From assembly GCF_012910905.1 (NCBI RefSeq), contig NZ_WTVN01000004.1, forward strand, positions 1 through 64,000: a stretch of DNA of 64,000 nt, read 5' to 3'. Position numbers and translations under genes: made by a program. This DNA is from Aromatoleum toluvorans. Its GTDB lineage: Bacteria; Pseudomonadota; Gammaproteobacteria; Burkholderiales; Rhodocyclaceae. Below are positions 1-64,000 of the stretch, one piece after another. Every line of letters starts with the position of its first letter. Within the stretch, counting starts at the first letter, position 1. The notes beneath the pieces were generated by a model. That model searched no databases and was not told the origin of the DNA. It saw only the letters and a program-made list of their open reading frames with translations.

Positions 1-117
1 TAAGAGACAGGGGGGCGGGGGGAGTCCATGCCCGCCACGTGCAAGAAGTGCGCCGTGCCGCCGGCGCCGCTTCGGCGCTACTGCCGACACGTCGCGTGTG
101 GGACAGGACCACGCATT

Positions 118-133
118 TGTCGGCTTCGCGACA
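118..133 (+). promoter_or_regulatory. NifA upstream activator sequence
   Basis: The sequence TGT-N10-ACA is present exactly (TGTCGGCTTCGCGACA). It lies about 70 bp upstream of the sigma-54 promoter of nifH, a normal distance for a NifA enhancer site. The match to the family consensus is seen directly; NifA binding is inferred. Confidence 0.8.
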
Positions 134-204
134 TGCCTCCACGTGGCCATCGAGATCGCCGGAAAGCCGCGCCAGACGGGCGTTTCCGCCGGATTTGCAG
201 CGCT

Positions 205-220
205 TGGCACAGCCATTGCT
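205..220 (+). promoter_or_regulatory. Sigma-54 (-24/-12) promoter of nifH
   Basis: TGGCAC, five bases, then TTGCT gives the -24/-12 spacing required by RpoN holoenzyme. It lies about 60 bp before the nifH start and downstream of a TGT-N10-ACA enhancer site. Together these indicate NifA- and RpoN-dependent expression under nitrogen limitation and low oxygen. Confidence 0.9.
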
Positions 221-266
221 GAAAGGAGGTCGTGCCGGCCTCGCCGGATGCCAGTTAAACCACTGA

Positions 267-1151
<885 letters not shown>

Positions 1152-1175
1152 GTTAACGCACACTGGAGATCCGAC

Positions 1176-2621
1176 ATGAGTGCGGTAATCGACGACAAGA
1201 CCAGGAACCGGGCCCTCATCAACGAGGTGCTCGCGACCTACCCGGAGAAGGCCGGGAAGAAGCGCGCCAAGCACCTCAACGTGTACGAGGAAGGCAAGCC
1301 CGACTGCGGCGTCAAGTCCAACATCAAGTCCCTGCCCGGCGTGATGACCATCCGCGGCTGCGCCTACGCCGGTTCCAAGGGCGTGGTGTGGGGCCCGATC
1401 AAGGACATGGTGCACGTCTCCCACGGTCCTGTGGGCTGCGGCCAGTACTCCTGGGCCACCCGCCGCAACTACGCCAACGGCACCGCCGGCGTGGATAGCT
1501 TCGCCGCCCTGCAGGTCACCTCCGACTTCCAGGAGAAGGACATCGTCTTCGGCGGCGACAAGAAGCTGGACAAGCTGATCGACGAGATCAAGACCGTCTT
1601 CCCGCTGGCCAAGGGCGTCTCGGTGCAGTCCGAATGTCCCATCGGCCTCATCGGCGACGACATCGAGGCGGTCGCGAAGAAAAAGCACAAGGAGACCGGC
1701 CTTTCCGTGGTCCCGGTGCGCTGCGAGGGCTTCCGCGGCGTGTCCCAGTCCCTGGGCCACCACATCGCCAACGACGCCATCCGCGACTGGGTGTTCGACA
1801 AGGCCGACTACGAGGCGCCTTTCGAGTCCACGTCCTACGACGTGGTGCTGATGGCCGACTACAACATCGGCGGCGACGCCTGGGCCTCGCGCATCCTCCT
1901 CGAGGAGATGGGCCTGCGGGTCATCGGCCAGGGCACTGGCGATGCGACCCTCAAGGAAATCGAGATGATGCCGCGGGCCAAGGTGCTGCTCCTGCACTGC
2001 TACCGCTCGATGAACTACATCGCGCGGCACGTGGAGGAGAAGTACGGCGTGCCCTGGATGGAGTACAACTTCTTCGGCCCGACCAAGATCGCCGAGTCCC
2101 TGCGCAAGATCGCCGCGCTCTTCGACGACACCATCAAGGCCAATGCCGAGAAGGTCATTGCCAAGCACGAGCAGCTGTGCGCCGACGTGATCGCCAAGTA
2201 CAAGCCGCGCCTGGAAGGCAAGAAGGTGATGCTCTACGTCGGCGGCCTGCGCCCGCGGCACGTCATCGGCGCCTACGAGGACCTGGGCATGGATGTGGTC
2301 GGCACCGGCTACGAGTTCGGCCACGGCGACGACTACCAGCGCACCACCGGCTACATCAAGGACGGCACGCTGATCTACGACGACGCCTCCGGCTTCGAGC
2401 TGGAGAAGTTCGCCGAGAAGATCCGCCCCGACCTGATCGGCTCCGGCGTGAAGGAGAAGTACATCTTCCAGAAGATGGGCATTCCCTTCCGCCAGATGCA
2501 CAGCTGGGACTACTCGGGCCCCTACCACGGCTACGACGGCTTCGCGATCTTCGCCCGCGACATGGACATGGCGATCAACAGCCCCGTGTGGTCGCTGACC
2601 AAGGCGCCCTGGAAAAAGTAA
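1176..2621 (+). CDS. nifD: Nitrogenase MoFe protein alpha chain
   Basis: Alpha subunit of the MoFe protein, which carries FeMo-co, the site of N2 reduction. In the 481-residue product the P-cluster ligands are C62, C88 and C154. The FeMo-co ligands are C275 and H442. These numbers coincide with those of the Azotobacter vinelandii protein, which supports the chosen start. It sits between nifH and nifK with short gaps (24 and 11 bp), as expected for a nifHDK transcript. No truncation or missing ligand was seen. Confidence 0.99.
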
Positions 2622-2632
2622 GGAGAAACACC

Positions 2633-4159
2633 ATGGCTCAATCTGCCGAGAAAGTGCTCGATCACAGCGCACTCTTCCAGACGCCCGAGTACAAGGAGCT
2701 GTTCGAGCGCAAGCGCGCCTTCGAACACACCGTGCCGGTCGACGAGGTGAAGAAGACCTGTGACTGGACCAAGACCTGGGAGTACCGGGAGATCAACTTC
2801 TCCCGCGAGGCCCTCACCATCAACCCGGCCAAGGCCTGCCAGCCCCTCGGGGCGGTCATGGCGGCCGCCGGTTTCGAGGGCACGCTGCCCTACGTGCATG
2901 GCTCGCAAGGCTGCGTCGCCTACTTCCGTTCGCACTTCAACCGCCACTTCAAGGAGCCGGTGTCCGCCGTCTCCGATTCGATGACGGAAGACGCGGCGGT
3001 GTTCGGCGGCCTGACCAACATGGTGGACGGCCTGGCCAACGCCTACGCCCTCTACAAGCCGAAGATGATCGCGGTGAGCACCACCTGCATGGCGGAAGTC
3101 ATCGGCGACGACCTGGACGCCTTCATCAAGACCGCCAAGGACAAGGGCTCGATCCCCAAGGACTTCCCGGTTCCCTTCGCCCACACCCCGAGCTTCGTCG
3201 GCAGCCATGTCACCGGCTACGACAACATGCTCAAGGGCTGCCTCACCCACTTCTGGGAGGGCAAGGAGCGCAAGGAATCAACGTCGATCAACATCAACGG
3301 CGGTTTCGACGGCTACTGCGTCGCCAACACCCGTGAGCTGAAGCGCCTGCTGGCGGAGATGGACGTCGAGTACACCGTCCTCTCCGACACCTCGGACGTC
3401 TATGACACGCCGACCAACGGTGAATTCAACATGTTCGCCGGCGGCACCAGGTACGACGACGCGGTGAACGCGCTGCACGCCAAGGGCACCATCTTCATGC
3501 AGGGCATCTCGGCGGCGAAGTCGGCGGAGTACGTGGAGAAGGTCGGCCAGAAGGCCGTCAGCCTCCACTGCCCGATCGGCGTGGCCGGCACCGATGCCTT
3601 CCTGATGGCGGTCTCCGAGCTCACCGGCAAGCCGATCCCGGCCAGCCTGGAGCTGGAGCGCGGCCGCCTGGTGGACGCCATCGCCGACTCGCAGGCCTAC
3701 CTCCACGGCAAGAAGTTCGCGCTCTTCGGCGATCCCGACATGCTGCTGGGCCTCACCGGCTTCCTGCTGGAGCTCGGCGCCGAGCCGGTGCACATCGTGT
3801 GCACCAACTCCACCAAGGACTTCGTCGAGAAGATGGAGAAGCTCCTCGCCGCCAGCCCCTTCGGGCAGGGCGCCAAGCTGTGGCCGGGCAAGGACCTGTG
3901 GCACATGCGCTCGCTGCTCGCCACCGAGCCGGTGGACTTCCTCATCGGCAGCTCCCACGGCAAGTATCTGGAGCGCGACATCGGCACGCCGCTGATCCGC
4001 ATCGGCTTCCCGATCTTCGACCGCCACCACCACCACCGCTTCCCCATCTGGGGCTACCAGGGCGGCCTCAACGTCCTGGTGAAGATCCTCGACAAGATCT
4101 TCGACACCCTGGACGCGAGCACGGTGGAAGGCTCGCCGAGCTTCGACCTGGTGCGCTGA
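2633..4159 (+). CDS. nifK: Nitrogenase MoFe protein beta chain
   Basis: Beta subunit of the MoFe protein, sharing the P-cluster with NifD. The start chosen is the ATG at 2633, behind an AGGAG ribosome site 11 bp after the nifD stop. The open frame extends further upstream inside nifD, but that part is not NifK. The product is 508 residues, with P-cluster cysteines at C69, C94 and C152 and the conserved C-terminal region ending in a hydrophobic-charged tail. A strong inverted repeat lies directly after the stop. Confidence 0.98.
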
Positions 4160-4164
4160 CCGGC

Positions 4165-4200
4165 ACCGGCGGGCAGCCACAGCGGTAGCTGCCCGCCGGT
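4165..4200 (+). terminator. Stem-loop between nifK and nifE (attenuator or mRNA-stability hairpin)
   Basis: A perfect 13-bp inverted repeat (ACCGGCGGGCAGC and its complement) encloses a 10-base loop, beginning 5 bp after the nifK stop. No T-run follows, so it is unlikely to be a full intrinsic terminator. It may protect nifHDK mRNA or reduce read-through into nifEN. The repeat is seen directly; the role is inferred. Confidence 0.65.
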
Positions 4201-4228
4201 GGATTCGCAGGACCGAGGAGAGAACATC

Positions 4229-5668
4229 ATGAGCGCCCTCAAACAGAGAATCGACAGCCTGCTGATCGAACCGGGATGCGCCACCAACCAGGCCAAGAAC
4301 GACAAGGCGCGCAAGGCCGGCTGCAAGAAGCCCTTGACCCCCGGCGCCGCCGCCGGCGGCTGCGCCTTCGACGGCGCCAAGATCGCCCTGCAGCCGATCG
4401 TCGACGTCGCCCACCTGGTGCATGGCCCCATCGCCTGCGAAGGCAATTCCTGGGATTCGCGCCACGTGTACTCCTCCGGCGCCCAGACCTACCGCACCGG
4501 CTTCACCACCGACATGGGCGAGTTCGACGTGGTCTATGGCGGGGAGAAGCGCCTCTACCGGGCGATCAAGGAGATCGCCGAGACGGTCAAGCCGCCCGCC
4601 ATCTTCGTCTACCAGACCTGCCTGCCGGCGATGATCGGCGACGACATCGACGCCGTTTGCCAAGCCGCCAGCACCAGGTTCGGCCTGCCGGTGATCCCGG
4701 TGAACGCCCCCGGCTTCGCCGGCAGCAAGAACCTCGGCAACAAGCTCGGCGGCGAGGCGCTCCTCGACCACGTGGTGGGTACGATGGAGCCCGAATTCAC
4801 CACGGACTGCGACATCAACCTCATCGGCGAGTACAACGTCGTCGGCGAGCTGTGGCAGGTCAAACCCCTCTTCGACGCCCTTGGCATCCGCGTCCTCGCG
4901 AGCTTCTGCGGCGACGCGCGCTACCGCGACATCGCCGGTGCCCACCGCGCGAAGGCGGCGATCATGCTGTGCTCGCAGGCCCTGATCAACATCGCCCGCA
5001 AGATGGACGAGCGCTACGGCATCCCCTTCTTCGAGGGCAGCTTCTACGGCATCGCCGACATGTCCGACTGCCTGCGCAGGATCAGCGCGCTGCTGGTGGA
5101 GCAGGGCGCTCCCGCCGACCTGCCGGCCCGCGCCGAGGCGCTCATCGCCCGCGAGGAAGCCCGCGCCTGGGCTCGCCTCGAATCCTACAAGGCACGCCTC
5201 AAGGGCAAGCGGGTGCTCCTCTTCACCGGCGGCGTGAAGTCCTGGAGCGTGGTCTCCGCGCTGCGGGAAGTGGGCATGGAGATCGTCGGCACCTCGATGC
5301 GCAAATCCACCGCCCACGACCGGGAGAAGGTGGTGGAGATCATGGGCACCGACGCCCACATGTTCGACGAGCTGCCGCCCCGCGAGATGTACCGCATGCT
5401 CAAGGAGTCGAAGGCCGACGTCATGCTCTCCGGCGGCCGCTCGCAGTTCGTGGCGCTGAAGGCCAAGACCCCCTGGGTGGAAATCAACCAGGAGCGCCAC
5501 CACGCCTACGCCGGCTACGACGGCATCGTCAATCTCGTCGCGGAGATCGACAAGGCCCTTCACAACCCCATCTGGGCCCAGGTGAAGACGCCGGCCCCGT
5601 GGGACCTTCAGGAAGGCGCGGACGAGGGCGAGAGCGCGTTCGCGGACCAGGAGTTGCGTCATGGCTGA
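4229..5668 (+). CDS. nifE: Nitrogenase FeMo-cofactor scaffold protein NifE
   Basis: NifE forms the NifEN scaffold on which the precursor cluster from NifB is matured to FeMo-co. The start at 4229 (MSALKQ) is preceded by GAGGAG and gives 479 residues. Cysteines at C45, C70 and C131 match the P-cluster-like [4Fe-4S] ligands of the family (EGN and YQTC contexts). NifD-like fold segments such as GGVKSW and the C-terminal AGYDG are present. The stop overlaps the nifN start by 8 bp, indicating translational coupling and equal stoichiometry. Confidence 0.98.
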   Translation: MSALKQRIDSLLIEPGCATNQAKNDKARKAGCKKPLTPGAAAGGCAFDGAKIALQPIVDVAHLVHGPIACEGNSWDSRHVYSSGAQTYRTGFTTDMGEFDVVYGGEKRLYRAIKEIAETVKPPAIFVYQTCLPAMIGDDIDAVCQAASTRFGLPVIPVNAPGFAGSKNLGNKLGGEALLDHVVGTMEPEFTTDCDINLIGEYNVVGELWQVKPLFDALGIRVLASFCGDARYRDIAGAHRAKAAIMLCSQALINIARKMDERYGIPFFEGSFYGIADMSDCLRRISALLVEQGAPADLPARAEALIAREEARAWARLESYKARLKGKRVLLFTGGVKSWSVVSALREVGMEIVGTSMRKSTAHDREKVVEIMGTDAHMFDELPPREMYRMLKESKADVMLSGGRSQFVALKAKTPWVEINQERHHAYAGYDGIVNLVAEIDKALHNPIWAQVKTPAPWDLQEGADEGESAFADQELRHG

Positions 5669-7061
5669 GATCCTCGCCGGCCGCAAGGCCTGCACCGTCA
5701 ATCCCCTGAAGATGAGCGCCCCCATCGGCGCCGCGCTGGCCTTCCTCGGCATGGACCGCTGCCTGCCCCTGCTGCACGGCTCGCAGGGCTGCACCGCCTT
5801 CGGCCTGGTGCTCTTCGTGCGCCACTTCCGGGAAACCATTCCCCTGCAGACCACCGCCATGAGCGAGGTGACCACCATCCTCGGCGGCCAGGAGAACATC
5901 GAGCAGGCCTTGGTGAACATCCACAAGCGGGCCAACCCGGCCCTGATCGGCCTGTGCTCCACCGGCATCACCGAGGCCAAGGGCGACGACGTGGCCGGCT
6001 TCCTCACCGACATCCGCGCCCGCCATCCCGAGCTCGCCGGCATGGAAGTGGTCTTCACCCCCACCCCCGATTTCGTCGGCGGCTTCCAGGAGGGCTGGGG
6101 CAAGGCGGTGGAGTGCATGGTGACGAGCCTGGTGCGGCCGTCCAAGGCGCGCACCCCCTGGCAGGTGAACATCCTCGCCCCCTGCCACCTTACCCCCGGC
6201 GACCTCGAGGAGCTGCGGGAGATCGTCGAGGCCTTCGGCCTCTACCCGGTGATCCTCCCCGACCTCTCCGGCTCCCTCGACGGCCACATTCCCGAGACCT
6301 TCCTGCCCCACACCCTCGGCGGCACCACGGTCGAGGACGTGCGCAGGATGGGCGAGGCGGCGCTGACCATCGCCGTCGGCGAGCAGATGCGCCCCGCGGC
6401 GGCCGCCCTGGAGCGCATCGCCGGCGTCCCCTTCCGGCTCTTCGACCGGCTCACCGGGCTGGCCGCCAGCGACGCCCTGATCGGCCTGCTGGCCGAGGTC
6501 TCGGGCAACGAGGTGCCGGCGAAATACAAGCGCCAGCGCAGCCAGCTGCTGGATGCCATGCTCGACGGCCACTTCTACTTCGGCGGCAAGCGCATCGCCG
6601 TCGCCGGCGAGGCCGACCTCCTGCACACCCTGGTCTCGTTCTTCACCGAGATGGGCGCCGAGGTGCCGGTGGCGGTGGCGCCCACCGAGACGCCGATCCT
6701 GCCGCAGCTGCCCTGCGCCACCGTGCGCATCGGCGATCTCGACGACTTCGAGCGCGCCGCCGCCGCGGTGGAGGAGGGCTGCGACCTGCTGGTCACCCAC
6801 TCCCACGGCCGCCAGGCCGCCCAGCGTCTGGACCTGCCCCTCTACCGCGCCGGCATTCCCAGCTTCGACCGCCTGGGCGCTGCTCACCAGGTGTCGGTCG
6901 GCTACCGCGGCACCCGCAATCTCATCTTCGAGGTGGCCAATGTCTTCATCGCCCGGCTCAACGAACACGAACGGCACGCCAACCCCGCCGACTTCCTCCC
7001 CGCCGGACGCGGGGCAGCGCCCGGCGCGGCCGTGGAGCCGTCGGCTGTCACTCGTCACTGA
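5661..7061 (+). CDS. nifN: Nitrogenase FeMo-cofactor scaffold protein NifN
   Basis: Partner of NifE in the FeMo-co assembly scaffold and a NifK paralogue. The 466-residue product has the NifK-like N-terminal motif HGSQGC with the conserved cysteine at C44. It also has the C-terminal GIPSFDRLG and GYRGTRNL segments typical of NifN. The ATG overlaps the end of nifE. The last 30 residues are alanine/proline-rich and look unstructured. nifX follows after 31 bp. Confidence 0.97.
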   Translation: MAEILAGRKACTVNPLKMSAPIGAALAFLGMDRCLPLLHGSQGCTAFGLVLFVRHFRETIPLQTTAMSEVTTILGGQENIEQALVNIHKRANPALIGLCSTGITEAKGDDVAGFLTDIRARHPELAGMEVVFTPTPDFVGGFQEGWGKAVECMVTSLVRPSKARTPWQVNILAPCHLTPGDLEELREIVEAFGLYPVILPDLSGSLDGHIPETFLPHTLGGTTVEDVRRMGEAALTIAVGEQMRPAAAALERIAGVPFRLFDRLTGLAASDALIGLLAEVSGNEVPAKYKRQRSQLLDAMLDGHFYFGGKRIAVAGEADLLHTLVSFFTEMGAEVPVAVAPTETPILPQLPCATVRIGDLDDFERAAAAVEEGCDLLVTHSHGRQAAQRLDLPLYRAGIPSFDRLGAAHQVSVGYRGTRNLIFEVANVFIARLNEHERHANPADFLPAGRGAAPGAAVEPSAVTRH

Positions 7062-7092
7062 ATTCCCAAACGATCCCCGAGGAGCGCCCCGT

Positions 7093-7503
7093 ATGAAAGT
7101 CGCGTTTGCCACCGAAAACATGCTCGAGGTGGATGCCCACTTCGGCTGGGCGAGGAAGATCGCCATCTACGAGGTCCAGCCGGAGGTCAGCCGGCTGGTG
7201 GGGCTTGCCGAGTTCGCCGGCGACCTCGCCGAGGACGGCAGCGAGGACAAGCTGTTGCCCAAGCTGGAGGCCATCAAGGACTGCGCCATCGTCTATGTCG
7301 CCGCCATCGGCGGGTCGGCGGCGGCCAAGGTGGTGAACCTGCGGGTGCACCCGGTGAAGGTGCCTACCCCGCAGCCCATCGCCGAGATCATCGAGCGCCT
7401 GCAGGAGGTCCTCAAGGGCACGCCGCCCCCTTGGCTGCGCAAGGCCCTGCTCAAGGGCCAGGAACGCTCCTTCGATTTCGCCGAGGAAGAAAACCATGCC
7501 TGA
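7093..7503 (+). CDS. nifX: FeMo-co biosynthesis carrier protein NifX
   Basis: NifX binds NifB-co or the VK-cluster and shuttles it to NifEN; it is a small NifX/NifY/NafY-type domain. The product is 136 residues, beginning [10 protein letters not shown]. It carries the family features VDAHFGWA near the N-terminus and an [13 protein letters not shown]-like glycine stretch in the middle. The 3' end overlaps the next gene by 8 bp. The order nifE-nifN-nifX is common in proteobacteria. Confidence 0.95.
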
Positions 7504-7993
7504 GACGCCCATGACCACCGCGCCGGCAGACGCGGCCGCCGCAGACTTTGCGACGCTCGTCTCCGCCTCGCCCTTCCTCGCCGAGCTCGTCAAGCAGCTG
7601 CGCGCCCAGGATCCCTATGGCCACTGGGACAGGAAGTCCGACGCCGAGGTGCTCGCCCCCTACGTCGTGGACAAGGCGGCGCGCAAGCTCATCTCCATCA
7701 TCGACGACCCCGACCCGTCCGTCCTCTGGCGGCTCGACCTCTTCTACGCCGCGGCCGGCCTCGCCATCGAGCGCCAGTGCGGGCTGATCGCCGCGCCGAT
7801 GATCAAGATCAACCATGAGGGTTTCGGCCGCGCGATCCTGTCCAGCGGCCGCCTGATCGTCTATTCGAAGTATCACCGTGACATCCACCGCTTCGGCTTC
7901 GACAGCCTGGCGGCCCTCGCCGAAGCGGGCGACGGCATCGTCCGCGAGGCCGTGGCGATGATCGCCCGCTTCCCCGAGATCGCCAATTTCTGA
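7496..7993 (+). CDS. NifX-associated nitrogen fixation protein (DUF269 family)
   Basis: A 165-residue protein of the DUF269 family, nearly always encoded next to nifX in diazotrophs; its biochemical role is not established. Typical family stretches are the [16 protein letters not shown] start, the central [14 protein letters not shown] segment and a [10 protein letters not shown] motif. It overlaps nifX by 8 bp and is 13 bp before the next small nif gene, so it is part of the operon. The start could be the second ATG (at 7511), since the first lies inside nifX. Confidence 0.9.
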
Positions 7994-8006
7994 TCGAGGT
8001 ACGTCC

Positions 8007-8198
8007 ATGAACGCCGACGAACTCAAGGCCCTGGTCAGGAAGCTCAACGCCCAGGCCACGCAAAGCAAGATGGACCTCCACGACCTGTCGGAGGAACTGC
8101 CCACAGGCTGGGAGCGCATCCCCGAGCAGGCGCAGCAGACCTTCGACGCCTACGCCCGGCTGGCCGAAGCACGCCGCCGGCTGGCGGCCCTCGGCTGA
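8007..8198 (+). CDS. Small nif-associated helical protein (DUF683 / CCE_0567 family)
   Basis: A 63-residue, all-helical, charged protein of the DUF683 family, which typically follows the DUF269 gene in nif operons. Members are small antiparallel helical dimers reported to bind metal in some cyanobacteria. The sequence reads as two amphipathic helices separated by the conserved ELPTGWE turn. A GAGGT ribosome site precedes the ATG. The gene order DUF269-DUF683-fdxB is a standard diazotroph arrangement. Confidence 0.85.
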
Positions 8199-8238
8199 GG
8201 CGCGACACCCCGCCGCCGCCTTTACCACGGAGTTTTCC

Positions 8239-8538
8239 ATGAGCCACTACACCGTCAAATTGCCTTCCGGCGTCATCTGGACGCCCCGATTCATCGCCGC
8301 CATCAACCAGGAGAAATGCATCGGCTGCGGCCGCTGCTTCAAGACCTGCGCCCGGGAGGTGCTGCAACTCATGGCCATGGACGATGATGGCGAACTGGTG
8401 GCCATCGACGCCGACGACGACGAGGAATACGAGAAGAAGGTGATGAGCATCGCGCAGCCGGAAAACTGCGTCGGTTGCGAATCCTGCAACAACAACTGCG
8501 CGCGGCGCTGCATCAGTTACGCGCCCGCGGCGGCCTGA
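8239..8538 (+). CDS. fdxB: Ferredoxin III, nif-specific, 2[4Fe-4S]
   Basis: A low-potential electron carrier proposed to serve nitrogenase or cofactor assembly. The 99-residue product has two cysteine clusters, [11 protein letters not shown] and [11 protein letters not shown]. They are separated by an acidic insert rich in Asp and Glu, as in FdxB proteins. A GGAG ribosome site lies just upstream, and nifQ begins 2 bp after the stop. Confidence 0.93.
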
Positions 8539-8540
8539 TC

Positions 8541-8969
8541 ATGATGCCCGCCGACTATCTGGCGCTGATCTCGCCCCGCTGGAAAGACGGCGGCGAACTG
8601 CAGGTGGCCGGCGAGCGCCACGAGGAGTACGCCGACCTGCGGGAACTCCTGCTGAACGCCAGTGCTGCCGAAGATCCCGACGTAGTCGCCCTGGCCGAAG
8701 CCGTGGCCCGCGCCTGCATGGGCGACGACCACCTCTGGCACGATCTCGGCCTGCCCTCGCGAACGGTGCTCTCCGAACTGCTGCACGTTCACTTCCCGCA
8801 TCTTGCCGCGCGTAACGCGAACCACATGCGCTGGAAGAAGTTTTTCTATCGGGAGCTCTGCGCCCAGGTCGGCATCCGCGCCTGCCGCGCCCCGTCCTGC
8901 GGCGTCTGCGCCCACTATGGCGAGTGCTTCGACAGCGAGGAGCTGCCCCTGCGGCAACTGGCGGGCTAG
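8541..8969 (+). CDS. nifQ: NifQ, molybdenum donor for FeMo-co synthesis
   Basis: NifQ is an Fe-S protein that supplies molybdenum to the NifEN/NifH complex. The C-terminal signature C-x4-C-x2-C-x5-C is present (CRAPSCGVCAHYGEC), preceded by the conserved RWKKFFYREL. The start at 8541 gives 142 residues, shorter than many NifQ proteins, and has no clear ribosome site. It probably relies on coupling with fdxB, whose stop lies 2 bp upstream. The frame stays open into fdxB, so a slightly longer product cannot be excluded. It is the last gene of the nif block. Confidence 0.9.
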   Translation: MMPADYLALISPRWKDGGELQVAGERHEEYADLRELLLNASAAEDPDVVALAEAVARACMGDDHLWHDLGLPSRTVLSELLHVHFPHLAARNANHMRWKKFFYRELCAQVGIRACRAPSCGVCAHYGECFDSEELPLRQLAG

Positions 8970-9126
8970 TCCGGCCGCTACCGGCGGTGTCGCATGCCGA
9001 TACCCCCACGGAAATTCGTACCCGGATTGATTTCTCGGGCATCATCGTCTCCATTGTCATAGGAACCTGATCCGCGCGCCCCGTCACACGGGTTTTCCGC
9101 GGGCAGGATCGGCGGAGACCCGAGCG

Positions 9127-12100
9127 ATGAAGACCCACGGAATCGTTGCCCTGATGGCGGGTTTGCTGGCCTGCATTTCCCCGGCACATGCCGGGAGCGG
9201 CAGGATGAGCGCGGAGGAAGTCCCGGCGCCGCTGCGTCCGTGGGTCGATTGGGCGCGCCACAACCCGCCCGCGCCGGAGTGCCCGCGCACGGCGGGCGAG
9301 CCGGCTCCCGTGCAATGCATCTGGCCGGCGGGCATCGAGATGCAGCTCTCCGGCCGGCAGGGCTCCTTCACGATGATGGTCGATGCCTTCGCCGACGGCA
9401 CGGTGGAGCTGCCCGGGGACGTCGAAACCTGGCCGCGCGACGTGCGCGTGGACGGCGAACCGGTGGCGGTCGTGCCGGCGGACGGGCGGCCGTCGTTGCG
9501 GGTGGGGCAGGGGCGCCACGTGCTCGCCGGGCGCTTCGACTGGCAGCAGCTGCCGATGAGCCTGCAACTGCCGCGGCAGGTCGCGAAGGTGTCGGTGACG
9601 ATCGACGGCGAGCGGTTCGCCGGCCAGCCCGATGCATCGGGCCAGCTCTGGCTGCGCGCCTCGCCGGAGAAGGAGGGGGCAGTGGATTCCCTGTCCATGC
9701 GCGTGTTCCGGCAATTCACCGACGACGTGCCGATGGTCTCGACGGTGCGCTACGAATTCTCGATCTCGGGCCGACAGCGGGAGGTACGCGTCCCCCATGC
9801 GGTGCTGGAGGGCTTCGTTCCGCTGGCGGTCGAGGGCGGGCTGCCGGCCCGCATCGACGCCGACGGCAGCCTGAAGGTGCAGGCGCGTGCCGGCTCGTGG
9901 GTGCTCAATGTGAGCTCGCGCAGGATGAGCGCCGCGAGCGAACTCCGGTTGCCTGCCGGCGCGGGCGAGCAGGAGGTGTGGTCCTTTGCGCCGCGCAACG
10001 AGGTGCGCGTCGTGAACCTGGAGGGGCCGCCGGCGGTCGATCCGAAGTCGGTGGGAGTGCCGGCGGAATGGGCCGGCCTTCCGACCTTCGTGCTGCAGCC
10101 GGGCGCGGCCCTGCGGATCGCCCAGGTGCAGCGGGGCGATGCGGGCGGGGCGGCCGATCGCCTGAAGATCCGGCGCACGCTGTGGCTCGACTTCGACGGC
10201 GGCGGCTTTTCCGTGCAGGACAGGATCGACGGGACGATCGGCCGAAGCTGGCGGCTCGACCTGCCGGAGCAGTTCGCGCTGGGGCGGGTGTCGGTCAATA
10301 ACGTCGATCTGCCGGTGACGCGCAGCGCGGCCGGCCGCGGTGTGGAACTGCGCCAGGCGTCGGTCGCGCTCGAGGCCGACAGCCGCATCGACTCGTCGGC
10401 GCGCGAGATCCCCGCAAGCGGCTGGACCGCGCCGCTGAGCGGCTGGACGGCCGAGCTCAACCTGCCGCCCGGGTGGCGCCTGATCCACGCCTCGGGTGCG
10501 GATTCGGTGCAGGGCGAGTGGCTGACGTCGTGGACGCTGTGGGACATCTTCGGCGTGCTGCTGATCGCGGCCGTGACTTTCCGCGTCGTCGGTCCGGTGG
10601 CGGCCCTGATCCTGCTCGCGGGCCTCGTGCTGACGTGGCACACCGCGGGCGCGCCGAAATTCCTGTGGCTGGCGCTGGTGCTGTTCCGGGCGATCGCGGC
10701 CGCGGTCCCGGCGAGCGCCAGGCTGCGCGGCTGGGCGACGCGCGGCGCGCTGGTCAGCGGCATCCTGATCGCCATCATGCTCGTTCCCTTCGCCGTCGAT
10801 CAGATCCGGCAGGCCATGTACCCGGCCCTCGGGATGAGTTATTCGCAGGCCACCGCGGGAAAGGGCCGGGCCGTGCCGGCTCCCGCACCGGCGGCGCCGC
10901 CCGTTGCGCAGGAAGCGCAGGGTCGCGCGGAGCGCACGTTGCGCGACGAAGCCGCCTCGGTGGCGCGGGAAAGTGCGGCACGGCCCGCGGCGAGCAGGCC
11001 CGATCCGAGCCTGAAAGTGCAGACCGGCCCCGGCATTCCCAGCTGGCGCTGGACGGCGATCCAGCTCGCGTCACAGGGGCCGATCGCCAGTGGACAGACG
11101 CTGTCGCTGACCCTGCTGTCCCCCGCGGCCGCGGCGCTGTGGTCGGTGCTCTCCGTGCTGCTGCTGGGGCTGGCGCTGTGGCGCTGCTGGGAGTTCGACC
11201 GGGCGGCGATGATGCGCAGGCTGCGCGGAGCGCTGAGTTCCGCGGCGGTGCTGGGCGTCGTCGCGGCGGTCGGCTTGGGCACGGCGATGCCGGACGCCCG
11301 TGCGCAATCCGCGTTCCCGTCGGAAGAACTCCTCGGGGAACTGCGTGCGCGGCTCCTCGCTTCCGAGCCCGCGCCGGCCTGCACGCCGGTCTGCGCGGAC
11401 CTCGCCGACCTGCGAATCGAAGCCGCCGGCAACACCATCACGCTCCGGCTCGAAGTCCACGCGCAGGCGCGGACCGTCGTGCCGCTGCCCAGCCCCGGAG
11501 CGAACATCCGGCCCTCGTCCGTGCTCGCGGGCGGGCAGGCGCCGGCGCTGCTGCGCGACGACAAGGGGCTGATCTGGGCAGGCGTGCGCCCCGGCATCAC
11601 CACCATCGAGATCGTCATCCCGGCCTATCAGGACGACGTGCCCGTCCATCTGCCGCTGACGCCGCGGCGGGTGAGCACGCAGCTCTCGCGCTGGAGCCTG
11701 TCCGGCATGGATGCGCGGGGCCTGGCGACGGAAACGCTGACGCTCTCGCGGCTGCGCGAGGTGCAGGCGAAGGCGGACAAGGAGTTTTCGGGCGGCGCCG
11801 ACCTGCCGCCGTTTGCCGAAGTCGAGCGGCACGTCATGTTCGACCAGACCTGGACCGTCCGCACCCTCGTGCGGCGCCAAGGTCCGAGCGCGCTGCAGAC
11901 CAGCGTGCGGATCCCGCTGCTGGCCGGCGAAGCGGTCACCGATCCGGGCATCAAGGTCGAGGACGGCGAAGCGGTCGTCGATCTCGCCCCCGGCGCCTCG
12001 CGCAGCTTCGACAGCGTCCTCGAACCGGCCGAGAAATTGCGCCTGCCGACCTCGACCCACCCCGGCCAGATCGAACGCTGGACCGTGTCGGCGACGCCGT

Positions 12101-13230
12101 CGTGGCACGTCGAATCGGCAGGCCTCGCGCCCGCGGTCTGGACCGACGGCGGCACGTGGCGGCCGCGCTGGCTGCCGTGGCCGGGCGAGGCGGTGGAGCT
12201 GTCGCTCTCGCGGCCATCGGGCATGGACGGCGGCACGCTCACGTTCGACGACGTCCAGATCCATACCACCGTGGGGCAGCGCTCGTCCGACGCCTCGGCC
12301 ACCTTGCGGCTGCGCAGCAGCGCCGGCGGCAATCACGTGATCGGCCTGCCCGACGGGGCGGAACTCCTGTCCGTCCGGATCGACGGCCACGTGCAGCCCT
12401 TGCGGGCAGAGAAGAACAAACTGGCGCTGCCGATCACGCCGGGGGAACACTCGGTGCAGCTCGACTGGCGCGACGTCTCCGCGGTATCGAACCACTATCG
12501 CTCGCTGCAACTGGATCTCGGCGCGCAGGCGGTGAATGCGACCCTCTCGCTGGCCGTGCCGGAGGACCGCGTGGTGCTGTTCACCAAGGGGCCGCTGGTC
12601 GGCCCGGCGGTGCTCCTGTGGGGCGTGCTCATCGTCGTGGTCGCGATCGCAGCGGTGCTGTCCCGCATCGTGCCGGGGCCGCTGGGGATGGCGACGTGGA
12701 TCCTCCTCGGCGTCGGGCTCGTCCAGTCCTCGGTCGTCTCGGTGTTCCTTGTCGTCGGCTGGTTCGTGTTGCTGGCGGTGCGGCGCAACCATGTCGATCC
12801 GTCGCCGTGGCGCTTCAACCTGTTCCAGATCGTGCTGCTGATCTTCACGCTGGCGGCCGCCAGCGCGCTGCTCTCGGCGCTGCGTCAGGGCTTGCTCGGC
12901 TATCCCGACATGCTCGTGACCGGCAACGGCTCGAGTGCGTTCAGCCTGCGGTGGTATCTCGACCGCCTCGACGGCACGACGCCGAGCGCGGAGTTCTTCA
13001 GCATTCCCGTGTTCGCCTACCGCCTGATGATGCTGGGCTGGGCGCTATGGCTCGCGATCTCCCTGACCGGCTGGGTACGGTGGGCGTGGAGCTGCGTGTC
13101 GGCCGGCGGCACCTACTGGCGCCCCGTCGATATGGCTGGACTGGTGCAGCGCAAGGGGATGACGGTCGAGACTGTGGGCGATTCCGCCCCGTCCTCGCTC
13201 GGGGAAACGTCGAACTCCCGGAGTTCTTAG
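9127..13230 (+). CDS. Large multi-pass membrane protein of unknown function
   Basis: I do not recognise the family. The 1367-residue product starts with a signal peptide (hydrophobic 5-20, AHA-G cleavage near 23). A beta-rich, probably periplasmic region of about 440 residues follows. Next come hydrophobic helices at roughly 465-560, an Ala/Pro-rich linker (about 580-640), and more helices at 660-720. A second periplasmic-looking region covers about 725-1150, and at least five transmembrane helices close the protein. The layout of exported domain, helices, exported domain, helices suggests an internal repeat. It is 157 bp downstream of nifQ and does not look like a nif gene. The tRNA downstream is on the opposite strand, so the two are convergent. 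Confidence 0.85.
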   Translation: MKTHGIVALMAGLLACISPAHAGSGRMSAEEVPAPLRPWVDWARHNPPAPECPRTAGEPAPVQCIWPAGIEMQLSGRQGSFTMMVDAFADGTVELPGDVETWPRDVRVDGEPVAVVPADGRPSLRVGQGRHVLAGRFDWQQLPMSLQLPRQVAKVSVTIDGERFAGQPDASGQLWLRASPEKEGAVDSLSMRVFRQFTDDVPMVSTVRYEFSISGRQREVRVPHAVLEGFVPLAVEGGLPARIDADGSLKVQARAGSWVLNVSSRRMSAASELRLPAGAGEQEVWSFAPRNEVRVVNLEGPPAVDPKSVGVPAEWAGLPTFVLQPGAALRIAQVQRGDAGGAADRLKIRRTLWLDFDGGGFSVQDRIDGTIGRSWRLDLPEQFALGRVSVNNVDLPVTRSAAGRGVELRQASVALEADSRIDSSAREIPASGWTAPLSGWTAELNLPPGWRLIHASGADSVQGEWLTSWTLWDIFGVLLIAAVTFRVVGPVAALILLAGLVLTWHTAGAPKFLWLALVLFRAIAAAVPASARLRGWATRGALVSGILIAIMLVPFAVDQIRQAMYPALGMSYSQATAGKGRAVPAPAPAAPPVAQEAQGRAERTLRDEAASVARESAARPAASRPDPSLKVQTGPGIPSWRWTAIQLASQGPIASGQTLSLTLLSPAAAALWSVLSVLLLGLALWRCWEFDRAAMMRRLRGALSSAAVLGVVAAVGLGTAMPDARAQSAFPSEELLGELRARLLASEPAPACTPVCADLADLRIEAAGNTITLRLEVHAQARTVVPLPSPGANIRPSSVLAGGQAPALLRDDKGLIWAGVRPGITTIEIVIPAYQDDVPVHLPLTPRRVSTQLSRWSLSGMDARGLATETLTLSRLREVQAKADKEFSGGADLPPFAEVERHVMFDQTWTVRTLVRRQGPSALQTSVRIPLLAGEAVTDPGIKVEDGEAVVDLAPGASRSFDSVLEPAEKLRLPTSTHPGQIERWTVSATPSWHVESAGLAPAVWTDGGTWRPRWLPWPGEAVELSLSRPSGMDGGTLTFDDVQIHTTVGQRSSDASATLRLRSSAGGNHVIGLPDGAELLSVRIDGHVQPLRAEKNKLALPITPGEHSVQLDWRDVSAVSNHYRSLQLDLGAQAVNATLSLAVPEDRVVLFTKGPLVGPAVLLWGVLIVVVAIAAVLSRIVPGPLGMATWILLGVGLVQSSVVSVFLVVGWFVLLAVRRNHVDPSPWRFNLFQIVLLIFTLAAASALLSALRQGLLGYPDMLVTGNGSSAFSLRWYLDRLDGTTPSAEFFSIPVFAYRLMMLGWALWLAISLTGWVRWAWSCVSAGGTYWRPVDMAGLVQRKGMTVETVGDSAPSSLGETSNSRSS

Positions 13231-13283
13231 GGGAGGTTTTCGAACGCAACTTCCGGAAAAAGGACAACCAGGGCTAGAAAACG

Positions 13284-13318
13284 AAACAGGCCAACCAGCT
13301 TTCGCTGTTGGCCTGTTT
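13284..13318 (-). terminator. Intrinsic terminator of the tRNA-fMet gene
   Basis: A 12-bp perfect inverted repeat (AAACAGGCCAAC and its complement) with an 11-base loop lies just beyond the 3' end of the tRNA. On the minus strand it is followed by a T-rich stretch (TTTCGTTTTC). It may also stop transcripts of the large plus-strand gene. Confidence 0.85.
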
Positions 13319-13324
13319 CCGAGT

Positions 13325-13402
<78 letters not shown>

Positions 13403-13588
13403 TCTGGAGAAATAGAACTATAGCGAACTTCGAATCGGCATGCAAGAACTTTTTGCAAAATCCCTATCGACGATGTCACGGGTTGTCACCCGTGGGGCAT
13501 TTGCCGGATAGTGCACGGCGGTCCGGGCGGATTGCGAATTGCCCGTAGATTCAGCGGATTTTGCGGGTTTTCGGAGGAATTGCGTTCG

Positions 13589-14146
13589 ATGTTGGCGCGG
13601 TTGCTGTTACGTCTGGCGGGCTGGCGCCTGGTGATCGTGCCGCCTCCCGGCCCCAAGGGGGTCTTGATGGTGTATCCGCACACGTCGAACTGGGATTTCC
13701 CGCTCGGCGTGCTGGCGCGTTCGGGATCCGGGCTGAGGATCGCCTATGTCGCCAAGGATTCGCTCTTTCGCCCGCCCTTCGGCATGCTGTTTCGCTGGCT
13801 GGGCGGCATTCCGGTGAATCGACGCGTGAGCACGGGCTTCATCGGGCAGCTGGTGCGGCGCTATGCGGAGTCGGAGCGGCTGTTCATCGCGATCGCGCCC
13901 GAGGGGACGCGCAGGCATGTCCCGCAGTTGAAGTCGGGCTTCTACCACCTGGCGGTGCAGGCGGGGGTTCCGCTCGGGCTCGTGTATATCGACTACGGCC
14001 GCCGTGAGCTGGGAATCGGTGCGTGGCTGACGCTGAGCGGCGATGCGGAGCGCGATCTCGCCGCGATCCGCGACTTCTATGCGGGCCGGCAGGGGAAGCA
14101 CCCGGAGAAAGCGGGGGAAATCCGGTTCGGGGAAGGGCGGGGCTGA
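13589..14146 (+). CDS. Lysophospholipid acyltransferase family protein (PlsC-like)
   Basis: A probable 1-acyl-glycerol-3-phosphate-type acyltransferase of 185 residues, acting at the inner membrane. The catalytic HX4D motif is H31-TSNW-D36, and the substrate-binding EGTR is at about 105-108. The N-terminal 15 residues are hydrophobic. The start at 13589 is preceded by GGAGG; the frame extends upstream to 13511 without family-like sequence. It is short for a PlsC protein and resembles the compact family members often found alone in betaproteobacteria. A bidirectional terminator follows. The exact substrate is unknown. Confidence 0.85.
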   Translation: MLARLLLRLAGWRLVIVPPPGPKGVLMVYPHTSNWDFPLGVLARSGSGLRIAYVAKDSLFRPPFGMLFRWLGGIPVNRRVSTGFIGQLVRRYAESERLFIAIAPEGTRRHVPQLKSGFYHLAVQAGVPLGLVYIDYGRRELGIGAWLTLSGDAERDLAAIRDFYAGRQGKHPEKAGEIRFGEGRG

Positions 14147-14170
14147 GTCGCCGCGCGAATCAGGAAGGAA

Positions 14171-14203
14171 AAAGGGCGACCGGCCCGTGGCCGGTCGCCC
14201 TTT
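14171..14203. terminator. Bidirectional intrinsic terminator
   Basis: A 14-bp perfect inverted repeat (AAAGGGCGACCGGC and its complement) with a 5-base loop sits between two convergent genes. There is an A-run on the left and T-rich sequence on the right, so it can serve both the acyltransferase and the Tim44-like gene. Confidence 0.9.
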
Positions 14204-14226
14204 GCTCTCTCTTGGGGTTGGAGTTA

Positions 14227-15084
14227 TCAGTTCAGTTGCTGGATGCCTGCGACCTGCCAGCCCTGGTTGCCCTCGACCGGCTTGGTGAGGTGCCAGATCT
14301 CATTGAAGTCGACCGGGGCCGCGCCGGCTTCCTCGCGGATCAGGCCGTTGAAGCGGACCGCCACGCGGTAACGGCGGTTTTCCTCGACGCATTCGACGAC
14401 ATCGGCGTTGAGTTCCATCACTTCGGTCTGCTGCGGTGTGGTGCCGCGTTCGCGGATCTGCATCTGCAGTTCGCCGAACACTTCCGGCGTCACGAATTCG
14501 CGCAGGTCGTCGAGGTTGCCGGCGTCGTTTGCGGCTTGCAGACGGATGAAGTTCACCTTGGCCTGGCGCGCAAAACCTTCCGCGTCGAAGCCGGCAGGCA
14601 GTGCGCTGGCGGCGGCCGGAGCGGCTGCAGGTGCGGCGCTGCCGTAGGCGGGCAGGGGTTGCGACTGCGTCGGGATGCTGCCGCCACCGGCGCCCATGCC
14701 GGCATACTGCATTGCGGGTTCCTGCGCGCGCTTGCGCGTCAGCATGCGGAAGACGACCACGGCGGCGAGCACGAGAAGGCCGATCATCATCATGTTGGCG
14801 AATTCTTCGCCCATGCCGAGGTGCGAGGCGAGGGCGGCGAGGCCGAGGCCGGCGGCCAGGCCGGCGATGGGGCCGAGCCAGGAGTTCTTGCGCGGCGCCT
14901 GCGCGGGCGCCGCCGCGGCCGGCGGGGTGGCCGTGCGGGCGGTGGCGGTGGACGACGACGCCGTGCTGCTCTGCGTGCCGAACGACTTGCCGCCGCCGAG
15001 ACGCTTGGCTTCGGCATCGTTCGCCGTCAGGCCGACGCTCAGCACGAGCGCGCAGACGGTGAGCAGGATTCGGGTGAGTTTCAT
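14227..15084 (-). CDS. Tim44-like domain protein with signal peptide
   Basis: A 285-residue exported or membrane-anchored protein. It begins with a signal peptide (MKLTRILLTVCALVLSVG) and the KRLGGGKSFGTQ segment typical of bacterial Tim44-like proteins. A Ser/Thr/Ala-rich stretch follows, then glycine-rich hydrophobic helices at about 75-125. The C-terminal Tim44-like domain (about 165-285) ends with a VAGIQQLN tail. The start at 15084 has an AGGAGG ribosome site. The longer frame to 15174 lacks family-like sequence. It is divergent from the NhaR-like regulator. The function in bacteria is not established; a membrane-associated or secretion-linked role is suggested by the fold only. Confidence 0.87.
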   Translation of the reverse strand: MKLTRILLTVCALVLSVGLTANDAEAKRLGGGKSFGTQSSTASSSTATARTATPPAAAAPAQAPRKNSWLGPIAGLAAGLGLAALASHLGMGEEFANMMMIGLLVLAAVVVFRMLTRKRAQEPAMQYAGMGAGGGSIPTQSQPLPAYGSAAPAAAPAAASALPAGFDAEGFARQAKVNFIRLQAANDAGNLDDLREFVTPEVFGELQMQIRERGTTPQQTEVMELNADVVECVEENRRYRVAVRFNGLIREEAGAAPVDFNEIWHLTKPVEGNQGWQVAGIQQLN

Positions 15085-15255
15085 AAGGGTTGAGCCTCCT
15101 CTGGATGTTTGAATTCCATGTCCCGCAGGCTCCCGGCAGGGAGCTGGCGGTCCGCCGCACCGGTTGGTGCGCAAGACCGTTGGAGGATACGGATACTTGA
15201 ACTTCCGATGAAGATGAATTTAAAGTACGTTAACTCAGAAAAAATGGAAGTTAAC

Positions 15256-16149
15256 ATGCAACCGCTCAACTACCGTCACCTGTACTACTTCTGGGTCGTC
15301 GCGAAGGAAGGCGGCATCGCGCGGGCCGCGGAGCGGCTCGAAATGGCGGTGCAGACCGTGAGCACGCAGGTCCGGGAGCTCGAGCGCTCGCTCGGATATT
15401 CGCTGTTCCGGTCGCTGGGGCGCGGCATCGAGCTGACCGAAGCCGGCGCGACGGCCGTGCGCTACGCCGAGCAGATCTTCCAGCTGGGCGAGGCCCTGCC
15501 GGCGGCGGTACAGGAGGCGGCGGAAGCGCAGGGCGTGCGTCTCGCGGTGGGAATCTCCGACGCCTTGCCGAAGCCGGCGGTGCGCCATCTGCTGCAGCCC
15601 GCCGTCGAGACGCCCAACCTGCGCCTGCAGTGCCAGGAGGGCGATTTCGACGATCTGCTCGCCGATCTGGCCTTGCACCGGCTCGACGTGGTGCTCGCGG
15701 ACCGGCCGGCGCCGGCGAATCCGAACCTGCGGGTGTTCAGCCACCGCATGGGCAAATCGTCGATCGCGTGGTACGTGCGGGCCGACATCGCGCAGACGGT
15801 CGAACAGCGTTTCCCCGCCTGCCTCGCGGACCTGCCGCTGCTGTTGCCGACGGCCGATTCGGCGGTGCGCAGCCGGCTCGACGACTGGCTCGCGCGTCAT
15901 GGCATTCGCCCGCGCGTGGTCGGCGAGTTCGAGGACAGCGCGCTGCTGGCGACCTTCGGCGAAAGCGGCCTCGGGGCCTTTCCGGCGCCCGAGCTGTCGT
16001 CGGAGGAGTTCACGCGCTCGCGCGGGCTTGCGCTGCTGGGGCGCTGCCCGGACGTGGTCGAGCATTTCTATGCGATCTCGGCGCAGCGCAAGGTGGACCA
16101 TCCGGTGATCCGCCGCCTGCTTGCCGGGGCCGAGAATGCGTCCGCGTGA
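15256..16149 (+). CDS. LysR-family regulator, NhaR-like
   Basis: A DNA-binding transcription factor of 297 residues. The N-terminal MQPLNYRHLYYFWVVAKEGG is close to NhaR, the Na+-responsive activator of the sodium/proton antiporter gene. A winged helix-turn-helix spans about residues 5-65, and a LysR substrate-binding fold follows from about 90. The ATG at 15256 is favoured because GGAAG lies 5-10 bp before it; an in-frame ATG at 15244 is possible. GTTAAC is repeated on both sides of the start region. The gene is divergent from the Tim44-like gene, which may be a target. No antiporter gene is adjacent. Confidence 0.85.
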   Translation: MQPLNYRHLYYFWVVAKEGGIARAAERLEMAVQTVSTQVRELERSLGYSLFRSLGRGIELTEAGATAVRYAEQIFQLGEALPAAVQEAAEAQGVRLAVGISDALPKPAVRHLLQPAVETPNLRLQCQEGDFDDLLADLALHRLDVVLADRPAPANPNLRVFSHRMGKSSIAWYVRADIAQTVEQRFPACLADLPLLLPTADSAVRSRLDDWLARHGIRPRVVGEFEDSALLATFGESGLGAFPAPELSSEEFTRSRGLALLGRCPDVVEHFYAISAQRKVDHPVIRRLLAGAENASA

Positions 16150-16240
16150 AGGGGCGCATCGCGGGGCGGGCGGCGACGCGCAGGCTTGTGCCATTATCTG
16201 GATGGGCTAAAGCGGGTTCGGGCGGAGGGGAGTGGCGGCG

Positions 16241-17146
16241 ATGAACGGCTGGGGGCGTTACTGGATCGAAGTGCTCAAGCGGAGCGTGCGCTTGTGGCTG
16301 GACGCGCAGGTGTTCGTGCATGCGGCGGCGCTGGCGTTCTTCACGGTGTTTTCGGTGGCGCCGGTCGTGATCGTCGTGGTGACGGTCGTCGGCCTGGTGC
16401 TCGGGGAATCTGCGGCACAGGGCGAGATGGCGCAGCAGTTGGAGGCGGCGATCGGCGCGCAGGCGGCCCAGGCGGTGCAGACGGCGGTCGCGGCGAGCCG
16501 CATCAAGCAGAGCGGCATCCTGCCGACGCTCGCGGGCTTCGGGGCGATGCTGTTCGGTGCGGCGACGGTGTTCGGGCAGATGCAGACGGCGCTGAACTCG
16601 ATCTGGTCGGTGGCGCCGCGGCCGACGCGCAGCAGCATCGTGATCTATCTGAAGAACCGCCTGCTGTCGATGACGATCGTGCTCGCGATCGGCTTCGTGC
16701 TGCTGGTGTCGCTGCTCCTGAGCGTTGCGGTGCGGGCGGTGGTCGAGTTCGCGCGCGACTGGGTGCCGATTCCGCCGCCCTTGCTGATCGGGCTCGACTG
16801 GGGTGTTTCGCTGACTGTTGCGACGCTGCTGTTCGCGACGATCTTCCGCGTGTTGCCGGACGTGCTGCTGCGCTGGCGCGATGTGTGGCTGGGGGCGCTG
16901 GTCACCGCGCTGCTGTTCGCGGTGGGGCGCAGCCTCATCGCGCTGTACCTGTCGACGACGGCCACCGCGTCGACGTATGGGGCGGCCGGCTCCCTGGTGC
17001 TCCTGCTGATGTGGGTGAACTACTCGTCGCTGATCCTGCTGCTGGGCGCGGCGTTTACCCGCGCCAACGTCGAGGCGCGCGGGCAGGTCATCCAGCCGCG
17101 GGTCACGGCCGTGCGCGTGCATCGCGAGCTGATGCAGGACGACTGA
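16241..17146 (+). CDS. YihY/virulence factor BrkB family membrane protein
   Basis: An inner-membrane protein of 301 residues with about six hydrophobic helices. It has the family features AAALAFFTVFSVAP near residue 30, FGATVFGQMQTALNSIW in the middle, and STYGAAGSLVLLLMWVNYSS before the last helices. The ATG at 16241 is chosen over the GTG at 16232 because the GGAGGGG ribosome site ends 10 bp before it. The family was once annotated as RNase BN, which is incorrect; its true function is unclear. Confidence 0.9.
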   Translation: MNGWGRYWIEVLKRSVRLWLDAQVFVHAAALAFFTVFSVAPVVIVVVTVVGLVLGESAAQGEMAQQLEAAIGAQAAQAVQTAVAASRIKQSGILPTLAGFGAMLFGAATVFGQMQTALNSIWSVAPRPTRSSIVIYLKNRLLSMTIVLAIGFVLLVSLLLSVAVRAVVEFARDWVPIPPPLLIGLDWGVSLTVATLLFATIFRVLPDVLLRWRDVWLGALVTALLFAVGRSLIALYLSTTATASTYGAAGSLVLLLMWVNYSSLILLLGAAFTRANVEARGQVIQPRVTAVRVHRELMQDD

Positions 17147-17207
17147 ATCGGGAACAAACTTCGCAGGGATCAATTCCCTTGCCGATGGGCCGCGCTACTA
17201 TCGCCAG

Positions 17208-18629
17208 ATGCCCACAGTCCGCCCATCCGTTCCGGATCTCCATGGCCGCCTCGCCGGCCTCGTCGCGACGCTCGAGCGTGGCCTGGTCGAGCGTTCCCAT
17301 GTCGTGCGCCTTGCGCTGCTCGCGGCGCTCGCGGGCGAACACACGCTGCTGATCGGGCCGCCGGGCACCGCGAAGAGCGAGCTCGCGCGCCGGCTGCATC
17401 TCGCCTTTCGCGACGCGCGCTACTTCGAGCGGCTGCTGACGCGCTTCTCGGTGCCCGAGGAGCTGTTCGGGCCGCTGTCGATCCAGGCGCTCGAGCAGGA
17501 TCGCTACGAGCGCCATACCGCGGGTTTCCTGCCGGACGCGTCGATCGCCTTCATCGACGAGGTGTTCAAGGCCAACAGCGCGATCCTCAACGCGCTGCTG
17601 ACGCTGCTCAACGAGCGCGAGTTCGACAACGGCGCGGGGCGGCAGCGCTGTCCGCTGATCAGCGCGATCGGCGCGACCAACGAGGTGCCGGAGGACGAGA
17701 TCGCGGAAGCCTTCTTCGACCGCTTCCTGCTGCGGGTGACGGTCGCGCCGGTAAGCGCGGAAGGTTTCGCCGCATTGCTGGGCGCCGATCCGGTGCGGGG
17801 CTGGCAGGCGCCGGAGGATGCGGCGACGCTCGGTGCCGCCGATCTCGACGCGCTCGGTGCCGCGGCGGCACGGGTGGCGCTGCCGGCGGAGGTGACGGCG
17901 ATGTTCGCCGAGCTGCGCGCGCACCTTGGCGCCGCGGAAGTGTATGTGTCGGACCGCCGCTGGGTGAAGGCGGCGCGCCTGCTGCGCATCGCCGCGGCGA
18001 GCGAGGGGCGGGGGGCCGTGTCGCTGTGGGATCTGCTGCTGCTGCCGTGGTGCACGGCGCCGGATGCGCCGCGCCAGGCCGCGCTCGGCGACTGGCTGTG
18101 TACGCGGCTCGGGGTGCGCGAGGCCTTCGCGCCGCCGCGCGTCACGCGCATCGTCGAGGCCTTCGAGGCGCAGCTGCAGGCCGAGCGCAACGCGAACGAC
18201 CTGGACTACGACGAGAGCGGCCGCCTGCGTTTCTCGGCGACGGATCTTGCCGACGAGATCGGCGACGCCAAGCGCGGGGCGCAGGCACTGCGCCTGACGC
18301 ACACGCGGCAGCGCCGCTACGGTTCGGCGCATATCGGTGCTCGTACGCGGCAGATCGACGAGCTGGTCGCGCGCCTCGATGGCTACGCGGCAGAGCTCGA
18401 CGCGCGGCGCCGCGACCTGGCCGAGTACCACGCCCGCAGCCTGTGGCTGGATGCGGCGCTCGCGGCGCGTGCAGAGGAGAGTCTCGCCGGGACGGCACGG
18501 GTGATCGCGGACCTGCGCGAACGGATCTGCGAAGCGCGCGCCGGCTTCGAGGCGCTGCCGCGCCTGCCGGCGGGCGAGGGCGGCGAGGTCCCGGCGCCCG
18601 TCCGGCACGAGCCGCTTTCCGCCGCCTGA
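17208..18629 (+). CDS. ravA: MoxR-family AAA+ ATPase RavA
   Basis: A chaperone-like ATPase that works with the VWA protein ViaA, and in enterobacteria is linked to respiratory complexes and the stress enzyme LdcI. The product is 473 residues, with Walker A GPPGTAKS at 50-57 and Walker B (IAFIDEVF) at 113-120. The GATNEVPEDEIAEAFFDRF block carries sensor 1 and the arginine finger. A C-terminal helical extension resembles RavA rather than ordinary MoxR proteins. viaA begins 6 bp after the stop. Confidence 0.88.
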   Translation: MPTVRPSVPDLHGRLAGLVATLERGLVERSHVVRLALLAALAGEHTLLIGPPGTAKSELARRLHLAFRDARYFERLLTRFSVPEELFGPLSIQALEQDRYERHTAGFLPDASIAFIDEVFKANSAILNALLTLLNEREFDNGAGRQRCPLISAIGATNEVPEDEIAEAFFDRFLLRVTVAPVSAEGFAALLGADPVRGWQAPEDAATLGAADLDALGAAAARVALPAEVTAMFAELRAHLGAAEVYVSDRRWVKAARLLRIAAASEGRGAVSLWDLLLLPWCTAPDAPRQAALGDWLCTRLGVREAFAPPRVTRIVEAFEAQLQAERNANDLDYDESGRLRFSATDLADEIGDAKRGAQALRLTHTRQRRYGSAHIGARTRQIDELVARLDGYAAELDARRRDLAEYHARSLWLDAALAARAEESLAGTARVIADLRERICEARAGFEALPRLPAGEGGEVPAPVRHEPLSAA

Positions 18630-18635
18630 GCGCGC

Positions 18636-20222
18636 ATGAACGCCGTCGCCGGTCCCGCGCCGCTGCTCTTCGAATCGCAGGAAAGCCGGCTCGCGGCGCT
18701 GGACGGACTGATGCGCGGCTTGTGGCTGGGCGGACTCACGAACGCGCAGGGCAGCGTGGAGGCGCGCCTCGCGGCCCTGGCTGAGCTGCGTGCGGCGCTC
18801 GTTGCCGGCGAACTGCCGCCGGCCGAGGCGTGGCGCTGGCCTCCGCCCGCGATCGCACGCGGTCTGGCCGAGGCGATGCAGTCGCTCGAGCTCACGCGCT
18901 ACTGCCGGGAGGAGGGCGAGCTGGCGGACACGGTGCTGATGAGCCTCCTCTTCCATGTCGATTTCATCGTCGATTACCTCGACCGCGGCGCGGACGAGGC
19001 GCGGGCGGTCGCGATGGCCGTGGACGCCTTCGCTGCCGACTGGCAGGACCGTTGCGGCGACATGGACGAGCTGGCCGACGTCTTCGGCATGCTTCCCGAC
19101 GAAGCCAAGAGCACGCGCTTCGACCGCATCCGCGGCTTGCTGCGCAGCGAGGGTTGGCAGGAGGTGGTGCGCATCCGCCGCTTGCTCGAGCGCCTGCCGG
19201 AGCTTGCGGATCTCATCCGTCGTCTCGGGCGGGCGTCGGAGACGGACGAGCCGGATGCGGCCGGGCGCGTCACCGAGCTGGCGATCGAGGAGGCGACCGC
19301 CCATCGCGCGGAACGCAGCACGGTGCGCGTGCCCGACATGCCGGGCGAGACGCGCGGGATCCACCGCGCCGATCGCGTCGCACGTATGTTGCCGGCCGAG
19401 GCGATGCTGCTCGGCCACCCCCGTCTGCGCCTGGTGTGGCATGCGCGACGCGCCGAGCGCACGCTGCTGTGCTACGAGGACGACGACCGCATGCAGGAGA
19501 TCCGCCGCCACGAAGAGGCGGTGCAGCGTCCGACGCCGCGCCCGCAGCCGGCAAAGCGCCTGGAGATGGGGCCGATGCTGCTGTGCGTCGACACCTCGGG
19601 GTCGATGCGCGGGGGCGCCGAGGCGGTGGCGAAGGCGGCGGTGCTGGAGGCGGTGCGCACGGCGCACGCGCAGAAACGGGCGTGCCACGTGTTCACGTTC
19701 GGCGGGCCGGGCGAGATCGTCGACATGAGCCTGCCGGTCGACGCGGACGGCATCGGGCGGCTGGCGCGTTTCCTCGGCCAGGCGTTTCGCGGCGGCACCG
19801 ACGTGTGCGGGCCGATCGAGGCGGCGCTCGCGAAGCTCGAGGAGGCGCGCTGGCGCGAGGCGGACCTCGTGATCGTGTCCGACGGCGAGTTCGGTGCGAC
19901 GCCCGACGTTGCCGCACGCCTGCGGACGATGCGCAACGAGCGCGGGCTGCGCGTGCAGGGCGTGCTGGTGGGTGACCGCGAGACGATCGGTTTCCTCGAA
20001 GTCGCCGACGACATCTTCTGGGTGCGCGACTGGCGCCGCTACGGCGGCGTCGACACCGAGTCGCCGCTCGAATCGAACAGCCTCACAGCCCGGTTCTTCC
20101 CCGGTGCGCTGCGCACGCAGGCGAACCGCGATTCCACGACTTCCGGGGCGAAGGCTTCCGCCGCAGTGCGCGCGGGCCGGCACCGGGGCGACCTCGAGAA
20201 TTCCCCGGAGACTTCCGCATGA
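18636..20222 (+). CDS. viaA: VWA-domain protein ViaA, partner of RavA
   Basis: A cytoplasmic protein of 528 residues with a helical N-terminal half and a C-terminal von Willebrand factor A domain. The metal-ion-dependent adhesion site is intact: DTSGS from D319, a threonine in FRGGTDV, and SDGEFG near the end. Its length and place directly after ravA match ViaA. The C-terminal 50 residues are rich in Ala, Arg and Gly and look disordered. The stop overlaps the next start (ATGA), pointing to a three-gene operon. Confidence 0.85.
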   Translation: MNAVAGPAPLLFESQESRLAALDGLMRGLWLGGLTNAQGSVEARLAALAELRAALVAGELPPAEAWRWPPPAIARGLAEAMQSLELTRYCREEGELADTVLMSLLFHVDFIVDYLDRGADEARAVAMAVDAFAADWQDRCGDMDELADVFGMLPDEAKSTRFDRIRGLLRSEGWQEVVRIRRLLERLPELADLIRRLGRASETDEPDAAGRVTELAIEEATAHRAERSTVRVPDMPGETRGIHRADRVARMLPAEAMLLGHPRLRLVWHARRAERTLLCYEDDDRMQEIRRHEEAVQRPTPRPQPAKRLEMGPMLLCVDTSGSMRGGAEAVAKAAVLEAVRTAHAQKRACHVFTFGGPGEIVDMSLPVDADGIGRLARFLGQAFRGGTDVCGPIEAALAKLEEARWREADLVIVSDGEFGATPDVAARLRTMRNERGLRVQGVLVGDRETIGFLEVADDIFWVRDWRRYGGVDTESPLESNSLTARFFPGALRTQANRDSTTSGAKASAAVRAGRHRGDLENSPETSA

Positions 20223-21058
20223 ATTTTGCCGAAACCTACCTCGCACAACTCGAACGCTTCGCCGCGCGCGGGCCCCTGCCGCGGGTGCGTGCGCTGCATC
20301 TGCCACCAGCCGGGGACGCGCCCTTGCCCGGTGATCGTGGCGAATTCTGTGCGCTGGAACTCGATGACGGCTCGCTGGGGCTGTCGTACGTGCTGCTCGA
20401 CGACACGCTGGAACGCATGCGCGAAGGGGAGGGCGGCTTTGCGCTCGCGGGCGCCGATGCGCTCGACCTCGCGCGGGCCTACGCGAAGGGCAGCGGCATC
20501 CGGCGTACGCTCGGCTTCGCCGCCGCGAATGCGCTGACGCGCTGCTTTTTCGACCGCGCCGGCTACCGGCCGGATACCAGCGCCGATTCGATCGGCGGAC
20601 TGGACCCGCAGCCGGGCGAGCGCATCGGCATGATCGGGCTGTTCACGCCCCTCCTCGGCCGCATCCTGAAGTCCGGCGCCGAGCTCACGGTCGTCGAGCT
20701 CAAGGCGGAACTCGCGGGTGACCGGGACGGCTACCGCGTGACGCTCGACCCGGCGGAGCTGACGGGTTGTGGCAAGGTGCTGTCGACCAGCACGCTGCTG
20801 CTCAACGACACCCTCGACCACATGCTGGGCTTCTGCCGCGACGCGCGCTGGTTCGCGATGATCGGACCGAGCGCGGGTTGCCTGCCGGATGCCTTGTTCG
20901 CCCGTGGGGTGACGCTCGTGGGCGGGACCTGGGTGCATGAGCCGGAGGGCTTCGTCGATGCGCTGCGCAGCGGGCGCGAGCGCGGCGACTACGCGCGCAA
21001 GTGTGCCATCGCGGCGGACGCGTATCCGGGCTTCGAGGCGCTGCTCGCGAGGATCTAG
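20219..21058 (+). CDS. DUF364/DUF4213 domain protein
   Basis: A 279-residue protein with an N-terminal DUF4213-like part and a C-terminal Rossmann-like DUF364 part. The latter is recognisable from VGMIGLF-like GMIGLFTPLL, a STSTLLLNDTLDHML block and IGPSAGCLPD. Members are often encoded near metal or anaerobic functions, but no activity is established. It is translationally coupled to viaA (4-bp overlap), so it is probably co-expressed with the RavA-ViaA pair. It converges with the LysR gene, overlapping it by 4 bp. Confidence 0.75.
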   Translation: MNFAETYLAQLERFAARGPLPRVRALHLPPAGDAPLPGDRGEFCALELDDGSLGLSYVLLDDTLERMREGEGGFALAGADALDLARAYAKGSGIRRTLGFAAANALTRCFFDRAGYRPDTSADSIGGLDPQPGERIGMIGLFTPLLGRILKSGAELTVVELKAELAGDRDGYRVTLDPAELTGCGKVLSTSTLLLNDTLDHMLGFCRDARWFAMIGPSAGCLPDALFARGVTLVGGTWVHEPEGFVDALRSGRERGDYARKCAIAADAYPGFEALLARI

Positions 21059-21981
21059 GTCGCTTCGGCAGGCGTCGGGCGGGTGCCGGCCTCCGACATC
21101 AGCTCCGCGATCAGGCCCCGCAGCCAGCGATTGCCCGGGTCGTGGTGGAAGCGCGCGTGCCAGTGCTGCTTGATCGTGTACTCGGGTAGCGGGAAGGGGA
21201 CGGGCAGGACGCTGAAGTCGCCGCGTCCGCGCAGCAGTTCGCCCAGCCGGCGCGGCACGACCATCAGCAGGTCGGTGTGCTCGACGACGAAGGCGGCGCC
21301 GAGGAAGTTGGGGATGTCGAGCACGATGCGGCGCTTGATGTCCTGGCGGGCGATCTCCTGCTCGATGACGTGGTGGCCGGTGCCGCTGGTGCCGAACACC
21401 GCATGGTCTTCGGCCTGGAACTGTTCCAGCGTCAATCCGCCGTGGATGCGGGGGTGGTCGGCGCTGGCGAGACACACGTAGTGCTGGCGGAACAGCGCCT
21501 GCTGGTAGAAGCCGGCCTCCAGGCCCGGAATGAAGCCGACCGCGAGATCGGCTTCGCCCGACTCGAGCTTGCGTCCGGTGTCGTCGTCCAGCGGGGCGAT
21601 CTCGATGCGGATGCCCGGCGCCGTCGCGCGCAGCGTGCCCCACAGGCGCGGCAGCAGCACGAGATGGGTGATGTCCGTCATGCACACGCGGAAGCTCCGC
21701 TCCGATGCGGCCGGGTCGAAGGTGCTGCGATGGCCGAGGGCGGCGTCGAGGGCGTCGAGCGCCTTGCGGATCGGCTGCACCAGCTCGTCGGCGAGCGGGG
21801 TGGGTTCCATGCCTTTCGACGTGCGCACGAACAGGGGATCCGCGAAGTGCTCGCGCAGTTTGCCGAGCGCGATGCTGACGGCGGGCTGGCCGAGTTCCAG
21901 CAGGTCGGCGGCACGGCTCACGCTGCGGGTCCTGTGGATGGCGTCGAAGACTTGCAGCAAGCGAAGGTCGGGGGGGCTCAT
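21055..21981 (-). CDS. LysR-family regulator of the gentisate operon
   Basis: A transcription factor of 308 residues. The N-terminal helix-turn-helix (DLRLLQVFDAIHRTRSVSRAA) and long effector domain resemble the NahR/LinR branch of LysR proteins that sense aromatic acids. It is transcribed away from the gentisate dioxygenase gene across about 170 bp containing palindromic sites, the standard layout of a LysR regulator and its target. The inducer, probably gentisate or 3-hydroxybenzoate, is inferred from context only. Confidence 0.88.
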   Translation of the reverse strand: MSPPDLRLLQVFDAIHRTRSVSRAADLLELGQPAVSIALGKLREHFADPLFVRTSKGMEPTPLADELVQPIRKALDALDAALGHRSTFDPAASERSFRVCMTDITHLVLLPRLWGTLRATAPGIRIEIAPLDDDTGRKLESGEADLAVGFIPGLEAGFYQQALFRQHYVCLASADHPRIHGGLTLEQFQAEDHAVFGTSGTGHHVIEQEIARQDIKRRIVLDIPNFLGAAFVVEHTDLLMVVPRRLGELLRGRGDFSVLPVPFPLPEYTIKQHWHARFHHDPGNRWLRGLIAELMSEAGTRPTPAEAT

Positions 21982-22040
21982 CGCGCGATCAATATTCGAA
22001 ATTCGAATTCACATTATTTCACGCATTGCCTCGACGGAAT

Positions 22041-22058
22041 ATTTATCGATCGATAAAT
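22041..22058. promoter_or_regulatory. 18-bp palindromic operator in the LysR/gentisate divergent promoter
   Basis: ATTTATCGATCGATAAAT is a perfect palindrome midway between the divergent LysR gene and gentisate dioxygenase gene, in an AT-rich stretch. A second symmetric segment (TTCGAAATTCGAA) lies near 21995, close to the regulator's start. LysR-type regulators bind such dyads. The symmetry is seen; the binding is inferred. Confidence 0.65.
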
Positions 22059-22150
22059 TGCGCTCCATCACAACGAATCGCTGCCCGCCTTGATCTGGCG
22101 CAAAGGTTTTTCACCTGAACGGCAGCGATATCCCGATGGAGGAGTCAGGA

Positions 22151-23188
22151 ATGCAGGAACTTGGTCGTCTCGATGATCTGCCGCTCGCCTACCGCGAGTC
22201 CCTTGGTGCGCAGAACCTGGTGCCGCTGTGGCCCAGCCTGCGCGCGGTGCTGCCCCCGGGCACGCCTTCCCGCCGCACCAAGCCCGTGATGTGGTCCTAC
22301 GAGGCGCTGCGCCCGCTGCTGATGCAGGCCGGCGAGCTGACCCCGATCGAGAAGGCGGAGCGCCGCGTGCTGGTGCTCGCGAACCCCGGTCACGGCCTCG
22401 AGAAGATGCAGGCGAGCGCGGCGATGTACCTCGGCATGCAGCTGCTGCTGCCGGGCGAGTGGGCGCCGTCGCACAAGCATACCCCGAACGCCGTGCGCAT
22501 GATCGTGGAAGGCGAGGGCGCCTATACGACCGTCGATGGCGAGAAGTGCCCGATGAGCCGCGGCGACCTGATCCTGACGCCGACCGGGCTGTGGCACGAG
22601 CACGGCCACGACGGCAAGGACCCGGTGGTGTGGCTCGACGTGCTGGATCTGCCGCTCGTCTATTACACGGAAACCTCCTACGCCGTCGAAGGCAAGGAGC
22701 AGGCGGTGATCGGCACGTGCCTGGAGCGCAGCTACGCCCGCGGCGTCGTGCCCTCGCCGGTGTTCTCGCGTGGCAGCTCGCGCCAGTACCCGATGCTGCG
22801 CTACCCCTGGGCCGACGCCCGCGCCGCGCTGCTGAGCCTGGCGGAAACCCAGCCCGCCATCGAGGCCGTGCAGGTCGCCTACGTAAATCCCGAGAACGGC
22901 GGCGACTGCCAGAACATCCTCGGCTTCTCGGCGCTGATGCTGCGCCCGGGCGAGACGCTGAACCTGCCCGCGCGTTCGCCGGCAATGGTGTTCCACCTGA
23001 TCGAGGGCGGTGCCGAAGTGGCGGTCGAGGACCAGTCCTTCACGCTGTCGCCGGCCGACACCTGCTGCGCCCCCGGCTACACCCCCGTGACGCTGAAGAA
23101 CCGCTCGGCGAGCGAGCCGGCCTTCATCTTCGTCGCCGACGAGAGCCCGCTGCACAAGAAGCTCGGCGTGTACGAAGTGCGTGCCTGA
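22151..23188 (+). CDS. Gentisate 1,2-dioxygenase
   Basis: A non-haem Fe(II) ring-cleavage enzyme converting gentisate to maleylpyruvate. It is a bicupin protein of 345 residues. The N-terminal cupin has H108 and H110 (SHKHTPNAVRMIVEGEG) and H149 (TPTGLWHEHGHDG) as probable iron ligands. The second cupin spans about 255-335. The start at 22151 has GGAGG upstream. It is first of four catabolic genes and divergent from the LysR regulator. Confidence 0.95.
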   Translation: MQELGRLDDLPLAYRESLGAQNLVPLWPSLRAVLPPGTPSRRTKPVMWSYEALRPLLMQAGELTPIEKAERRVLVLANPGHGLEKMQASAAMYLGMQLLLPGEWAPSHKHTPNAVRMIVEGEGAYTTVDGEKCPMSRGDLILTPTGLWHEHGHDGKDPVVWLDVLDLPLVYYTETSYAVEGKEQAVIGTCLERSYARGVVPSPVFSRGSSRQYPMLRYPWADARAALLSLAETQPAIEAVQVAYVNPENGGDCQNILGFSALMLRPGETLNLPARSPAMVFHLIEGGAEVAVEDQSFTLSPADTCCAPGYTPVTLKNRSASEPAFIFVADESPLHKKLGVYEVRA

Positions 23189-23221
23189 TCGCCGAATCAT
23201 AACGACCCACAGAGAACCGAC

Positions 23222-23932
23222 ATGTCCGAAGCCCAATACCTGTTCCCGCCGTCGCCGGTGTATTCGCTGCCGGTGCGCGGCATCGAGTCCCGCTATCCGG
23301 TCAAGCGCATCTTCTGCGTCGGCCGCAACTACCACGCCCACGCCGTCGAGATGGGCCGCCCGGTCGACAAGGCCACCGCTCAGCCCTTCTACTTCACGAA
23401 GGCTGCCTCGACGCTGGTCCAGTCCGGCGCCACCGTGCCGTACCCGACCGGCACCTCGAACTACCACTACGAGATGGAGCTGGTGGTCGCGATCGGCGCG
23501 CCGGGCTTCCGCGTCGCCGAGGCCGATGCCGAAAAGCTGGTCTACGGCTACGCTGCGGGCCTCGACATGACGCGCCGCGACCTGCAGCTGGTGGCGCGCG
23601 AGCAGGGCCGTCCGTGGGATCTGGGCAAGGACTTCGAACTGTCGGCGGTGTGCACCGAGATCGTGCCGATCGGCGATCTGGGCGTGCTGACGACGGGCGC
23701 GATCAACCTGCAGGTCAATGGCGAGACGCGCCAGACCGCCGACCTGTCGCAGCTGATCTGGAGCATCCCCGAGCTGATCGCCGACCTGTCGAAGTTCTAT
23801 CACCTCGAGCCGGGCGACCTGATCTTCACCGGCACGCCGGAAGGTGTCGGCGCGGTGAAGAGCGGTGACCGCATCACCGGCCACGTCGATCGCGTCGGCG
23901 ACATCGAACTGACGATCGGCGCAGCCGAATGA
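23222..23932 (+). CDS. Fumarylpyruvate hydrolase (FAH family)
   Basis: Hydrolyses fumarylpyruvate to fumarate and pyruvate, the last step of the gentisate pathway. The 236-residue product has the family start [16 protein letters not shown], metal-binding acidic residues in YHYEMELVV, and the C-terminal [15 protein letters not shown]. It lies 33 bp after the dioxygenase gene. FAH-family proteins include several hydrolases, but the context with isomerase and dioxygenase makes this assignment firm. Confidence 0.93.
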
Positions 23933-23940
23933 CATCCTTC

Positions 23941-23962
23941 GGCGGAGCCGGCAGGCTCCGCC
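23941..23962 (+). terminator. Intercistronic stem-loop
   Basis: GGCGGAGCC, the loop GGCA, and the exact complement form a 9-bp hairpin 8 bp after the fumarylpyruvate hydrolase stop. There is no T-run, so it probably acts in mRNA processing or partial attenuation within the operon. Confidence 0.5.
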
Positions 23963-23990
23963 GCCCCTGAACGACCTGGAGGAGACACAC

Positions 23991-25184
23991 ATGACCGAGC
24001 AACTTCCCGTAATCGTCGCCGGCGGCGGCATCGGCGGCCTCGCAGCCGCACTCGCGCTGGTGCGCCAGGGCTTCCGCGTGCTGGTGCTGGAGCAGGCCGC
24101 CGAGATCGGCGAGATCGGCGCCGGCATCCAGCTGGGCCCCAACGCCTTCCACGCCTTCGACGCGCTGGGCGTCGGCGAGAAGGCCCGCGGCCGTGCGGTG
24201 TATACCGACGAGATGGTGATGCACGACGCGCTCGACGAGACCCTCGTCGGCCGCATCCCGACCGGCGAAGCTTTCCGCAAGCGTTTCGGCAACCCCTACG
24301 CGGTGATCCACCGTGTGGACGTGCACCTGTCGCTGCTCGAAGGCGCGCAGGAAACGGGCCGTGTCGAATTCAAGACCTCGACCCGCGTCGAGCGCATCGA
24401 GCAGGACGCGACCGGCGTCATCGTGCATGACCAGAACGGCAACGCCTTCCGCGGCGTCGCGCTGATCGGTGCCGACGGCGTGAAGTCGGTCGTGCGCACG
24501 CAGTACGTCAATGACGCGGCGCGTGTCACCGGCCACGTCGTGTACCGCGCCGTGATCGACAAGAAGGACTTCCCCGAGAACCTGCAGTGGAACGCCGCGA
24601 GCATCTGGGTCGGCCCCAACTGCCACCTCGTGCATTACCCGCTGCGCGGCGGCGAGCAGTACAACATCGTCGTGACCTTCCACAGCCGCGACAAGGAAGA
24701 GTGGGGCGTCACCGAAGGCAGCCGCGAGGAAGTGCAGAGCTACTTCCAGGGCATCTGCCCGAAGGCGCGCCAACTGATCGAGCTGCCGAAGAGCTGGAAG
24801 CGCTGGGCGACCGCCGACCGCGAGCCGATCGGCCAGTGGTCCTTCGGCCGCGCGACGCTCTTGGGCGACGCCGCGCACCCGACGACGCAGTACATGGCGC
24901 AGGGCGCGTGCATGGCGCTGGAAGACGCCGTGACCCTGGGCGAGGCGCTGCGCGTCAATGGCAACGACTTCGAGAAGGCTTTCGACCTGTACCAGCGTTC
25001 GCGCATCGCCCGCACCGCGCGCATCGTGCTGTCGTCGCGCGAGATGGGCCGCATCTACCACGCCAAGGGCGTCGAGCGCCTGGTGCGCAACGACCTGTGG
25101 AAGGGCCGCACGCCGGAGCGCTTCTACGACGCGATGGAGTGGCTGTACGGCTGGAACGTCGACAACTGCCTCGCGAAGGACTGA
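23991..25184 (+). CDS. 3-Hydroxybenzoate 6-monooxygenase
   Basis: An FAD- and NADH-dependent flavoprotein hydroxylase that makes gentisate from 3-hydroxybenzoate. The product is 397 residues, with the FAD-binding GGGIGG at 11-16 and an acidic residue ending the second strand (VLVLEQA). The GD motif LLGDAAHP lies near residue 290. The closest recognisable relatives are 3-hydroxybenzoate 6-hydroxylases rather than salicylate 5-hydroxylases, which are multicomponent. A GGAGGAG ribosome site precedes the ATG, and the isomerase gene follows 5 bp downstream. Confidence 0.92.
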   Translation: MTEQLPVIVAGGGIGGLAAALALVRQGFRVLVLEQAAEIGEIGAGIQLGPNAFHAFDALGVGEKARGRAVYTDEMVMHDALDETLVGRIPTGEAFRKRFGNPYAVIHRVDVHLSLLEGAQETGRVEFKTSTRVERIEQDATGVIVHDQNGNAFRGVALIGADGVKSVVRTQYVNDAARVTGHVVYRAVIDKKDFPENLQWNAASIWVGPNCHLVHYPLRGGEQYNIVVTFHSRDKEEWGVTEGSREEVQSYFQGICPKARQLIELPKSWKRWATADREPIGQWSFGRATLLGDAAHPTTQYMAQGACMALEDAVTLGEALRVNGNDFEKAFDLYQRSRIARTARIVLSSREMGRIYHAKGVERLVRNDLWKGRTPERFYDAMEWLYGWNVDNCLAKD

Positions 25185-25189
25185 GCGCG

Positions 25190-25846
25190 ATGAAGCTCTA
25201 CAACTTCTTCCGCAGCGGCACCTCGCATCGTCTCAGGATCGCGCTGAACCTGAAGGGCATCGCGTACGAGTACGTGGCGGTGGACCTGCGCACCGAGGAG
25301 CACCTCGGTGCTGCCTTCAAGGCGGTGAATCCGCAGGCGCTGGTGCCGGCGCTGATGACCGGGCCAACTGAGGGCGACCTGACCCTGATCCAGTCGCCGG
25401 CGATCATCGAGTGGTTGGAGGAGCGTCATCCGGCGCCCGCGCTGTTGCCCGCGAACGCCGCCGACCGCGCCCGCGTGCGCGCGCTCGCGGCCATCGTCGG
25501 CTGCGACATCCACCCGATCAACAACCGCCGCATCCTTGAATACCTGAGGAAGACGCTGGGCTGCGACGAGGCGGCGGTGCAGGCGTGGTGCGCGACGTGG
25601 ATCACGGCCGGTTTCGACGCGCTCGAAGCGCTACTCGCGGCCGACAAGTCGCGCGGTTCGTTCTGCTTCGGCAACGCGCCGACGCTCGCCGACGTGTACC
25701 TGATCCCGCAGGTCGAGAGCGCGCGCCGCTTCAACGTCGATCTGACGCCGTATCCGAACATCGTCGCGATCGACCGCGCCTGCAACGAGCTCGACGCCTT
25801 CCGCCGCGCGGCGCCTGCCGTGCAGCCGGACGCGCCGAAAGCGTAA
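25190..25846 (+). CDS. Maleylpyruvate isomerase (zeta-class GST family)
   Basis: Isomerises maleylpyruvate to fumarylpyruvate. The product is 218 residues with a thioredoxin-like N-terminal half, including the zeta-class motif FFRSGTSHRLRIALNLKG. The conserved IIEWLEE lies near residue 70 and a helical C-terminal half follows. The start at 25190 lies 5 bp after the hydroxylase stop. It completes the set needed to take 3-hydroxybenzoate to fumarate and pyruvate. Confidence 0.93.
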   Translation: MKLYNFFRSGTSHRLRIALNLKGIAYEYVAVDLRTEEHLGAAFKAVNPQALVPALMTGPTEGDLTLIQSPAIIEWLEERHPAPALLPANAADRARVRALAAIVGCDIHPINNRRILEYLRKTLGCDEAAVQAWCATWITAGFDALEALLAADKSRGSFCFGNAPTLADVYLIPQVESARRFNVDLTPYPNIVAIDRACNELDAFRRAAPAVQPDAPKA

Positions 25847-25916
25847 TCACAAGATCCAGAAGAAGTCGGGGGCGAAATGCCCTCGACACCCCCTAAGAGA
25901 GATGAGGAGATCAAAC

Positions 25917-27080
25917 ATGGCATTCAGGAAATCCGTCGTTGCGATCGTTGCTGCCCTGGCCGCTATCCCGGCGCTCGCCGCCGAGCCGCTCAAGGTCGGC
26001 ATGGTGCTGCCGATGTCCGGCCCCTTCGCCGCCTACGGCAAGCAGATCGAGAACGGTGCGCGCCTGTACCTGAAGCAGAACAATGACACGCTGGCGGGCC
26101 GCAAGGTCGAGCTGATCATCAAGGACGACACGGGCGTCGCGCCCGAGATCAGCAAGCGCGCGGCGCAGGAGCTGGTCGTCAAGGACAAGGTCGACATCCT
26201 CGCCGGCTTCGGCCTCACGCCGTCCGCCTTCGCCGCCGCGCCGGTGTCGAAGGAAGCGAAGAAGCCGATGATCGTGATGAACGCCGCCGCCTCCGCGGTG
26301 ACGACGAAGTCCGATTACATCCTGCGCGTGTCCCACACGCTGCCGCAGATCACCGCGCCGGTGGCCGAGTGGGCGGCGAAGAACAAGATCCGCAAGGTGT
26401 ATACGCTGGTCGCGGACTACGGTCCGGGCCAGGATGCCGAGGCGCAGTTCAAGAAGACCTTCACCGCCGCCGGCGGCGAGATCGTGGGCGAAGTGCGCAC
26501 GCCGGTGAAGAACCCCGACTTCGCGCCCTTCCTGCAGAAGATCAAGGACGTGAAGCCCGACGCGGTCTTCCTCTTCGTGCCGCCAGGCGAGCAGACGGTG
26601 GCCTTCATGAAGGGTTTTGCGGAGCGCGACCTCGCGAAGGCCGGCATCCGCGTGATCGCGACCGGCGACCTGACCGAGGAGGACATCCTCGACGCGGTCG
26701 GCGACAACGCGCTGGGCATCGTCAATTCGCTGCAGTACTCCGAGGTGCATGACTCGCCGGAGAACAAGGCCTACGTGCAGGCCTACTACAAGGCCTATCC
26801 GAAGGACCGCCCGAACTACATGTCGGTGAGCGGCTACGACGGCATGCAGCTGATCGCGAAGACGCTGGAGAAGACCGGCGGCGACGCGAGCGGCGACAAG
26901 TTCGTCGCGGCGGCCAAGGGCATGAGCTGGGTCAGCCCGCGCGGCAAGATCGCCATCGACGCGCAGACGCGCGACATCGTGCAGACGATCTACATCCGCA
27001 AGGTCGAGAAGGTCGCCGGCAAGCTGCAGAACGTCGAATTCGACAAGATCGCGGACCTGCGCGATCCGGGCAAGCAGTAA
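25917..27080 (+). CDS. Branched-chain amino acid-type ABC transporter, substrate-binding protein
   Basis: A periplasmic binding protein of 387 residues with a signal peptide (AIPALAA, cleavage near 22). It has the type I fold features of LivK-like proteins (VGMVLPMSGPFAAYGKQIENGA). GAGGAG precedes the ATG at 25917. It follows the gentisate enzyme genes, so the ligand is more likely an aromatic acid such as 3-hydroxybenzoate than an amino acid. A strong stem-loop follows, as is usual for highly expressed binding-protein genes. Confidence 0.9.
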   Translation: MAFRKSVVAIVAALAAIPALAAEPLKVGMVLPMSGPFAAYGKQIENGARLYLKQNNDTLAGRKVELIIKDDTGVAPEISKRAAQELVVKDKVDILAGFGLTPSAFAAAPVSKEAKKPMIVMNAAASAVTTKSDYILRVSHTLPQITAPVAEWAAKNKIRKVYTLVADYGPGQDAEAQFKKTFTAAGGEIVGEVRTPVKNPDFAPFLQKIKDVKPDAVFLFVPPGEQTVAFMKGFAERDLAKAGIRVIATGDLTEEDILDAVGDNALGIVNSLQYSEVHDSPENKAYVQAYYKAYPKDRPNYMSVSGYDGMQLIAKTLEKTGGDASGDKFVAAAKGMSWVSPRGKIAIDAQTRDIVQTIYIRKVEKVAGKLQNVEFDKIADLRDPGKQ

Positions 27081-27087
27081 GTACCCG

Positions 27088-27116
27088 GCGGGGGAGGGCG
27101 CGACGCCTTCCCCCGC
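27088..27116 (+). terminator. Stem-loop after the binding-protein gene
   Basis: A 13-bp GC-rich hairpin with one G-U pair and a 3-base loop starts 8 bp after the stop. Such hairpins keep binding-protein mRNA more abundant than the permease mRNA. No T-run is present. Confidence 0.6.
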
Positions 27117-27155
27117 GGCTCGAATTCCACGGAAACACCGCAACAGGAGACTCCC

Positions 27156-28013
27156 ATGACCGTCATTTTCGACGGCATCGCCTCGGGGATGTTGCTGTTC
27201 CTGATCAGCGTCGGCCTCTCGGTCACGCTCGGTCTGATGAACTTCGTCAACCTCGCCCATGGTGCCTTCGCGATGCTGGGCGGCTACGTCTGCGTGACGC
27301 TGCTCAACCGCGCCGGCGTGCCTTTCCTCGCCTCGCTGCCCGTCGCCGCGCTGGCGACCGCGCTCGCCGGCGTCGTGCTCGAGCGCACGCTGTACCGCCG
27401 CCTGTACGCCGCCACCCACCTCGACCAGGTGCTGTTCTCGATCGGCCTGGTGTTCATGTCGATCGCCGGCGCGCACTACTTCTTCGGCGCGCAGCAGCAG
27501 CCGATGGTGCTGCCGGAGTTCCTGCAGGGGCAGTTCAACCTGCCGGGGCTCGACATCGGCATCTACCGCCTGTTCCTCGTCGTGCTGAGCCTCGCCATCG
27601 CATACGGCCTCAACCGCCTCGTGCGCGGCACGCGCTTCGGCGCGCAGCTGCGCGCGGCGGTCGACAACCCGCGCGCCGCGCGCGGCGTCGGCATCAACGT
27701 CGAACGGATCTTCACGCTGACCTTCGCGCTCGGTACCGCGCTCGCGGGCCTGGGCGGTGCGCTCGGCGTCGAGATGCTGGGCTTGGATCCGAGCTTCCCG
27801 GTCAAGTACATCGTGTACTTCCTGATCGTCGTCGCGGTCGGCGGCAGCGGCAACATCATGGGCTCGCTCGTCGCGTCGCTGATCCTCGGTGTCGTCGACG
27901 TCGCCGGCAAGTACTACGTGCCGCAGATCGGCGCCTTCGTGATCTACGCGGTCATGGTCGTGATGCTGATCGTCCGCCCGCAAGGCCTGTTCGGCCGCCG
28001 CGCCGCCCGCTAA
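27156..28013 (+). CDS. ABC transporter permease, LivH type
   Basis: An inner-membrane permease of 285 residues with about eight hydrophobic helices. It has the LivH signature NFVNLAHGAFAMLGGYVCV near residue 30 and a conserved GSGNIMGSLVASLILG loop near the C-terminus. It forms the transmembrane pore with the LivM-type protein encoded 10 bp downstream. Context places it in aromatic acid uptake. Confidence 0.93.
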   Translation: MTVIFDGIASGMLLFLISVGLSVTLGLMNFVNLAHGAFAMLGGYVCVTLLNRAGVPFLASLPVAALATALAGVVLERTLYRRLYAATHLDQVLFSIGLVFMSIAGAHYFFGAQQQPMVLPEFLQGQFNLPGLDIGIYRLFLVVLSLAIAYGLNRLVRGTRFGAQLRAAVDNPRAARGVGINVERIFTLTFALGTALAGLGGALGVEMLGLDPSFPVKYIVYFLIVVAVGGSGNIMGSLVASLILGVVDVAGKYYVPQIGAFVIYAVMVVMLIVRPQGLFGRRAAR

Positions 28014-28023
28014 GGAGACTTCC

Positions 28024-29022
28024 ATGCAAGCCACCCTCGCCCTGGACCTCGCGCCCATCGCGCGCGCGGACCGCTGGCGGCCGGCCGAACTCGCGTTCTG
28101 GCTGATCCCCGTTGCGGCCTACTTCATCTTCCCCGAAAACCTCGTGCTGCTGACGCAGATCGCGATCACCGCGCTGTTCTGCCTGTCGCTCGACCTGATC
28201 CTCGGCTACGCCGGCATCGTCTCGCTCGGCCACGCGGCCTTCTTCGGCCTGGGTGCCTATGCGGCCGGCCTGCTCGCCGCGCACGGCTATGGCGACCCGC
28301 TGATCGGGCTCGCCGTCGCGGCCGTCGTAACCGCCGTGCTCGGCTACGTCACGAGCTTCCTCGTGCTGCGCGGCGCCGACCTCACCCGGCTGATGGTCAC
28401 GCTCGGCGTTTCGATGATGTTGTACGAGATCGCCAACAAGCTCACCGACATCACCGGCGGCGTCGACGGCCTGCAGGGCATGGAAGTGTTGCCCGTGCTC
28501 GGGCAGTTCGAGTTCGACCTCTACGGCAAGACCGCCTACTGGTACGCCGTCGCGGTGCTCTTCGTGCTGTTCTGGGTCGCCCGCAAGCTCGTGCATAGCC
28601 CCTTCGGCCTGAGCCTGAAAGGCATCCGCCTCAACGTCGGGCGCATGCCCGCACTCGGCGCGCCGGTGAACGGCCGCCTGTCGACGGTCTACACGATCGG
28701 CGCCGCCTATGCCGGCATCGCAGGCGCCTTGCTCGCGCAGACGACGCAGTTCGTCGCGCTGGACGTGCTCGCCTTCAACCGCTCCGCCGAGCTGCTGCTG
28801 ATCCTCGTGCTCGGCGGCTCCGGCAGCCTCTACGGCGCGCTGCTCGGCACCATCGTCTTCATGTCGGCGCACCATCTGCTGTCCGACCTCAACCCGCAGT
28901 ACTGGCAGTTCTGGCTCGGCGCGCTGCTTGTCGTGATCGTGCTGTTCGCGCGCGACGGCGTAATGGGTGGACTGAGGGGCGTCCAGCGTCGCCTCGATGC
29001 GGCCTTCGGGAGGACCAAGTAA
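28024..29022 (+). CDS. ABC transporter permease, LivM type
   Basis: The second permease, 332 residues. The LivM features are GYAGIVSLGHAAFFGLGAYAAG near residue 60 and LVLGGSGSLYGALLG near 265. The stop overlaps the start of the LivG-type ATPase gene by 1 bp. A GGAGAC ribosome site precedes the ATG. Confidence 0.93.
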   Translation: MQATLALDLAPIARADRWRPAELAFWLIPVAAYFIFPENLVLLTQIAITALFCLSLDLILGYAGIVSLGHAAFFGLGAYAAGLLAAHGYGDPLIGLAVAAVVTAVLGYVTSFLVLRGADLTRLMVTLGVSMMLYEIANKLTDITGGVDGLQGMEVLPVLGQFEFDLYGKTAYWYAVAVLFVLFWVARKLVHSPFGLSLKGIRLNVGRMPALGAPVNGRLSTVYTIGAAYAGIAGALLAQTTQFVALDVLAFNRSAELLLILVLGGSGSLYGALLGTIVFMSAHHLLSDLNPQYWQFWLGALLVVIVLFARDGVMGGLRGVQRRLDAAFGRTK

Positions 29023-29777
29023 TGACCACCTACGCCCTGCAAACGCGCAATCTCGTCAAGAAATTCGGCGGCTTCGTCGCGACCAACGACGTCAGCCTGA
29101 ACGTCGAGGCCGGCGCGCGCCACGCGCTGATCGGCCCCAACGGCGCCGGCAAGACGACGCTGATCAACCTGCTCACCGGCTTCCTCGAACCGACGAGCGG
29201 CGACGTGATCCTCAACGGCGAGCCGGTCACCCATCTCGCCCAGCACCAGCGCGTCAAACGCGGCCTCGCCCGCACCTTCCAGATCAACCGCCTGTTCGCC
29301 GACCTGACGGTGCTCGAATCGGTGACGATGGCGGTGAACGAGCGCATCGGTATCGGCGCGCGCTTCTGGCGCCCGATCGGCGCCTACGCCGAAGCCGTCG
29401 ACGAAGCGGCGCAGCTCCTCGCGACCCTGCGCCTGCTGGACCTCGCGCACGAGAAGACGCGCAACCTCGCCTACGGCAAGCAGCGCCTGATCGAGATCGC
29501 GCTGGCGCTGGCGATGAAGCCGCGCGTGCTGCTGCTCGACGAGCCGGCCGCCGGCGTGCCGACCTCCGAGAGCCGCGAGCTCTTCGAAACGATCGCCGCT
29601 CTGCCGCGCGACGTGACGATCCTGCTCATCGAGCACGACATGGACCTCGTCTTCCGCTTCGCCGACCAGATCTCGGTACTCGTGAGCGGCGCGCTCCTCA
29701 CCGGCGGCACGCCCGACGAGATCGCCGTCAATCCGAAGGTCAAGGAAGTCTATCTGGGGGAGGCGATCAGTGTCTGA
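29022..29777 (+). CDS. ABC transporter ATP-binding protein, LivG type
   Basis: A 251-residue ATPase with Walker A GPNGAGKT near residue 38 and Walker B VLLLDEPAAG near 165. The ABC signature is degenerate: AYGKQRLIEIALAL replaces the usual LSGGQ, a common feature of the LivG class. It overlaps livF by 8 bp. Confidence 0.93.
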   Translation: MTTYALQTRNLVKKFGGFVATNDVSLNVEAGARHALIGPNGAGKTTLINLLTGFLEPTSGDVILNGEPVTHLAQHQRVKRGLARTFQINRLFADLTVLESVTMAVNERIGIGARFWRPIGAYAEAVDEAAQLLATLRLLDLAHEKTRNLAYGKQRLIEIALALAMKPRVLLLDEPAAGVPTSESRELFETIAALPRDVTILLIEHDMDLVFRFADQISVLVSGALLTGGTPDEIAVNPKVKEVYLGEAISV

Positions 29778-30477
29778 ACTCCTGAAACTCGAAAACGTGC
29801 GCGCCGGCTACGGCGACGCCGTCGTGCTGGAGGACATCTCCTTCAGCCTCGGCGAAGGCGACAGCCTCGCGCTGCTGGGCCGCAACGGCATGGGCAAGAC
29901 CACGCTGCTGTCGACGCTGATGGGCGCCGCACGCCAGCATTCCGGCTCGCTGCGCTTCGCCGGCGAAGACCTCGCGATCGTCCCCGCCCACGCCCGCGCG
30001 CACCGCGGCCTCGGCTGGGTGCCGCAGGAACGCGACATCTTCCCGTCGCTCACCGTCGAGGAAAACCTCACCGTCGTCGCCACGCCCGGCCACTGGAACC
30101 TGCAGCGCGTCTACGACATGTTCCCGCGCCTGAAGGAACGGCGCACGAACATGGGCAACGAGCTCTCCGGCGGCGAGCAGCAGATGCTCGCGATGGGCCG
30201 CGCGCTGATGCTCAACCCGAAGCTGCTGCTGCTCGACGAGCCGCTCGAAGGCCTCGCGCCGCTGATCGTGCAGGAGCTGCTGTCGATCATCCGGCGCCTC
30301 ACCGAGGAAGGCGGCATGGCCGTGATCCTCGTCGAGCAGCACGCCCGCCAGATCCTGCCGCTCACGCGCCAGGCCCTCGTGCTCGAACGCGGCCGCGCCG
30401 TCTATTGCGGCGACAGCGAAACCCTGCGCGCCGACCGCGACCTCCTCGACAGCTGGCTCGGCGTCGCCGCGCACTGA
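29770..30477 (+). CDS. ABC transporter ATP-binding protein, LivF type
   Basis: A 235-residue ATPase with Walker A GRNGMGKT, the intact signature LSGGEQQMLAMGRAL and Walker B LLLLDEPLEGLAP. It is the last component of the five-gene importer. The hemerythrin-like gene follows after 17 bp and is probably co-transcribed. Confidence 0.94.
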   Translation: MSELLKLENVRAGYGDAVVLEDISFSLGEGDSLALLGRNGMGKTTLLSTLMGAARQHSGSLRFAGEDLAIVPAHARAHRGLGWVPQERDIFPSLTVEENLTVVATPGHWNLQRVYDMFPRLKERRTNMGNELSGGEQQMLAMGRALMLNPKLLLLDEPLEGLAPLIVQELLSIIRRLTEEGGMAVILVEQHARQILPLTRQALVLERGRAVYCGDSETLRADRDLLDSWLGVAAH

Positions 30478-30494
30478 CCCCAAGGACGCACACC

Positions 30495-31079
30495 ATGAAA
30501 GCCCTGGACATCATCCACGACGAACACCGCGCCCTCGGCGCCGTGCTGCAGGCCTTCGGCTTCGTGCTCGACGGCATCCGCGACGGCCGCTTCGAGCCCG
30601 ACTTCGCGCTGCTGGCGGCGATGATCGAGTACATCACGCAGGTGCCGGACAAGCTGCACCACCCCAAGGAGGACGACTACCTCTTCGTCAAGATGCGCGA
30701 GCGTATTCCCGCAGCGGCGGCGCTGCTGGACCAGCTCGAAGCCGAACACGCCGAAGGCGCGCGCCGCACCGCCGCCTTGCGTGGGGCGCTCGTGCACTAC
30801 CAAGGCATCGGCCCCGCCGTGTTCGCCGAGTTCGAGGCGGCCGCGCGCACCTATCTCGCGGCCTCCTGGAGCCACGTCAATCGCGAGGAGACCGAACTCC
30901 TGCCGCTCGCGCGCACGGGGCTTGCGGCGCAGGACTGGGCCGAGATCGATGCCGCTTTCGAAGCGAACAAGAGCCCGTGGTCCGGTCCTGCGGGGGAATT
31001 CCGGGCGCTGTTCTCGCGCATCGTGAACATGGTCCCATCCCCCATGGGGGTCGGCGCCTCCGCCTCCGCGAAAGGCTGA
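30495..31079 (+). CDS. Hemerythrin-like domain protein
   Basis: A 194-residue cytoplasmic four-helix protein. It carries the histidine/glutamate pattern of hemerythrin HHE domains: IIHDEHRAL at the start, KLHHPKEDDYLF near residue 55, a central ...EHAEGARR and SHVNREETELLP near 130. It probably binds a di-iron centre and senses or stores O2, NO or iron. It closes the aromatic uptake operon, whose dioxygenase needs O2 and Fe(II), but a direct link is only inferred. A hairpin follows. Confidence 0.85.
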   Translation: MKALDIIHDEHRALGAVLQAFGFVLDGIRDGRFEPDFALLAAMIEYITQVPDKLHHPKEDDYLFVKMRERIPAAAALLDQLEAEHAEGARRTAALRGALVHYQGIGPAVFAEFEAAARTYLAASWSHVNREETELLPLARTGLAAQDWAEIDAAFEANKSPWSGPAGEFRALFSRIVNMVPSPMGVGASASAKG

Positions 31080-31084
31080 CGAAT

Positions 31085-31112
31085 CGGGGCGCGTCCTGCG
31101 CCCCGCCTCCCT
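31085..31112 (+). terminator. Probable terminator of the gentisate/importer/hemerythrin operon
   Basis: CGGGGCGC, a 5-base loop, and the exact complement, then CCTCCCTTT. The hairpin starts 6 bp after the hemerythrin stop and the following tract is pyrimidine-rich though not a pure T-run. Confidence 0.6.
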
Positions 31113-31228
31113 TTACCGGCATCTCCGCTCCCGGAGCGTGCTTTCCACCTCGCAGCGATCCATTCAGTCTCCGTTCATGAAACCGGGCGTAACTTGAGCG
31201 CCGGATACAGAAGACAGGAGAGGGTCCC

Positions 31229-31726
31229 ATGCGCGCGCAATATCTTGCGGTCGTGACCGCGGCAATCGTTCTTGTTCCCGCTGCGGTATCGGCGACGTCC
31301 GCCGGCCGCACCGACATCCCCGCGACCGTATCCGCAGTCGAGGCCGAGGCCGCCCGCCGATGGCGTCCGACCGAGGAGGTGCGAGGGGGCATCGACGAGA
31401 TCCGCACCGCCATTTCGACCAGTGTCGACGCCGGGCCGGCGCGACCGCTGGACGCCGTGCGCCTTGCCGAACTGGGCCGCACGATCGATGCGCAGATTTC
31501 GCAGCTGCTCGCCTGCTGTACCAAGGACGAGACGTCCGTGCGGCACCTGAACATGCTGCTGGCCGAAATGTCCGACGGTACCCAGCTGATGCGCCGTGCC
31601 GGCAGCGTCGACGCACGCCGGATGGGGCTCCTGAAGGTGCTCCAGGCGCTCAACCTGTACGGCACGTTGTTCGACCATCCCGGTTGGCGCGCCCTGGACG
31701 AACGTATCGAGGTTTCAGCGCGGTAA
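31229..31726 (+). CDS. Secreted helical protein of unknown function (paralogue of the next gene)
   Basis: A 165-residue protein with an N-terminal signal peptide (about 1-22). I do not recognise its function. It shares several features with the next gene: a WRPTEEVRGGIDEIR helix corresponding to WQTDAPLREGMVKIR, a cysteine-containing helix (LLACCTKDETSVRHLNMLLAEMSDG), and a FDHPGW C-terminal motif. It therefore reads as a diverged duplicate. The conserved cysteine becomes CC here. An AGGAGAG ribosome site precedes the ATG. A periplasmic four-helix bundle is plausible. Confidence 0.75.
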   Translation: MRAQYLAVVTAAIVLVPAAVSATSAGRTDIPATVSAVEAEAARRWRPTEEVRGGIDEIRTAISTSVDAGPARPLDAVRLAELGRTIDAQISQLLACCTKDETSVRHLNMLLAEMSDGTQLMRRAGSVDARRMGLLKVLQALNLYGTLFDHPGWRALDERIEVSAR

Positions 31727-31818
31727 TGCATCCTGCCGTGCCTGTGCGGAGCGGCGTACGCGTCGCCCCCTTTTTCCCGGCGAGACACGCCAATCAACCA
31801 CGAATGAGGATCGGATAA

Positions 31819-32316
31819 ATGAAGGGAATTTCCGCAAAGGGAATGCTTGTCGCCTGTGCCATCGCGGCCGCGACGGGATTCGGGGGCGTGTCTCAGGCGC
31901 TCGCCGCAGGGGGACATGACCACGGATCGAATGCTCCGGCGCTGAAGCTCAATGCGGGCGGCAAATGGCAGACGGATGCGCCGCTGCGCGAGGGCATGGT
32001 CAAGATCCGCGCGAACGTCGAGCCCAAACTCGATGCGATCCACGCCGGACGGCTCACCGCGACGCAGTACGAGGCGATGGGCAAGGCGGTCGAGGAGCAA
32101 CTCGCCTACATCGTCGGCAACTGCAAGCTCGCGCCCGAGGCCGATGCGGTCCTCCACGGGGTGATCGCGGAGATGTCGGACGGCGCGGAGGTTGTCGGCG
32201 GCAAGAAGGCGGTCGATGACCGCAGCAAGGGCGTCGTGCATATCGTCAATGCCCTCAACAACTACGGCCAGTACTTCGACCATCCCGGCTGGAAGCCCGT
32301 GAAGGCCGGTCACTGA
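31819..32316 (+). CDS. Secreted helical protein of unknown function (second paralogue)
   Basis: A 165-residue exported protein with a signal peptide ending in QALAAGG near residue 31, then a His-rich GGHDHGS start that could bind metal. The core WQTDAPLREGM, a helix with NCKLAPEADAVLHGVIAEMSDG, and the final YFDHPGW are shared with the preceding paralogue. The protein is predicted to be mostly helical and periplasmic. The function is unknown; a metal-related role is only suggested by the histidines and the hemerythrin gene upstream. Confidence 0.75.
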   Translation: MKGISAKGMLVACAIAAATGFGGVSQALAAGGHDHGSNAPALKLNAGGKWQTDAPLREGMVKIRANVEPKLDAIHAGRLTATQYEAMGKAVEEQLAYIVGNCKLAPEADAVLHGVIAEMSDGAEVVGGKKAVDDRSKGVVHIVNALNNYGQYFDHPGWKPVKAGH

Positions 32317-32457
32317 TTCTCGCGGCGCCGCCCGGTTGGCGCCATCAGGAAACAAGCCGGTCGCATTGCCCTGATCGGGACGATTGCGTCGGCCCGACGC
32401 CTTGATAGCGCCGCCGACGTGTGTAGACTTGGGGGCCTCGACTTTCAGGGCACCTCG

Positions 32458-33489
32458 ATGAGCAATACGACTTCCGGCCAGGGGCCGGGCCACTGGGCCG
32501 GACGGGGCGGCGACAAGCCGATCCGCTTCGGCTTCCTTCTCGTTCCCGACTTCACGCTGATCGGTTTCGGTGCGGCGGTGGACCCGCTGCGCCTGGCGAA
32601 CATGGTCGCCAAGCGCAAACTCTACGAGTTTGTGACCTTGACGAAGGACGGTGAGCCCGTGCGTTCGAGCGCGGGCATCTGCGTGCAGCCCGACCGCGCG
32701 GCGACCGACGTGGCCGACCTCGACGGTGTCTTCGTCGTCGGTCCCAATCCGCTGCCGAGCGCTAGCGCCGAGCCCATCCTGCGTTGGCTGCGCGCGCTCG
32801 CGAGCCGGGGTGTCGCGTTGGGCGGCATCGATACGGGCAGCTACTTCCTCGCTTGCGCGGGGCTGCTCGATGGCTACCGCAGCACGATCCACTGGGAAGA
32901 CATGGACGCGCTGCTCGACCGCTTTCCGCGCCTGGTCGTGTCGAACAAGATCTACGAGGTCGACCGCAACCGTTGCTCGTGCAGCGGCGGGATCGCGCCG
33001 GTGGAGATGATGATCCACCTGATCGGTCTCGGCGGCGGCGGGCGCAAGGTGGCGACGGCGGTGGCCGAATTGCTGATCTACGACCGCCGCGGCCCCGACG
33101 AGAAGCAGAAGACCTCGCTGCGCGACGTCTCCAATGCCTCGCACCCGAAGTTGGTGGAGGCGATCAAGCTGATGGAGTGCAACATCGAGGAACCGCTCTC
33201 GATGGAAGAACTCGCCGCGCACATGCAGTTCTCCGCGCGCCAGCTCGAACGCCTGTTCCGCGAGGCGCTCAACTGCACGCCGCGCCAGTACTACCTGCAG
33301 ATCCGCCTCGAACGTGCGCGCCAGCTCCTCACGCGCACCAACCGTCCGATCGCCGACATCGTGATGGCCTGCGGCTTCGTGTCCTTCGCGCACTTCTCGC
33401 ACCGCTACAACGCCGGTTTCGGCATCTCGCCGAGCGCGGAGCGGCGGCGGCAGACGGCAGCGGAGGCCCGGACCGGCGCGTCGGACTGA
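32458..33489 (+). CDS. GlxA-family transcriptional regulator (DJ-1/PfpI plus AraC helix-turn-helix)
   Basis: A 343-residue regulator with an N-terminal DJ-1/PfpI-like effector domain (about 20-185) and a C-terminal AraC-type DNA-binding domain (about 230-330). The latter contains SMEELAAHMQFSARQLERLFRE and IADIVMACGFVSFAHFSHRY. The GlxA group includes GbdR and SouR, activators of glycine betaine and sarcosine catabolism. It precedes creatininase, and creatinine breakdown ends in sarcosine, so it is the best candidate regulator of the island. The start is the ATG at 32458; the ribosome site is weak. Confidence 0.88.
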   Translation: MSNTTSGQGPGHWAGRGGDKPIRFGFLLVPDFTLIGFGAAVDPLRLANMVAKRKLYEFVTLTKDGEPVRSSAGICVQPDRAATDVADLDGVFVVGPNPLPSASAEPILRWLRALASRGVALGGIDTGSYFLACAGLLDGYRSTIHWEDMDALLDRFPRLVVSNKIYEVDRNRCSCSGGIAPVEMMIHLIGLGGGGRKVATAVAELLIYDRRGPDEKQKTSLRDVSNASHPKLVEAIKLMECNIEEPLSMEELAAHMQFSARQLERLFREALNCTPRQYYLQIRLERARQLLTRTNRPIADIVMACGFVSFAHFSHRYNAGFGISPSAERRRQTAAEARTGASD

Positions 33490-33804
33490 TCCCGCCGTTT
33501 CGCCCCCAGTTCCTGACCACTACGCGTCTGCGACCGGATTGCGCAGGGGCGCCCAGCCGGCGCCCCTTGCGTCGGTTTCACGAAAATCCTTGTCGTGCGT
33601 CGGATATTGACACGCCGCGGTCGCACCTACGATGGCATCAAATACGGACCTGCTTGCGAAGACCCGTGCGCGGTGGCGTACGGTGTGCTGACAGGCCCGC
33701 CGCATGACCGGAGCGACAAGAGACTTTCGGCATGCCCGGTTCGCGCCCTGGGGCCCGACCGCATAACAAATACAAGACAGCAGCACTACAAAGGAGGCAG
33801 CAAC
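33490..33804 (+). other. Intergenic region with stem-loop before the creatininase operon
   Basis: 315 bp without a convincing gene. It holds a GC hairpin at 33546-33566 (GGGGCGCC, 5-base loop, complement), which may end the regulator transcript. An AT-richer segment just before 33790 probably contains the promoter of the small membrane protein and creatininase. No copy of the island's repeated promoter box was seen here. Confidence 0.5.
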
Positions 33805-34122
33805 ATGGGGTACGGCACTGCGTGCGTCCCGCATGGCAAGCGGGAATACGGGTTCGCGGACACGGTGTCTACGTGGTCCCGACCCGGGGGCAATACGGAT
33901 TCCCGGGTGTTCGACGGCCTGGCGGCCGCGTTGCTCCGGCTCATCGGCCGGCCCGGCATCAACACCTTCATCGCTGCCATCTCCCTGACCTGCATCTTTA
34001 ACGCGACCTTCGATGGGCCCGCCGATGGCGAGCTCCCGACCTGGCCGCTGGTCGCCGGCATCCTTGTCACCGCGGTGCTGCAGGGCACCGTGGTGTGCAT
34101 CGGACACAGCGCGATCGAGTAA
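33805..34122 (+). CDS. Small two-helix membrane protein of unknown function
   Basis: A 105-residue product with no family I can name. After a polar N-terminal 45 residues there are two hydrophobic helices (INTFIAAISLTCIFNATF and WPLVAGILVTAVLQGTVVCI) joined by an acidic loop, which suggests an inner-membrane hairpin. The ribosome site AAGGAGG at 33791-33797, 7 bp before the ATG, is strong. It lies 69 bp before creatininase in the same direction and is likely co-transcribed with creatininase and the NCS1 permease. An accessory transport role is a guess from position. Confidence 0.65.
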   Translation: MGYGTACVPHGKREYGFADTVSTWSRPGGNTDSRVFDGLAAALLRLIGRPGINTFIAAISLTCIFNATFDGPADGELPTWPLVAGILVTAVLQGTVVCIGHSAIE

Positions 34123-34191
34123 CTCAAACAACCCGGCGGCCCGTCCCGCGGGCGGCGACGTCGCGTCCTCAACTGAAACGGAGACGATTGA

Positions 34192-34962
34192 ATGAAAAGT
34201 GTGCACATTTCCGAACTCGCGTGGCCGGAATACGATGCGCTGGTCCGCGACGGCCGGACTCCGGTGCTGATTCCGGTCGGTGCCCTCGAGCAGCATGGCC
34301 CGCACATGTCGATGAACCCGGACGTGCTGCTCCCGACTGCGATTTCCGAGCGCGTTGCTGACCGCATCGGTGCGCTCGTCGCCCCGCCCATCGCCTACGG
34401 CTACAAATCGCAGCAGAAGAGTGGCGGCGGAAACCACATGCCGGGGACCACGAGTCTGGATGGCCTGACCGTAACCTCGACGATCCGCGACGTCCTGAAG
34501 GAACTTGCCCGTCATGGCGTGCGGCGGACGGTGCTCGTCAATGGCCATTACGAGAATTCGGCATTCATCGTCGAAGGGGTCGATCTGGCCCAACGCGAAT
34601 TGCGCTGGGACGGCATCCGCGATTTCTCTACCGTGGTTCTCTCGTATTGGGATTTCGTCACGCAGGAGGCGATCGACGCCATCTACCAGGGCGAGTTTCC
34701 GGGCTGGGCGGTCGAACACGGCGGCGTGCTGGAAACCTCGCTGATGCTCCATCTGCATCCGCACCTGGTCGATATGGAGAAGGTCTGCGATCACGCGTCG
34801 GCTCAGTTTCCCCCGTACGACTTCTTCCCGATCAAGCCGGAATGGACACCGGCATCCGGTTGCCTGTCGTCGGCGAAACGCGCGAGCGCGCAGCATGGCG
34901 AGACGCTGCTGAAAGTTTGCGTCGACGGCATCAGCCGCGAACTGGCGCGCGCGTTCGACTGA
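34192..34962 (+). CDS. Creatininase (creatinine amidohydrolase)
   Basis: Converts creatinine to creatine. The 256-residue sequence is recognisably close to the Pseudomonas putida enzyme, with long shared blocks (GALEQHGPHMSMN, YGYKSQQKSGGGNHMPGTTS, NGHYENS, SYWDF, EHGG). The two-metal site and active-site residues are all present: E33, H35, D44, H119, E121, E175 and H176, plus the tryptophans W153 and W172 that close over the substrate. This separates it from the broader creatininase-fold amidases. The next gene is an NCS1 permease 119 bp downstream, a likely creatinine importer. Confidence 0.96.
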   Translation: MKSVHISELAWPEYDALVRDGRTPVLIPVGALEQHGPHMSMNPDVLLPTAISERVADRIGALVAPPIAYGYKSQQKSGGGNHMPGTTSLDGLTVTSTIRDVLKELARHGVRRTVLVNGHYENSAFIVEGVDLAQRELRWDGIRDFSTVVLSYWDFVTQEAIDAIYQGEFPGWAVEHGGVLETSLMLHLHPHLVDMEKVCDHASAQFPPYDFFPIKPEWTPASGCLSSAKRASAQHGETLLKVCVDGISRELARAFD

Positions 34963-35081
34963 ATGCCGGCAACCGTTTCGTATCAGGGAGGTTCCGACCG
35001 AAGTTCATAGTTGTCAGGAATGCCGCGGGGCGTCGTCCAGACTTGCCCCGCGAGTTATAAGAATTATTGGAGACATGCAAA

Positions 35082-36563
35082 ATGAGTAACCATGGAAGCG
35101 ACGCCGCTGACCTTGAAGAGATGCTGCAACCGATTCCCGAGCATCGGCGAACCACATCCGTTTGGGGGCAGTTCTGGATCTGGTCGGGGGCAAACGTTGC
35201 GCCCATCAACTGGATTCTGGGCGCACTCGGGATAAACCTCGGACTCTCGCTCGCGGACACGATTACCGTCCTGGTGGCCGGCAACCTGCTTGGAATGCTC
35301 GGCTTTGGGGCCTTCGTGCTGCTTGGGCAACGAACCGGCGTCACCGGCATGGTGCTTTCGCGTGCTGCCTTCGGTCGCTATGGGGCCTACCTGCCGGCTG
35401 CCATCCAGGCGTTGCTCGCCGTCGGCTGGTCGGCGGTGAATACCTGGATCATCCTTGATCTGGTGATGGCACTCTTCGGCCAGCTTGGCTGGGTGGATCC
35501 GACCGCGGAAAATTTCTGGTGGCGCCTGTCGACGGCAGCGACCATCATGACCACCCAGGTCGTCATTTGCTACATCGGGTATCGGGCCATTGCTGCCTTC
35601 GAAAAATGGACCGTGCCGCCTACGGTGCTGGTGCTGGTGGCGATGAGCGTCGTTGCCTGGACCCAGTTCGATATCAACTGGGCTTACGCAGGCCCCGAAG
35701 GCAAGGTGTTGACCGGCATGCCGCGCCTCGCCGCGATGAGTGCCGTGATGACCGCGATCGGCATCGGCTGGGGGATCGGCTGGTTCACGTATGCACCGGA
35801 CTATTCGCGCTTTGTGTCGACCACGGTGTGCAAGACGCGCCTTTATCTTGCCAGCACGCTCGGTCAATTCATCCCCGTGGTGTGGCTGGGCGTGCTGGGC
35901 GCGACCCTGGCAACGAAGAATGGAACCGCGGATCCCGGCGCACTGATCGTCTCCAATTTCGGGGTGCTCGCGATCCCTGTGCTGGCGCTCGTCATTCACG
36001 GCCCGATTGCCACCAACATCATCAACCTTTATACATTCGGCGTGGCGGCTCAGGCCATGGATATCAAGATCTCCAGGCACAAGCTGTCGATCATGGTCGG
36101 CGTCTTCGCAATGTTGGCGGTCATGCTCTTCATGAAGCAGGACAACTTCGCCCACGCGCTTGATTCGTGGCTGATTTCCATCGTGGCATGGGTTGCCGCC
36201 TGGGGTGGCATCATGGGGGTGCATTGCTTCGTGTTCGAACGCAATACCAAAAATTTCGACTTCCTCTTCGAGGGGCCGGAATCCCGGCACATGCAAAAAT
36301 TCAATCCGGCGGCGATGGTGGCATTCTTTGGTGGTCTGGGATGCACCTACCTGTTCATGTACGGAATCATTCCACTGTTTCAAGGCCCCTTTGCCGTGGC
36401 AATGGGCGGGGTCGATCTTTCCTGGCTCGCCGGCGGCGCAAGCTCTGCAGTTCTCTACTATGTGCTGGGCCGTCGGTACGCGCTGCGCTATTCACAAGTA
36501 GCAAGGGAAGCATTGGAAGAGGTACCACTGGCCAGGGTACAGCTGGCAAGGGGACGAGCCTGA
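35082..36563 (+). CDS. NCS1-family permease, probable creatinine or cytosine-type transporter
   Basis: An inner-membrane symporter of 493 residues with about twelve hydrophobic helices. The NCS1 features include the VWGQFWIWSGANVAPINWILGALG first helix and the GIGWGIGWFTYAPDYSRF segment that forms part of the substrate site. It resembles CodB/PurP-type permeases. The ATG at 35082 is chosen, with GGAGA upstream. Its place right after creatininase suggests creatinine as substrate, but NCS1 proteins also carry cytosine, hydantoins and purines. A terminator hairpin lies 155 bp downstream. Confidence 0.88.
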   Translation: MSNHGSDAADLEEMLQPIPEHRRTTSVWGQFWIWSGANVAPINWILGALGINLGLSLADTITVLVAGNLLGMLGFGAFVLLGQRTGVTGMVLSRAAFGRYGAYLPAAIQALLAVGWSAVNTWIILDLVMALFGQLGWVDPTAENFWWRLSTAATIMTTQVVICYIGYRAIAAFEKWTVPPTVLVLVAMSVVAWTQFDINWAYAGPEGKVLTGMPRLAAMSAVMTAIGIGWGIGWFTYAPDYSRFVSTTVCKTRLYLASTLGQFIPVVWLGVLGATLATKNGTADPGALIVSNFGVLAIPVLALVIHGPIATNIINLYTFGVAAQAMDIKISRHKLSIMVGVFAMLAVMLFMKQDNFAHALDSWLISIVAWVAAWGGIMGVHCFVFERNTKNFDFLFEGPESRHMQKFNPAAMVAFFGGLGCTYLFMYGIIPLFQGPFAVAMGGVDLSWLAGGASSAVLYYVLGRRYALRYSQVAREALEEVPLARVQLARGRA

Positions 36564-37146
36564 GTTGCAACACCTTTGCCGCCGCGGCGATGAACGTATC
36601 GAAGCACGCCTGAGCGCGAAGGACTGAGATCGTGGGCCGGTGGGCGTTCGCGGAGCAGCGAGCGACATCGGGCCCATAACCCGAAGGAGATTCGCGCCCG
36701 CAATACGCTGGCGAACGGAATCGGCCCTGGGCGCGTCTTCAAGGACGCGGTCAGGGCCGATTTTCTTTTACGCCGCATTCGTCGCGGCGAATTGCAATTG
36801 CAATAAAGCTCTGCATTTCGGCACGGAATTCCCTTATTTGCGCGTTTTCGACATTTCCTTCGATGTCGGCAGCACGACAAGGCTTGTCGATATCAGGAAA
36901 TGCGCCCGCGCGGCACGTTTCCATACTTGCCTCCACCTGATTCCGGAAAACACAGCAAGAAATTCAAGCGGAGCAGGCGGGGGCGCCACACGCGCCTGGC
37001 AATTCTCGTCGAAGAGGAGGGGACCTGCGCAGATCGATTTGCGTGTCGGGCAACAAGAAAATATCCGGATGGCCATTCGAGAGCTGCAAAGAGCAGTCAC
37101 GCCCCGGTAAGCAAAACAATGAAATTCAGACCAAAGGAAAAAGCAG
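36564..37146 (+). other. Intergenic region between the NCS1 permease and the Tsx-like gene
   Basis: 583 bp. It holds a terminator at 36719-36769 and, after it, a GC-poorer segment with AATTGCAATTGCAATAAAG near 36800 that may be an operator or promoter element for the channel gene. The first 150 bp after the permease stop and the stretch 36850-37130 show nothing I can assign; short open frames there have no ribosome site or family-like sequence. Confidence 0.5.
36719..36769 (+). terminator. Intrinsic terminator of the creatininase-permease transcript
   Basis: An 11-bp outer stem (AATCGGCCCTG and its complement) continues into an inner GCGTC/GACGC stem and is followed by TTTTCTTTTA. This is a complete rho-independent terminator on the plus strand. 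Confidence 0.9.
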
Positions 37147-37980
37147 ATGAAGAGCAAGGTGATTGGACGGAGATCCGGCGCTGCCCTGATTGCCGGGTGC
37201 TGTGTGGCTTTTGGGATGGCCACGGGAAAGAGTGCCTTCGCGGCAGAGAGCTGGCAGAACACGAACGTGACGGTCGGCTATACGACCGAGTCCAAGTTCG
37301 ATCCGGTTTTCGGCACCGGCACGGCCGACGGGAAATTGACGACCGTGCGTCTCGAGCATTTCGGCGTCCATGAGTATGGCGACAATTATTTCTTTGCCGA
37401 CACCTACTACGGCAAGGACGTTGGCGACTTCAATGGATTCGGTGCGGGCTCGTTCGGCGAGCAGACCAAGAATCAGTATTTCCTGGTCTGGAATCCGCGG
37501 CTGAGCCTCTCCAAGATCACCGGCGCGGATCTCTCGTTCGGATTCATTCAGGACGTCTATCTCGCCGCGCGCCTCGAACGGGGCTCGTATGCGAACTTCC
37601 GCGCAAACAATTTCGGCGTCGCATTCGATTTGAAAGTGCCCGGTTTCAGCTTCTTCGAAACCGATTTCTACACGCGCGGCGCGCGCTTCACCGGCGACGA
37701 AGGGAAGACCATCCGCACCCTGTTCTGGCGCACGTTCGCGATGCTGCCCTTCGAGGTCGCGGGGCTGAAATTCACCTGGTCGCCGCTGCTGCTGGTGAAT
37801 TTCAACAACAAGGAGCGCGACAACACGGTCTTCGTCCAGCCCGACCTGTGGCTGAAACTCAACAAGCATTTCGACGTCGGCTACCGCCACGAGTACGCCA
37901 CCTACAGCAAGACCGCGGGCGAGGGCGGCGGCACGTACTCGCGCACGACCCCGACGCTGCTGGTGCGCTGGAACTTCTGA
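37147..37980 (+). CDS. Tsx-like outer-membrane channel (first copy, diverged)
   Basis: A 277-residue outer-membrane beta-barrel of the nucleoside-specific Tsx-like channel family. It has a signal peptide (about 1-32, ending SAFAA), alternating aromatic/polar strands, and a C-terminal strand ending LLVRWNF, with the terminal phenylalanine needed for barrel assembly. It shares features such as the YGDNYFFADTYYG strand with the two later copies in the island but is clearly more diverged from them. It probably admits creatinine or creatine to the periplasm. The ABC importer genes follow. Confidence 0.82.
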   Translation: MKSKVIGRRSGAALIAGCCVAFGMATGKSAFAAESWQNTNVTVGYTTESKFDPVFGTGTADGKLTTVRLEHFGVHEYGDNYFFADTYYGKDVGDFNGFGAGSFGEQTKNQYFLVWNPRLSLSKITGADLSFGFIQDVYLAARLERGSYANFRANNFGVAFDLKVPGFSFFETDFYTRGARFTGDEGKTIRTLFWRTFAMLPFEVAGLKFTWSPLLLVNFNNKERDNTVFVQPDLWLKLNKHFDVGYRHEYATYSKTAGEGGGTYSRTTPTLLVRWNF

Positions 37981-38129
37981 CTTTCCCACGATCGCGATCG
38001 GTTTGCGGGCGCCTCTGACAGGGTGTCCGCGGCCGGTTGCGGGTGTGTTCCCGGTGTTTCGTCGGCAAGGCAAGAGAGCTGCCCGAGCAGCCGCGGCCTG
38101 CCGATCCGTTCGTACCAAAGGAGATCGAA

Positions 38130-39287
38130 ATGAAACAGGAAGACAAGTCCCTGCAGTCGCCGTTCCGCCGCCGCTTTCTCCAGAGCAGCACTGCCCTGGC
38201 TGCGGGCAGTGCGCTGCCGCTGTCGCTGACGGCCGCCAGCAGCTGGGCGCAGTCGTCGGGCGGCCAGCCGCGCACGCTGACGATGCTGGCGTGGTACGGC
38301 CATGCCGAACCGGACATCGTTGCCGAGTTCGAGGCGAAGTACAACGTCAAGGTGAAGCCGAAGTACTACACCGGCGGCGACAACATGCTGGCGCTGATCT
38401 CGCAGTCGCCGGCCGGCACCTACGACCTGATCCTGTCCGACGCGGAATACGTGCCGCAGCTGCGCAAGGCCGGCTACCTCGAACGCCTTGAAGCGAAGGA
38501 CTACCCGTTCGACGACTATTTCCCCGAGTTCCAGAAATTCCCGGGGCATTGGGACGGCAACGACCTCTACGCGGTGATGGTCCGCTTCGGCTTCCTCGGC
38601 GTCGCCTACAACACCGAGGCCGTACCCGAGAGCAAGGCGCGCTCGTTCAAGGTGTACTGGGATCCGGCGTACAAGGGCAAGGTCGGGCACTTCGACTGGT
38701 ATCTGCCGAACATGGGGGAGATCAGCCTCTACGCCGGCCACAAGGCGCCGTACAAGTTGGAAAAGGAGCAGTTCGGCAAGCTCCAGAGCGTCATGAAGTC
38801 GCTGCGCCCGCAGGTCGCGGGCTTCTTCGACTATGGCGGCACCTTCAGCGGCCTGAAGAACGGGCAATTGCAACTGGTGTGCGGCATCGGCGACTGGATC
38901 ACCGGCACGCTGGCGCGCTCGGGCGCCAAGGTGAGCTCGGTCGTGCCCGACGAGGGCGGCCTGCAATGGACCGAGTCGCTGTCGATCGGCAAGGGCACGC
39001 GCAACCGTGATCTCGCCAACGCCTTCATCCAGTACATCACCTCGGCGCAGGGCCAGGTGAAGTCCGCGAAGATGGCCGCCTATCCGGCACTCATCCCGAA
39101 CCGCAAGGGCTGGGAGCTGCTGGGGCAGAGCGACGCGGCCGAGGCGCGCAGGCAGGGCATGGTGCTGCAAGGACACAACGTGATGGACGACATCCGCTCC
39201 GGGAAGATCACGTTCCGCCAGCTGCCCGTGCAGCAAAGCATCGAGGACTGGAACGACTTCTGGTCCGAGTACAAGGAAAAGGCCTGA
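38130..39287 (+). CDS. Spermidine/putrescine-type ABC transporter, substrate-binding protein
   Basis: A periplasmic PotD/F-like protein of 385 residues. The N-terminus has a twin-arginine signal (FRRRFLQSSTALAAGSALPL) with cleavage near ASSWAQ, so it is probably exported folded by Tat. The core LTMLAWYGHAEPDIVAEFEAKYNV is typical of the family. The start at 38130 follows AAAGGAGA. Flanked by creatininase and creatinase, it more likely binds creatine or another guanidino compound than a polyamine. Confidence 0.87.
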   Translation: MKQEDKSLQSPFRRRFLQSSTALAAGSALPLSLTAASSWAQSSGGQPRTLTMLAWYGHAEPDIVAEFEAKYNVKVKPKYYTGGDNMLALISQSPAGTYDLILSDAEYVPQLRKAGYLERLEAKDYPFDDYFPEFQKFPGHWDGNDLYAVMVRFGFLGVAYNTEAVPESKARSFKVYWDPAYKGKVGHFDWYLPNMGEISLYAGHKAPYKLEKEQFGKLQSVMKSLRPQVAGFFDYGGTFSGLKNGQLQLVCGIGDWITGTLARSGAKVSSVVPDEGGLQWTESLSIGKGTRNRDLANAFIQYITSAQGQVKSAKMAAYPALIPNRKGWELLGQSDAAEARRQGMVLQGHNVMDDIRSGKITFRQLPVQQSIEDWNDFWSEYKEKA

Positions 39288-39300
39288 GCCTTCCCGCCAC

Positions 39301-39326
39301 GCCGGGCGGGCCGCGGTCCGCCCGGC
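39301..39326 (+). terminator. Stem-loop after the binding-protein gene
   Basis: GCCGGGCGG, an 8-base loop and the exact complement, 13 bp after the stop and before the first permease gene. It probably stabilises the binding-protein mRNA; there is no T-run. Confidence 0.55.
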
Positions 39327-39345
39327 GCCATTCCGGAGCATCCCC

Positions 39346-40185
39346 ATGTCGAACACCAGCCGTCGGCGGTGGCCGCTGTTGCTGCCACCCCTGCTGTGGC
39401 AGTTGACCTTCTTCCTGCTGCCGCTGCTTTTCCTCTTCGTCATCTCGTTCTGGAGCGTCGTCAATTTCCGCCTGGAACCGGACATGACCCTCAAGAACTG
39501 GGACTTCATGCTGAGTCGCAGCTCGTTCTGGTCGGCCTACGGCCATACCTGGGCGCTGGCGCTCGGCGCGGCGGCCGTCACGACCGCCTGTTCCTTTCCT
39601 GCCGCCTGCAGTCTGGCGTTCACGGTGTCGGAGCGCACGCGCAAGCTCGCGCTGATGTTCCTGGTGGTGCCGTTCTTCACCAGCTATCTCGTGCGCGTGT
39701 ATTCGTGGCAGGCCTTCCTCGCCGACAACGGCATCGTCAATGCGCTGCTGTCGGTCGTCGGCATCGACGGGCTGCCGATGCTGAACTCGGACTTCGGTTC
39801 GCTCGTCGGCTACGTCACGCTGGCGCTGCCGCTCGTGACGCTGGTGCAGACGATGGGGTTGGCGCAGATCGACCGCAACCTGATCGAGGCCGCGCACAAC
39901 CTGCGCGCGGGGCCGGTGCGCACGCTGTTCGAGGTGATCATGCCGCTCGCGAAACCCTCGCTCGTCGTCGGCGCGCTCTTCGCCTTCATCCTCGCCTTCG
40001 GCGATTTCGTCGCGCCGACCTATCTCGGCGGCGGTGCTCCGCCGACGCTCAGCAACCTGATCATCGACACCACGAAGTCCGGCCAGCAGTGGCCGCGCGC
40101 GGCGGTCGTCGCGATCGTGATGATCCTCACCCTCGTCCTCACCTCCCTCGCGGCGGTGCGGCTGGCCTACGGGAGGCGCAAATGA
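39346..40185 (+). CDS. ABC transporter permease, PotB type
   Basis: An inner-membrane permease of 279 residues with about six helices. The cytoplasmic coupling loop has the family motif LIEAAHNLRAGPVRTLFEVIMPLAKPS near residue 185. It overlaps the next permease gene by 4 bp (ATGA), indicating coupled translation. Confidence 0.9.
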   Translation: MSNTSRRRWPLLLPPLLWQLTFFLLPLLFLFVISFWSVVNFRLEPDMTLKNWDFMLSRSSFWSAYGHTWALALGAAAVTTACSFPAACSLAFTVSERTRKLALMFLVVPFFTSYLVRVYSWQAFLADNGIVNALLSVVGIDGLPMLNSDFGSLVGYVTLALPLVTLVQTMGLAQIDRNLIEAAHNLRAGPVRTLFEVIMPLAKPSLVVGALFAFILAFGDFVAPTYLGGGAPPTLSNLIIDTTKSGQQWPRAAVVAIVMILTLVLTSLAAVRLAYGRRK

Positions 40186-41048
40186 TGTCGGGAAACGGGA
40201 TGCTGAAAATCGGCCGCTGGTTCGGGTGGGCCTATACGGGCTACACCTTCCTCTTCATCCTGGCGCCGATCGCCGCGAGCCTGGTGTTCTCGTTCAATGC
40301 GGACCGCTTCCCGTCGCTGCCGCTGAAGGGATTCACGACGGACTGGTACGGCGGCACCTTCACCGATCCGCTGGTCATCGAGGCCTTCCAGCGCAGCGTG
40401 ATGGTGTCGATCCCGGTGGCGCTGCTGTCGACGATCCTCGGCTTCTGCGCGGCCTACTGCGACTTCCGCTTCGAGTTCCGCGGCAAGTCGCTGTTCGGCC
40501 TGCTGATGCTGCTGCCGCCGACGATTCCCGCCGTCATCATGGGACTGGGGATGCTGTCCTACCTGTCGCGCATCAACCTCGCCGGCGAGGTGTGGGCCGT
40601 GCTGATCAGCCATGTCGTGATCGCGCTGCCGTTCGCGATGGCGATGATCCGGCTGCGTCTGGCGCAGATGGACGCCGCGCTCGAGGAAGCGTCGTGGAAC
40701 CTGCGCGCGTCGCCGGCGCAGACGCTGTGGCACGTCGTCCTGCCGTTCTGCAAGCAGAGCCTGGTCGCCGCCTTCCTGATCACCGCCGCGGTGTCCTTCG
40801 ACGAGTTCGCCGTCGCGTGGTTCGTGTCGGGCCTCAACGAGACCGTGCCGGTGCGCGTGCTGGTGTTCCTGCAGGGGCAGGTCAGCCCGGTGATCAACGC
40901 GATCGGCACGGCGGTATTCACGTCCTCGATCCTCCTCGTCGCAATCGGCATGGGGTTCTCCGGCATGGGCAAGGCGAAGCGCGCCGCCGCCGATTCCCCG
41001 GCGCAGCCTGCGGGCGGCGCGGTTACCAACAACGGTTTGTCTTTGTGA
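40182..41048 (+). CDS. ABC transporter permease, PotC type
   Basis: The second permease, 288 residues, about six helices. The coupling loop LEEASWNLRASPAQTLWHVVLPF lies near residue 168 and is the equivalent of the EAA motif. There are two adjacent ATG codons at the start; the first overlaps the upstream stop. The last 25 residues are Ala/Gly-rich and polar. Confidence 0.9.
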   Translation: MMSGNGMLKIGRWFGWAYTGYTFLFILAPIAASLVFSFNADRFPSLPLKGFTTDWYGGTFTDPLVIEAFQRSVMVSIPVALLSTILGFCAAYCDFRFEFRGKSLFGLLMLLPPTIPAVIMGLGMLSYLSRINLAGEVWAVLISHVVIALPFAMAMIRLRLAQMDAALEEASWNLRASPAQTLWHVVLPFCKQSLVAAFLITAAVSFDEFAVAWFVSGLNETVPVRVLVFLQGQVSPVINAIGTAVFTSSILLVAIGMGFSGMGKAKRAAADSPAQPAGGAVTNNGLSL

Positions 41049-41056
41049 GAACGACC

Positions 41057-42145
41057 ATGACTCAAGCACTGGTAGAGATCGATCGCGTATCGAAGAGATT
41101 CGGCGACTACACGGCGGTCACCGAGACCTCGTTCAGCATCGGGCAGGGCGAGTTCCTGGCGATCATGGGCTCGAGCGGCTGCGGCAAGACGACCATGCTG
41201 CGCATGCTGGCCGGGCTCGAGGAGCCTTCAGCGGGCGAGATCCGCCTCGAGGGGTGCTCGCAGAAGGGCTTGCCGCCGTGGCGGCGCGAGTTGCCGCTGG
41301 TGTGGCAGAGCCTCGCGCTCTTCCCCTTCCTGAGCGTGCTCGACAACGTCGGCTTCGGCCTCAAGATGCGCGGCGTCGCCAAGGCCGAGCGCGACCGGCG
41401 CTCGCTCGCGTGGCTGCACAAGCTCGAGCTCGGCGAGTTCGCGAGCCGCAACGTGATGCAGCTCTCGGGCGGCCAGCGTCAGCGCGTCGCACTGGCGCGC
41501 GCGCTCGTCACCGAGCCCAAGGTGCTGCTGCTCGACGAGCCGTTGAGCGCGCTCGACGCCCACCTCAGCGTGCGCATGCAGGCGCTGCTGCGCTCCCTGC
41601 AGCGCGAGCTGGGCATTACCTTCGTGTATGTCACGCACAGCCAGACCGAAGCCTTCTCGATGGCCGACCGCGTCGTGATCATGAGCCGCGGCAAGGTCGA
41701 GCAGATCGGCTCGCCGCAGGCGATCTACCGCCATCCCGCGAACCGTTTCGTTGCCGAGTTCATCGGCAACGTGACGATCCTGCGCGGGAGCGTCGCCGAG
41801 GCCGGCGATCAGGCCATCCGCCTCAACACCGCCACGGGCGGGATGTCGGTGTCGCGCGGCAATTTCGCGGGCGCGCACGGGGCGCAGGCGGATTTCTACG
41901 TCAACGCCGACCAGATCGCGATCGGCGACGAGCCGCGGCACGAGAACCACGTGCGCGCGCGTTTCCTGAGCCACAAGTTCATCGGGAACATGGTGACGCT
42001 GTTCCTCGAGGTGCCCGGAATCGACGACGACCTCAAGGTGATCCTGCCCGAACGCACCTACGACTGCCTCGGCGTGCAGCCCGGCGACTCGGTCGTGGCG
42101 TCCTGGCCGGCGGCTGCGGCGCATTTTTTCGGCGGCACCGCCTGA
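41057..42145 (+). CDS. ABC transporter ATP-binding protein, PotA type
   Basis: A 362-residue ATPase with Walker A GSSGCGKT near residue 38, signature LSGGQRQRVALARAL, Walker B VLLLDEPLSALD and the switch histidine in YVTHSQTE. The C-terminal 120 residues form the TOBE-type regulatory domain usual for PotA. It is last of the four-gene importer, 8 bp after the PotC-type gene, and precedes creatinase. Confidence 0.92.
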   Translation: MTQALVEIDRVSKRFGDYTAVTETSFSIGQGEFLAIMGSSGCGKTTMLRMLAGLEEPSAGEIRLEGCSQKGLPPWRRELPLVWQSLALFPFLSVLDNVGFGLKMRGVAKAERDRRSLAWLHKLELGEFASRNVMQLSGGQRQRVALARALVTEPKVLLLDEPLSALDAHLSVRMQALLRSLQRELGITFVYVTHSQTEAFSMADRVVIMSRGKVEQIGSPQAIYRHPANRFVAEFIGNVTILRGSVAEAGDQAIRLNTATGGMSVSRGNFAGAHGAQADFYVNADQIAIGDEPRHENHVRARFLSHKFIGNMVTLFLEVPGIDDDLKVILPERTYDCLGVQPGDSVVASWPAAAAHFFGGTA

Positions 42146-42329
42146 GCCTGCGGGATGCATTCGGCCGACGTTTTCGTCGTCGTCGTTTTCAAGAAAACGC
42201 CCGTCGAAGTGCGGAAATTAGGGGGGCATCCCGTTCTTTAGCATGGACTTACGTTGTCGGTGCGCAGGTTCCCAGGCATCCGGCGATGTTTTCGGCAACA
42301 CCCATTACATATAACAGGAGTGGATGGAC

Positions 42330-43574
42330 ATGACGAATCTGGTTACCGGCATTCAGTCGATCTCGGAAATGAAGGATCTGCTGCGCATCGAGAACGGCGA
42401 AAAGGTCAAGCACACGTTCTCGGAACAGGAATTCCACAACCGCCAGGCGAAGCTGCGCGCCTACATGGCGGCCAACGACATCGACGCCGTGCTGTTCACG
42501 TCGATGCACAACATCAACTACTACAGCGACTTCCTCTACTGCTCCTTCGGCCGCCCGTATGGCCTGGTCGTGACGCAGGAGAAGGTCGTGTCGATCAGCG
42601 CCAACATCGACGGCGGCCAGCCGTGGCGCCGCACCGTGGGCGACTACAACGTCGTCTACACCGATTGGCGCCGTGACAACTACTTCCGCGCGATCCAGCA
42701 GGAAATCGCCAACAAGGGCCGTGTCGGCGTCGAATATGACCACATCCCGGTCGAGCGCCTGGAAAAGCTCAAGGCCGCGCTGCCGAACGTCACGCTGACC
42801 GACATCGGCGCCCCGACGATGCGCATGCGCATGGTGAAGTCGGCCGAGGAGATCGCGCTGATCAAGCACGGCGCACAGGTGTGCGACGTCGGCGGTGCGG
42901 CGCTCGCGGCGGCCGTGCATGAAGGCGTGGCCGAGCACGAAGTGGCGCTCGCCTCGACGCAGGCGATGATCCGCGAGATCGCCAAGCGCTTCCCCGACTC
43001 GGAGCTGATGGACACCTGGACCTGGTTCCAGTCCGGCATCAACACCGACGGCGCGCACAACCCGGTGACCACGCGCAAGGTGCAGAAGGGCGACATCCTG
43101 TCGCTGAACTGCTTCTCGATGATCTCCGGCTACTACACCGCGCTCGAGCGCACGATGTTCTTCGACCATTGCGACGACGCCTCGCTCAAGCTGTGGGAGG
43201 TCAACGTCAAGGTGCACGAGGCCGGCCTCAAGCTCGTGAAGCCGGGCGTGCGCTGCTGCGACGTCGCCGCGCAGCTGAACGAGATCTTCGCCGAGCACGG
43301 CCTGCTGCAGTACCGCACCTTCGGCTACGGCCACTCCTTCGGCGTGCTGTCGCACTACTATGGCCGCGAGGCCGGCCTCGAATTCCGCGAGGACATCGAG
43401 ACGGTGCTGGAGCCGGGCATGGTCGTGTCGATCGAGCCGATGATCATGCTGCCCGAAGGCATGCCCGGCGCCGGTGGCTACCGCGAGCACGACATCCTCG
43501 TCGTGACCGAGAACGGCGCCGAGAACATCACCGGCTTCAAGTACGGGCCGGAGCACAACATCATCCGCCGCTAA
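42330..43574 (+). CDS. Creatinase (creatine amidinohydrolase)
   Basis: Hydrolyses creatine to sarcosine and urea. It is a pita-bread-fold M24-type protein without bound metal. The sequence closely follows Pseudomonas putida creatinase (NINYYSDFLYCSFGRPY, NIDGGQPWRRTVG, TWTWFQSGINTDGAHNPVTTRK, GHSFGVLSHYYGREAG). The catalytic histidine corresponds to H243 here, with the substrate-binding glutamates at E273 and E369. The ATG at 42330 is preferred because AGGAG ends 9 bp before it; the ATG at 42324 is only 3 bp from that site. There are about eleven extra N-terminal residues relative to the Pseudomonas enzyme, so a later start is possible. Confidence 0.95.
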   Translation: MTNLVTGIQSISEMKDLLRIENGEKVKHTFSEQEFHNRQAKLRAYMAANDIDAVLFTSMHNINYYSDFLYCSFGRPYGLVVTQEKVVSISANIDGGQPWRRTVGDYNVVYTDWRRDNYFRAIQQEIANKGRVGVEYDHIPVERLEKLKAALPNVTLTDIGAPTMRMRMVKSAEEIALIKHGAQVCDVGGAALAAAVHEGVAEHEVALASTQAMIREIAKRFPDSELMDTWTWFQSGINTDGAHNPVTTRKVQKGDILSLNCFSMISGYYTALERTMFFDHCDDASLKLWEVNVKVHEAGLKLVKPGVRCCDVAAQLNEIFAEHGLLQYRTFGYGHSFGVLSHYYGREAGLEFREDIETVLEPGMVVSIEPMIMLPEGMPGAGGYREHDILVVTENGAENITGFKYGPEHNIIRR

Positions 43575-43587
43575 GCCGACGGAATCC

Positions 43588-43611
43588 GGCCTGCCGCGCC
43601 TGCGGCAGGCC
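43588..43611 (+). terminator. Stem-loop after creatinase
   Basis: GGCCTGCCGC, loop GCCT, and exact complement, 13 bp after the creatinase stop. No T-run follows (CGCCAAAACG), so it may be a Rho-assisted end or a 3'-stabilising hairpin. Confidence 0.6.
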
Positions 43612-43665
43612 GCCAAAACGATGACTGCCCCGGAAGAGGGCGGCGATTACACCGGAGACACATCC

Positions 43666-43695
43666 ATGAAAAAAAGCCGCTGGGCCTCCTCCTAG
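43666..43695 (+). pseudogene. Nine-codon open frame: leader peptide or stump of a lost gene
   Basis: An ATG preceded by CCGGAG is followed by AAAAAAAGC and a TAG after nine codons (MKKSRWASS). The MKK-R-W start resembles a signal peptide beginning, so it may be all that remains of a secreted-protein gene. It could equally be a short leader peptide of the downstream transporter. Either reading is uncertain. Confidence 0.3.
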
Positions 43696-43877
43696 AGCCC
43701 GCAGTGCGTCGACCTCGCAGGAGTCGTTGACGACCGCCTTTCCGTGCCGCGCCACCGTGGCCGGATCGCCGTCGCCTGCCCACCCGGATTTACCGTTCCG
43801 CGCGCCCGTGCCTTTGGGGCCCGGCGTGGCTTGCCGTGCGCGTCGGACGGATTCACACCAGGTTTCGTGGAGACAAC

Positions 43878-45206
43878 ATGAATACACAACAAGCCGTATT
43901 GAGGGGTGAGTGCGCCGTGGATAGCGAACAGCGCCTCGTGCGCCGCGCCGCCGCCGGAAGCTTCATCGGCAACTTCGTCGAATGGTTCGACTACGCGGCC
44001 TATGGCTATCTCGCCACTATCATCGCGGCGGTGTTCTTCCCGAGCGAGGACCGCGCGACGGCATTGATGTCGACCTTCGCCGTGTTCGCGATCTCGTTCT
44101 TCATCCGCCCGGTCGGGGGCGTGATCTGGGGGCACATCGGCGACCGCATCGGCCGCCGCGATGCGCTCTCGCTGTCGATCCTGATCATGTCGGGTTCGAC
44201 CTTCGTCATCGCCTTCCTGCCGAGTTACGACATGGTCGGGATCTGGGCGCCGATTCTCCTGCTGCTTGTGCGCCTGGTGCAGGGCTTTTCGGCTTCGGGC
44301 GAATACGCCGGGGCCTCGGCCTTCATTGCCGAGTATGCGCCGGCGAAGAAGCGTGGCCTGTACACCAGCCTGGTGCCGGCCAGCACCGCGGCGGGCCTGC
44401 TCTTCGGCTCGCTGCTCGTCGCGTGGATGCACACCGTGCTGACGACCGAGGAAATGCACGCCTGGGGCTGGCGCCTGCCCTTCCTGCTGGCCGCGCCCTT
44501 CGGCCTGATCGGCCGCTGGATCCGCACCAACCTGGAGGACACGCCGGCCTTCCGCGCGATGGAATCGAAACACGCCCACAAGGAGGCCGCGCCGATCGGA
44601 CTGCTGCTCACGCGTTACCGCCGGACGGTGATCGTCGCGCTGGGCGTCGCCAGCCTCAACGCGGTCGGCTTCTACGTACTGCTGTCCTACATGCCGACCT
44701 ACCTCAGCACCGAGCAGGGCCTCAGCGAAGCGGCATCGTTCCGCGCCGCGACGATCTCGCTGATCGCCTACATCGGCTTCATCTTCCTGATGGGCAAGCT
44801 CTCGGACATGTTCGGGCGCAAGACCATGCTGGTCTTCGCCGCGGTGAGCTTCATGGCGATGAGCGTCGCGCTGTTCCGCGCGCTGCCGGGCGCCAGTTTC
44901 GAAACGATGCTGATGATCCAGATCATGTTCGGACTGCTGCTCGCGATGAACGACGGCACGCTCGCGTGCTTCCTCGCCGAGACCTTCCCGACCTCGGTGC
45001 GCTACAGCGGCTTCGCATTGAGCTTCAACCTCGCGAACACGCTCTTCGGTGGCACCGCACCGTTCATCTGCACCTGGCTGATCAAGACCACCGGCAACCC
45101 GTTTGCCCCGGCGTGGTACCTGGTCGGCGCCGCGACGGTGTCGCTGGTCGCGATCCTCGCCACGCGCACGCGCTCGGGCGACGACTTCATCGAATCGAGA
45201 GCCTGA
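43878..45206 (+). CDS. MHS-family major facilitator transporter
   Basis: An inner-membrane symporter of 442 residues and about twelve helices in the metabolite:H+ symporter family (ProP, KgtP, ShiA relatives). The family opening GNFVEWFDYAAYGYLA is at about 35-50. The loop 2-3 motif GHIGDRIGRRDAL is near 95 and its second copy GKLSDMFGRKTML near 310. The substrate is not evident. Its position after creatinase suggests creatine, sarcosine or a related zwitterion. The ATG at 43878 is chosen because GGAGAC precedes it; an upstream in-frame start would add 14 unrelated residues. Confidence 0.87.
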   Translation: MNTQQAVLRGECAVDSEQRLVRRAAAGSFIGNFVEWFDYAAYGYLATIIAAVFFPSEDRATALMSTFAVFAISFFIRPVGGVIWGHIGDRIGRRDALSLSILIMSGSTFVIAFLPSYDMVGIWAPILLLLVRLVQGFSASGEYAGASAFIAEYAPAKKRGLYTSLVPASTAAGLLFGSLLVAWMHTVLTTEEMHAWGWRLPFLLAAPFGLIGRWIRTNLEDTPAFRAMESKHAHKEAAPIGLLLTRYRRTVIVALGVASLNAVGFYVLLSYMPTYLSTEQGLSEAASFRAATISLIAYIGFIFLMGKLSDMFGRKTMLVFAAVSFMAMSVALFRALPGASFETMLMIQIMFGLLLAMNDGTLACFLAETFPTSVRYSGFALSFNLANTLFGGTAPFICTWLIKTTGNPFAPAWYLVGAATVSLVAILATRTRSGDDFIESRA

Positions 45207-45300
45207 GCGGGAGCGCGCCGCCGTCCGGTCAAGCGCAGGGCGCTTGCTGGCCGGCGACGCGCCCTGGCAATACCTTCCGGGGAGGCGGCCAATCTTCCCG

Positions 45301-45750
45301 TCAGGCCGCCTGCTTGTTCAGGGCGCCGGACTCGATCCGGTTCTCCCCGCGGCCGAGGCTGAACCTCCCGGGGCCCAGCAGGGCGACGTAGAACATGCCG
45401 CCCATGATCGCCAGATTCTTCAGAAAATGATTCAGCTGGTTCGAATAGCTGGCGGCGTCGGCACTCCAGTACGGGTGAAAGATCAGGGTGGTCGGAATCA
45501 GGAAGAGGATGAAGGCGCCGGCCGCCCATCGCGCTTTCCAGCCGAGGATGAGGGACAAGCCGCCCAGCACTTCGAGGGCAATCGTGCCGGCCAGAAGCAG
45601 TTCGCTCACGGGCAGCCCCTTCGAGGCCATGTAGCCCGCGACGGCGGCAAAGCGCCCGATCTTGCCGACCCCCGAAATGAGGAAGATGAGGCCCAACAGA
45701 CCCCTTCCGATCAGCAGTCCCGCCGCTTGTCTGTCCTGTACGTTTGTCAT
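45301..45750 (-). CDS. DoxX family membrane protein
   Basis: A 149-residue inner-membrane protein with four hydrophobic helices. It has the DoxX features LIFLISGVGKIGRF at the first helix and ALEVLGGLSLILGWKAR in the third. The ATG at 45750 has AGGAGA upstream. It is divergent from the LysR gene next to it, which probably controls it. The family is often redox-related, but no activity can be assigned here, and a link to creatinine use is not evident. Confidence 0.85.
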   Translation of the reverse strand: MTNVQDRQAAGLLIGRGLLGLIFLISGVGKIGRFAAVAGYMASKGLPVSELLLAGTIALEVLGGLSLILGWKARWAAGAFILFLIPTTLIFHPYWSADAASYSNQLNHFLKNLAIMGGMFYVALLGPGRFSLGRGENRIESGALNKQAA

Positions 45751-45872
45751 GATGCGCTCTCCTGTCAAAAACTCGTCCTGGTCTTCCGACGCTTTGTTGG
45801 GCGAATTTTGACGATTGCATGAGATCGCTAAAATATAGAATAATTGAAATTACTTTTTCGATTATCGCAAAA

Positions 45873-46778
45873 ATGGCCATCGACCGTTTCGAGGCGTTGC
45901 GTGTCTTTTGCCGCATTGTCGAAATGGGCAGCTTCAGTCGCACTGCCCGGCTTCTCGACATGTCGAATTCCTCGGTGACCAACCACCTCACGAACCTGGA
46001 AGAACACCTGGGCGTCCGGCTGCTCAACCGGACGACGCGCAAGCTCTCCCTGACCGACGAGGGCCGGGCCTGCTACGACCGCGCCCGCGATTTGCTGGAT
46101 GGGCTCGGCGAATTGGAGGAGGGCTTGCGCGGGGCGAAGGCCGTGCCCCAGGGGGTGCTCCGGGTCGACGTTCCCACCGCGATCGGGCGCATGTATATCG
46201 CGCCGGCGTTGCCTCGTTTCGCAGAGCTTTATCCCGAAGTGACGGTGAGGATGACGCTCGGGGACCAGGTCCTCGCACCCGAGGAAACGGGCGTGGATGT
46301 CTCCATCCGCATCGGGGACCTGAAGGAGTCGTCGCGGGTGGCGAAGACGATTCACCGGGCGCGCTACGTGTGCTGCGCATCGCCCGATTTCCTGGCCAGG
46401 CATGGCACCCCGGCGGCGCCGCAGGATCTGGCGAGGTATCCGCAGATCGGCTTTTTGCAGCCGACTTCGCGGCATCCCGTCCCCTGGTACTTCAGCAAGG
46501 GCGACGTCGCGTTCGAGCAGATGCCCGACGCCCGCATCTGGATCAATCACGCCGAGTCGCTGATCGATGCGGCCATATCCGGCGGCGGCGTGGTCCAGCT
46601 CTTTTCCCTTTCGCTGCAGCGCTACTTTGCGAAAGGGGTCCTGGTGCCGATCCTGGCGGACTGGTCGGCCCCGGGCCCGCCGATCTCGATCCTTTATCCG
46701 CCAAGCCGCCACCAGCCCGCGAAGATCAGCGCGTTCGTGAGGTTCGTGAGCGAGCTGTTTGATGATCAGCTCGAATAA
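45873..46778 (+). CDS. LysR-family regulator
   Basis: A 301-residue regulator with an N-terminal helix-turn-helix (RFEALRVFCRIVEMGSFSRTA, SSVTNHLTNLEEHLGVRLLNRTTR) and a LysR effector domain. It looks like the large group that often acts on neighbouring divergent genes, here DoxX. The start at 45873 fits the family N-terminus (MAIDRFEALRVF). An upstream in-frame ATG at 45819 would add 18 residues from AT-rich DNA that more likely is promoter. Confidence 0.85.
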   Translation: MAIDRFEALRVFCRIVEMGSFSRTARLLDMSNSSVTNHLTNLEEHLGVRLLNRTTRKLSLTDEGRACYDRARDLLDGLGELEEGLRGAKAVPQGVLRVDVPTAIGRMYIAPALPRFAELYPEVTVRMTLGDQVLAPEETGVDVSIRIGDLKESSRVAKTIHRARYVCCASPDFLARHGTPAAPQDLARYPQIGFLQPTSRHPVPWYFSKGDVAFEQMPDARIWINHAESLIDAAISGGGVVQLFSLSLQRYFAKGVLVPILADWSAPGPPISILYPPSRHQPAKISAFVRFVSELFDDQLE

Positions 46779-46855
46779 GGCTCGGGGGTAATGCCCGCTC
46801 GGTGTGCACCGTGAGGGGCGCGAACCGGCCCGTGCTCAATATTATTGTCTGTATG

Positions 46856-46910
46856 TGCAACAATGTGCTGTTAATTGTAAATATACAGATCAATCGTATT
46901 GGCTAGTATT
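46856..46910 (+). promoter_or_regulatory. Island promoter box A (before the amidase remnant)
   Basis: TGCAACAATG, then TGTAAATATA 20 bp later start-to-start, then TCAATCGTA and a -10-like TAGTAT at 46904. The spacing equals that of boxes B-E, although single positions differ. The promoter is kept although the gene behind it has lost most of its coding sequence. Confidence 0.7.
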
Positions 46911-46972
46911 CCTCCAGGCATGTACCCCGCTGTCGCGCCACCCGAGCGCAAACCTGCCTGGAGACGAATCAC

Positions 46973-47215
46973 ATGGAAAGCCCACTCAGCGAGACGCTCG
47001 AACAGGCCTTCGCGCAAGCCACCAAGCTGTACCAGGAGCGCGGCTTCCAGCGCCGCGTCGGCTTTGGCAAGAAGCCGGCGCTGATCAACGTCGACCTTGC
47101 GAACGCCTGGACGCGCCCGGGCAACCCCTTCACCTGCGAGAAGATCGACGCCACGTTCGCTGACGTGGAATCGGTCGGGCGCCGCGTCGATTACCTGTAC
47201 TCGATGAAGGGCTGA
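46973..47215 (+). pseudogene. N-carbamoylsarcosine amidase, internally deleted remnant
   Basis: The 80-codon frame joins the first ~59 residues of the amidase to its last ~20 residues; the full copies have 228. The join keeps the frame and falls in the 7-bp sequence ATCGACG, which occurs at both ends of the missing 444 bp in the intact copies. D41 of the catalytic triad remains, but the lysine (K136) and nucleophilic cysteine (C169) are gone, so it cannot be an active amidase. Promoter box A and the CTGGAGA ribosome site are intact, so a short protein could still be made. Confidence 0.9.
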
Positions 47216-48172
47216 CTCCGGCCGGGCCGGGTGAGGGGCCGTGCGCCCTGGACGGCCCCTTCGCTGGTGAATGCATGCCCGAATAAACAACGATGGCGAA
47301 GACGGTCGTGGCCCGCACGCGGGGGTGAAGTCGTATGAAATTGGCAGGCTGGTTAATCAAACAGATTCGGAAAATGAATCGAATCCGATAGTCGAGATTC
47401 GTGTGGAAATTATTTCGGGTTAGCTCAATTTTCTGCGAAAAAAATTTCCGTGATCTGCACTAATCAAGTGCGTAGATAAAGCTGGCTATATTTTCTGGCA
47501 GCTTCAGAAGGCTGCAGATCGTTCTGTCGACTTGAAGGCGGTTTGGCGAAGGCTTGGATCGTCGAGAAATCGCATGGCTGTTCGTGATTAATCCGTCTTT
47601 GATCGCGGATATTGTCAACGGGCGAGTTGTGCGCATAATAAATTTGCGCGGCAATCGTTTTGGTACGAGTGCCATGAATTCCCCTTCGCTCTGATATCAT
47701 ATCCATCCTCGTTTGTCGCTTGAAATAGCGAAAAATCTTGTAAATACAAGATGATAGGCGCTTCTTCGGGTGGTTTTATGCAGGATGGAATTACGCCCTT
47801 CGCGATGGGGCGTGACGTGCCGATCCTGATCCGGAGAGGACGTCAGAATCGTCACGTCCATATTTTTCATTTCAGATTCAGGTTTGCCGGAATCACCGTT
47901 CCGGATGTCTCTTTTTGTCCATGGCGATTTCCAATGGGGTGGAGGTTAAGGTCGCATAAAATCGGTTTGTGCATCAACGCCCCAGGAAGAGACATTAATG
48001 GTTCGTCTTGCACAAATCTGGTGCGTCAAATGAAAAGATAATCAAAAAATGGTCTGATTGGGTTCGTAATAATTGGCGTCTCCTGCGGGAATTTCTTGTG
48101 TTTTCCATTTCTCGTTAAGTTGGCATTGCAATTGCTATCGGTTAATTGCCAATTTATTTTCAGGAGACTGTT
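47216..48172 (+). other. AT-rich intergenic region before hyuA copy 1
   Basis: 957 bp, clearly richer in A+T than the surroundings. There are short open frames on both strands (for example 47751-48041), but none has family-like sequence or good coding bias, so I assign no gene. It contains an 18-bp inverted repeat at 47735. Just before hyuA is a GCATTGCAATTGC segment that shares ATTGCAATTGC with the region upstream of the first Tsx-like gene. Its composition suggests foreign or decayed DNA. No transposase remnant was recognised. Confidence 0.5.
47735..47752. promoter_or_regulatory. Inverted repeat, possible operator
   Basis: ATCTTGTA-AA-TACAAGAT is an 8-bp perfect inverted repeat with a 2-base centre. 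It includes TGTAAATA, the central element of the island promoter boxes, but not their flanking elements. Confidence 0.4.
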
Positions 48173-50269
48173 ATGGCAAGAATCGGAGTGGACGTCGGAG
48201 GCACCTTCACGGATCTGGTGCTCGAGGTCGAAGGTGAGAAGCAAGGCAAGCATCGCGTCTACGTGCATAAGGTACCGAGTACTCCATGGGATCAGTCGGA
48301 AGGGGTGCTGGGCGGCATCCTGGAGATTTGCCGCATCGGCGGAATTTATCCCAGCGATGTGCGCCTGATCGTGCACGGCACGACGGTCGCGACCAACATC
48401 ACGATCGAGCACAACGGCGCCGAAGTCGGGATGCTCACGACGCGGGGCTTCCGCGACATCCTGCACATCGGCCGGCACAAGCGTCCGGAGAATTTCTCGC
48501 TGCAGTTCGACGTGCCGTGGCAGTCGCGGCCGCTGGTGAAGCGTCGCAACCGCATCGCGATCGGCGAGCGGGTCATGCCGCCGCACGGCGAAGTCGCGCA
48601 GCCGCTTGATGAAGACGAGGTGCGTGCGGCGGCCGAGCTCTTCAAGGCGCGCGGCATCCGCTCCGTGATCGTGTGTTTCCTCTATTCGTTCCTGAACGAT
48701 GCGCACGAACGCCGCGCGAAGGAGATCATTCAGGAGGTGCTGCCCGACGCCTACGTCTCGTGCTCCTCGGAGGTCGCGAACGTCATCCGCGAGTACGAGC
48801 GCTTCTCGACGACGGCGATGAACGCCTATGTCGGCCCCAAGACCTCCCTCTACCTGAAGAACCTCGAGCAGAAGCTCGTCGACGCGGGCATCAAGGCGCA
48901 CCTGCGCATCATGCAGTCGAACGGCGGCGTGTCGACGGTCGAGAAGTGCTCGAAGGAGGCGGTGTCGATCCTGATGTCGGGCCTGGCCGGCGGCGTGATG
49001 GGCGGCCGCTGGGCCGGCGCGCTGTCGGAGGAGAAGAACGTCATCACCGTCGACATCGGCGGCACGTCGGCGGACTTCAGCACGATCCCCGACGGCAAGG
49101 TGAAGATCATGAACCCGCGCGACACCTACGTCGGCGCGTATCCCATCCTCGCGCCGATGATCGACCTCGCGACGATGGGGGCGGGCGGGGGCTCGATCGC
49201 CTACATCGACGAAGGCGGCGCCTTCCGCGTCGGTCCGCGTTCGGCCGGCGCCGATCCGGGGCCCGCATGCTACGGCAAGGGCGGCACCGAGCCGACGGTC
49301 ACCGACGCGCAGGTCGTGCTCGGGCGGCTGGACCCCGACCATTTCCTCGGTGGCGGCATCGAGATCGATGCCGAACTTGCGCGCGAAGCGATCCGCACGA
49401 AGGTCGCAGAGCCGCTCGGGCTCACGGTCGAAGAGGCCGCGCTCGGCATCATCCGCATCCTCAACTCCAACATGTCGCTCGCGATCCGCGCGAACTCGGT
49501 CGCCAAGGGCTACGACCCGCGCAAGTTCGCGCTCGCCCCGTTCGGCGGTGCGGGGCCGCTCAACGGCGTCGCGCTTGCCGAGGCCGTCAGTGCACGCGAA
49601 GTGATCGTGCCGCCCGCACCGGGAATCACCGCGGCGATCGGGCTGCTTGTCACCGACATGCAGTACGAATTCATGCGCTCGGTGCCGACGCTGCTGAAGG
49701 ACGTCGAACAGCCCGCGCTCGACAAGCTCAACCGCGTGATCGACGAGCTCACCGCGCTGTGCCGCGAGCGGCTCGACGACGACGGCGTGCCGGCTGACAA
49801 CCAGCACTTCGTGCGCATCGCCGAATGCCGCTACCACGGACAGGGTTTCGAGCTGCGCGCGGACATTCCCGAGGGTCGGATCGACGGCGAGCGGCTCGCC
49901 GCCGTCAAGGCGAGCTTCCAGGCGCAGCACAAGCGGGACTACGGCTGGGCCTTCGACGACGTCGATGTCGAGATCGTGACGATCCGCATCATCGGCATCG
50001 CCCGCACCCGGCCGCTCGCGTGGCCCGAACTGGAGGACGCCGCGGGGAGTAGCCCCGACTCCGCACTGATGTACGAGCGGCCGACGATCTTTGACGACAG
50101 GAAGTCCTACGCGACGCCGCGCTATGACCGGAAGAAGCTGAAGGCCGGGCACGAGCTCTCCGGCCCCGCGATCATCGTCCAGCACGACTCGACGACGCTG
50201 GTCCCGCCGGGCTACGTGGCCAAGGTTTCGGCCAAGGGCAACATCCACATCAATGCGCAGCGCGCCTAA
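48173..50269 (+). CDS. ATP-dependent hydantoinase subunit A, copy 1 (probable N-methylhydantoinase)
   Basis: The large ATP-binding subunit of a hydantoinase/oxoprolinase complex, 698 residues. The N-terminal DVGGTFTDLVLE (about 6-17) and central VDIGGTSADFSTI carry the phosphate-binding motifs of the actin-like fold. An N-carbamoylsarcosine amidase next to it makes N-methylhydantoin the likely substrate, giving N-carbamoylsarcosine with ATP use; hydantoin, 5-oxoproline and caprolactam are other substrates of the family. A GGAGAC ribosome site precedes the ATG at 48173. It differs from copy 2 at about a dozen residues, most in the first 55 and last 50. Unlike copy 2, it has no clear promoter box upstream. 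Confidence 0.9.
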   Translation: MARIGVDVGGTFTDLVLEVEGEKQGKHRVYVHKVPSTPWDQSEGVLGGILEICRIGGIYPSDVRLIVHGTTVATNITIEHNGAEVGMLTTRGFRDILHIGRHKRPENFSLQFDVPWQSRPLVKRRNRIAIGERVMPPHGEVAQPLDEDEVRAAAELFKARGIRSVIVCFLYSFLNDAHERRAKEIIQEVLPDAYVSCSSEVANVIREYERFSTTAMNAYVGPKTSLYLKNLEQKLVDAGIKAHLRIMQSNGGVSTVEKCSKEAVSILMSGLAGGVMGGRWAGALSEEKNVITVDIGGTSADFSTIPDGKVKIMNPRDTYVGAYPILAPMIDLATMGAGGGSIAYIDEGGAFRVGPRSAGADPGPACYGKGGTEPTVTDAQVVLGRLDPDHFLGGGIEIDAELAREAIRTKVAEPLGLTVEEAALGIIRILNSNMSLAIRANSVAKGYDPRKFALAPFGGAGPLNGVALAEAVSAREVIVPPAPGITAAIGLLVTDMQYEFMRSVPTLLKDVEQPALDKLNRVIDELTALCRERLDDDGVPADNQHFVRIAECRYHGQGFELRADIPEGRIDGERLAAVKASFQAQHKRDYGWAFDDVDVEIVTIRIIGIARTRPLAWPELEDAAGSSPDSALMYERPTIFDDRKSYATPRYDRKKLKAGHELSGPAIIVQHDSTTLVPPGYVAKVSAKGNIHINAQRA

Positions 50270-50279
50270 GGAGCACCAG

Positions 50280-52088
50280 ATGAACCCGTCGAACACCAAG
50301 GTCGACCCGATCACCCTGCAGGTCATCAGCGGCGCATTGCATACCATCGCCGAAGAGATGGGCCACGTGCTTTATCGCATGTCCTTCTCGTCGATCATTC
50401 GCGAGTCGCAGGACATCGGTGCGGGCCTCTTCGACTTGCAGTTCAACACCCTGACCGAATCCGAGGGCTCGCCGCTGCACATCGGCTCGATCCCGGCCTA
50501 CCTGCGCGGCATCGACGCCTGCCTGCAGGGCGGCACGTGGAACGAGGGCGACGTCGTGCTCCACAACCACCCGTATTACGGCGCGAGCCACAGCCCCGAC
50601 CTGTGCATCGTCGTGCCGGTGTTCTGGCGCGGCGAGCTGGTCGCCTTCGCGGCCAATACCGCGCACCACGTCGATATCGGTGCGGCAACGCCCGGCCTCA
50701 TCATCGACATCCCGGACGTCTTCGCCGAAGGCATGCTCTTCGCCGGCATCAAGCTCTACGAAGGGGGCAAGCGCAACGAGGGGCTGTGGCAGTACATCAG
50801 CCACAACAGCCGCACCGCGAAACAGACCAAGGACGACATCGACGCGCAGATCGCCTCGGCGATGCTCGGCGCGCAGCGCATGCAGGAACTCCTCGATACC
50901 TACGGCAAGGAGACGGTGTTCGGCGCGGCGGACCAGCTGATGGACTACACGGAGGCGATGATGCGCAGCCGCATCGCCGAGATCCCCGACGGCGAATACT
51001 TCGCCGAAGGCTATCTCGACGACGACGGTGCGAACCGCGACAAGCGCCTGCCGATCAAGGTGTGCGTGCGCGTCACCGGCGACAGCGTCGAGGTCGACCT
51101 CACCGGCTCGGCCGATCAGGTGCCGACCGGCTTCAACGTGCCGTTCGAAGGCTCGACGAAACCGGCCTGCTACTGCGCCTTCCGCGCGATGCTCACCGAT
51201 GCCGCGATGATGGAGGTGAAGCTGCCGCCGAATGAAGGTTCCTTCCGCCCGATCAAGGTCACGGCGCCGAAAGGCTCGATCTTCAACCCGATCTACCCGG
51301 CGGCGGCCGAGGCGCGCTTCACGCAGTGCAACCGCATGATCGACCTGATCATCAAGGCGCTTGCGCCCGTGATGCCGCAGCGGGTCACCGCCGGCAACTC
51401 GGCGACGCTGTCCTTCGCCGCGTACTCGGGCATCAAGGCCGAAGGCGACTACTGGGTGTTTCTCGAAGTCAATGAGGGCGCCTACGGCGGTCGGCCGCAG
51501 TCGGACGGGCCGGACTCGATCGACAACCTGATGGCGAACACGCGCAACAACCCGATCGAGGACCTCGGCATGCACCTGCCGATGGTGTGCGACCGCTACG
51601 AGCTGCGCGACGACGTGATGCCCGGAGCGGGGCAGTTTCGCGGCGGCATCGGCGTCGTCAAGACGCAGCGCCTGCTCACCGACGGCGCCATCACGCACGA
51701 GTCCGAGCGCCATCTGGACGTACCCTGGGGCGCCTTCGGCGGCACCGACGGTGCGGCGGGCCGCGTCGAGATCTTCCTGCCGGACGGCACGAAGCAGGAC
51801 ACCTACGCGAAGTTCTCCAACCTGCGCGTGCCGGCGGGTGGTGGCATGGCGTACTACGCACCCTGCGGCGGGGGCTATGGCGACCCGCTCGATCGCCCGG
51901 CCCGCAAGGTGCTCGAGGATGTCATGGACGATTTCTGCACCCTCGACCACGCCCGCGAGGTCTATGGAGTGATCATCTCCGGGGACCTCCTCCTCGACGA
52001 GGCGGCCACGCAGGCGCGCCGCACGCTGCTCCGCCTGGAGCGGCAGACGGCGGACGCGACGCCCGCTCCCGAGCCCGCAACGGCCTGA
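50280..52088 (+). CDS. ATP-dependent hydantoinase subunit B, copy 1 (probable N-methylhydantoinase)
   Basis: The second subunit of the complex, 602 residues, HyuB family. Recognisable blocks are the MSFSSIIRESQDIGAGLFD start, HNHPYYGASHSPDLCIV and HHVDIGAATPG with likely metal-binding histidines, and the C-terminal GGGYGDPLDRP. The start follows the hyuA stop by 10 bp with an AAGGAG site. The sequence is nearly the same as copy 2 up to about codon 542, then changes abruptly; the last 60 residues are related but far less similar. A hairpin follows. Confidence 0.9.
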   Translation: MNPSNTKVDPITLQVISGALHTIAEEMGHVLYRMSFSSIIRESQDIGAGLFDLQFNTLTESEGSPLHIGSIPAYLRGIDACLQGGTWNEGDVVLHNHPYYGASHSPDLCIVVPVFWRGELVAFAANTAHHVDIGAATPGLIIDIPDVFAEGMLFAGIKLYEGGKRNEGLWQYISHNSRTAKQTKDDIDAQIASAMLGAQRMQELLDTYGKETVFGAADQLMDYTEAMMRSRIAEIPDGEYFAEGYLDDDGANRDKRLPIKVCVRVTGDSVEVDLTGSADQVPTGFNVPFEGSTKPACYCAFRAMLTDAAMMEVKLPPNEGSFRPIKVTAPKGSIFNPIYPAAAEARFTQCNRMIDLIIKALAPVMPQRVTAGNSATLSFAAYSGIKAEGDYWVFLEVNEGAYGGRPQSDGPDSIDNLMANTRNNPIEDLGMHLPMVCDRYELRDDVMPGAGQFRGGIGVVKTQRLLTDGAITHESERHLDVPWGAFGGTDGAAGRVEIFLPDGTKQDTYAKFSNLRVPAGGGMAYYAPCGGGYGDPLDRPARKVLEDVMDDFCTLDHAREVYGVIISGDLLLDEAATQARRTLLRLERQTADATPAPEPATA

Positions 52089-52129
52089 CCGGCGCGGCAG
52101 CACCCACCCCGTAATCCGTAGCTCCGACA

Positions 52130-52151
52130 CACCCGGCCGCAAGGCCGGGTG
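52130..52151 (+). terminator. Stem-loop between hyuB copy 1 and the NCS1 permease
   Basis: CACCCGGCC, loop GCAA, and exact complement, 41 bp after the hyuB stop. The GCAA tetraloop adds stability. No T-run follows, so partial termination or mRNA processing is more likely. Confidence 0.6.
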
Positions 52152-52240
52152 GGGAGGCGTGCGTCCTCGTCGCGCCGCCACCCCGTGCATTTTCGTTCGT
52201 CATTCCGGCAACTGTTCCGTCATCAAGGAGAACTTGCATC

Positions 52241-53749
52241 ATGAACAAAGTCGAAGCGGCCACTGCGCCAATCGGTGGGGCGGCGACCCGCTCCCACCTG
52301 CTCGAAGAGTCGATCCTGCCGGTGCTGAGCACGCAGCGCACGATCGGCACACTGGGTTTCGTGTGGATCTGGATCGGCCTCGCGGTCATCATCGCGACCT
52401 TCCAGCTCGGCGCCACCGGCGTCGAATCGCTGCCGCTGTGGCAGGTCGTGGCCGTGATCCTCGCGGCCAACGTCGCGCTGGCGTTGTTGATGACGCTGAC
52501 CGCCGACATCGGCACCGAGCACGGCCTGTCGTTCGCGGTCTATCTGCGCGCGCCTTTCGGGACATCCGGCACGCACCTGCCGGCGCTTTTCCGTGGCGTG
52601 GTCGCCGCGATCTGGTTCGGCATCCAGACCTACCTCGGTGCGCTCGCGATCAACGGCATCGTCGAGTACCTGACCGGCTTCTCGAGCTGGCCGTTGTGGT
52701 ACGCGCTGTTCGCGGTCGTGCAGATCTGGAACACCGCCTGCGGCATCAAGGCGGTCGAGAAGCTTGCCGACATCGCCGCGCCCGCGATCATCGCCATTTC
52801 GATCTGGATGTACTACACGCTCGACGTGATGGCGCAGACCAAGGGCCTCAACATCTGGAACTGGGTCGGCGGCAAGGACACGACGATCCTGACGCTCTTC
52901 CTCGCGAACATGGCGTTCTGGTCGACGCTCGCGATCGATATCCCCAACATCACCCGCTTCCTGAAGGTCGAGGAAGGCACGAAGAGCTTCGTGCGGCGCA
53001 ACCGTCACGTCTTCCTCGCGCAACTCGTTGCCCTCCCGGCCACGCAGACGTGGGTGGCGGTGATCGGTGCGGCCTCCTTCATCGCCGCCGGCAACTGGGA
53101 TCCGATCACGGTGATTCAGAGCAGCGCCACCGGCTTCTCGCTGATCGTGCTGCTGGTGATGGTGATCCTCGCACAATGGTCGACGAACAACGCTGCGAAC
53201 CTGATTCCCGCAGCGCTCACGTTCGTGAATGCGGGCGCGCCGCGCATCGGCTACCGCAGTGCCATCGTCCTCGCCGGCATCATCGGCACGCTGTCGATGC
53301 CTTGGCTGATTCTCGACAACCTGTTCAGCTTCCTGTTCTCGTACGGGTCCTTCCTGTCGACGATCGGCGGGATCATGGTCGCGGACTATTTCGTGATCCG
53401 GCGTCGGCGATTGAATGTGCCGGATCTCTACGAAGTCGATGGCCAGTTCCGTTTCCTCGGAGGCGTCAATCCGGCCGGCGTCGTCACCTGGCTCGCCGGC
53501 GGCGCGGCTGCCTTCTACTCGGGCTCCTGGGCCTTTGTCGTCGGCTTCGCGCTCGGCTTCGCCCTCTATCTGCTGCTGATGTGGCTGTGGGTCCTGCCGC
53601 GCTACCCGCAGGCCGAGGTCACGTCCCGCTACAGCGACCGCTTCCTCGCCACCAGCGTCGGCCACAACTGGACCTATACCCCCGCGCGCGGCTTTTCACG
53701 CGTGTCCTCGCAGCAGTTGAGCGACGCCCAGACACGCGAAGACCTTTGA
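52241..53749 (+). CDS. NCS1-family permease, hydantoin/cytosine type
   Basis: An inner-membrane permease of 502 residues with about twelve helices. The FVWIWIGLAVIIATFQLGATG first helix and the STLAIDIPNITRFLK and AQWSTNNAANLIPAALTF segments match CodB-like NCS1 proteins. It is not similar enough to the permease at the equivalent place in unit 2 to be its duplicate. The likely cargo, from context, is N-methylhydantoin, creatinine or another ring compound. GGAGAAC precedes the ATG. Confidence 0.87.
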   Translation: MNKVEAATAPIGGAATRSHLLEESILPVLSTQRTIGTLGFVWIWIGLAVIIATFQLGATGVESLPLWQVVAVILAANVALALLMTLTADIGTEHGLSFAVYLRAPFGTSGTHLPALFRGVVAAIWFGIQTYLGALAINGIVEYLTGFSSWPLWYALFAVVQIWNTACGIKAVEKLADIAAPAIIAISIWMYYTLDVMAQTKGLNIWNWVGGKDTTILTLFLANMAFWSTLAIDIPNITRFLKVEEGTKSFVRRNRHVFLAQLVALPATQTWVAVIGAASFIAAGNWDPITVIQSSATGFSLIVLLVMVILAQWSTNNAANLIPAALTFVNAGAPRIGYRSAIVLAGIIGTLSMPWLILDNLFSFLFSYGSFLSTIGGIMVADYFVIRRRRLNVPDLYEVDGQFRFLGGVNPAGVVTWLAGGAAAFYSGSWAFVVGFALGFALYLLLMWLWVLPRYPQAEVTSRYSDRFLATSVGHNWTYTPARGFSRVSSQQLSDAQTREDL

Positions 53750-53788
53750 TCCCGCCTCCCCACCGAAAACACGAACAGGACGACCACG

Positions 53789-54598
53789 ATGAAACAACTT
53801 GCCGGAAACAACAAACCGCGCCGCGCGCTGACGGGCATCGCGCTGGCCCTTGCCCTGGGCGGCGCCGCAGGGCAGGCCGCTGCAGCCGAGTGGAGCGAGA
53901 CGGACGTGCAGGTCATGAACGGCACGCGCTTCCGCGATCCGGGCAATCCCGACGACGTCACGAAGACGACGGTGACGCTGCAGCACGTGAGCGGCTACGC
54001 CTATGGGCGCAACTACTTCTTCGTCGATTCTTATTGGGGAACGAAGAACGCGCCGCGCGCGAACGACATCTACGGTGAGTACTACCACTACCTGAGCCTG
54101 GGCAAGATCACCGGCGCGAAGTTCGGCGAGGGTGTGCTGAAGGACGTCAGCCTGACCGCGGGCGTCAACGCGGGAGCCTCGACCGGGGGCGCGGCGACGC
54201 GGGTCCTGCTCTACGGCGTGACGCTGGATTTCGCGGTGCCCGGGTTCAGCTACTTCAACGTGGACCTGCTCGCTTATGACGACCGCTCGCAGTTCAACGG
54301 CGTGCAAACCCGTTACCGGAACAGCTACCAGGTAACCCCGGTATGGCGGCTGCCGTTCAGCATCGGCCCCACGCACTGGTCCTTCGAGGGTTTTTGCGAC
54401 TTCATCGGCGCGCGCGGCCAGGGCACCGTCAATCAGACCCTGTGCCAGCCGCAACTGCGTCTGGATGTCGGTCAACTCGTGTCGGGACGCCGCGATGCGT
54501 TCTACATCGGCACCGAGTACCAGTACTGGCGCAACAAGTACGGCATCGACGGCCTCGACGAGAGCTTCCCCAACATCATGGCCGTCGTGAAGTTCTAA
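53789..54598 (+). CDS. Tsx-like outer-membrane channel (unit 1)
   Basis: A 269-residue beta-barrel with a signal peptide (cleavage near AAAA, about residue 34) and a C-terminal VVKF strand ending in phenylalanine. From the mature N-terminus (WSETDVQVMNGTRF) on it is identical to the channel at 61798 except for I/V and D/N near the end, while the signal peptides are unrelated. It probably brings ureides across the outer membrane to the NCS1 permease encoded just upstream. Confidence 0.85.
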   Translation: MKQLAGNNKPRRALTGIALALALGGAAGQAAAAEWSETDVQVMNGTRFRDPGNPDDVTKTTVTLQHVSGYAYGRNYFFVDSYWGTKNAPRANDIYGEYYHYLSLGKITGAKFGEGVLKDVSLTAGVNAGASTGGAATRVLLYGVTLDFAVPGFSYFNVDLLAYDDRSQFNGVQTRYRNSYQVTPVWRLPFSIGPTHWSFEGFCDFIGARGQGTVNQTLCQPQLRLDVGQLVSGRRDAFYIGTEYQYWRNKYGIDGLDESFPNIMAVVKF

Positions 54599-54757
54599 GG
54601 CGCACATCCGCCGATGTTGCGGAGTCGCCGCGGGCGGCCGTCGGTCGTTCCTGGCGGCTCCGTGCTCGCTTGCGTCGATGTCGGGATTTCCTTGTGCCGG
54701 CAAGCGGATAGGGGTACTGGCCGCGTGTCGATGATCGCCGAAATAATGTATTTCAAA

Positions 54758-54814
54758 CGCAATAATCGACGACTAATTGTAAATAGACGAAGCAATAGTA
54801 GGACGACTAGTATT
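54758..54814 (+). promoter_or_regulatory. Island promoter box B (before amidase copy 2)
   Basis: CGCAATAATC, then TGTAAATAGA 20 bp later, GCAATAGTA 33 bp after the first GCAATA, and a -10-like TAGTAT at 54808. No good -35 hexamer is present, as expected for an activator-dependent promoter. Two direct GCAATA elements three helical turns apart would suit an AraC-type dimer. Confidence 0.75.
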
Positions 54815-54879
54815 TCCTGCAGGCAAAGACAACTTTGTCGCAACCCCAAGGATGAAAACGATCTGGAGATCATGCTGAA

Positions 54880-55566
54880 ATGGATACCGAACTGAACACG
54901 ATGCTCAAACAAGCCTTCGCGCAAGCCACCAAGCTCTACCAGGAGCGCGGCTTCCAGCGCCGCGTGGGCTTTGGCAAGAAGCCGGCGCTGATCAACGTCG
55001 ACCTTGCGAACGCCTGGACGCGCCCGGGCAACCCCTTCACCTGCGAGAAGATCGACGACGAGATCATCCCCGGCGTGCAGCGCCTGCTGAAGGCGTGCCG
55101 CGAGAACAATCATCCGGTGATCCACGTGACGACCTGCTACCAGGTCACCGACCGCAACAATCCGAACACCGACATGGGCCTGTGGCACAACAAGATTCCG
55201 GTCGATGTCGTGAATCAGGAAGACGAGAACATCTGGGCAATCGACTCGCGCATCGCGCCGATCGCCGGTGAGCAGGTGCTGGTCAAGAAGCGCGCGAGTT
55301 CCTTCCATGGCACCTACCTCGCGGGCTTCCTGCGCGCGGCCGGGGTCGACACCATCCTCGTGACCGGCGTGACCGCGTCGGCCTGCGTGCGCACGACGCT
55401 GTGCGACGGCCTGGCCGAGGGTTTCCGTACGATCGCCGTGCGTGAGTGCATCGGCGACCGCGTGCCCGGCGCGGTCGAGTGGAACCTGTTCGACATCGAC
55501 GCCAAGTTCGCCGACGTCGAGTCGGTCGACCGCTGCGTCGATTACCTCTATTCGCTGAAGGGCTGA
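54880..55566 (+). CDS. N-carbamoylsarcosine amidase (isochorismatase family), copy 2
   Basis: Hydrolyses N-carbamoylsarcosine to sarcosine, CO2 and ammonia. The 228-residue product has the full isochorismatase-fold triad: D41 (INVDLANAWT), K136 (LVKKRASSFHGT) and the nucleophile C169 (GVTASACVRTT). Positions match D51, K144 and C177 of the Arthrobacter enzyme. The long NAWTRPGNPFTC segment is typical of this subgroup rather than of nicotinamidases. GGAG is present upstream of the ATG at 54880. It lies behind promoter box B. Confidence 0.9.
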   Translation: MDTELNTMLKQAFAQATKLYQERGFQRRVGFGKKPALINVDLANAWTRPGNPFTCEKIDDEIIPGVQRLLKACRENNHPVIHVTTCYQVTDRNNPNTDMGLWHNKIPVDVVNQEDENIWAIDSRIAPIAGEQVLVKKRASSFHGTYLAGFLRAAGVDTILVTGVTASACVRTTLCDGLAEGFRTIAVRECIGDRVPGAVEWNLFDIDAKFADVESVDRCVDYLYSLKG

Positions 55567-56046
55567 TCGGGGGGCGGCAGAGTTCCAGCAAATGATTCGA
55601 TAGCGAAGCGCTTCCGGTGATCCGGGTAGCACCGTTTCTTGCGAAATTGCACACGGCTTGCCGGCGTCCCGGTTCCATCGGTCGGCCAAGTTCGCTGCGG
55701 TGCGAAATCGGATCACCGGCACGCGTACGCGGAAAACCGGCAGTCGTTTCGCCTGGATTGACCCGGTCCGCAAGTCCTCGACGAAGTCAGGCCGCCTTTG
55801 GTACCCCCGGCCGTCCATGCATAGGGAATCTGCTCGTTGCGACGCAAAAATCATTATTGTCGGCAACAGCAAGATTCGCTGAAAGCTTCTCAATAGACCG
55901 GCAATAGTGCAGCGCCTAGTATCCGGTTCGGCAAGCGCTTCTTTTCGACTCAACATCACGCCCCCGAGGACTTCACCACCAACCAACACCGCATCACCGC
56001 CCAGCGACACAAGATTCGCAATAGAGCGAGAAAAGAGGAGACTGAA
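55567..56046 (+). other. Intergenic region before hyuA copy 2
   Basis: 480 bp between the amidase and hyuA of unit 2. No gene is supported; two short overlapping frames (near 55617-55907) have no ribosome site or recognisable sequence. The last 180 bp contain promoter box E and an AT-richer leader. The region bears no obvious resemblance to the DNA before hyuA copy 1, although the genes that follow are nearly identical. Confidence 0.5.
55868..55923 (+). promoter_or_regulatory. Island promoter box E (before hyuA copy 2)
   Basis: AGCAAGATTC, then TCTCAATAGA 20 bp later, GCAATAGTG and a -10-like TAGTAT at 55917. The interval from GCAATAGT to TAGTAT equals that of box B. The upstream element is weaker than in boxes B-D. 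Confidence 0.6.
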
Positions 56047-58143
56047 ATGGCAAGAATCGGAGTAGATGTCGGAGGCACCTTCACGGATCTGGTGCTCGAG
56101 ATCGAAGGCGAGAACATGGGACAGCATCGGGTCTACGTGCATAAGGTCCCGAGCACTCCGTGGGATCAATCGGAAGGCGTGCTGCGCGGCATCCTGGAGA
56201 TTTGCCGCATCGGCGGAATTTATCCCAGCGATGTGCGCCTGATCGTGCACGGCACGACGGTCGCGACCAACATCACGATCGAGCACAACGGCGCCGAAGT
56301 CGGGATGCTCACGACGCGGGGCTTCCGCGACATCCTGCACATCGGCCGGCACAAGCGTCCGGAGAATTTCTCGCTGCAGTTCGACGTGCCGTGGCAGTCG
56401 CGGCCGCTGGTGAAGCGTCGCAACCGCATCGCGATCGGCGAGCGGGTCATGCCGCCGCACGGCGAAGTCGCGCAGCCGCTTGATGAAGACGAGGTGCGTG
56501 CGGCGGCCGAGCTCTTCAAGGCGCGCGGCATCCGCTCCGTGATCGTGTGCTTCCTGTACTCCTTCCTGAACGATGCGCACGAACGCCGCGCGAAGGAGAT
56601 CATCCAGGAGGTGCTGCCCGACGCCTACGTCTCGTGCTCGTCGGAAGTCGCGAACGTCATCCGCGAGTACGAGCGCTTCTCGACGACGGCGATGAATGCC
56701 TACGTCGGCCCCAAGACCTCCCTCTACCTGAAGAACCTCGAGCAGAAGCTCGTCGACGCGGGCATCAAGGCGCACCTGCGCATCATGCAGTCGAACGGCG
56801 GCGTGTCGACGGTCGAGAAGTGCTCGAAGGAGGCCGTCACGATCCTGATGTCGGGGCTGGCCGGCGGCGTGATGGGCGGCCGCTGGGCCGGTGCGCTGTC
56901 GGAGGAGAAGAACGTCATCACCGTCGACATCGGCGGCACGTCGGCGGACTTCAGCACGATCCCCGACGGCAAGGTGAAGATCATGAACCCGCGCGACACC
57001 TACGTCGGCGCGTATCCGATCCTCGCCCCGATGATCGACCTCGCGACGATGGGCGCGGGAGGCGGGTCGATCGCCTACATCGACGAGGGTGGCGCGTTCC
57101 GTGTCGGGCCGCGTTCGGCCGGCGCGGATCCGGGGCCCGCATGCTACGGCAAGGGCGGCACCGAGCCGACGGTCACCGACGCGCAGGTCGTGCTCGGGCG
57201 CCTGGACCCCGACCATTTCCTCGGTGGCGGCATCGAGATCGACGCCGAGCTGGCGCGCGAAGCGATCCGCACGAAGGTCGCAGAGCCGCTCGGGCTCACG
57301 GTCGAAGAGGCCGCGCTGGGCATCATCCGCATCCTCAACTCCAACATGTCGCTCGCGATCCGCGCGAACTCGGTCGCCAAGGGCTACGACCCGCGCAAGT
57401 TCGCGCTCGCCCCGTTCGGCGGTGCGGGTCCGCTCAATGGCGTCGCGCTTGCCGAGGCCGTCAGTGCACGCGAAGTGATCGTGCCGCCCGCACCGGGGAT
57501 CACCGCGGCGATCGGGCTGCTTGTCACCGACATGCAGTACGAATTCATGCGCTCGGTGCCGACGCTGCTGAAGGACGTCGGGCAGCCGGCGCTCGACAAG
57601 CTCAACCGCGTGATCGACGAGCTCACCGCGCTGTGCCGCGAGCGGCTCGACGACGATGGCGTGCCGGCTGACAACCAGCACTTCGTGCGCATTGCCGAAT
57701 GCCGCTACCACGGACAGGGCTTCGAGCTGCGTGCGGACATTCCCGAGGGTCGGATCGACGGCGAGCGGCTCGCCGCCATCAAGGCGAGCTTCCAGGCGCA
57801 ACACAAGCGGGACTACGGCTGGGCGTTCGACGACGTCGATGTCGAGATCGTGACGATCCGCATCATCGGTATCGCCCGCACCCGACCCCTTGCCTGGCCG
57901 GAACTGGAGGATGCCGCGGGGAGCAGCCCCGACGGCGCATTGATGTACGAGCGGCCGACCATCTTCGACGACAGGAAGACCTACGCGACACCGCGCTATG
58001 ACCGGAAGAAGCTCAAGGCCGGCCACGAACTTTCCGGCCCCGCGATCATCGTCCAGCACGACTCGACGACGCTGGTCCCGCCGGGCTACGTGGCCAAGGT
58101 TTCGGGCAAGGGCAACATCCACATCAATGCGCAGCGCGTCTAA
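56047..58143 (+). CDS. ATP-dependent hydantoinase subunit A, copy 2 (probable N-methylhydantoinase)
   Basis: Duplicate of the 48173 gene, also 698 residues, with the same phosphate-binding motifs (DVGGTFTDLVLE, VDIGGTSADF). Differences from copy 1 include V/I near residue 20, ENMGQ for EKQGK, R for G in GVLRG, and single changes near the C-terminus. Many synonymous changes are also scattered through the gene, so the duplication is not brand new. GAGGAG precedes the ATG. It is expressed from its own box E promoter, while copy 1 lacks one. Confidence 0.9.
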   Translation: MARIGVDVGGTFTDLVLEIEGENMGQHRVYVHKVPSTPWDQSEGVLRGILEICRIGGIYPSDVRLIVHGTTVATNITIEHNGAEVGMLTTRGFRDILHIGRHKRPENFSLQFDVPWQSRPLVKRRNRIAIGERVMPPHGEVAQPLDEDEVRAAAELFKARGIRSVIVCFLYSFLNDAHERRAKEIIQEVLPDAYVSCSSEVANVIREYERFSTTAMNAYVGPKTSLYLKNLEQKLVDAGIKAHLRIMQSNGGVSTVEKCSKEAVTILMSGLAGGVMGGRWAGALSEEKNVITVDIGGTSADFSTIPDGKVKIMNPRDTYVGAYPILAPMIDLATMGAGGGSIAYIDEGGAFRVGPRSAGADPGPACYGKGGTEPTVTDAQVVLGRLDPDHFLGGGIEIDAELAREAIRTKVAEPLGLTVEEAALGIIRILNSNMSLAIRANSVAKGYDPRKFALAPFGGAGPLNGVALAEAVSAREVIVPPAPGITAAIGLLVTDMQYEFMRSVPTLLKDVGQPALDKLNRVIDELTALCRERLDDDGVPADNQHFVRIAECRYHGQGFELRADIPEGRIDGERLAAIKASFQAQHKRDYGWAFDDVDVEIVTIRIIGIARTRPLAWPELEDAAGSSPDGALMYERPTIFDDRKTYATPRYDRKKLKAGHELSGPAIIVQHDSTTLVPPGYVAKVSGKGNIHINAQRV

Positions 58144-58153
58144 GGAGAACCAG

Positions 58154-59968
58154 ATGAACCCGTCGAACACCAAGGTCGACCCGATCACCCTGCAGGTCAT
58201 CAGCGGCGCATTGCACACCATCGCCGAGGAAATGGGCCACGTCCTCTACCGCATGTCCTTCTCGTCGATCATCCGCGAGTCGCAGGACATCGGCGCGGGG
58301 CTCTTCGACCTGCACTTCAATACGCTGACCGAGTCCGAGGGCTCGCCGCTGCACATCGGCTCGATCCCGGCCTACCTGCGCGGCATCGACGCCTGCCTGC
58401 AGGGCGGCACGTGGAACGAGGGCGACGTCGTGCTCCACAACCACCCGTATTACGGCGCGAGCCACAGCCCCGACCTGTGCATCGTCGTGCCGGTGTTCTG
58501 GCGCGGCGAGCTGGTCGCCTTCGCGGCCAATACCGCGCACCACGTCGATATCGGTGCGGCAACGCCCGGTCTCATCATCGACATCCCGGACGTCTTCGCC
58601 GAGGGCATGCTCTTCGCCGGCATCAAGCTCTATGAGGGCGGCAAGCGCAATGAGGGCCTGTGGCAGTACATCGGCCACAACAGCCGCACCGCGAAGCAGA
58701 CCAAGGACGACATCGACGCGCAGATCGCCTCGGCACTGCTCGGTGCGCAGCGGATGCAGGAACTCCTCGATACCTACGGCAAGGAAACCGTCTTCGGCGC
58801 CGCGGACCAGCTGATGGACTACACGGAGGCGATGATGCGCAGCCGCATCGCCGAGATTCCCGACGGCGAATATTTCGCCGAAGGCTATCTCGACGACGAC
58901 GGTGCGAACCGTGACAAGCGCTTGCCGATCAAGGTGTGCGTGCGGGTCACCGGCGACAGCGTCGAGGTCGACCTCACCGGCTCGGCCGACCAGGTGCCGA
59001 CGGGCTTCAACGTGCCTTTCGAAGGTTCGACGAAGCCGGCCTGCTACTGCGCCTTCCGTGCGATGCTCACCGATGCCGCGCTGATGGAGGTGAAGCTGCC
59101 GCCGAACGAAGGCTCCTTCCGTCCGATCAAGGTCACGGCGCCGAAGGGCTCGATCTTCAACCCGATCTACCCGGCCGCGGCCGAGGCGCGCTTCACGCAG
59201 TGCAACCGCATGATCGACCTGATCATCAAGGCGCTTGCGCCCGTGATGCCGCAGCGGGTCACCGCCGGCAACTCGGCGACGCTGTCCTTCGCCGCGTACT
59301 CGGGCATCAAGGCCGAAGGCGACTACTGGGTGTTTCTCGAAGTCAATGAGGGCGCCTACGGCGGTCGGCCGCATTCGGACGGCCCGGACTCGATCGACAA
59401 CCTGATGGCGAACACGCGCAACAACCCGATCGAGGACCTCGGCATGCACCTGCCGATGGTGTGCGACCGCTACGAGCTGCGCGACGACGTGATGCCCGGA
59501 GCGGGGCAGTTTCGCGGCGGCATCGGCGTCGTCAAGACGCAGCGCCTGCTCACCGACGGCGCGATCACGCATGAGTCCGAGCGCCATCTGGACGTACCCT
59601 GGGGCGCCTTCGGCGGCACCGACGGTGCGGCGGGCCGCGTCGAGATCTTCCTGCCGGACGGCACGAAGCAGGACACCTACGCGAAGTTCTCCAACCTGCG
59701 CGTGCCGGCGGGTGGTGGCATGGCGTACTACGCACCCTGCGGCGGGGGCTATGGCGACCCGCTCGATCGCCCGGCCCGCCTGGTGCTTGAGGACGTGCTG
59801 GACGGCTTCTGCACCCGGGCACATGCCTTCGACGCCTACGGGGTGGTCGTCACCGAGGCGTTGGAGCTCGACGAGAGCGCCACTATGGCGCGGCGTACCT
59901 TGATTCGCCTCGAGCGGCGCCTGCCGCCGCTGGCGGAACAGGGCGCAGCGGTCGTCGAGACCGTCTAA
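58154..59968 (+). CDS. ATP-dependent hydantoinase subunit B, copy 2 (probable N-methylhydantoinase)
   Basis: Duplicate of the 50280 gene, 604 residues, begun at the ATG at 58154 with AAGGAG upstream, 10 bp after hyuA. Only about five residues differ from copy 1 in the first 540 (for example DLHFN for DLQFN). The C-terminal 60 residues are then clearly divergent from about 59779 on. A frame extends upstream of the ATG inside hyuA but is not coding. Confidence 0.9.
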   Translation: MNPSNTKVDPITLQVISGALHTIAEEMGHVLYRMSFSSIIRESQDIGAGLFDLHFNTLTESEGSPLHIGSIPAYLRGIDACLQGGTWNEGDVVLHNHPYYGASHSPDLCIVVPVFWRGELVAFAANTAHHVDIGAATPGLIIDIPDVFAEGMLFAGIKLYEGGKRNEGLWQYIGHNSRTAKQTKDDIDAQIASALLGAQRMQELLDTYGKETVFGAADQLMDYTEAMMRSRIAEIPDGEYFAEGYLDDDGANRDKRLPIKVCVRVTGDSVEVDLTGSADQVPTGFNVPFEGSTKPACYCAFRAMLTDAALMEVKLPPNEGSFRPIKVTAPKGSIFNPIYPAAAEARFTQCNRMIDLIIKALAPVMPQRVTAGNSATLSFAAYSGIKAEGDYWVFLEVNEGAYGGRPHSDGPDSIDNLMANTRNNPIEDLGMHLPMVCDRYELRDDVMPGAGQFRGGIGVVKTQRLLTDGAITHESERHLDVPWGAFGGTDGAAGRVEIFLPDGTKQDTYAKFSNLRVPAGGGMAYYAPCGGGYGDPLDRPARLVLEDVLDGFCTRAHAFDAYGVVVTEALELDESATMARRTLIRLERRLPPLAEQGAAVVETV

Positions 59969-60229
59969 CCAGACCACCCGGTCGTCATTTCCCCCTTCGT
60001 GGCGAATCTCCCCTGCTCAGGCGGGGGAGAGGGGCTCTTGCGTCCAATTTTGGGCCCCGCTCGCCGCGCGTCCGATCAAGAACAAGAAAAACCTCCAAGC
60101 CATCCGCCTGACGCGACGCGCCACACGCGAATGACTTGCGGGGTTCCATTGTGGCCGTATGGCCCGGCGCCATCCTGGATTCATCGGGCGCGGGCCCTGC
60201 GGCTTCATCCACCAAAAAGGAGGTAAGTC

Positions 60230-61720
60230 GTGAGCGTTCATAACAACACGCAGTCCGAGATCTGGAACGAGGACCTTGCTCCGACCGATCCGACCCACAG
60301 GACCTGGCGCTGGCAGGATTACGCCGCCCTGTGGATCGGCATGGTCATGTGCATCCCATGCTACATGCTGGCGGCAGGTCTGATGGACCAGGGCATGTCG
60401 GCGACCCAGTCGGTCATGATCGTTTTCGCCGGCAACGCCATCGTGTTGATCCCCATGTTGCTGATCGGCCATCCCGGCGCCCGCTATGGCGTGCCCTTCG
60501 CGGTGCTGGTGCGATCGTCATTCGGCGTGCAGGGCAACAAATTGCCGGCCCTGTTGCGGGCGCTCGTCGCCTGCGGCTGGTTCGGCATCCAGTGCTGGGT
60601 GGGGGGAAGCGCCATCTACGCCATCGGCAATCTCCTGAGCGGAGGCCTGCTGGTGGGGCCGAAGATGGCGTGGGCCGGCGTCAACGCTTGGCAACTGGCG
60701 TGCTTCTTCATCTTCTGGGCGCTGCACCTTTACTTCATCGCCCGGGGGCCGGAGTCGGTGAGGAAGATCGAGACCTTCACCGCTCCCCTCAAGGTCGTGA
60801 TCGTGCTCGCGCTGCTATGGTGGGCCTACGACAAGGCCGACGGCTTCGGCCAGATGTTCTCGGCGCCGTCCCAGTTCGGTCCCGGGGGCCAGAAGGAAGG
60901 CCAGTTCTGGGCAGTATTCTGGCCGTCGCTCACGGCGATGGCGGGGTTCTGGTCGACGCTGGCGATGAACATCCCCGACTTCACGCGCTTTTCCGCGTCC
61001 CAGCGCGAACACTACCTGGGTCAGGCGGTCGGCCTGCCGATCCCGATGGCCTTGCTGGCATTCGTCGGTGTCGCCGTCACCTCGGCCACCGTCGTCATCT
61101 ATGGCAAGGCGATCTGGGACCCGGTCGACCTGGCGAGCCGGATGGAAGGCGTCGCCGTGGCGATCGGCCTGGCGATCATCACCCTCGATACGCTGTGCGT
61201 GAACCTCGCGGCCAATACCGTCGCGCCGGCCTACGACTTCGCCGCCATCTTCCCGCGGCATGTCAATTTCGCCCGGGGCGGCTACATCACGGCGGTCATC
61301 GGTGTCGTGATCATGCCGTGGAAGCTTGCGGAATCCACCCAGGGCTACATCTTTACCTGGCTCATCGGCTACGGCGCGCTGCTCGGACCGGTGCTCGGGA
61401 TCATGCTCGCCGATTACTGGCTGATCCGGCGTACGCGGCTCGATGTCGACGATCTCTTCGACTTGCGCGGACGGTACGCTTATCGGAACGGCTGGAACAT
61501 GTCGGCGCTGATCGCCTTCGCCATCGGCGTCCTGCCGAACCTGCCGGGATTCCTCCACGCCGCCTTTCCCGCTGCCTTCGCCGACGTACCGGCGTTCTTT
61601 ACGGAACTCTACAACTACGCATGGTTCGTGGGCCTGTTCCTGTCCCTTGGGGTTTACCGGTTGTTGATGGCTTCAGAAACCGTACGGGTGAGCCAGCGCC
61701 TTGCCGTCGAAAGAGTCTGA
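60230..61720 (+). CDS. NCS1-family permease, allantoin/hydantoin (Mhp1-like) type
   Basis: An inner-membrane permease of 496 residues with about twelve helices. The opening NEDLAPTDPTHRTWRWQDYAALWIG and the GNAIVLIPMLLIGHPGARYGVPFAVL segment are typical of the allantoin and hydantoin branch (PucI, Mhp1). That is a different branch from the permease in unit 1. The GTG start is supported by AAGGAGG at 60220-60226. Given hyuAB next door, hydantoin or N-methylhydantoin is the most likely substrate. Confidence 0.9.
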   Translation: MSVHNNTQSEIWNEDLAPTDPTHRTWRWQDYAALWIGMVMCIPCYMLAAGLMDQGMSATQSVMIVFAGNAIVLIPMLLIGHPGARYGVPFAVLVRSSFGVQGNKLPALLRALVACGWFGIQCWVGGSAIYAIGNLLSGGLLVGPKMAWAGVNAWQLACFFIFWALHLYFIARGPESVRKIETFTAPLKVVIVLALLWWAYDKADGFGQMFSAPSQFGPGGQKEGQFWAVFWPSLTAMAGFWSTLAMNIPDFTRFSASQREHYLGQAVGLPIPMALLAFVGVAVTSATVVIYGKAIWDPVDLASRMEGVAVAIGLAIITLDTLCVNLAANTVAPAYDFAAIFPRHVNFARGGYITAVIGVVIMPWKLAESTQGYIFTWLIGYGALLGPVLGIMLADYWLIRRTRLDVDDLFDLRGRYAYRNGWNMSALIAFAIGVLPNLPGFLHAAFPAAFADVPAFFTELYNYAWFVGLFLSLGVYRLLMASETVRVSQRLAVERV

Positions 61721-61797
61721 TCGGGTGCGCAACGGCGCTTGGGCAGCAACACAAATTCAGAACCAGAACATCACCACGTACATTAGGAACATGTGAC

Positions 61798-62613
61798 ATG
61801 AATCAGTTATCAGGGAAGATCGGACTTCGTCGCGTCGGGGCCGTAATCGGCGGCATCCTCGCGTTTGTCCTTGCAGGTCATCTCGGTTCCGCGACGGCCT
61901 CGGATTGGAGCGAAACGGACGTGCAGGTCATGAACGGCACGCGCTTCCGCGATCCGGGCAATCCCGACGACGTCACGAAGACGACGGTGACGCTGCAGCA
62001 CGTGAGCGGCTACGCCTATGGGCGCAACTACTTCTTCGTGGATTCCTATTGGGGAACGAAGAACGCGCCGCGCGCGAACGACATCTACGGTGAGTACTAC
62101 CACTACCTGAGCCTGGGCAAGATCACGGGCGCGAAGTTCGGCGAGGGCGTGCTGAAGGACGTCAGCCTGACCGCGGGTGTCAACGCGGGTGCCTCGACCG
62201 GGGGCGCGGCGACGCGGGTCCTGCTCTACGGCGTGACGCTGGATTTCGCGGTGCCCGGCTTCAGCTACTTCAACGTGGACCTGCTCGCCTACGACGACCG
62301 CTCGCAGTTCAACGGTGTGCAAACCCGTTACCGGAACAGCTATCAGGTGACCCCGGTATGGCGGCTGCCGTTCAGCATCGGCCCCACGCACTGGTCCTTC
62401 GAGGGCTTCTGCGACTTCATCGGCGCGCGCGGGCAGGGCACCGTCAATCAGACGCTGTGCCAACCGCAACTGCGGCTCGATGTCGGGCAACTCGTGTCGG
62501 GTCGCCGCGATGCGTTCTACGTCGGCACGGAATATCAGTACTGGCGGAACAAGTACGGCATCGACGGTCTCAATGAGAGCTTCCCCAACATCATGGCGGT
62601 CGTGAAGTTCTGA
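61798..62613 (+). CDS. Tsx-like outer-membrane channel (unit 2)
   Basis: A 271-residue beta-barrel whose mature part is almost identical to the channel at 53789, ending in the same VVKF strand. The signal peptide (MNQLSGKIGLRRVGAVIGG, cleavage near ATAS) is unrelated to that of the unit 1 channel. The change from unrelated to near-identical sequence falls close to the cleavage site. The ribosome site is AGGAAC. A strong terminator follows. Confidence 0.85.
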   Translation: MNQLSGKIGLRRVGAVIGGILAFVLAGHLGSATASDWSETDVQVMNGTRFRDPGNPDDVTKTTVTLQHVSGYAYGRNYFFVDSYWGTKNAPRANDIYGEYYHYLSLGKITGAKFGEGVLKDVSLTAGVNAGASTGGAATRVLLYGVTLDFAVPGFSYFNVDLLAYDDRSQFNGVQTRYRNSYQVTPVWRLPFSIGPTHWSFEGFCDFIGARGQGTVNQTLCQPQLRLDVGQLVSGRRDAFYVGTEYQYWRNKYGIDGLNESFPNIMAVVKF

Positions 62614-62652
62614 TCGACGTGCGCTTCGCGGACTAGCTCCGCGGAGCCCCCA

Positions 62653-62701
62653 CCCGAACGCGGTGCTCGGCGGCCAGGCCGTCGGCACCGCGTTCGGGCG
62701 T
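62653..62701 (+). terminator. Terminator after the unit 2 channel gene
   Basis: A 14-bp perfect inverted repeat (CCCGAACGCGGTGC and its complement) with an 18-base partly self-paired loop, followed by CGTTT. It separates the unit 2 transcript from promoter box C. Confidence 0.8.
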
Positions 62702-62735
62702 TTACCGCGCCTTTGGGTGAATAATGGTCATATAA

Positions 62736-62790
62736 CGCAATAATCGATGAATAACTGTAAATAGACTAAGCAATAGTAACCGTTACTATC
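62736..62790 (+). promoter_or_regulatory. Island promoter box C (before amidase copy 3)
   Basis: CGCAATAATC, TGTAAATAGA 20 bp later, GCAATAGTA 33 bp after the first GCAATA, and a -10-like TACTAT at 62784. It is the closest match to box B over the two GCAATA elements. Confidence 0.75.
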
Positions 62791-62850
62791 TCTCCAGACA
62801 AAGACGCCTTTGTCACACACCGAAACCCACACTGTCTGGAGAAGAAGACC

Positions 62851-63537
62851 ATGCAAAGCCAACTCAACGACATGCTCAAGCAAGCCTTTGCCGAAGCCAC
62901 CAAGCTCTACCAGGAGCGCGGCTTCCAGCGCCGCGTGGGCTTTGGCAAGAAGCCGGCGCTGATCAACGTCGACCTTGCGAACGCCTGGACGCGCCCGGGC
63001 AACCCCTTCACCTGCGAGAAGATCGACGACGAGATCATCCCCGGCGTGCAGCGCCTGCTGAAGGCGTGCCGCGAGAACAACCACCCGGTGATCCACGTGA
63101 CGACCTGCTACCAGGTCACCGACCGCAACAATCCGAACACCGACATGGGCCTGTGGCACAACAAGATTCCGGTCGATGTCGTGAATCAGGAAGACGAGAA
63201 CATCTGGGCGATCGACTCGCGCATCGCGCCGATCGCCGGTGAGCAGGTGCTGGTCAAGAAGCGCGCGAGCTCCTTCCATGGCACCTACCTCGCGGGCTTC
63301 CTGCGCGCGGCCGGGGTCGACACCATCCTCGTGACCGGCGTGACCGCATCGGCCTGCGTGCGCACGACGCTGTGCGACGGCCTGGCCGAGGGTTTCCGCA
63401 CGATCGCCGTGCGCGAGTGCATCGGCGACCGCGTGCCCGGCGCAGTCGAGTGGAACCTGTTCGACATCGACGCCAAGTTCGCCGACGTGGAATCGGTCGA
63501 TCGCTGCGTCGATTACCTGTACTCGATGAAGGGCTGA
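62851..63537 (+). CDS. N-carbamoylsarcosine amidase (isochorismatase family), copy 3
   Basis: A 228-residue duplicate of copy 2 with the full triad D41, K136 and C169. Amino-acid differences are confined to the first 15 residues (MQSQLNDMLKQAFAE) and one L/M near the C-terminus. The CTGGAGA leader and promoter box C resemble those of copies 1 and 2. It begins what would be a third module, but the following DNA has another promoter box and a different open frame. Confidence 0.9.
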   Translation: MQSQLNDMLKQAFAEATKLYQERGFQRRVGFGKKPALINVDLANAWTRPGNPFTCEKIDDEIIPGVQRLLKACRENNHPVIHVTTCYQVTDRNNPNTDMGLWHNKIPVDVVNQEDENIWAIDSRIAPIAGEQVLVKKRASSFHGTYLAGFLRAAGVDTILVTGVTASACVRTTLCDGLAEGFRTIAVRECIGDRVPGAVEWNLFDIDAKFADVESVDRCVDYLYSMKG

Positions 63538-63910
63538 TCGTGCGGGCGGGGGGCGTGGCGCCCCCGCCCGTCGCCGGCCCGTATGCCCCGAGCTTGTCCG
63601 TACGGGACCTCCGGTCGCGTTTTTTCGGTGATGAGTGGGCTGTACGGGGCGGTGCATGCAAATGTCTCAATGGTGTTCGGATAGTTCGCACGGATCGCAA
63701 TAATCACGACCGAACTGTAAATAGATGCGGAAATTGCTTCGACTAGGATTCGGGTCTGAGGAGGCGTCGGACGGGCGGTCTGCACAGACAATATCTCGCC
63801 CAAGCAGGCAGGCGCTCGGCTGCGATATCCCTTCAGTCTGAGCGTACAGGGTTCATTCAAGCCGCCATCGCCGTCCTGAGGTGCGAGGGCAAGAACGGGA
63901 GATCGGATGC
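63538..63910 (+). other. Intergenic region with promoter box D
   Basis: 373 bp. After the amidase stop there is no clear terminator hairpin. Promoter box D lies at 63696-63750 and an untranslated leader of about 150 bp follows. No other feature is seen. Confidence 0.5.
63696..63750 (+). promoter_or_regulatory. Island promoter box D (before the partial gene at the window end)
   Basis: CGCAATAATC and TGTAAATAGA at the same 20-bp spacing as boxes B and C, and a -10-like TAGGAT at 63744. The second GCAATA element is degenerate (GAAATTGCT), so this is the weakest of the full-length boxes. Confidence 0.65.
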
Positions 63911-64000
63911 ATGTCCGCAACAAACGGTTCCATCACTTCCATCGATACCCCGTTCCCCGGCGAAGGCGGCCTGACCGGCCATCATCCGCCTGCGGACCCG
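63911..64000 (+). CDS. Start of an unidentified gene, cut by the window edge
   Basis: An ATG at 63911 opens 30 codons to the end of the window (MSATNGSITSIDTPFPGEGG...). GGGAG at about 63897-63901 is a plausible ribosome site. The product is not recognisable from so short a piece. Its place behind promoter box D suggests another member of the creatinine/ureide regulon. Confidence 0.45.
   Translation, partial: MSATNGSITSIDTPFPGEGGLTGHHPPADP

Follow-up and report, generated by a model that had tools for sequence, protein, structure and literature searches.

The window analysed here is a stretch of 64,000 bases (bases 1-64000 of contig C62 in genome G000, which has 4,797,596 bases in 117 contigs), and coordinates above 64000 continue the window numbering into C62:64001-84000 (L006). 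At the gathering thresholds, a tRNA was the sole Rfam match in the window. The features relevant to this analysis are the following.

32458-33489, plus strand: GlxA/GbdR-like AraC-family regulator (GlxA); HTH_18 and DJ-1_PfpI domains
45873-46778: LysR1, ending just upstream of box A
46841-46909, plus strand: box A (block 46841-46897, -10 TAGTAT 46904-46909); pattern match with 3 mismatches, profile 56.7 bits
46973-47215, plus strand: amidase remnant, 80 aa, delineated by self-alignment, junction and translation
54743-54799, plus strand: box B (block; -10 TAGTAT 54808-54813); exact pattern match, profile 62.3 bits; precedes amidase copy 1
54880-55566, plus strand: predicted N-carbamoylsarcosine amidase (isochorismatase fold), copy 1; PF00857; best PDB relative 1nba
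55853-55922, plus strand: box C, degenerate, hyuA type (-10 TAGTAT 55917-55922); profile 44.1 bits, as a member of the profile's own 26-site training set
56047-58143, plus strand: HyuA-type hydantoinase/oxoprolinase subunit, copy 2; PF01968, PF05378, PF19278
58148-59968, plus strand: HyuB-type subunit, copy 2 (open frame as searched, start approximate); PF02538
60230-61720, plus strand: NCS1-family permease; PF02133, TIGR00800 above cut-off
62721-62777, plus strand: box D (block; -10 TACTAT 62784-62789); exact pattern match, profile 59.7 bits; precedes amidase copy 2
62851-63537, plus strand: predicted N-carbamoylsarcosine amidase, copy 2; 97% identical to copy 1
63681-63737, plus strand: box E (block; -10 TAGGAT 63744-63749); exact pattern match, profile 52.7 bits
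63911 or 63881 (likely start) to 64981: M19 dipeptidase gene, downstream of box E; PF01244
68617-69534, minus strand, past the window (L006:4617-5534): LysR2; PF00126, PF03466
69559-69627, plus strand, past the window (L006:5559-5627): box F; pattern match with 2 mismatches, profile 59.9 bits

The box consists of a 57-bp block ahead of a TAGTAT-like -10 element and is present in six copies in the genome, all on one contig between 46.8 and 69.6 kb. With position 0 set at the G of GCAATAATC, the copies lie at 46857 (A), 54759 (B), 55869 (C), 62737 (D), 63697 (E) and 69575 (F). A search of the window with the pattern GCAATAATC-N10-TGTAAATAGA, allowing up to 3 mismatches, produced 4 matches, compared with 0 in 100 dinucleotide shuffles. 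Across the whole genome (4.80 Mb), the same pattern matched 5 times, always on the plus strand of this contig, and the reversed control gave 0; the fifth match, 5.6 kb past the window, is the new copy F. A shorter, looser pattern (3 mismatches) matched the genome 6 times, once on another contig (C39), and its reversed control matched 3 times, so that the weaker matches are at the chance level.

The earlier note had described CGCAATAATC-like and TGTAAATAGA-like elements 20 bp apart in five upstream regions. This arrangement holds at 46856, 54758, 62736 and 63696, but the copy at 55868 (box C) is degenerate, reading AGCAAGATTC / TCTCAATAGA, and is missed by the 3-mismatch pattern; four other genomes (G288, G213, A. 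toluclasticum and Azoarcus sp. Aa7) have counterparts of box C ahead of hyuA. A second GCAATA 33 bp after the first, said to be present in most copies, is exact in only two of the five (54758 and 62736); at 55868 the spacing is 32 bp, and at 46856 and 63696 the corresponding sequence is TCAATC or GAAATT. The -10 hexamer is TAGTAT in three copies, with the variants TACTAT at 62736 and TAGGAT at 63696. A conserved ATNRT about 15 bp upstream of CGCAATAATC had been overlooked, as had the copy at 69575. The flanking DNA indeed differs, with 22-38 of the 100 positions upstream of the boxes agreeing in any pair of the six copies, but the five regions do not represent five independent events: boxes A, B and D each precede a copy of the same duplicated amidase gene (aligned pieces 86-97% identical) and are therefore not independent, and the alignment of 54756 with 62734 (boxes B and D; 92% identical) starts at the box itself.

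To place the box in a wider context, we used a genus sample of 17 Aromatoleum genomes, G000 included, in which the relatives include A. evansii, A. toluclasticum, A. toluolicum and Azoarcus sp. Aa7 (genomes G298, G300, G301 and G249, matched by coordinates), together with a family sample of 297 genomes and an order sample of 399 genomes, the latter searched with the LysR2 and amidase proteins. Within the genus, the box was called at up to 3 mismatches, LysR2 at no less than 89% identity and E<=1e-90, and the amidase at no less than 95% identity and E<=1e-60. A sequence-only profile was built from 26 sites of the 8 genomes carrying the box. Searched against the 17 genomes, this profile recovers 27 sites at 36.3-66.6 bits, all within the cluster, 26 of which match by construction as the training set; the next match scores 13.5 bits. 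The absence of further sites is the informative part of this search, and in G000 no further site passes E<=1. The 27th site is new and lies before an amidase copy (G249:C65:17466). Two matches were taken as chance ones: G288 has one outside the cluster, at position 4964197, with a profile score of 13.1 bits, and G298 has the other, on contig C297, at 13.5 bits. The reversed box pattern matched once in the 17 genomes, in the box-less G276. Among the 297 family genomes, searched at up to 2 mismatches, the only match outside the genus, in G125, has 2 mismatches and sits on a contig of 9 kb, of which the 2.3 kb retrieved contain none of the cluster genes; it was likewise attributed to chance. These results support the view that the box is genuine and marks the site of one regulator and a local regulon, as had been proposed. 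As far as literature searches reach, we found no published description of this regulon, and no title listed from the open-access literature (subscription journals being largely outside it) deals with a LysR regulator of N-methylhydantoin or N-carbamoylsarcosine genes.

The 26 sites of the 8 genomes share four conserved blocks, namely, ATNRT at -16 to -12, GCAATAAT at 0 to 7, AAYTGTAAATAGA at 16 to 28 and CAATAGT at 34 to 40, the last shifted by 1 bp in the hyuA sites. The -10 element occupies positions 47-52, with a 2-bp shift in two amidase sites (54759 in the window and G233_11653). Within promoter groups, block identity is 65% for the 13 amidase sites, 73% for the 6 ketoacyl synthase/LysR2 sites and 66% for the 5 hyuA sites, and identity upstream of the block is 32%, 36% and 45%, respectively; the two dipeptidase sites resemble each other too closely for this comparison to be informative (block 95% vs upstream 84%). 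Below the -10 element, identity is 41% in the ketoacyl synthase group and 39% in the hyuA group. In the amidase group it reaches 60%; the leader is conserved there too, so that conservation in this group extends beyond the block. The CAATAAT-like and CAATAGT-like elements are 33 bp apart in most sites and 32 bp apart in the hyuA-type sites, and the strongest blocks resemble direct repeats more than inverted ones.

The genes behind the boxes point to a catabolic branch. The best solved relative of the amidase, 1nba, is an N-carbamoylsarcosine amidohydrolase (E 6.8e-72). The nearest NCBIfam models of HyuA and HyuB are caprolactamase subunits, which score below cut-off, so the substrate of these proteins is not fixed by sequence. 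Taken together, HyuA/HyuB, the permease and the amidase suggest a route from N-methylhydantoin through N-carbamoylsarcosine to sarcosine, reactions that are discussed for Corynebacterium (PMC8864220). Box A precedes the amidase remnant, from which 148 codons lying between 7-bp ATCGACG repeats have been lost in frame; hyuA1, hyuB1 and permease genes lie further on. The stretch 48162-51942 is 96% identical to 56036-59816, the region of hyuA copy 2, in the self-alignment, and hyuA copy 1 has no box directly ahead of it. Box E precedes the dipeptidase gene and TRAP-like transporter genes (the latter named by eye), and box F precedes a FabF-like ketoacyl synthase gene. No box was found before either the creatininase gene (34192) or the creatinase-like gene (42324), the latter labelled by eye, with no NCBIfam model at cut-off. 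By annotation, the box targets comprise the putative N-methylhydantoin/N-carbamoylsarcosine branch along with the dipeptidase and ketoacyl synthase genes.

The most probable binder and activator at the box is LysR2. The box, LysR2 and the amidase are present in the same 8 of the 17 genus genomes, and LysR2 agrees with the presence or absence of the box in all 17. In all 8 of these genomes, a box lies within the divergent intergenic region of LysR2, with position 0 located 38-51 bp from the LysR2 start codon. On the other side of this region stands the ketoacyl synthase gene in six genomes; the remaining two, G213 and Azoarcus sp. Aa7, have the amidase there instead, followed in G213 by the ketoacyl synthase gene. 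Both domains of LysR2 score above cut-off (PF00126, 75.5 bits; PF03466, 142.7 bits), and its nearest solved relative is BenM. Beyond the family, G587, a member of another family of the same order, carries a 49% identical LysR gene divergent to an amidase-HyuA-HyuB-permease array (identities of 76%, 80%, 85% and 74%, respectively). Among the 399 order genomes, only G000 and G587 pass E<=1e-75 with LysR2 (the best 5 candidates at most scored per genome) and E<=1e-70 with the amidase (the best 7 at most). The profile detected no box around the LysR gene of G587 (L089, E<=10), so the box itself is seen only within the genus. The box, LysR2 and the amidase are linked in one cluster, and their co-occurrence could reflect joint inheritance; because of this linkage, co-occurrence rejects rival regulators better than it proves LysR2, and the position of a divergent box beside LysR2 is the stronger argument.

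The regulator favoured by the earlier note was GlxA, a dimer of which would bind the repeated GCAATA elements and activate the genes. GlxA is encoded on the same contig, lies beside the creatininase gene in relatives and is present in all 8 box genomes, and the GCAATA-like elements all point the same way at a spacing of about 33 bp, as an AraC-family dimer reading direct-repeat half-sites a whole number of helical turns apart might require. However, GlxA orthologues (86-100% identical) occur in 10 of the 17 genomes, compared with 8 for the box, with a 48% relative in one more. The 91% identical orthologues in G044 and G167 reside in genomes that lack the box, the amidase and LysR2; there, GlxA adjoins creatininase and ABC genes, and the fetched stretches (L078-L082) contain no box at up to 5 mismatches. 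The distribution of GlxA thus does not follow that of the box, and we give this proposal only slight credence. The chance that another nearby regulator, either LysR1 or a second GlxA-like protein (GlxA2), binds the box is similarly small. LysR1 ends directly upstream of box A, and GlxA2 adjoins the amidase in G288, A. evansii, A. toluclasticum and Azoarcus sp. Aa7 (the last 66% identical to the query). Yet LysR1 is found in 5 of the 17 genomes, three of them with the box and two without, and close GlxA2 orthologues (97-100%) are limited to three of the 8 box genomes, which are also the only three in the genus sample. The remaining GlxA2 copies of the box genomes share 47-78% identity and, with the exception of the Aa7 copy, lie far from the cluster; the box-less G167 and G299 have copies as well, at 77-79%. 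Both candidates are rejected by their distribution, and among the four regulators compared across the 17 genomes (LysR2, GlxA, LysR1 and GlxA2), only LysR2 follows the box.

It is also very improbable that the box involves no dedicated regulator at all and is simply duplicated DNA, or an ordinary or alternative sigma-factor promoter whose copies are similar through recent duplication. Such an origin would accommodate boxes A, B and D, which stand ahead of the duplicated amidase genes, and part of the conservation is indeed that of the -10 sequence. Nevertheless, the hyuA, dipeptidase and ketoacyl synthase promoters carry the box in unrelated flanks, with 25-29% identity upstream of the block between promoter groups. 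Moreover, the conserved block starts about 60 bp above the -10 element, and G000 holds no additional site at E<=1 with the profile.

With LysR2 as the preferred candidate, the computed features (the motif, its confinement to the cluster, the co-occurrence, the divergent adjacency and the conservation) lead us to infer the following mode of action. LysR2, a BenM/CatM-like LysR-type regulator, would bind the 57-bp block (-16 to +40) and turn on the amidase, hyuA (copy 2), dipeptidase-TRAP and ketoacyl synthase promoters. If transcription starts about 7 bp downstream of the -10 element, as predicted, the block would span approximately -75 to -19; of its two sites, the distal one, for recognition, would lie near -64, and the proximal one, for activation, over a weak -35. 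This weak -35, TAGAC, inside the block suggests an activator. LysR2 probably controls itself too, given the box 38-51 bp from its own start codon, and N-methylhydantoin, N-carbamoylsarcosine or a related hydantoin is the probable inducer. LysR-type sites are described as being about 50-60 bp long, with a recognition part often near -65 and an activation part in the region of the -35 and -10 elements, and the regulator gene as often being divergent and negatively autoregulated (PMC8407307). The size, place and gene order observed here, taken with the predicted start site, are in good agreement with this layout.

The internal symmetry of the site is less clear-cut. The dyad ATTATTG-N10-CAATAAT, centred at -4.5 (about -64 relative to the predicted start), is the best of 1170 layouts, with a score of 0.621. 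However, 200 column permutations, which covered a more limited set of layouts than the main scan, have the same value as their 95th percentile; dyad symmetry does not beat this control and was dropped as a demonstration of a LysR site. Within the recognition region, the best T-N11-A is that at -9/+3, which occurs in 15 of the 26 sites, and the commonest one, at +4/+16, occurs in 23 of the 26 and lies outside the supposed recognition region. The reading of CAATAAT/CAATAGT as half-sites is only suggestive. The 33-bp direct repeat is also compatible with a LysR-type layout, of which it would form a part, and such a repeat would be expected, too, of two adjacent LysR dimers. A more far-reaching reading is that LysR2 and the 57-bp box constitute a multi-promoter regulon for ATP-dependent N-methylhydantoin use, in which the FabF-like ketoacyl synthase and the dipeptidase belong to the pathway and the regulator recognises, for the most part, direct repeats rather than the dyad typical of LysR proteins, with one repeat located within the -35/-10 spacer; we regard this as doubtful.

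The motif of the earlier note was good and its regulator probably wrong; a guessed regulator is now replaced with a testable one, and the membership of the regulon in one genome is given exactly. If LysR2 indeed acts as proposed, the N-methylhydantoin branch of creatinine use would have an inducible switch dedicated to it. The sites that were duplicated along with genes, one of which now stands ahead of a dead copy, illustrate both the spread and the decay of a regulon.

The kind of system, a LysR-type switch, is ordinary and well known. LysR2 resembles the BenM/CatM/CbnR group in its HTH and substrate domains, in its divergent target and in having BenM as the nearest solved relative, and the 57-bp block is close to the 50-60 bp described for LysR-type sites in PMC8407307. 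Unlike in this group, the box half-site is like CAATAAT/CAATAGT, with no clear T-N11-A dyad established, the targets are hydantoin/N-carbamoylsarcosine genes, and several dispersed promoters share the box. In Pseudomonas aeruginosa, sarcosine catabolism is described as being regulated by GbdR and SouR (PMC8864220). The closest NCBIfam model of GlxA, which sits by the creatininase gene, is GbdR, at 352.3 bits and thus below the cut-off of 480; the distribution of GlxA does not match that of the box. In Corynebacterium glutamicum, AmtR is reported to control cshA, the N-carbamoylsarcosine amidase gene, and hyuB in creatine/creatinine use (PMC8864220). AmtR is described there as a TetR-family central nitrogen regulator, whereas the regulator proposed here would be a dedicated, cluster-encoded one of the LysR type.

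The first copy of the N-carbamoylsarcosine amidase gene is represented by a remnant, as indicated by self-alignment, examination of the junction, and translation:

Window 46973-47215: amidase remnant, first copy, 80 aa

The same analyses show that 148 codons, including the Cys169 region, are missing in frame between 7-bp ATCGACG repeats. The box ahead of the remnant, that is, the conserved 57-bp promoter block with its -10 element, is still recognisable, and the counterpart of this amidase copy in a relative, genome G233, is intact. Possibly, the missing stretch is an assembly error among repeats.

DNA self-comparison shows that the HyuA- and HyuB-type hydantoinase/oxoprolinase subunit genes are present twice (48162-51942 and 56036-59816, 96% identical), as is an outer-membrane protein gene (53888-54596 and 61903-62611, 95% identical); the permease genes located between these duplicated genes are too dissimilar to be detected in this comparison.

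The box is also shared by a ketoacyl synthase gene in L006, the stretch directly past the window on the same contig:

L006:5687-7000: FabF-type ketoacyl-ACP synthase gene, scoring over the fabF cut-off
L006:7747-12515: genes that resemble those of a glutamate-synthase-like oxidoreductase with ferredoxin motifs and of a two-subunit 2-oxoacid:ferredoxin oxidoreductase, named by eye

In the fetched stretches, the synthase gene is kept in the cluster in seven of the eight Aromatoleum genomes with the box. The oxidoreductase-like genes, identified by eye, are located downstream of the synthase gene, and profile search detected no box for them.

A small hairpin lies near the point at which amidase transcription is predicted to begin and is also found in amidase leaders of other genomes:

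Window 62797-62814: hairpin GACAAAG-N4-CTTTGTC

Among the 13 amidase leaders from genomes of the genus, eight fold in this form, the two 54759-type leaders have a related form, and that of A. toluclasticum_1274 an altered one; the two 46857-type leaders lack the hairpin. This predicted structure may stabilise the amidase transcript or influence its translation.
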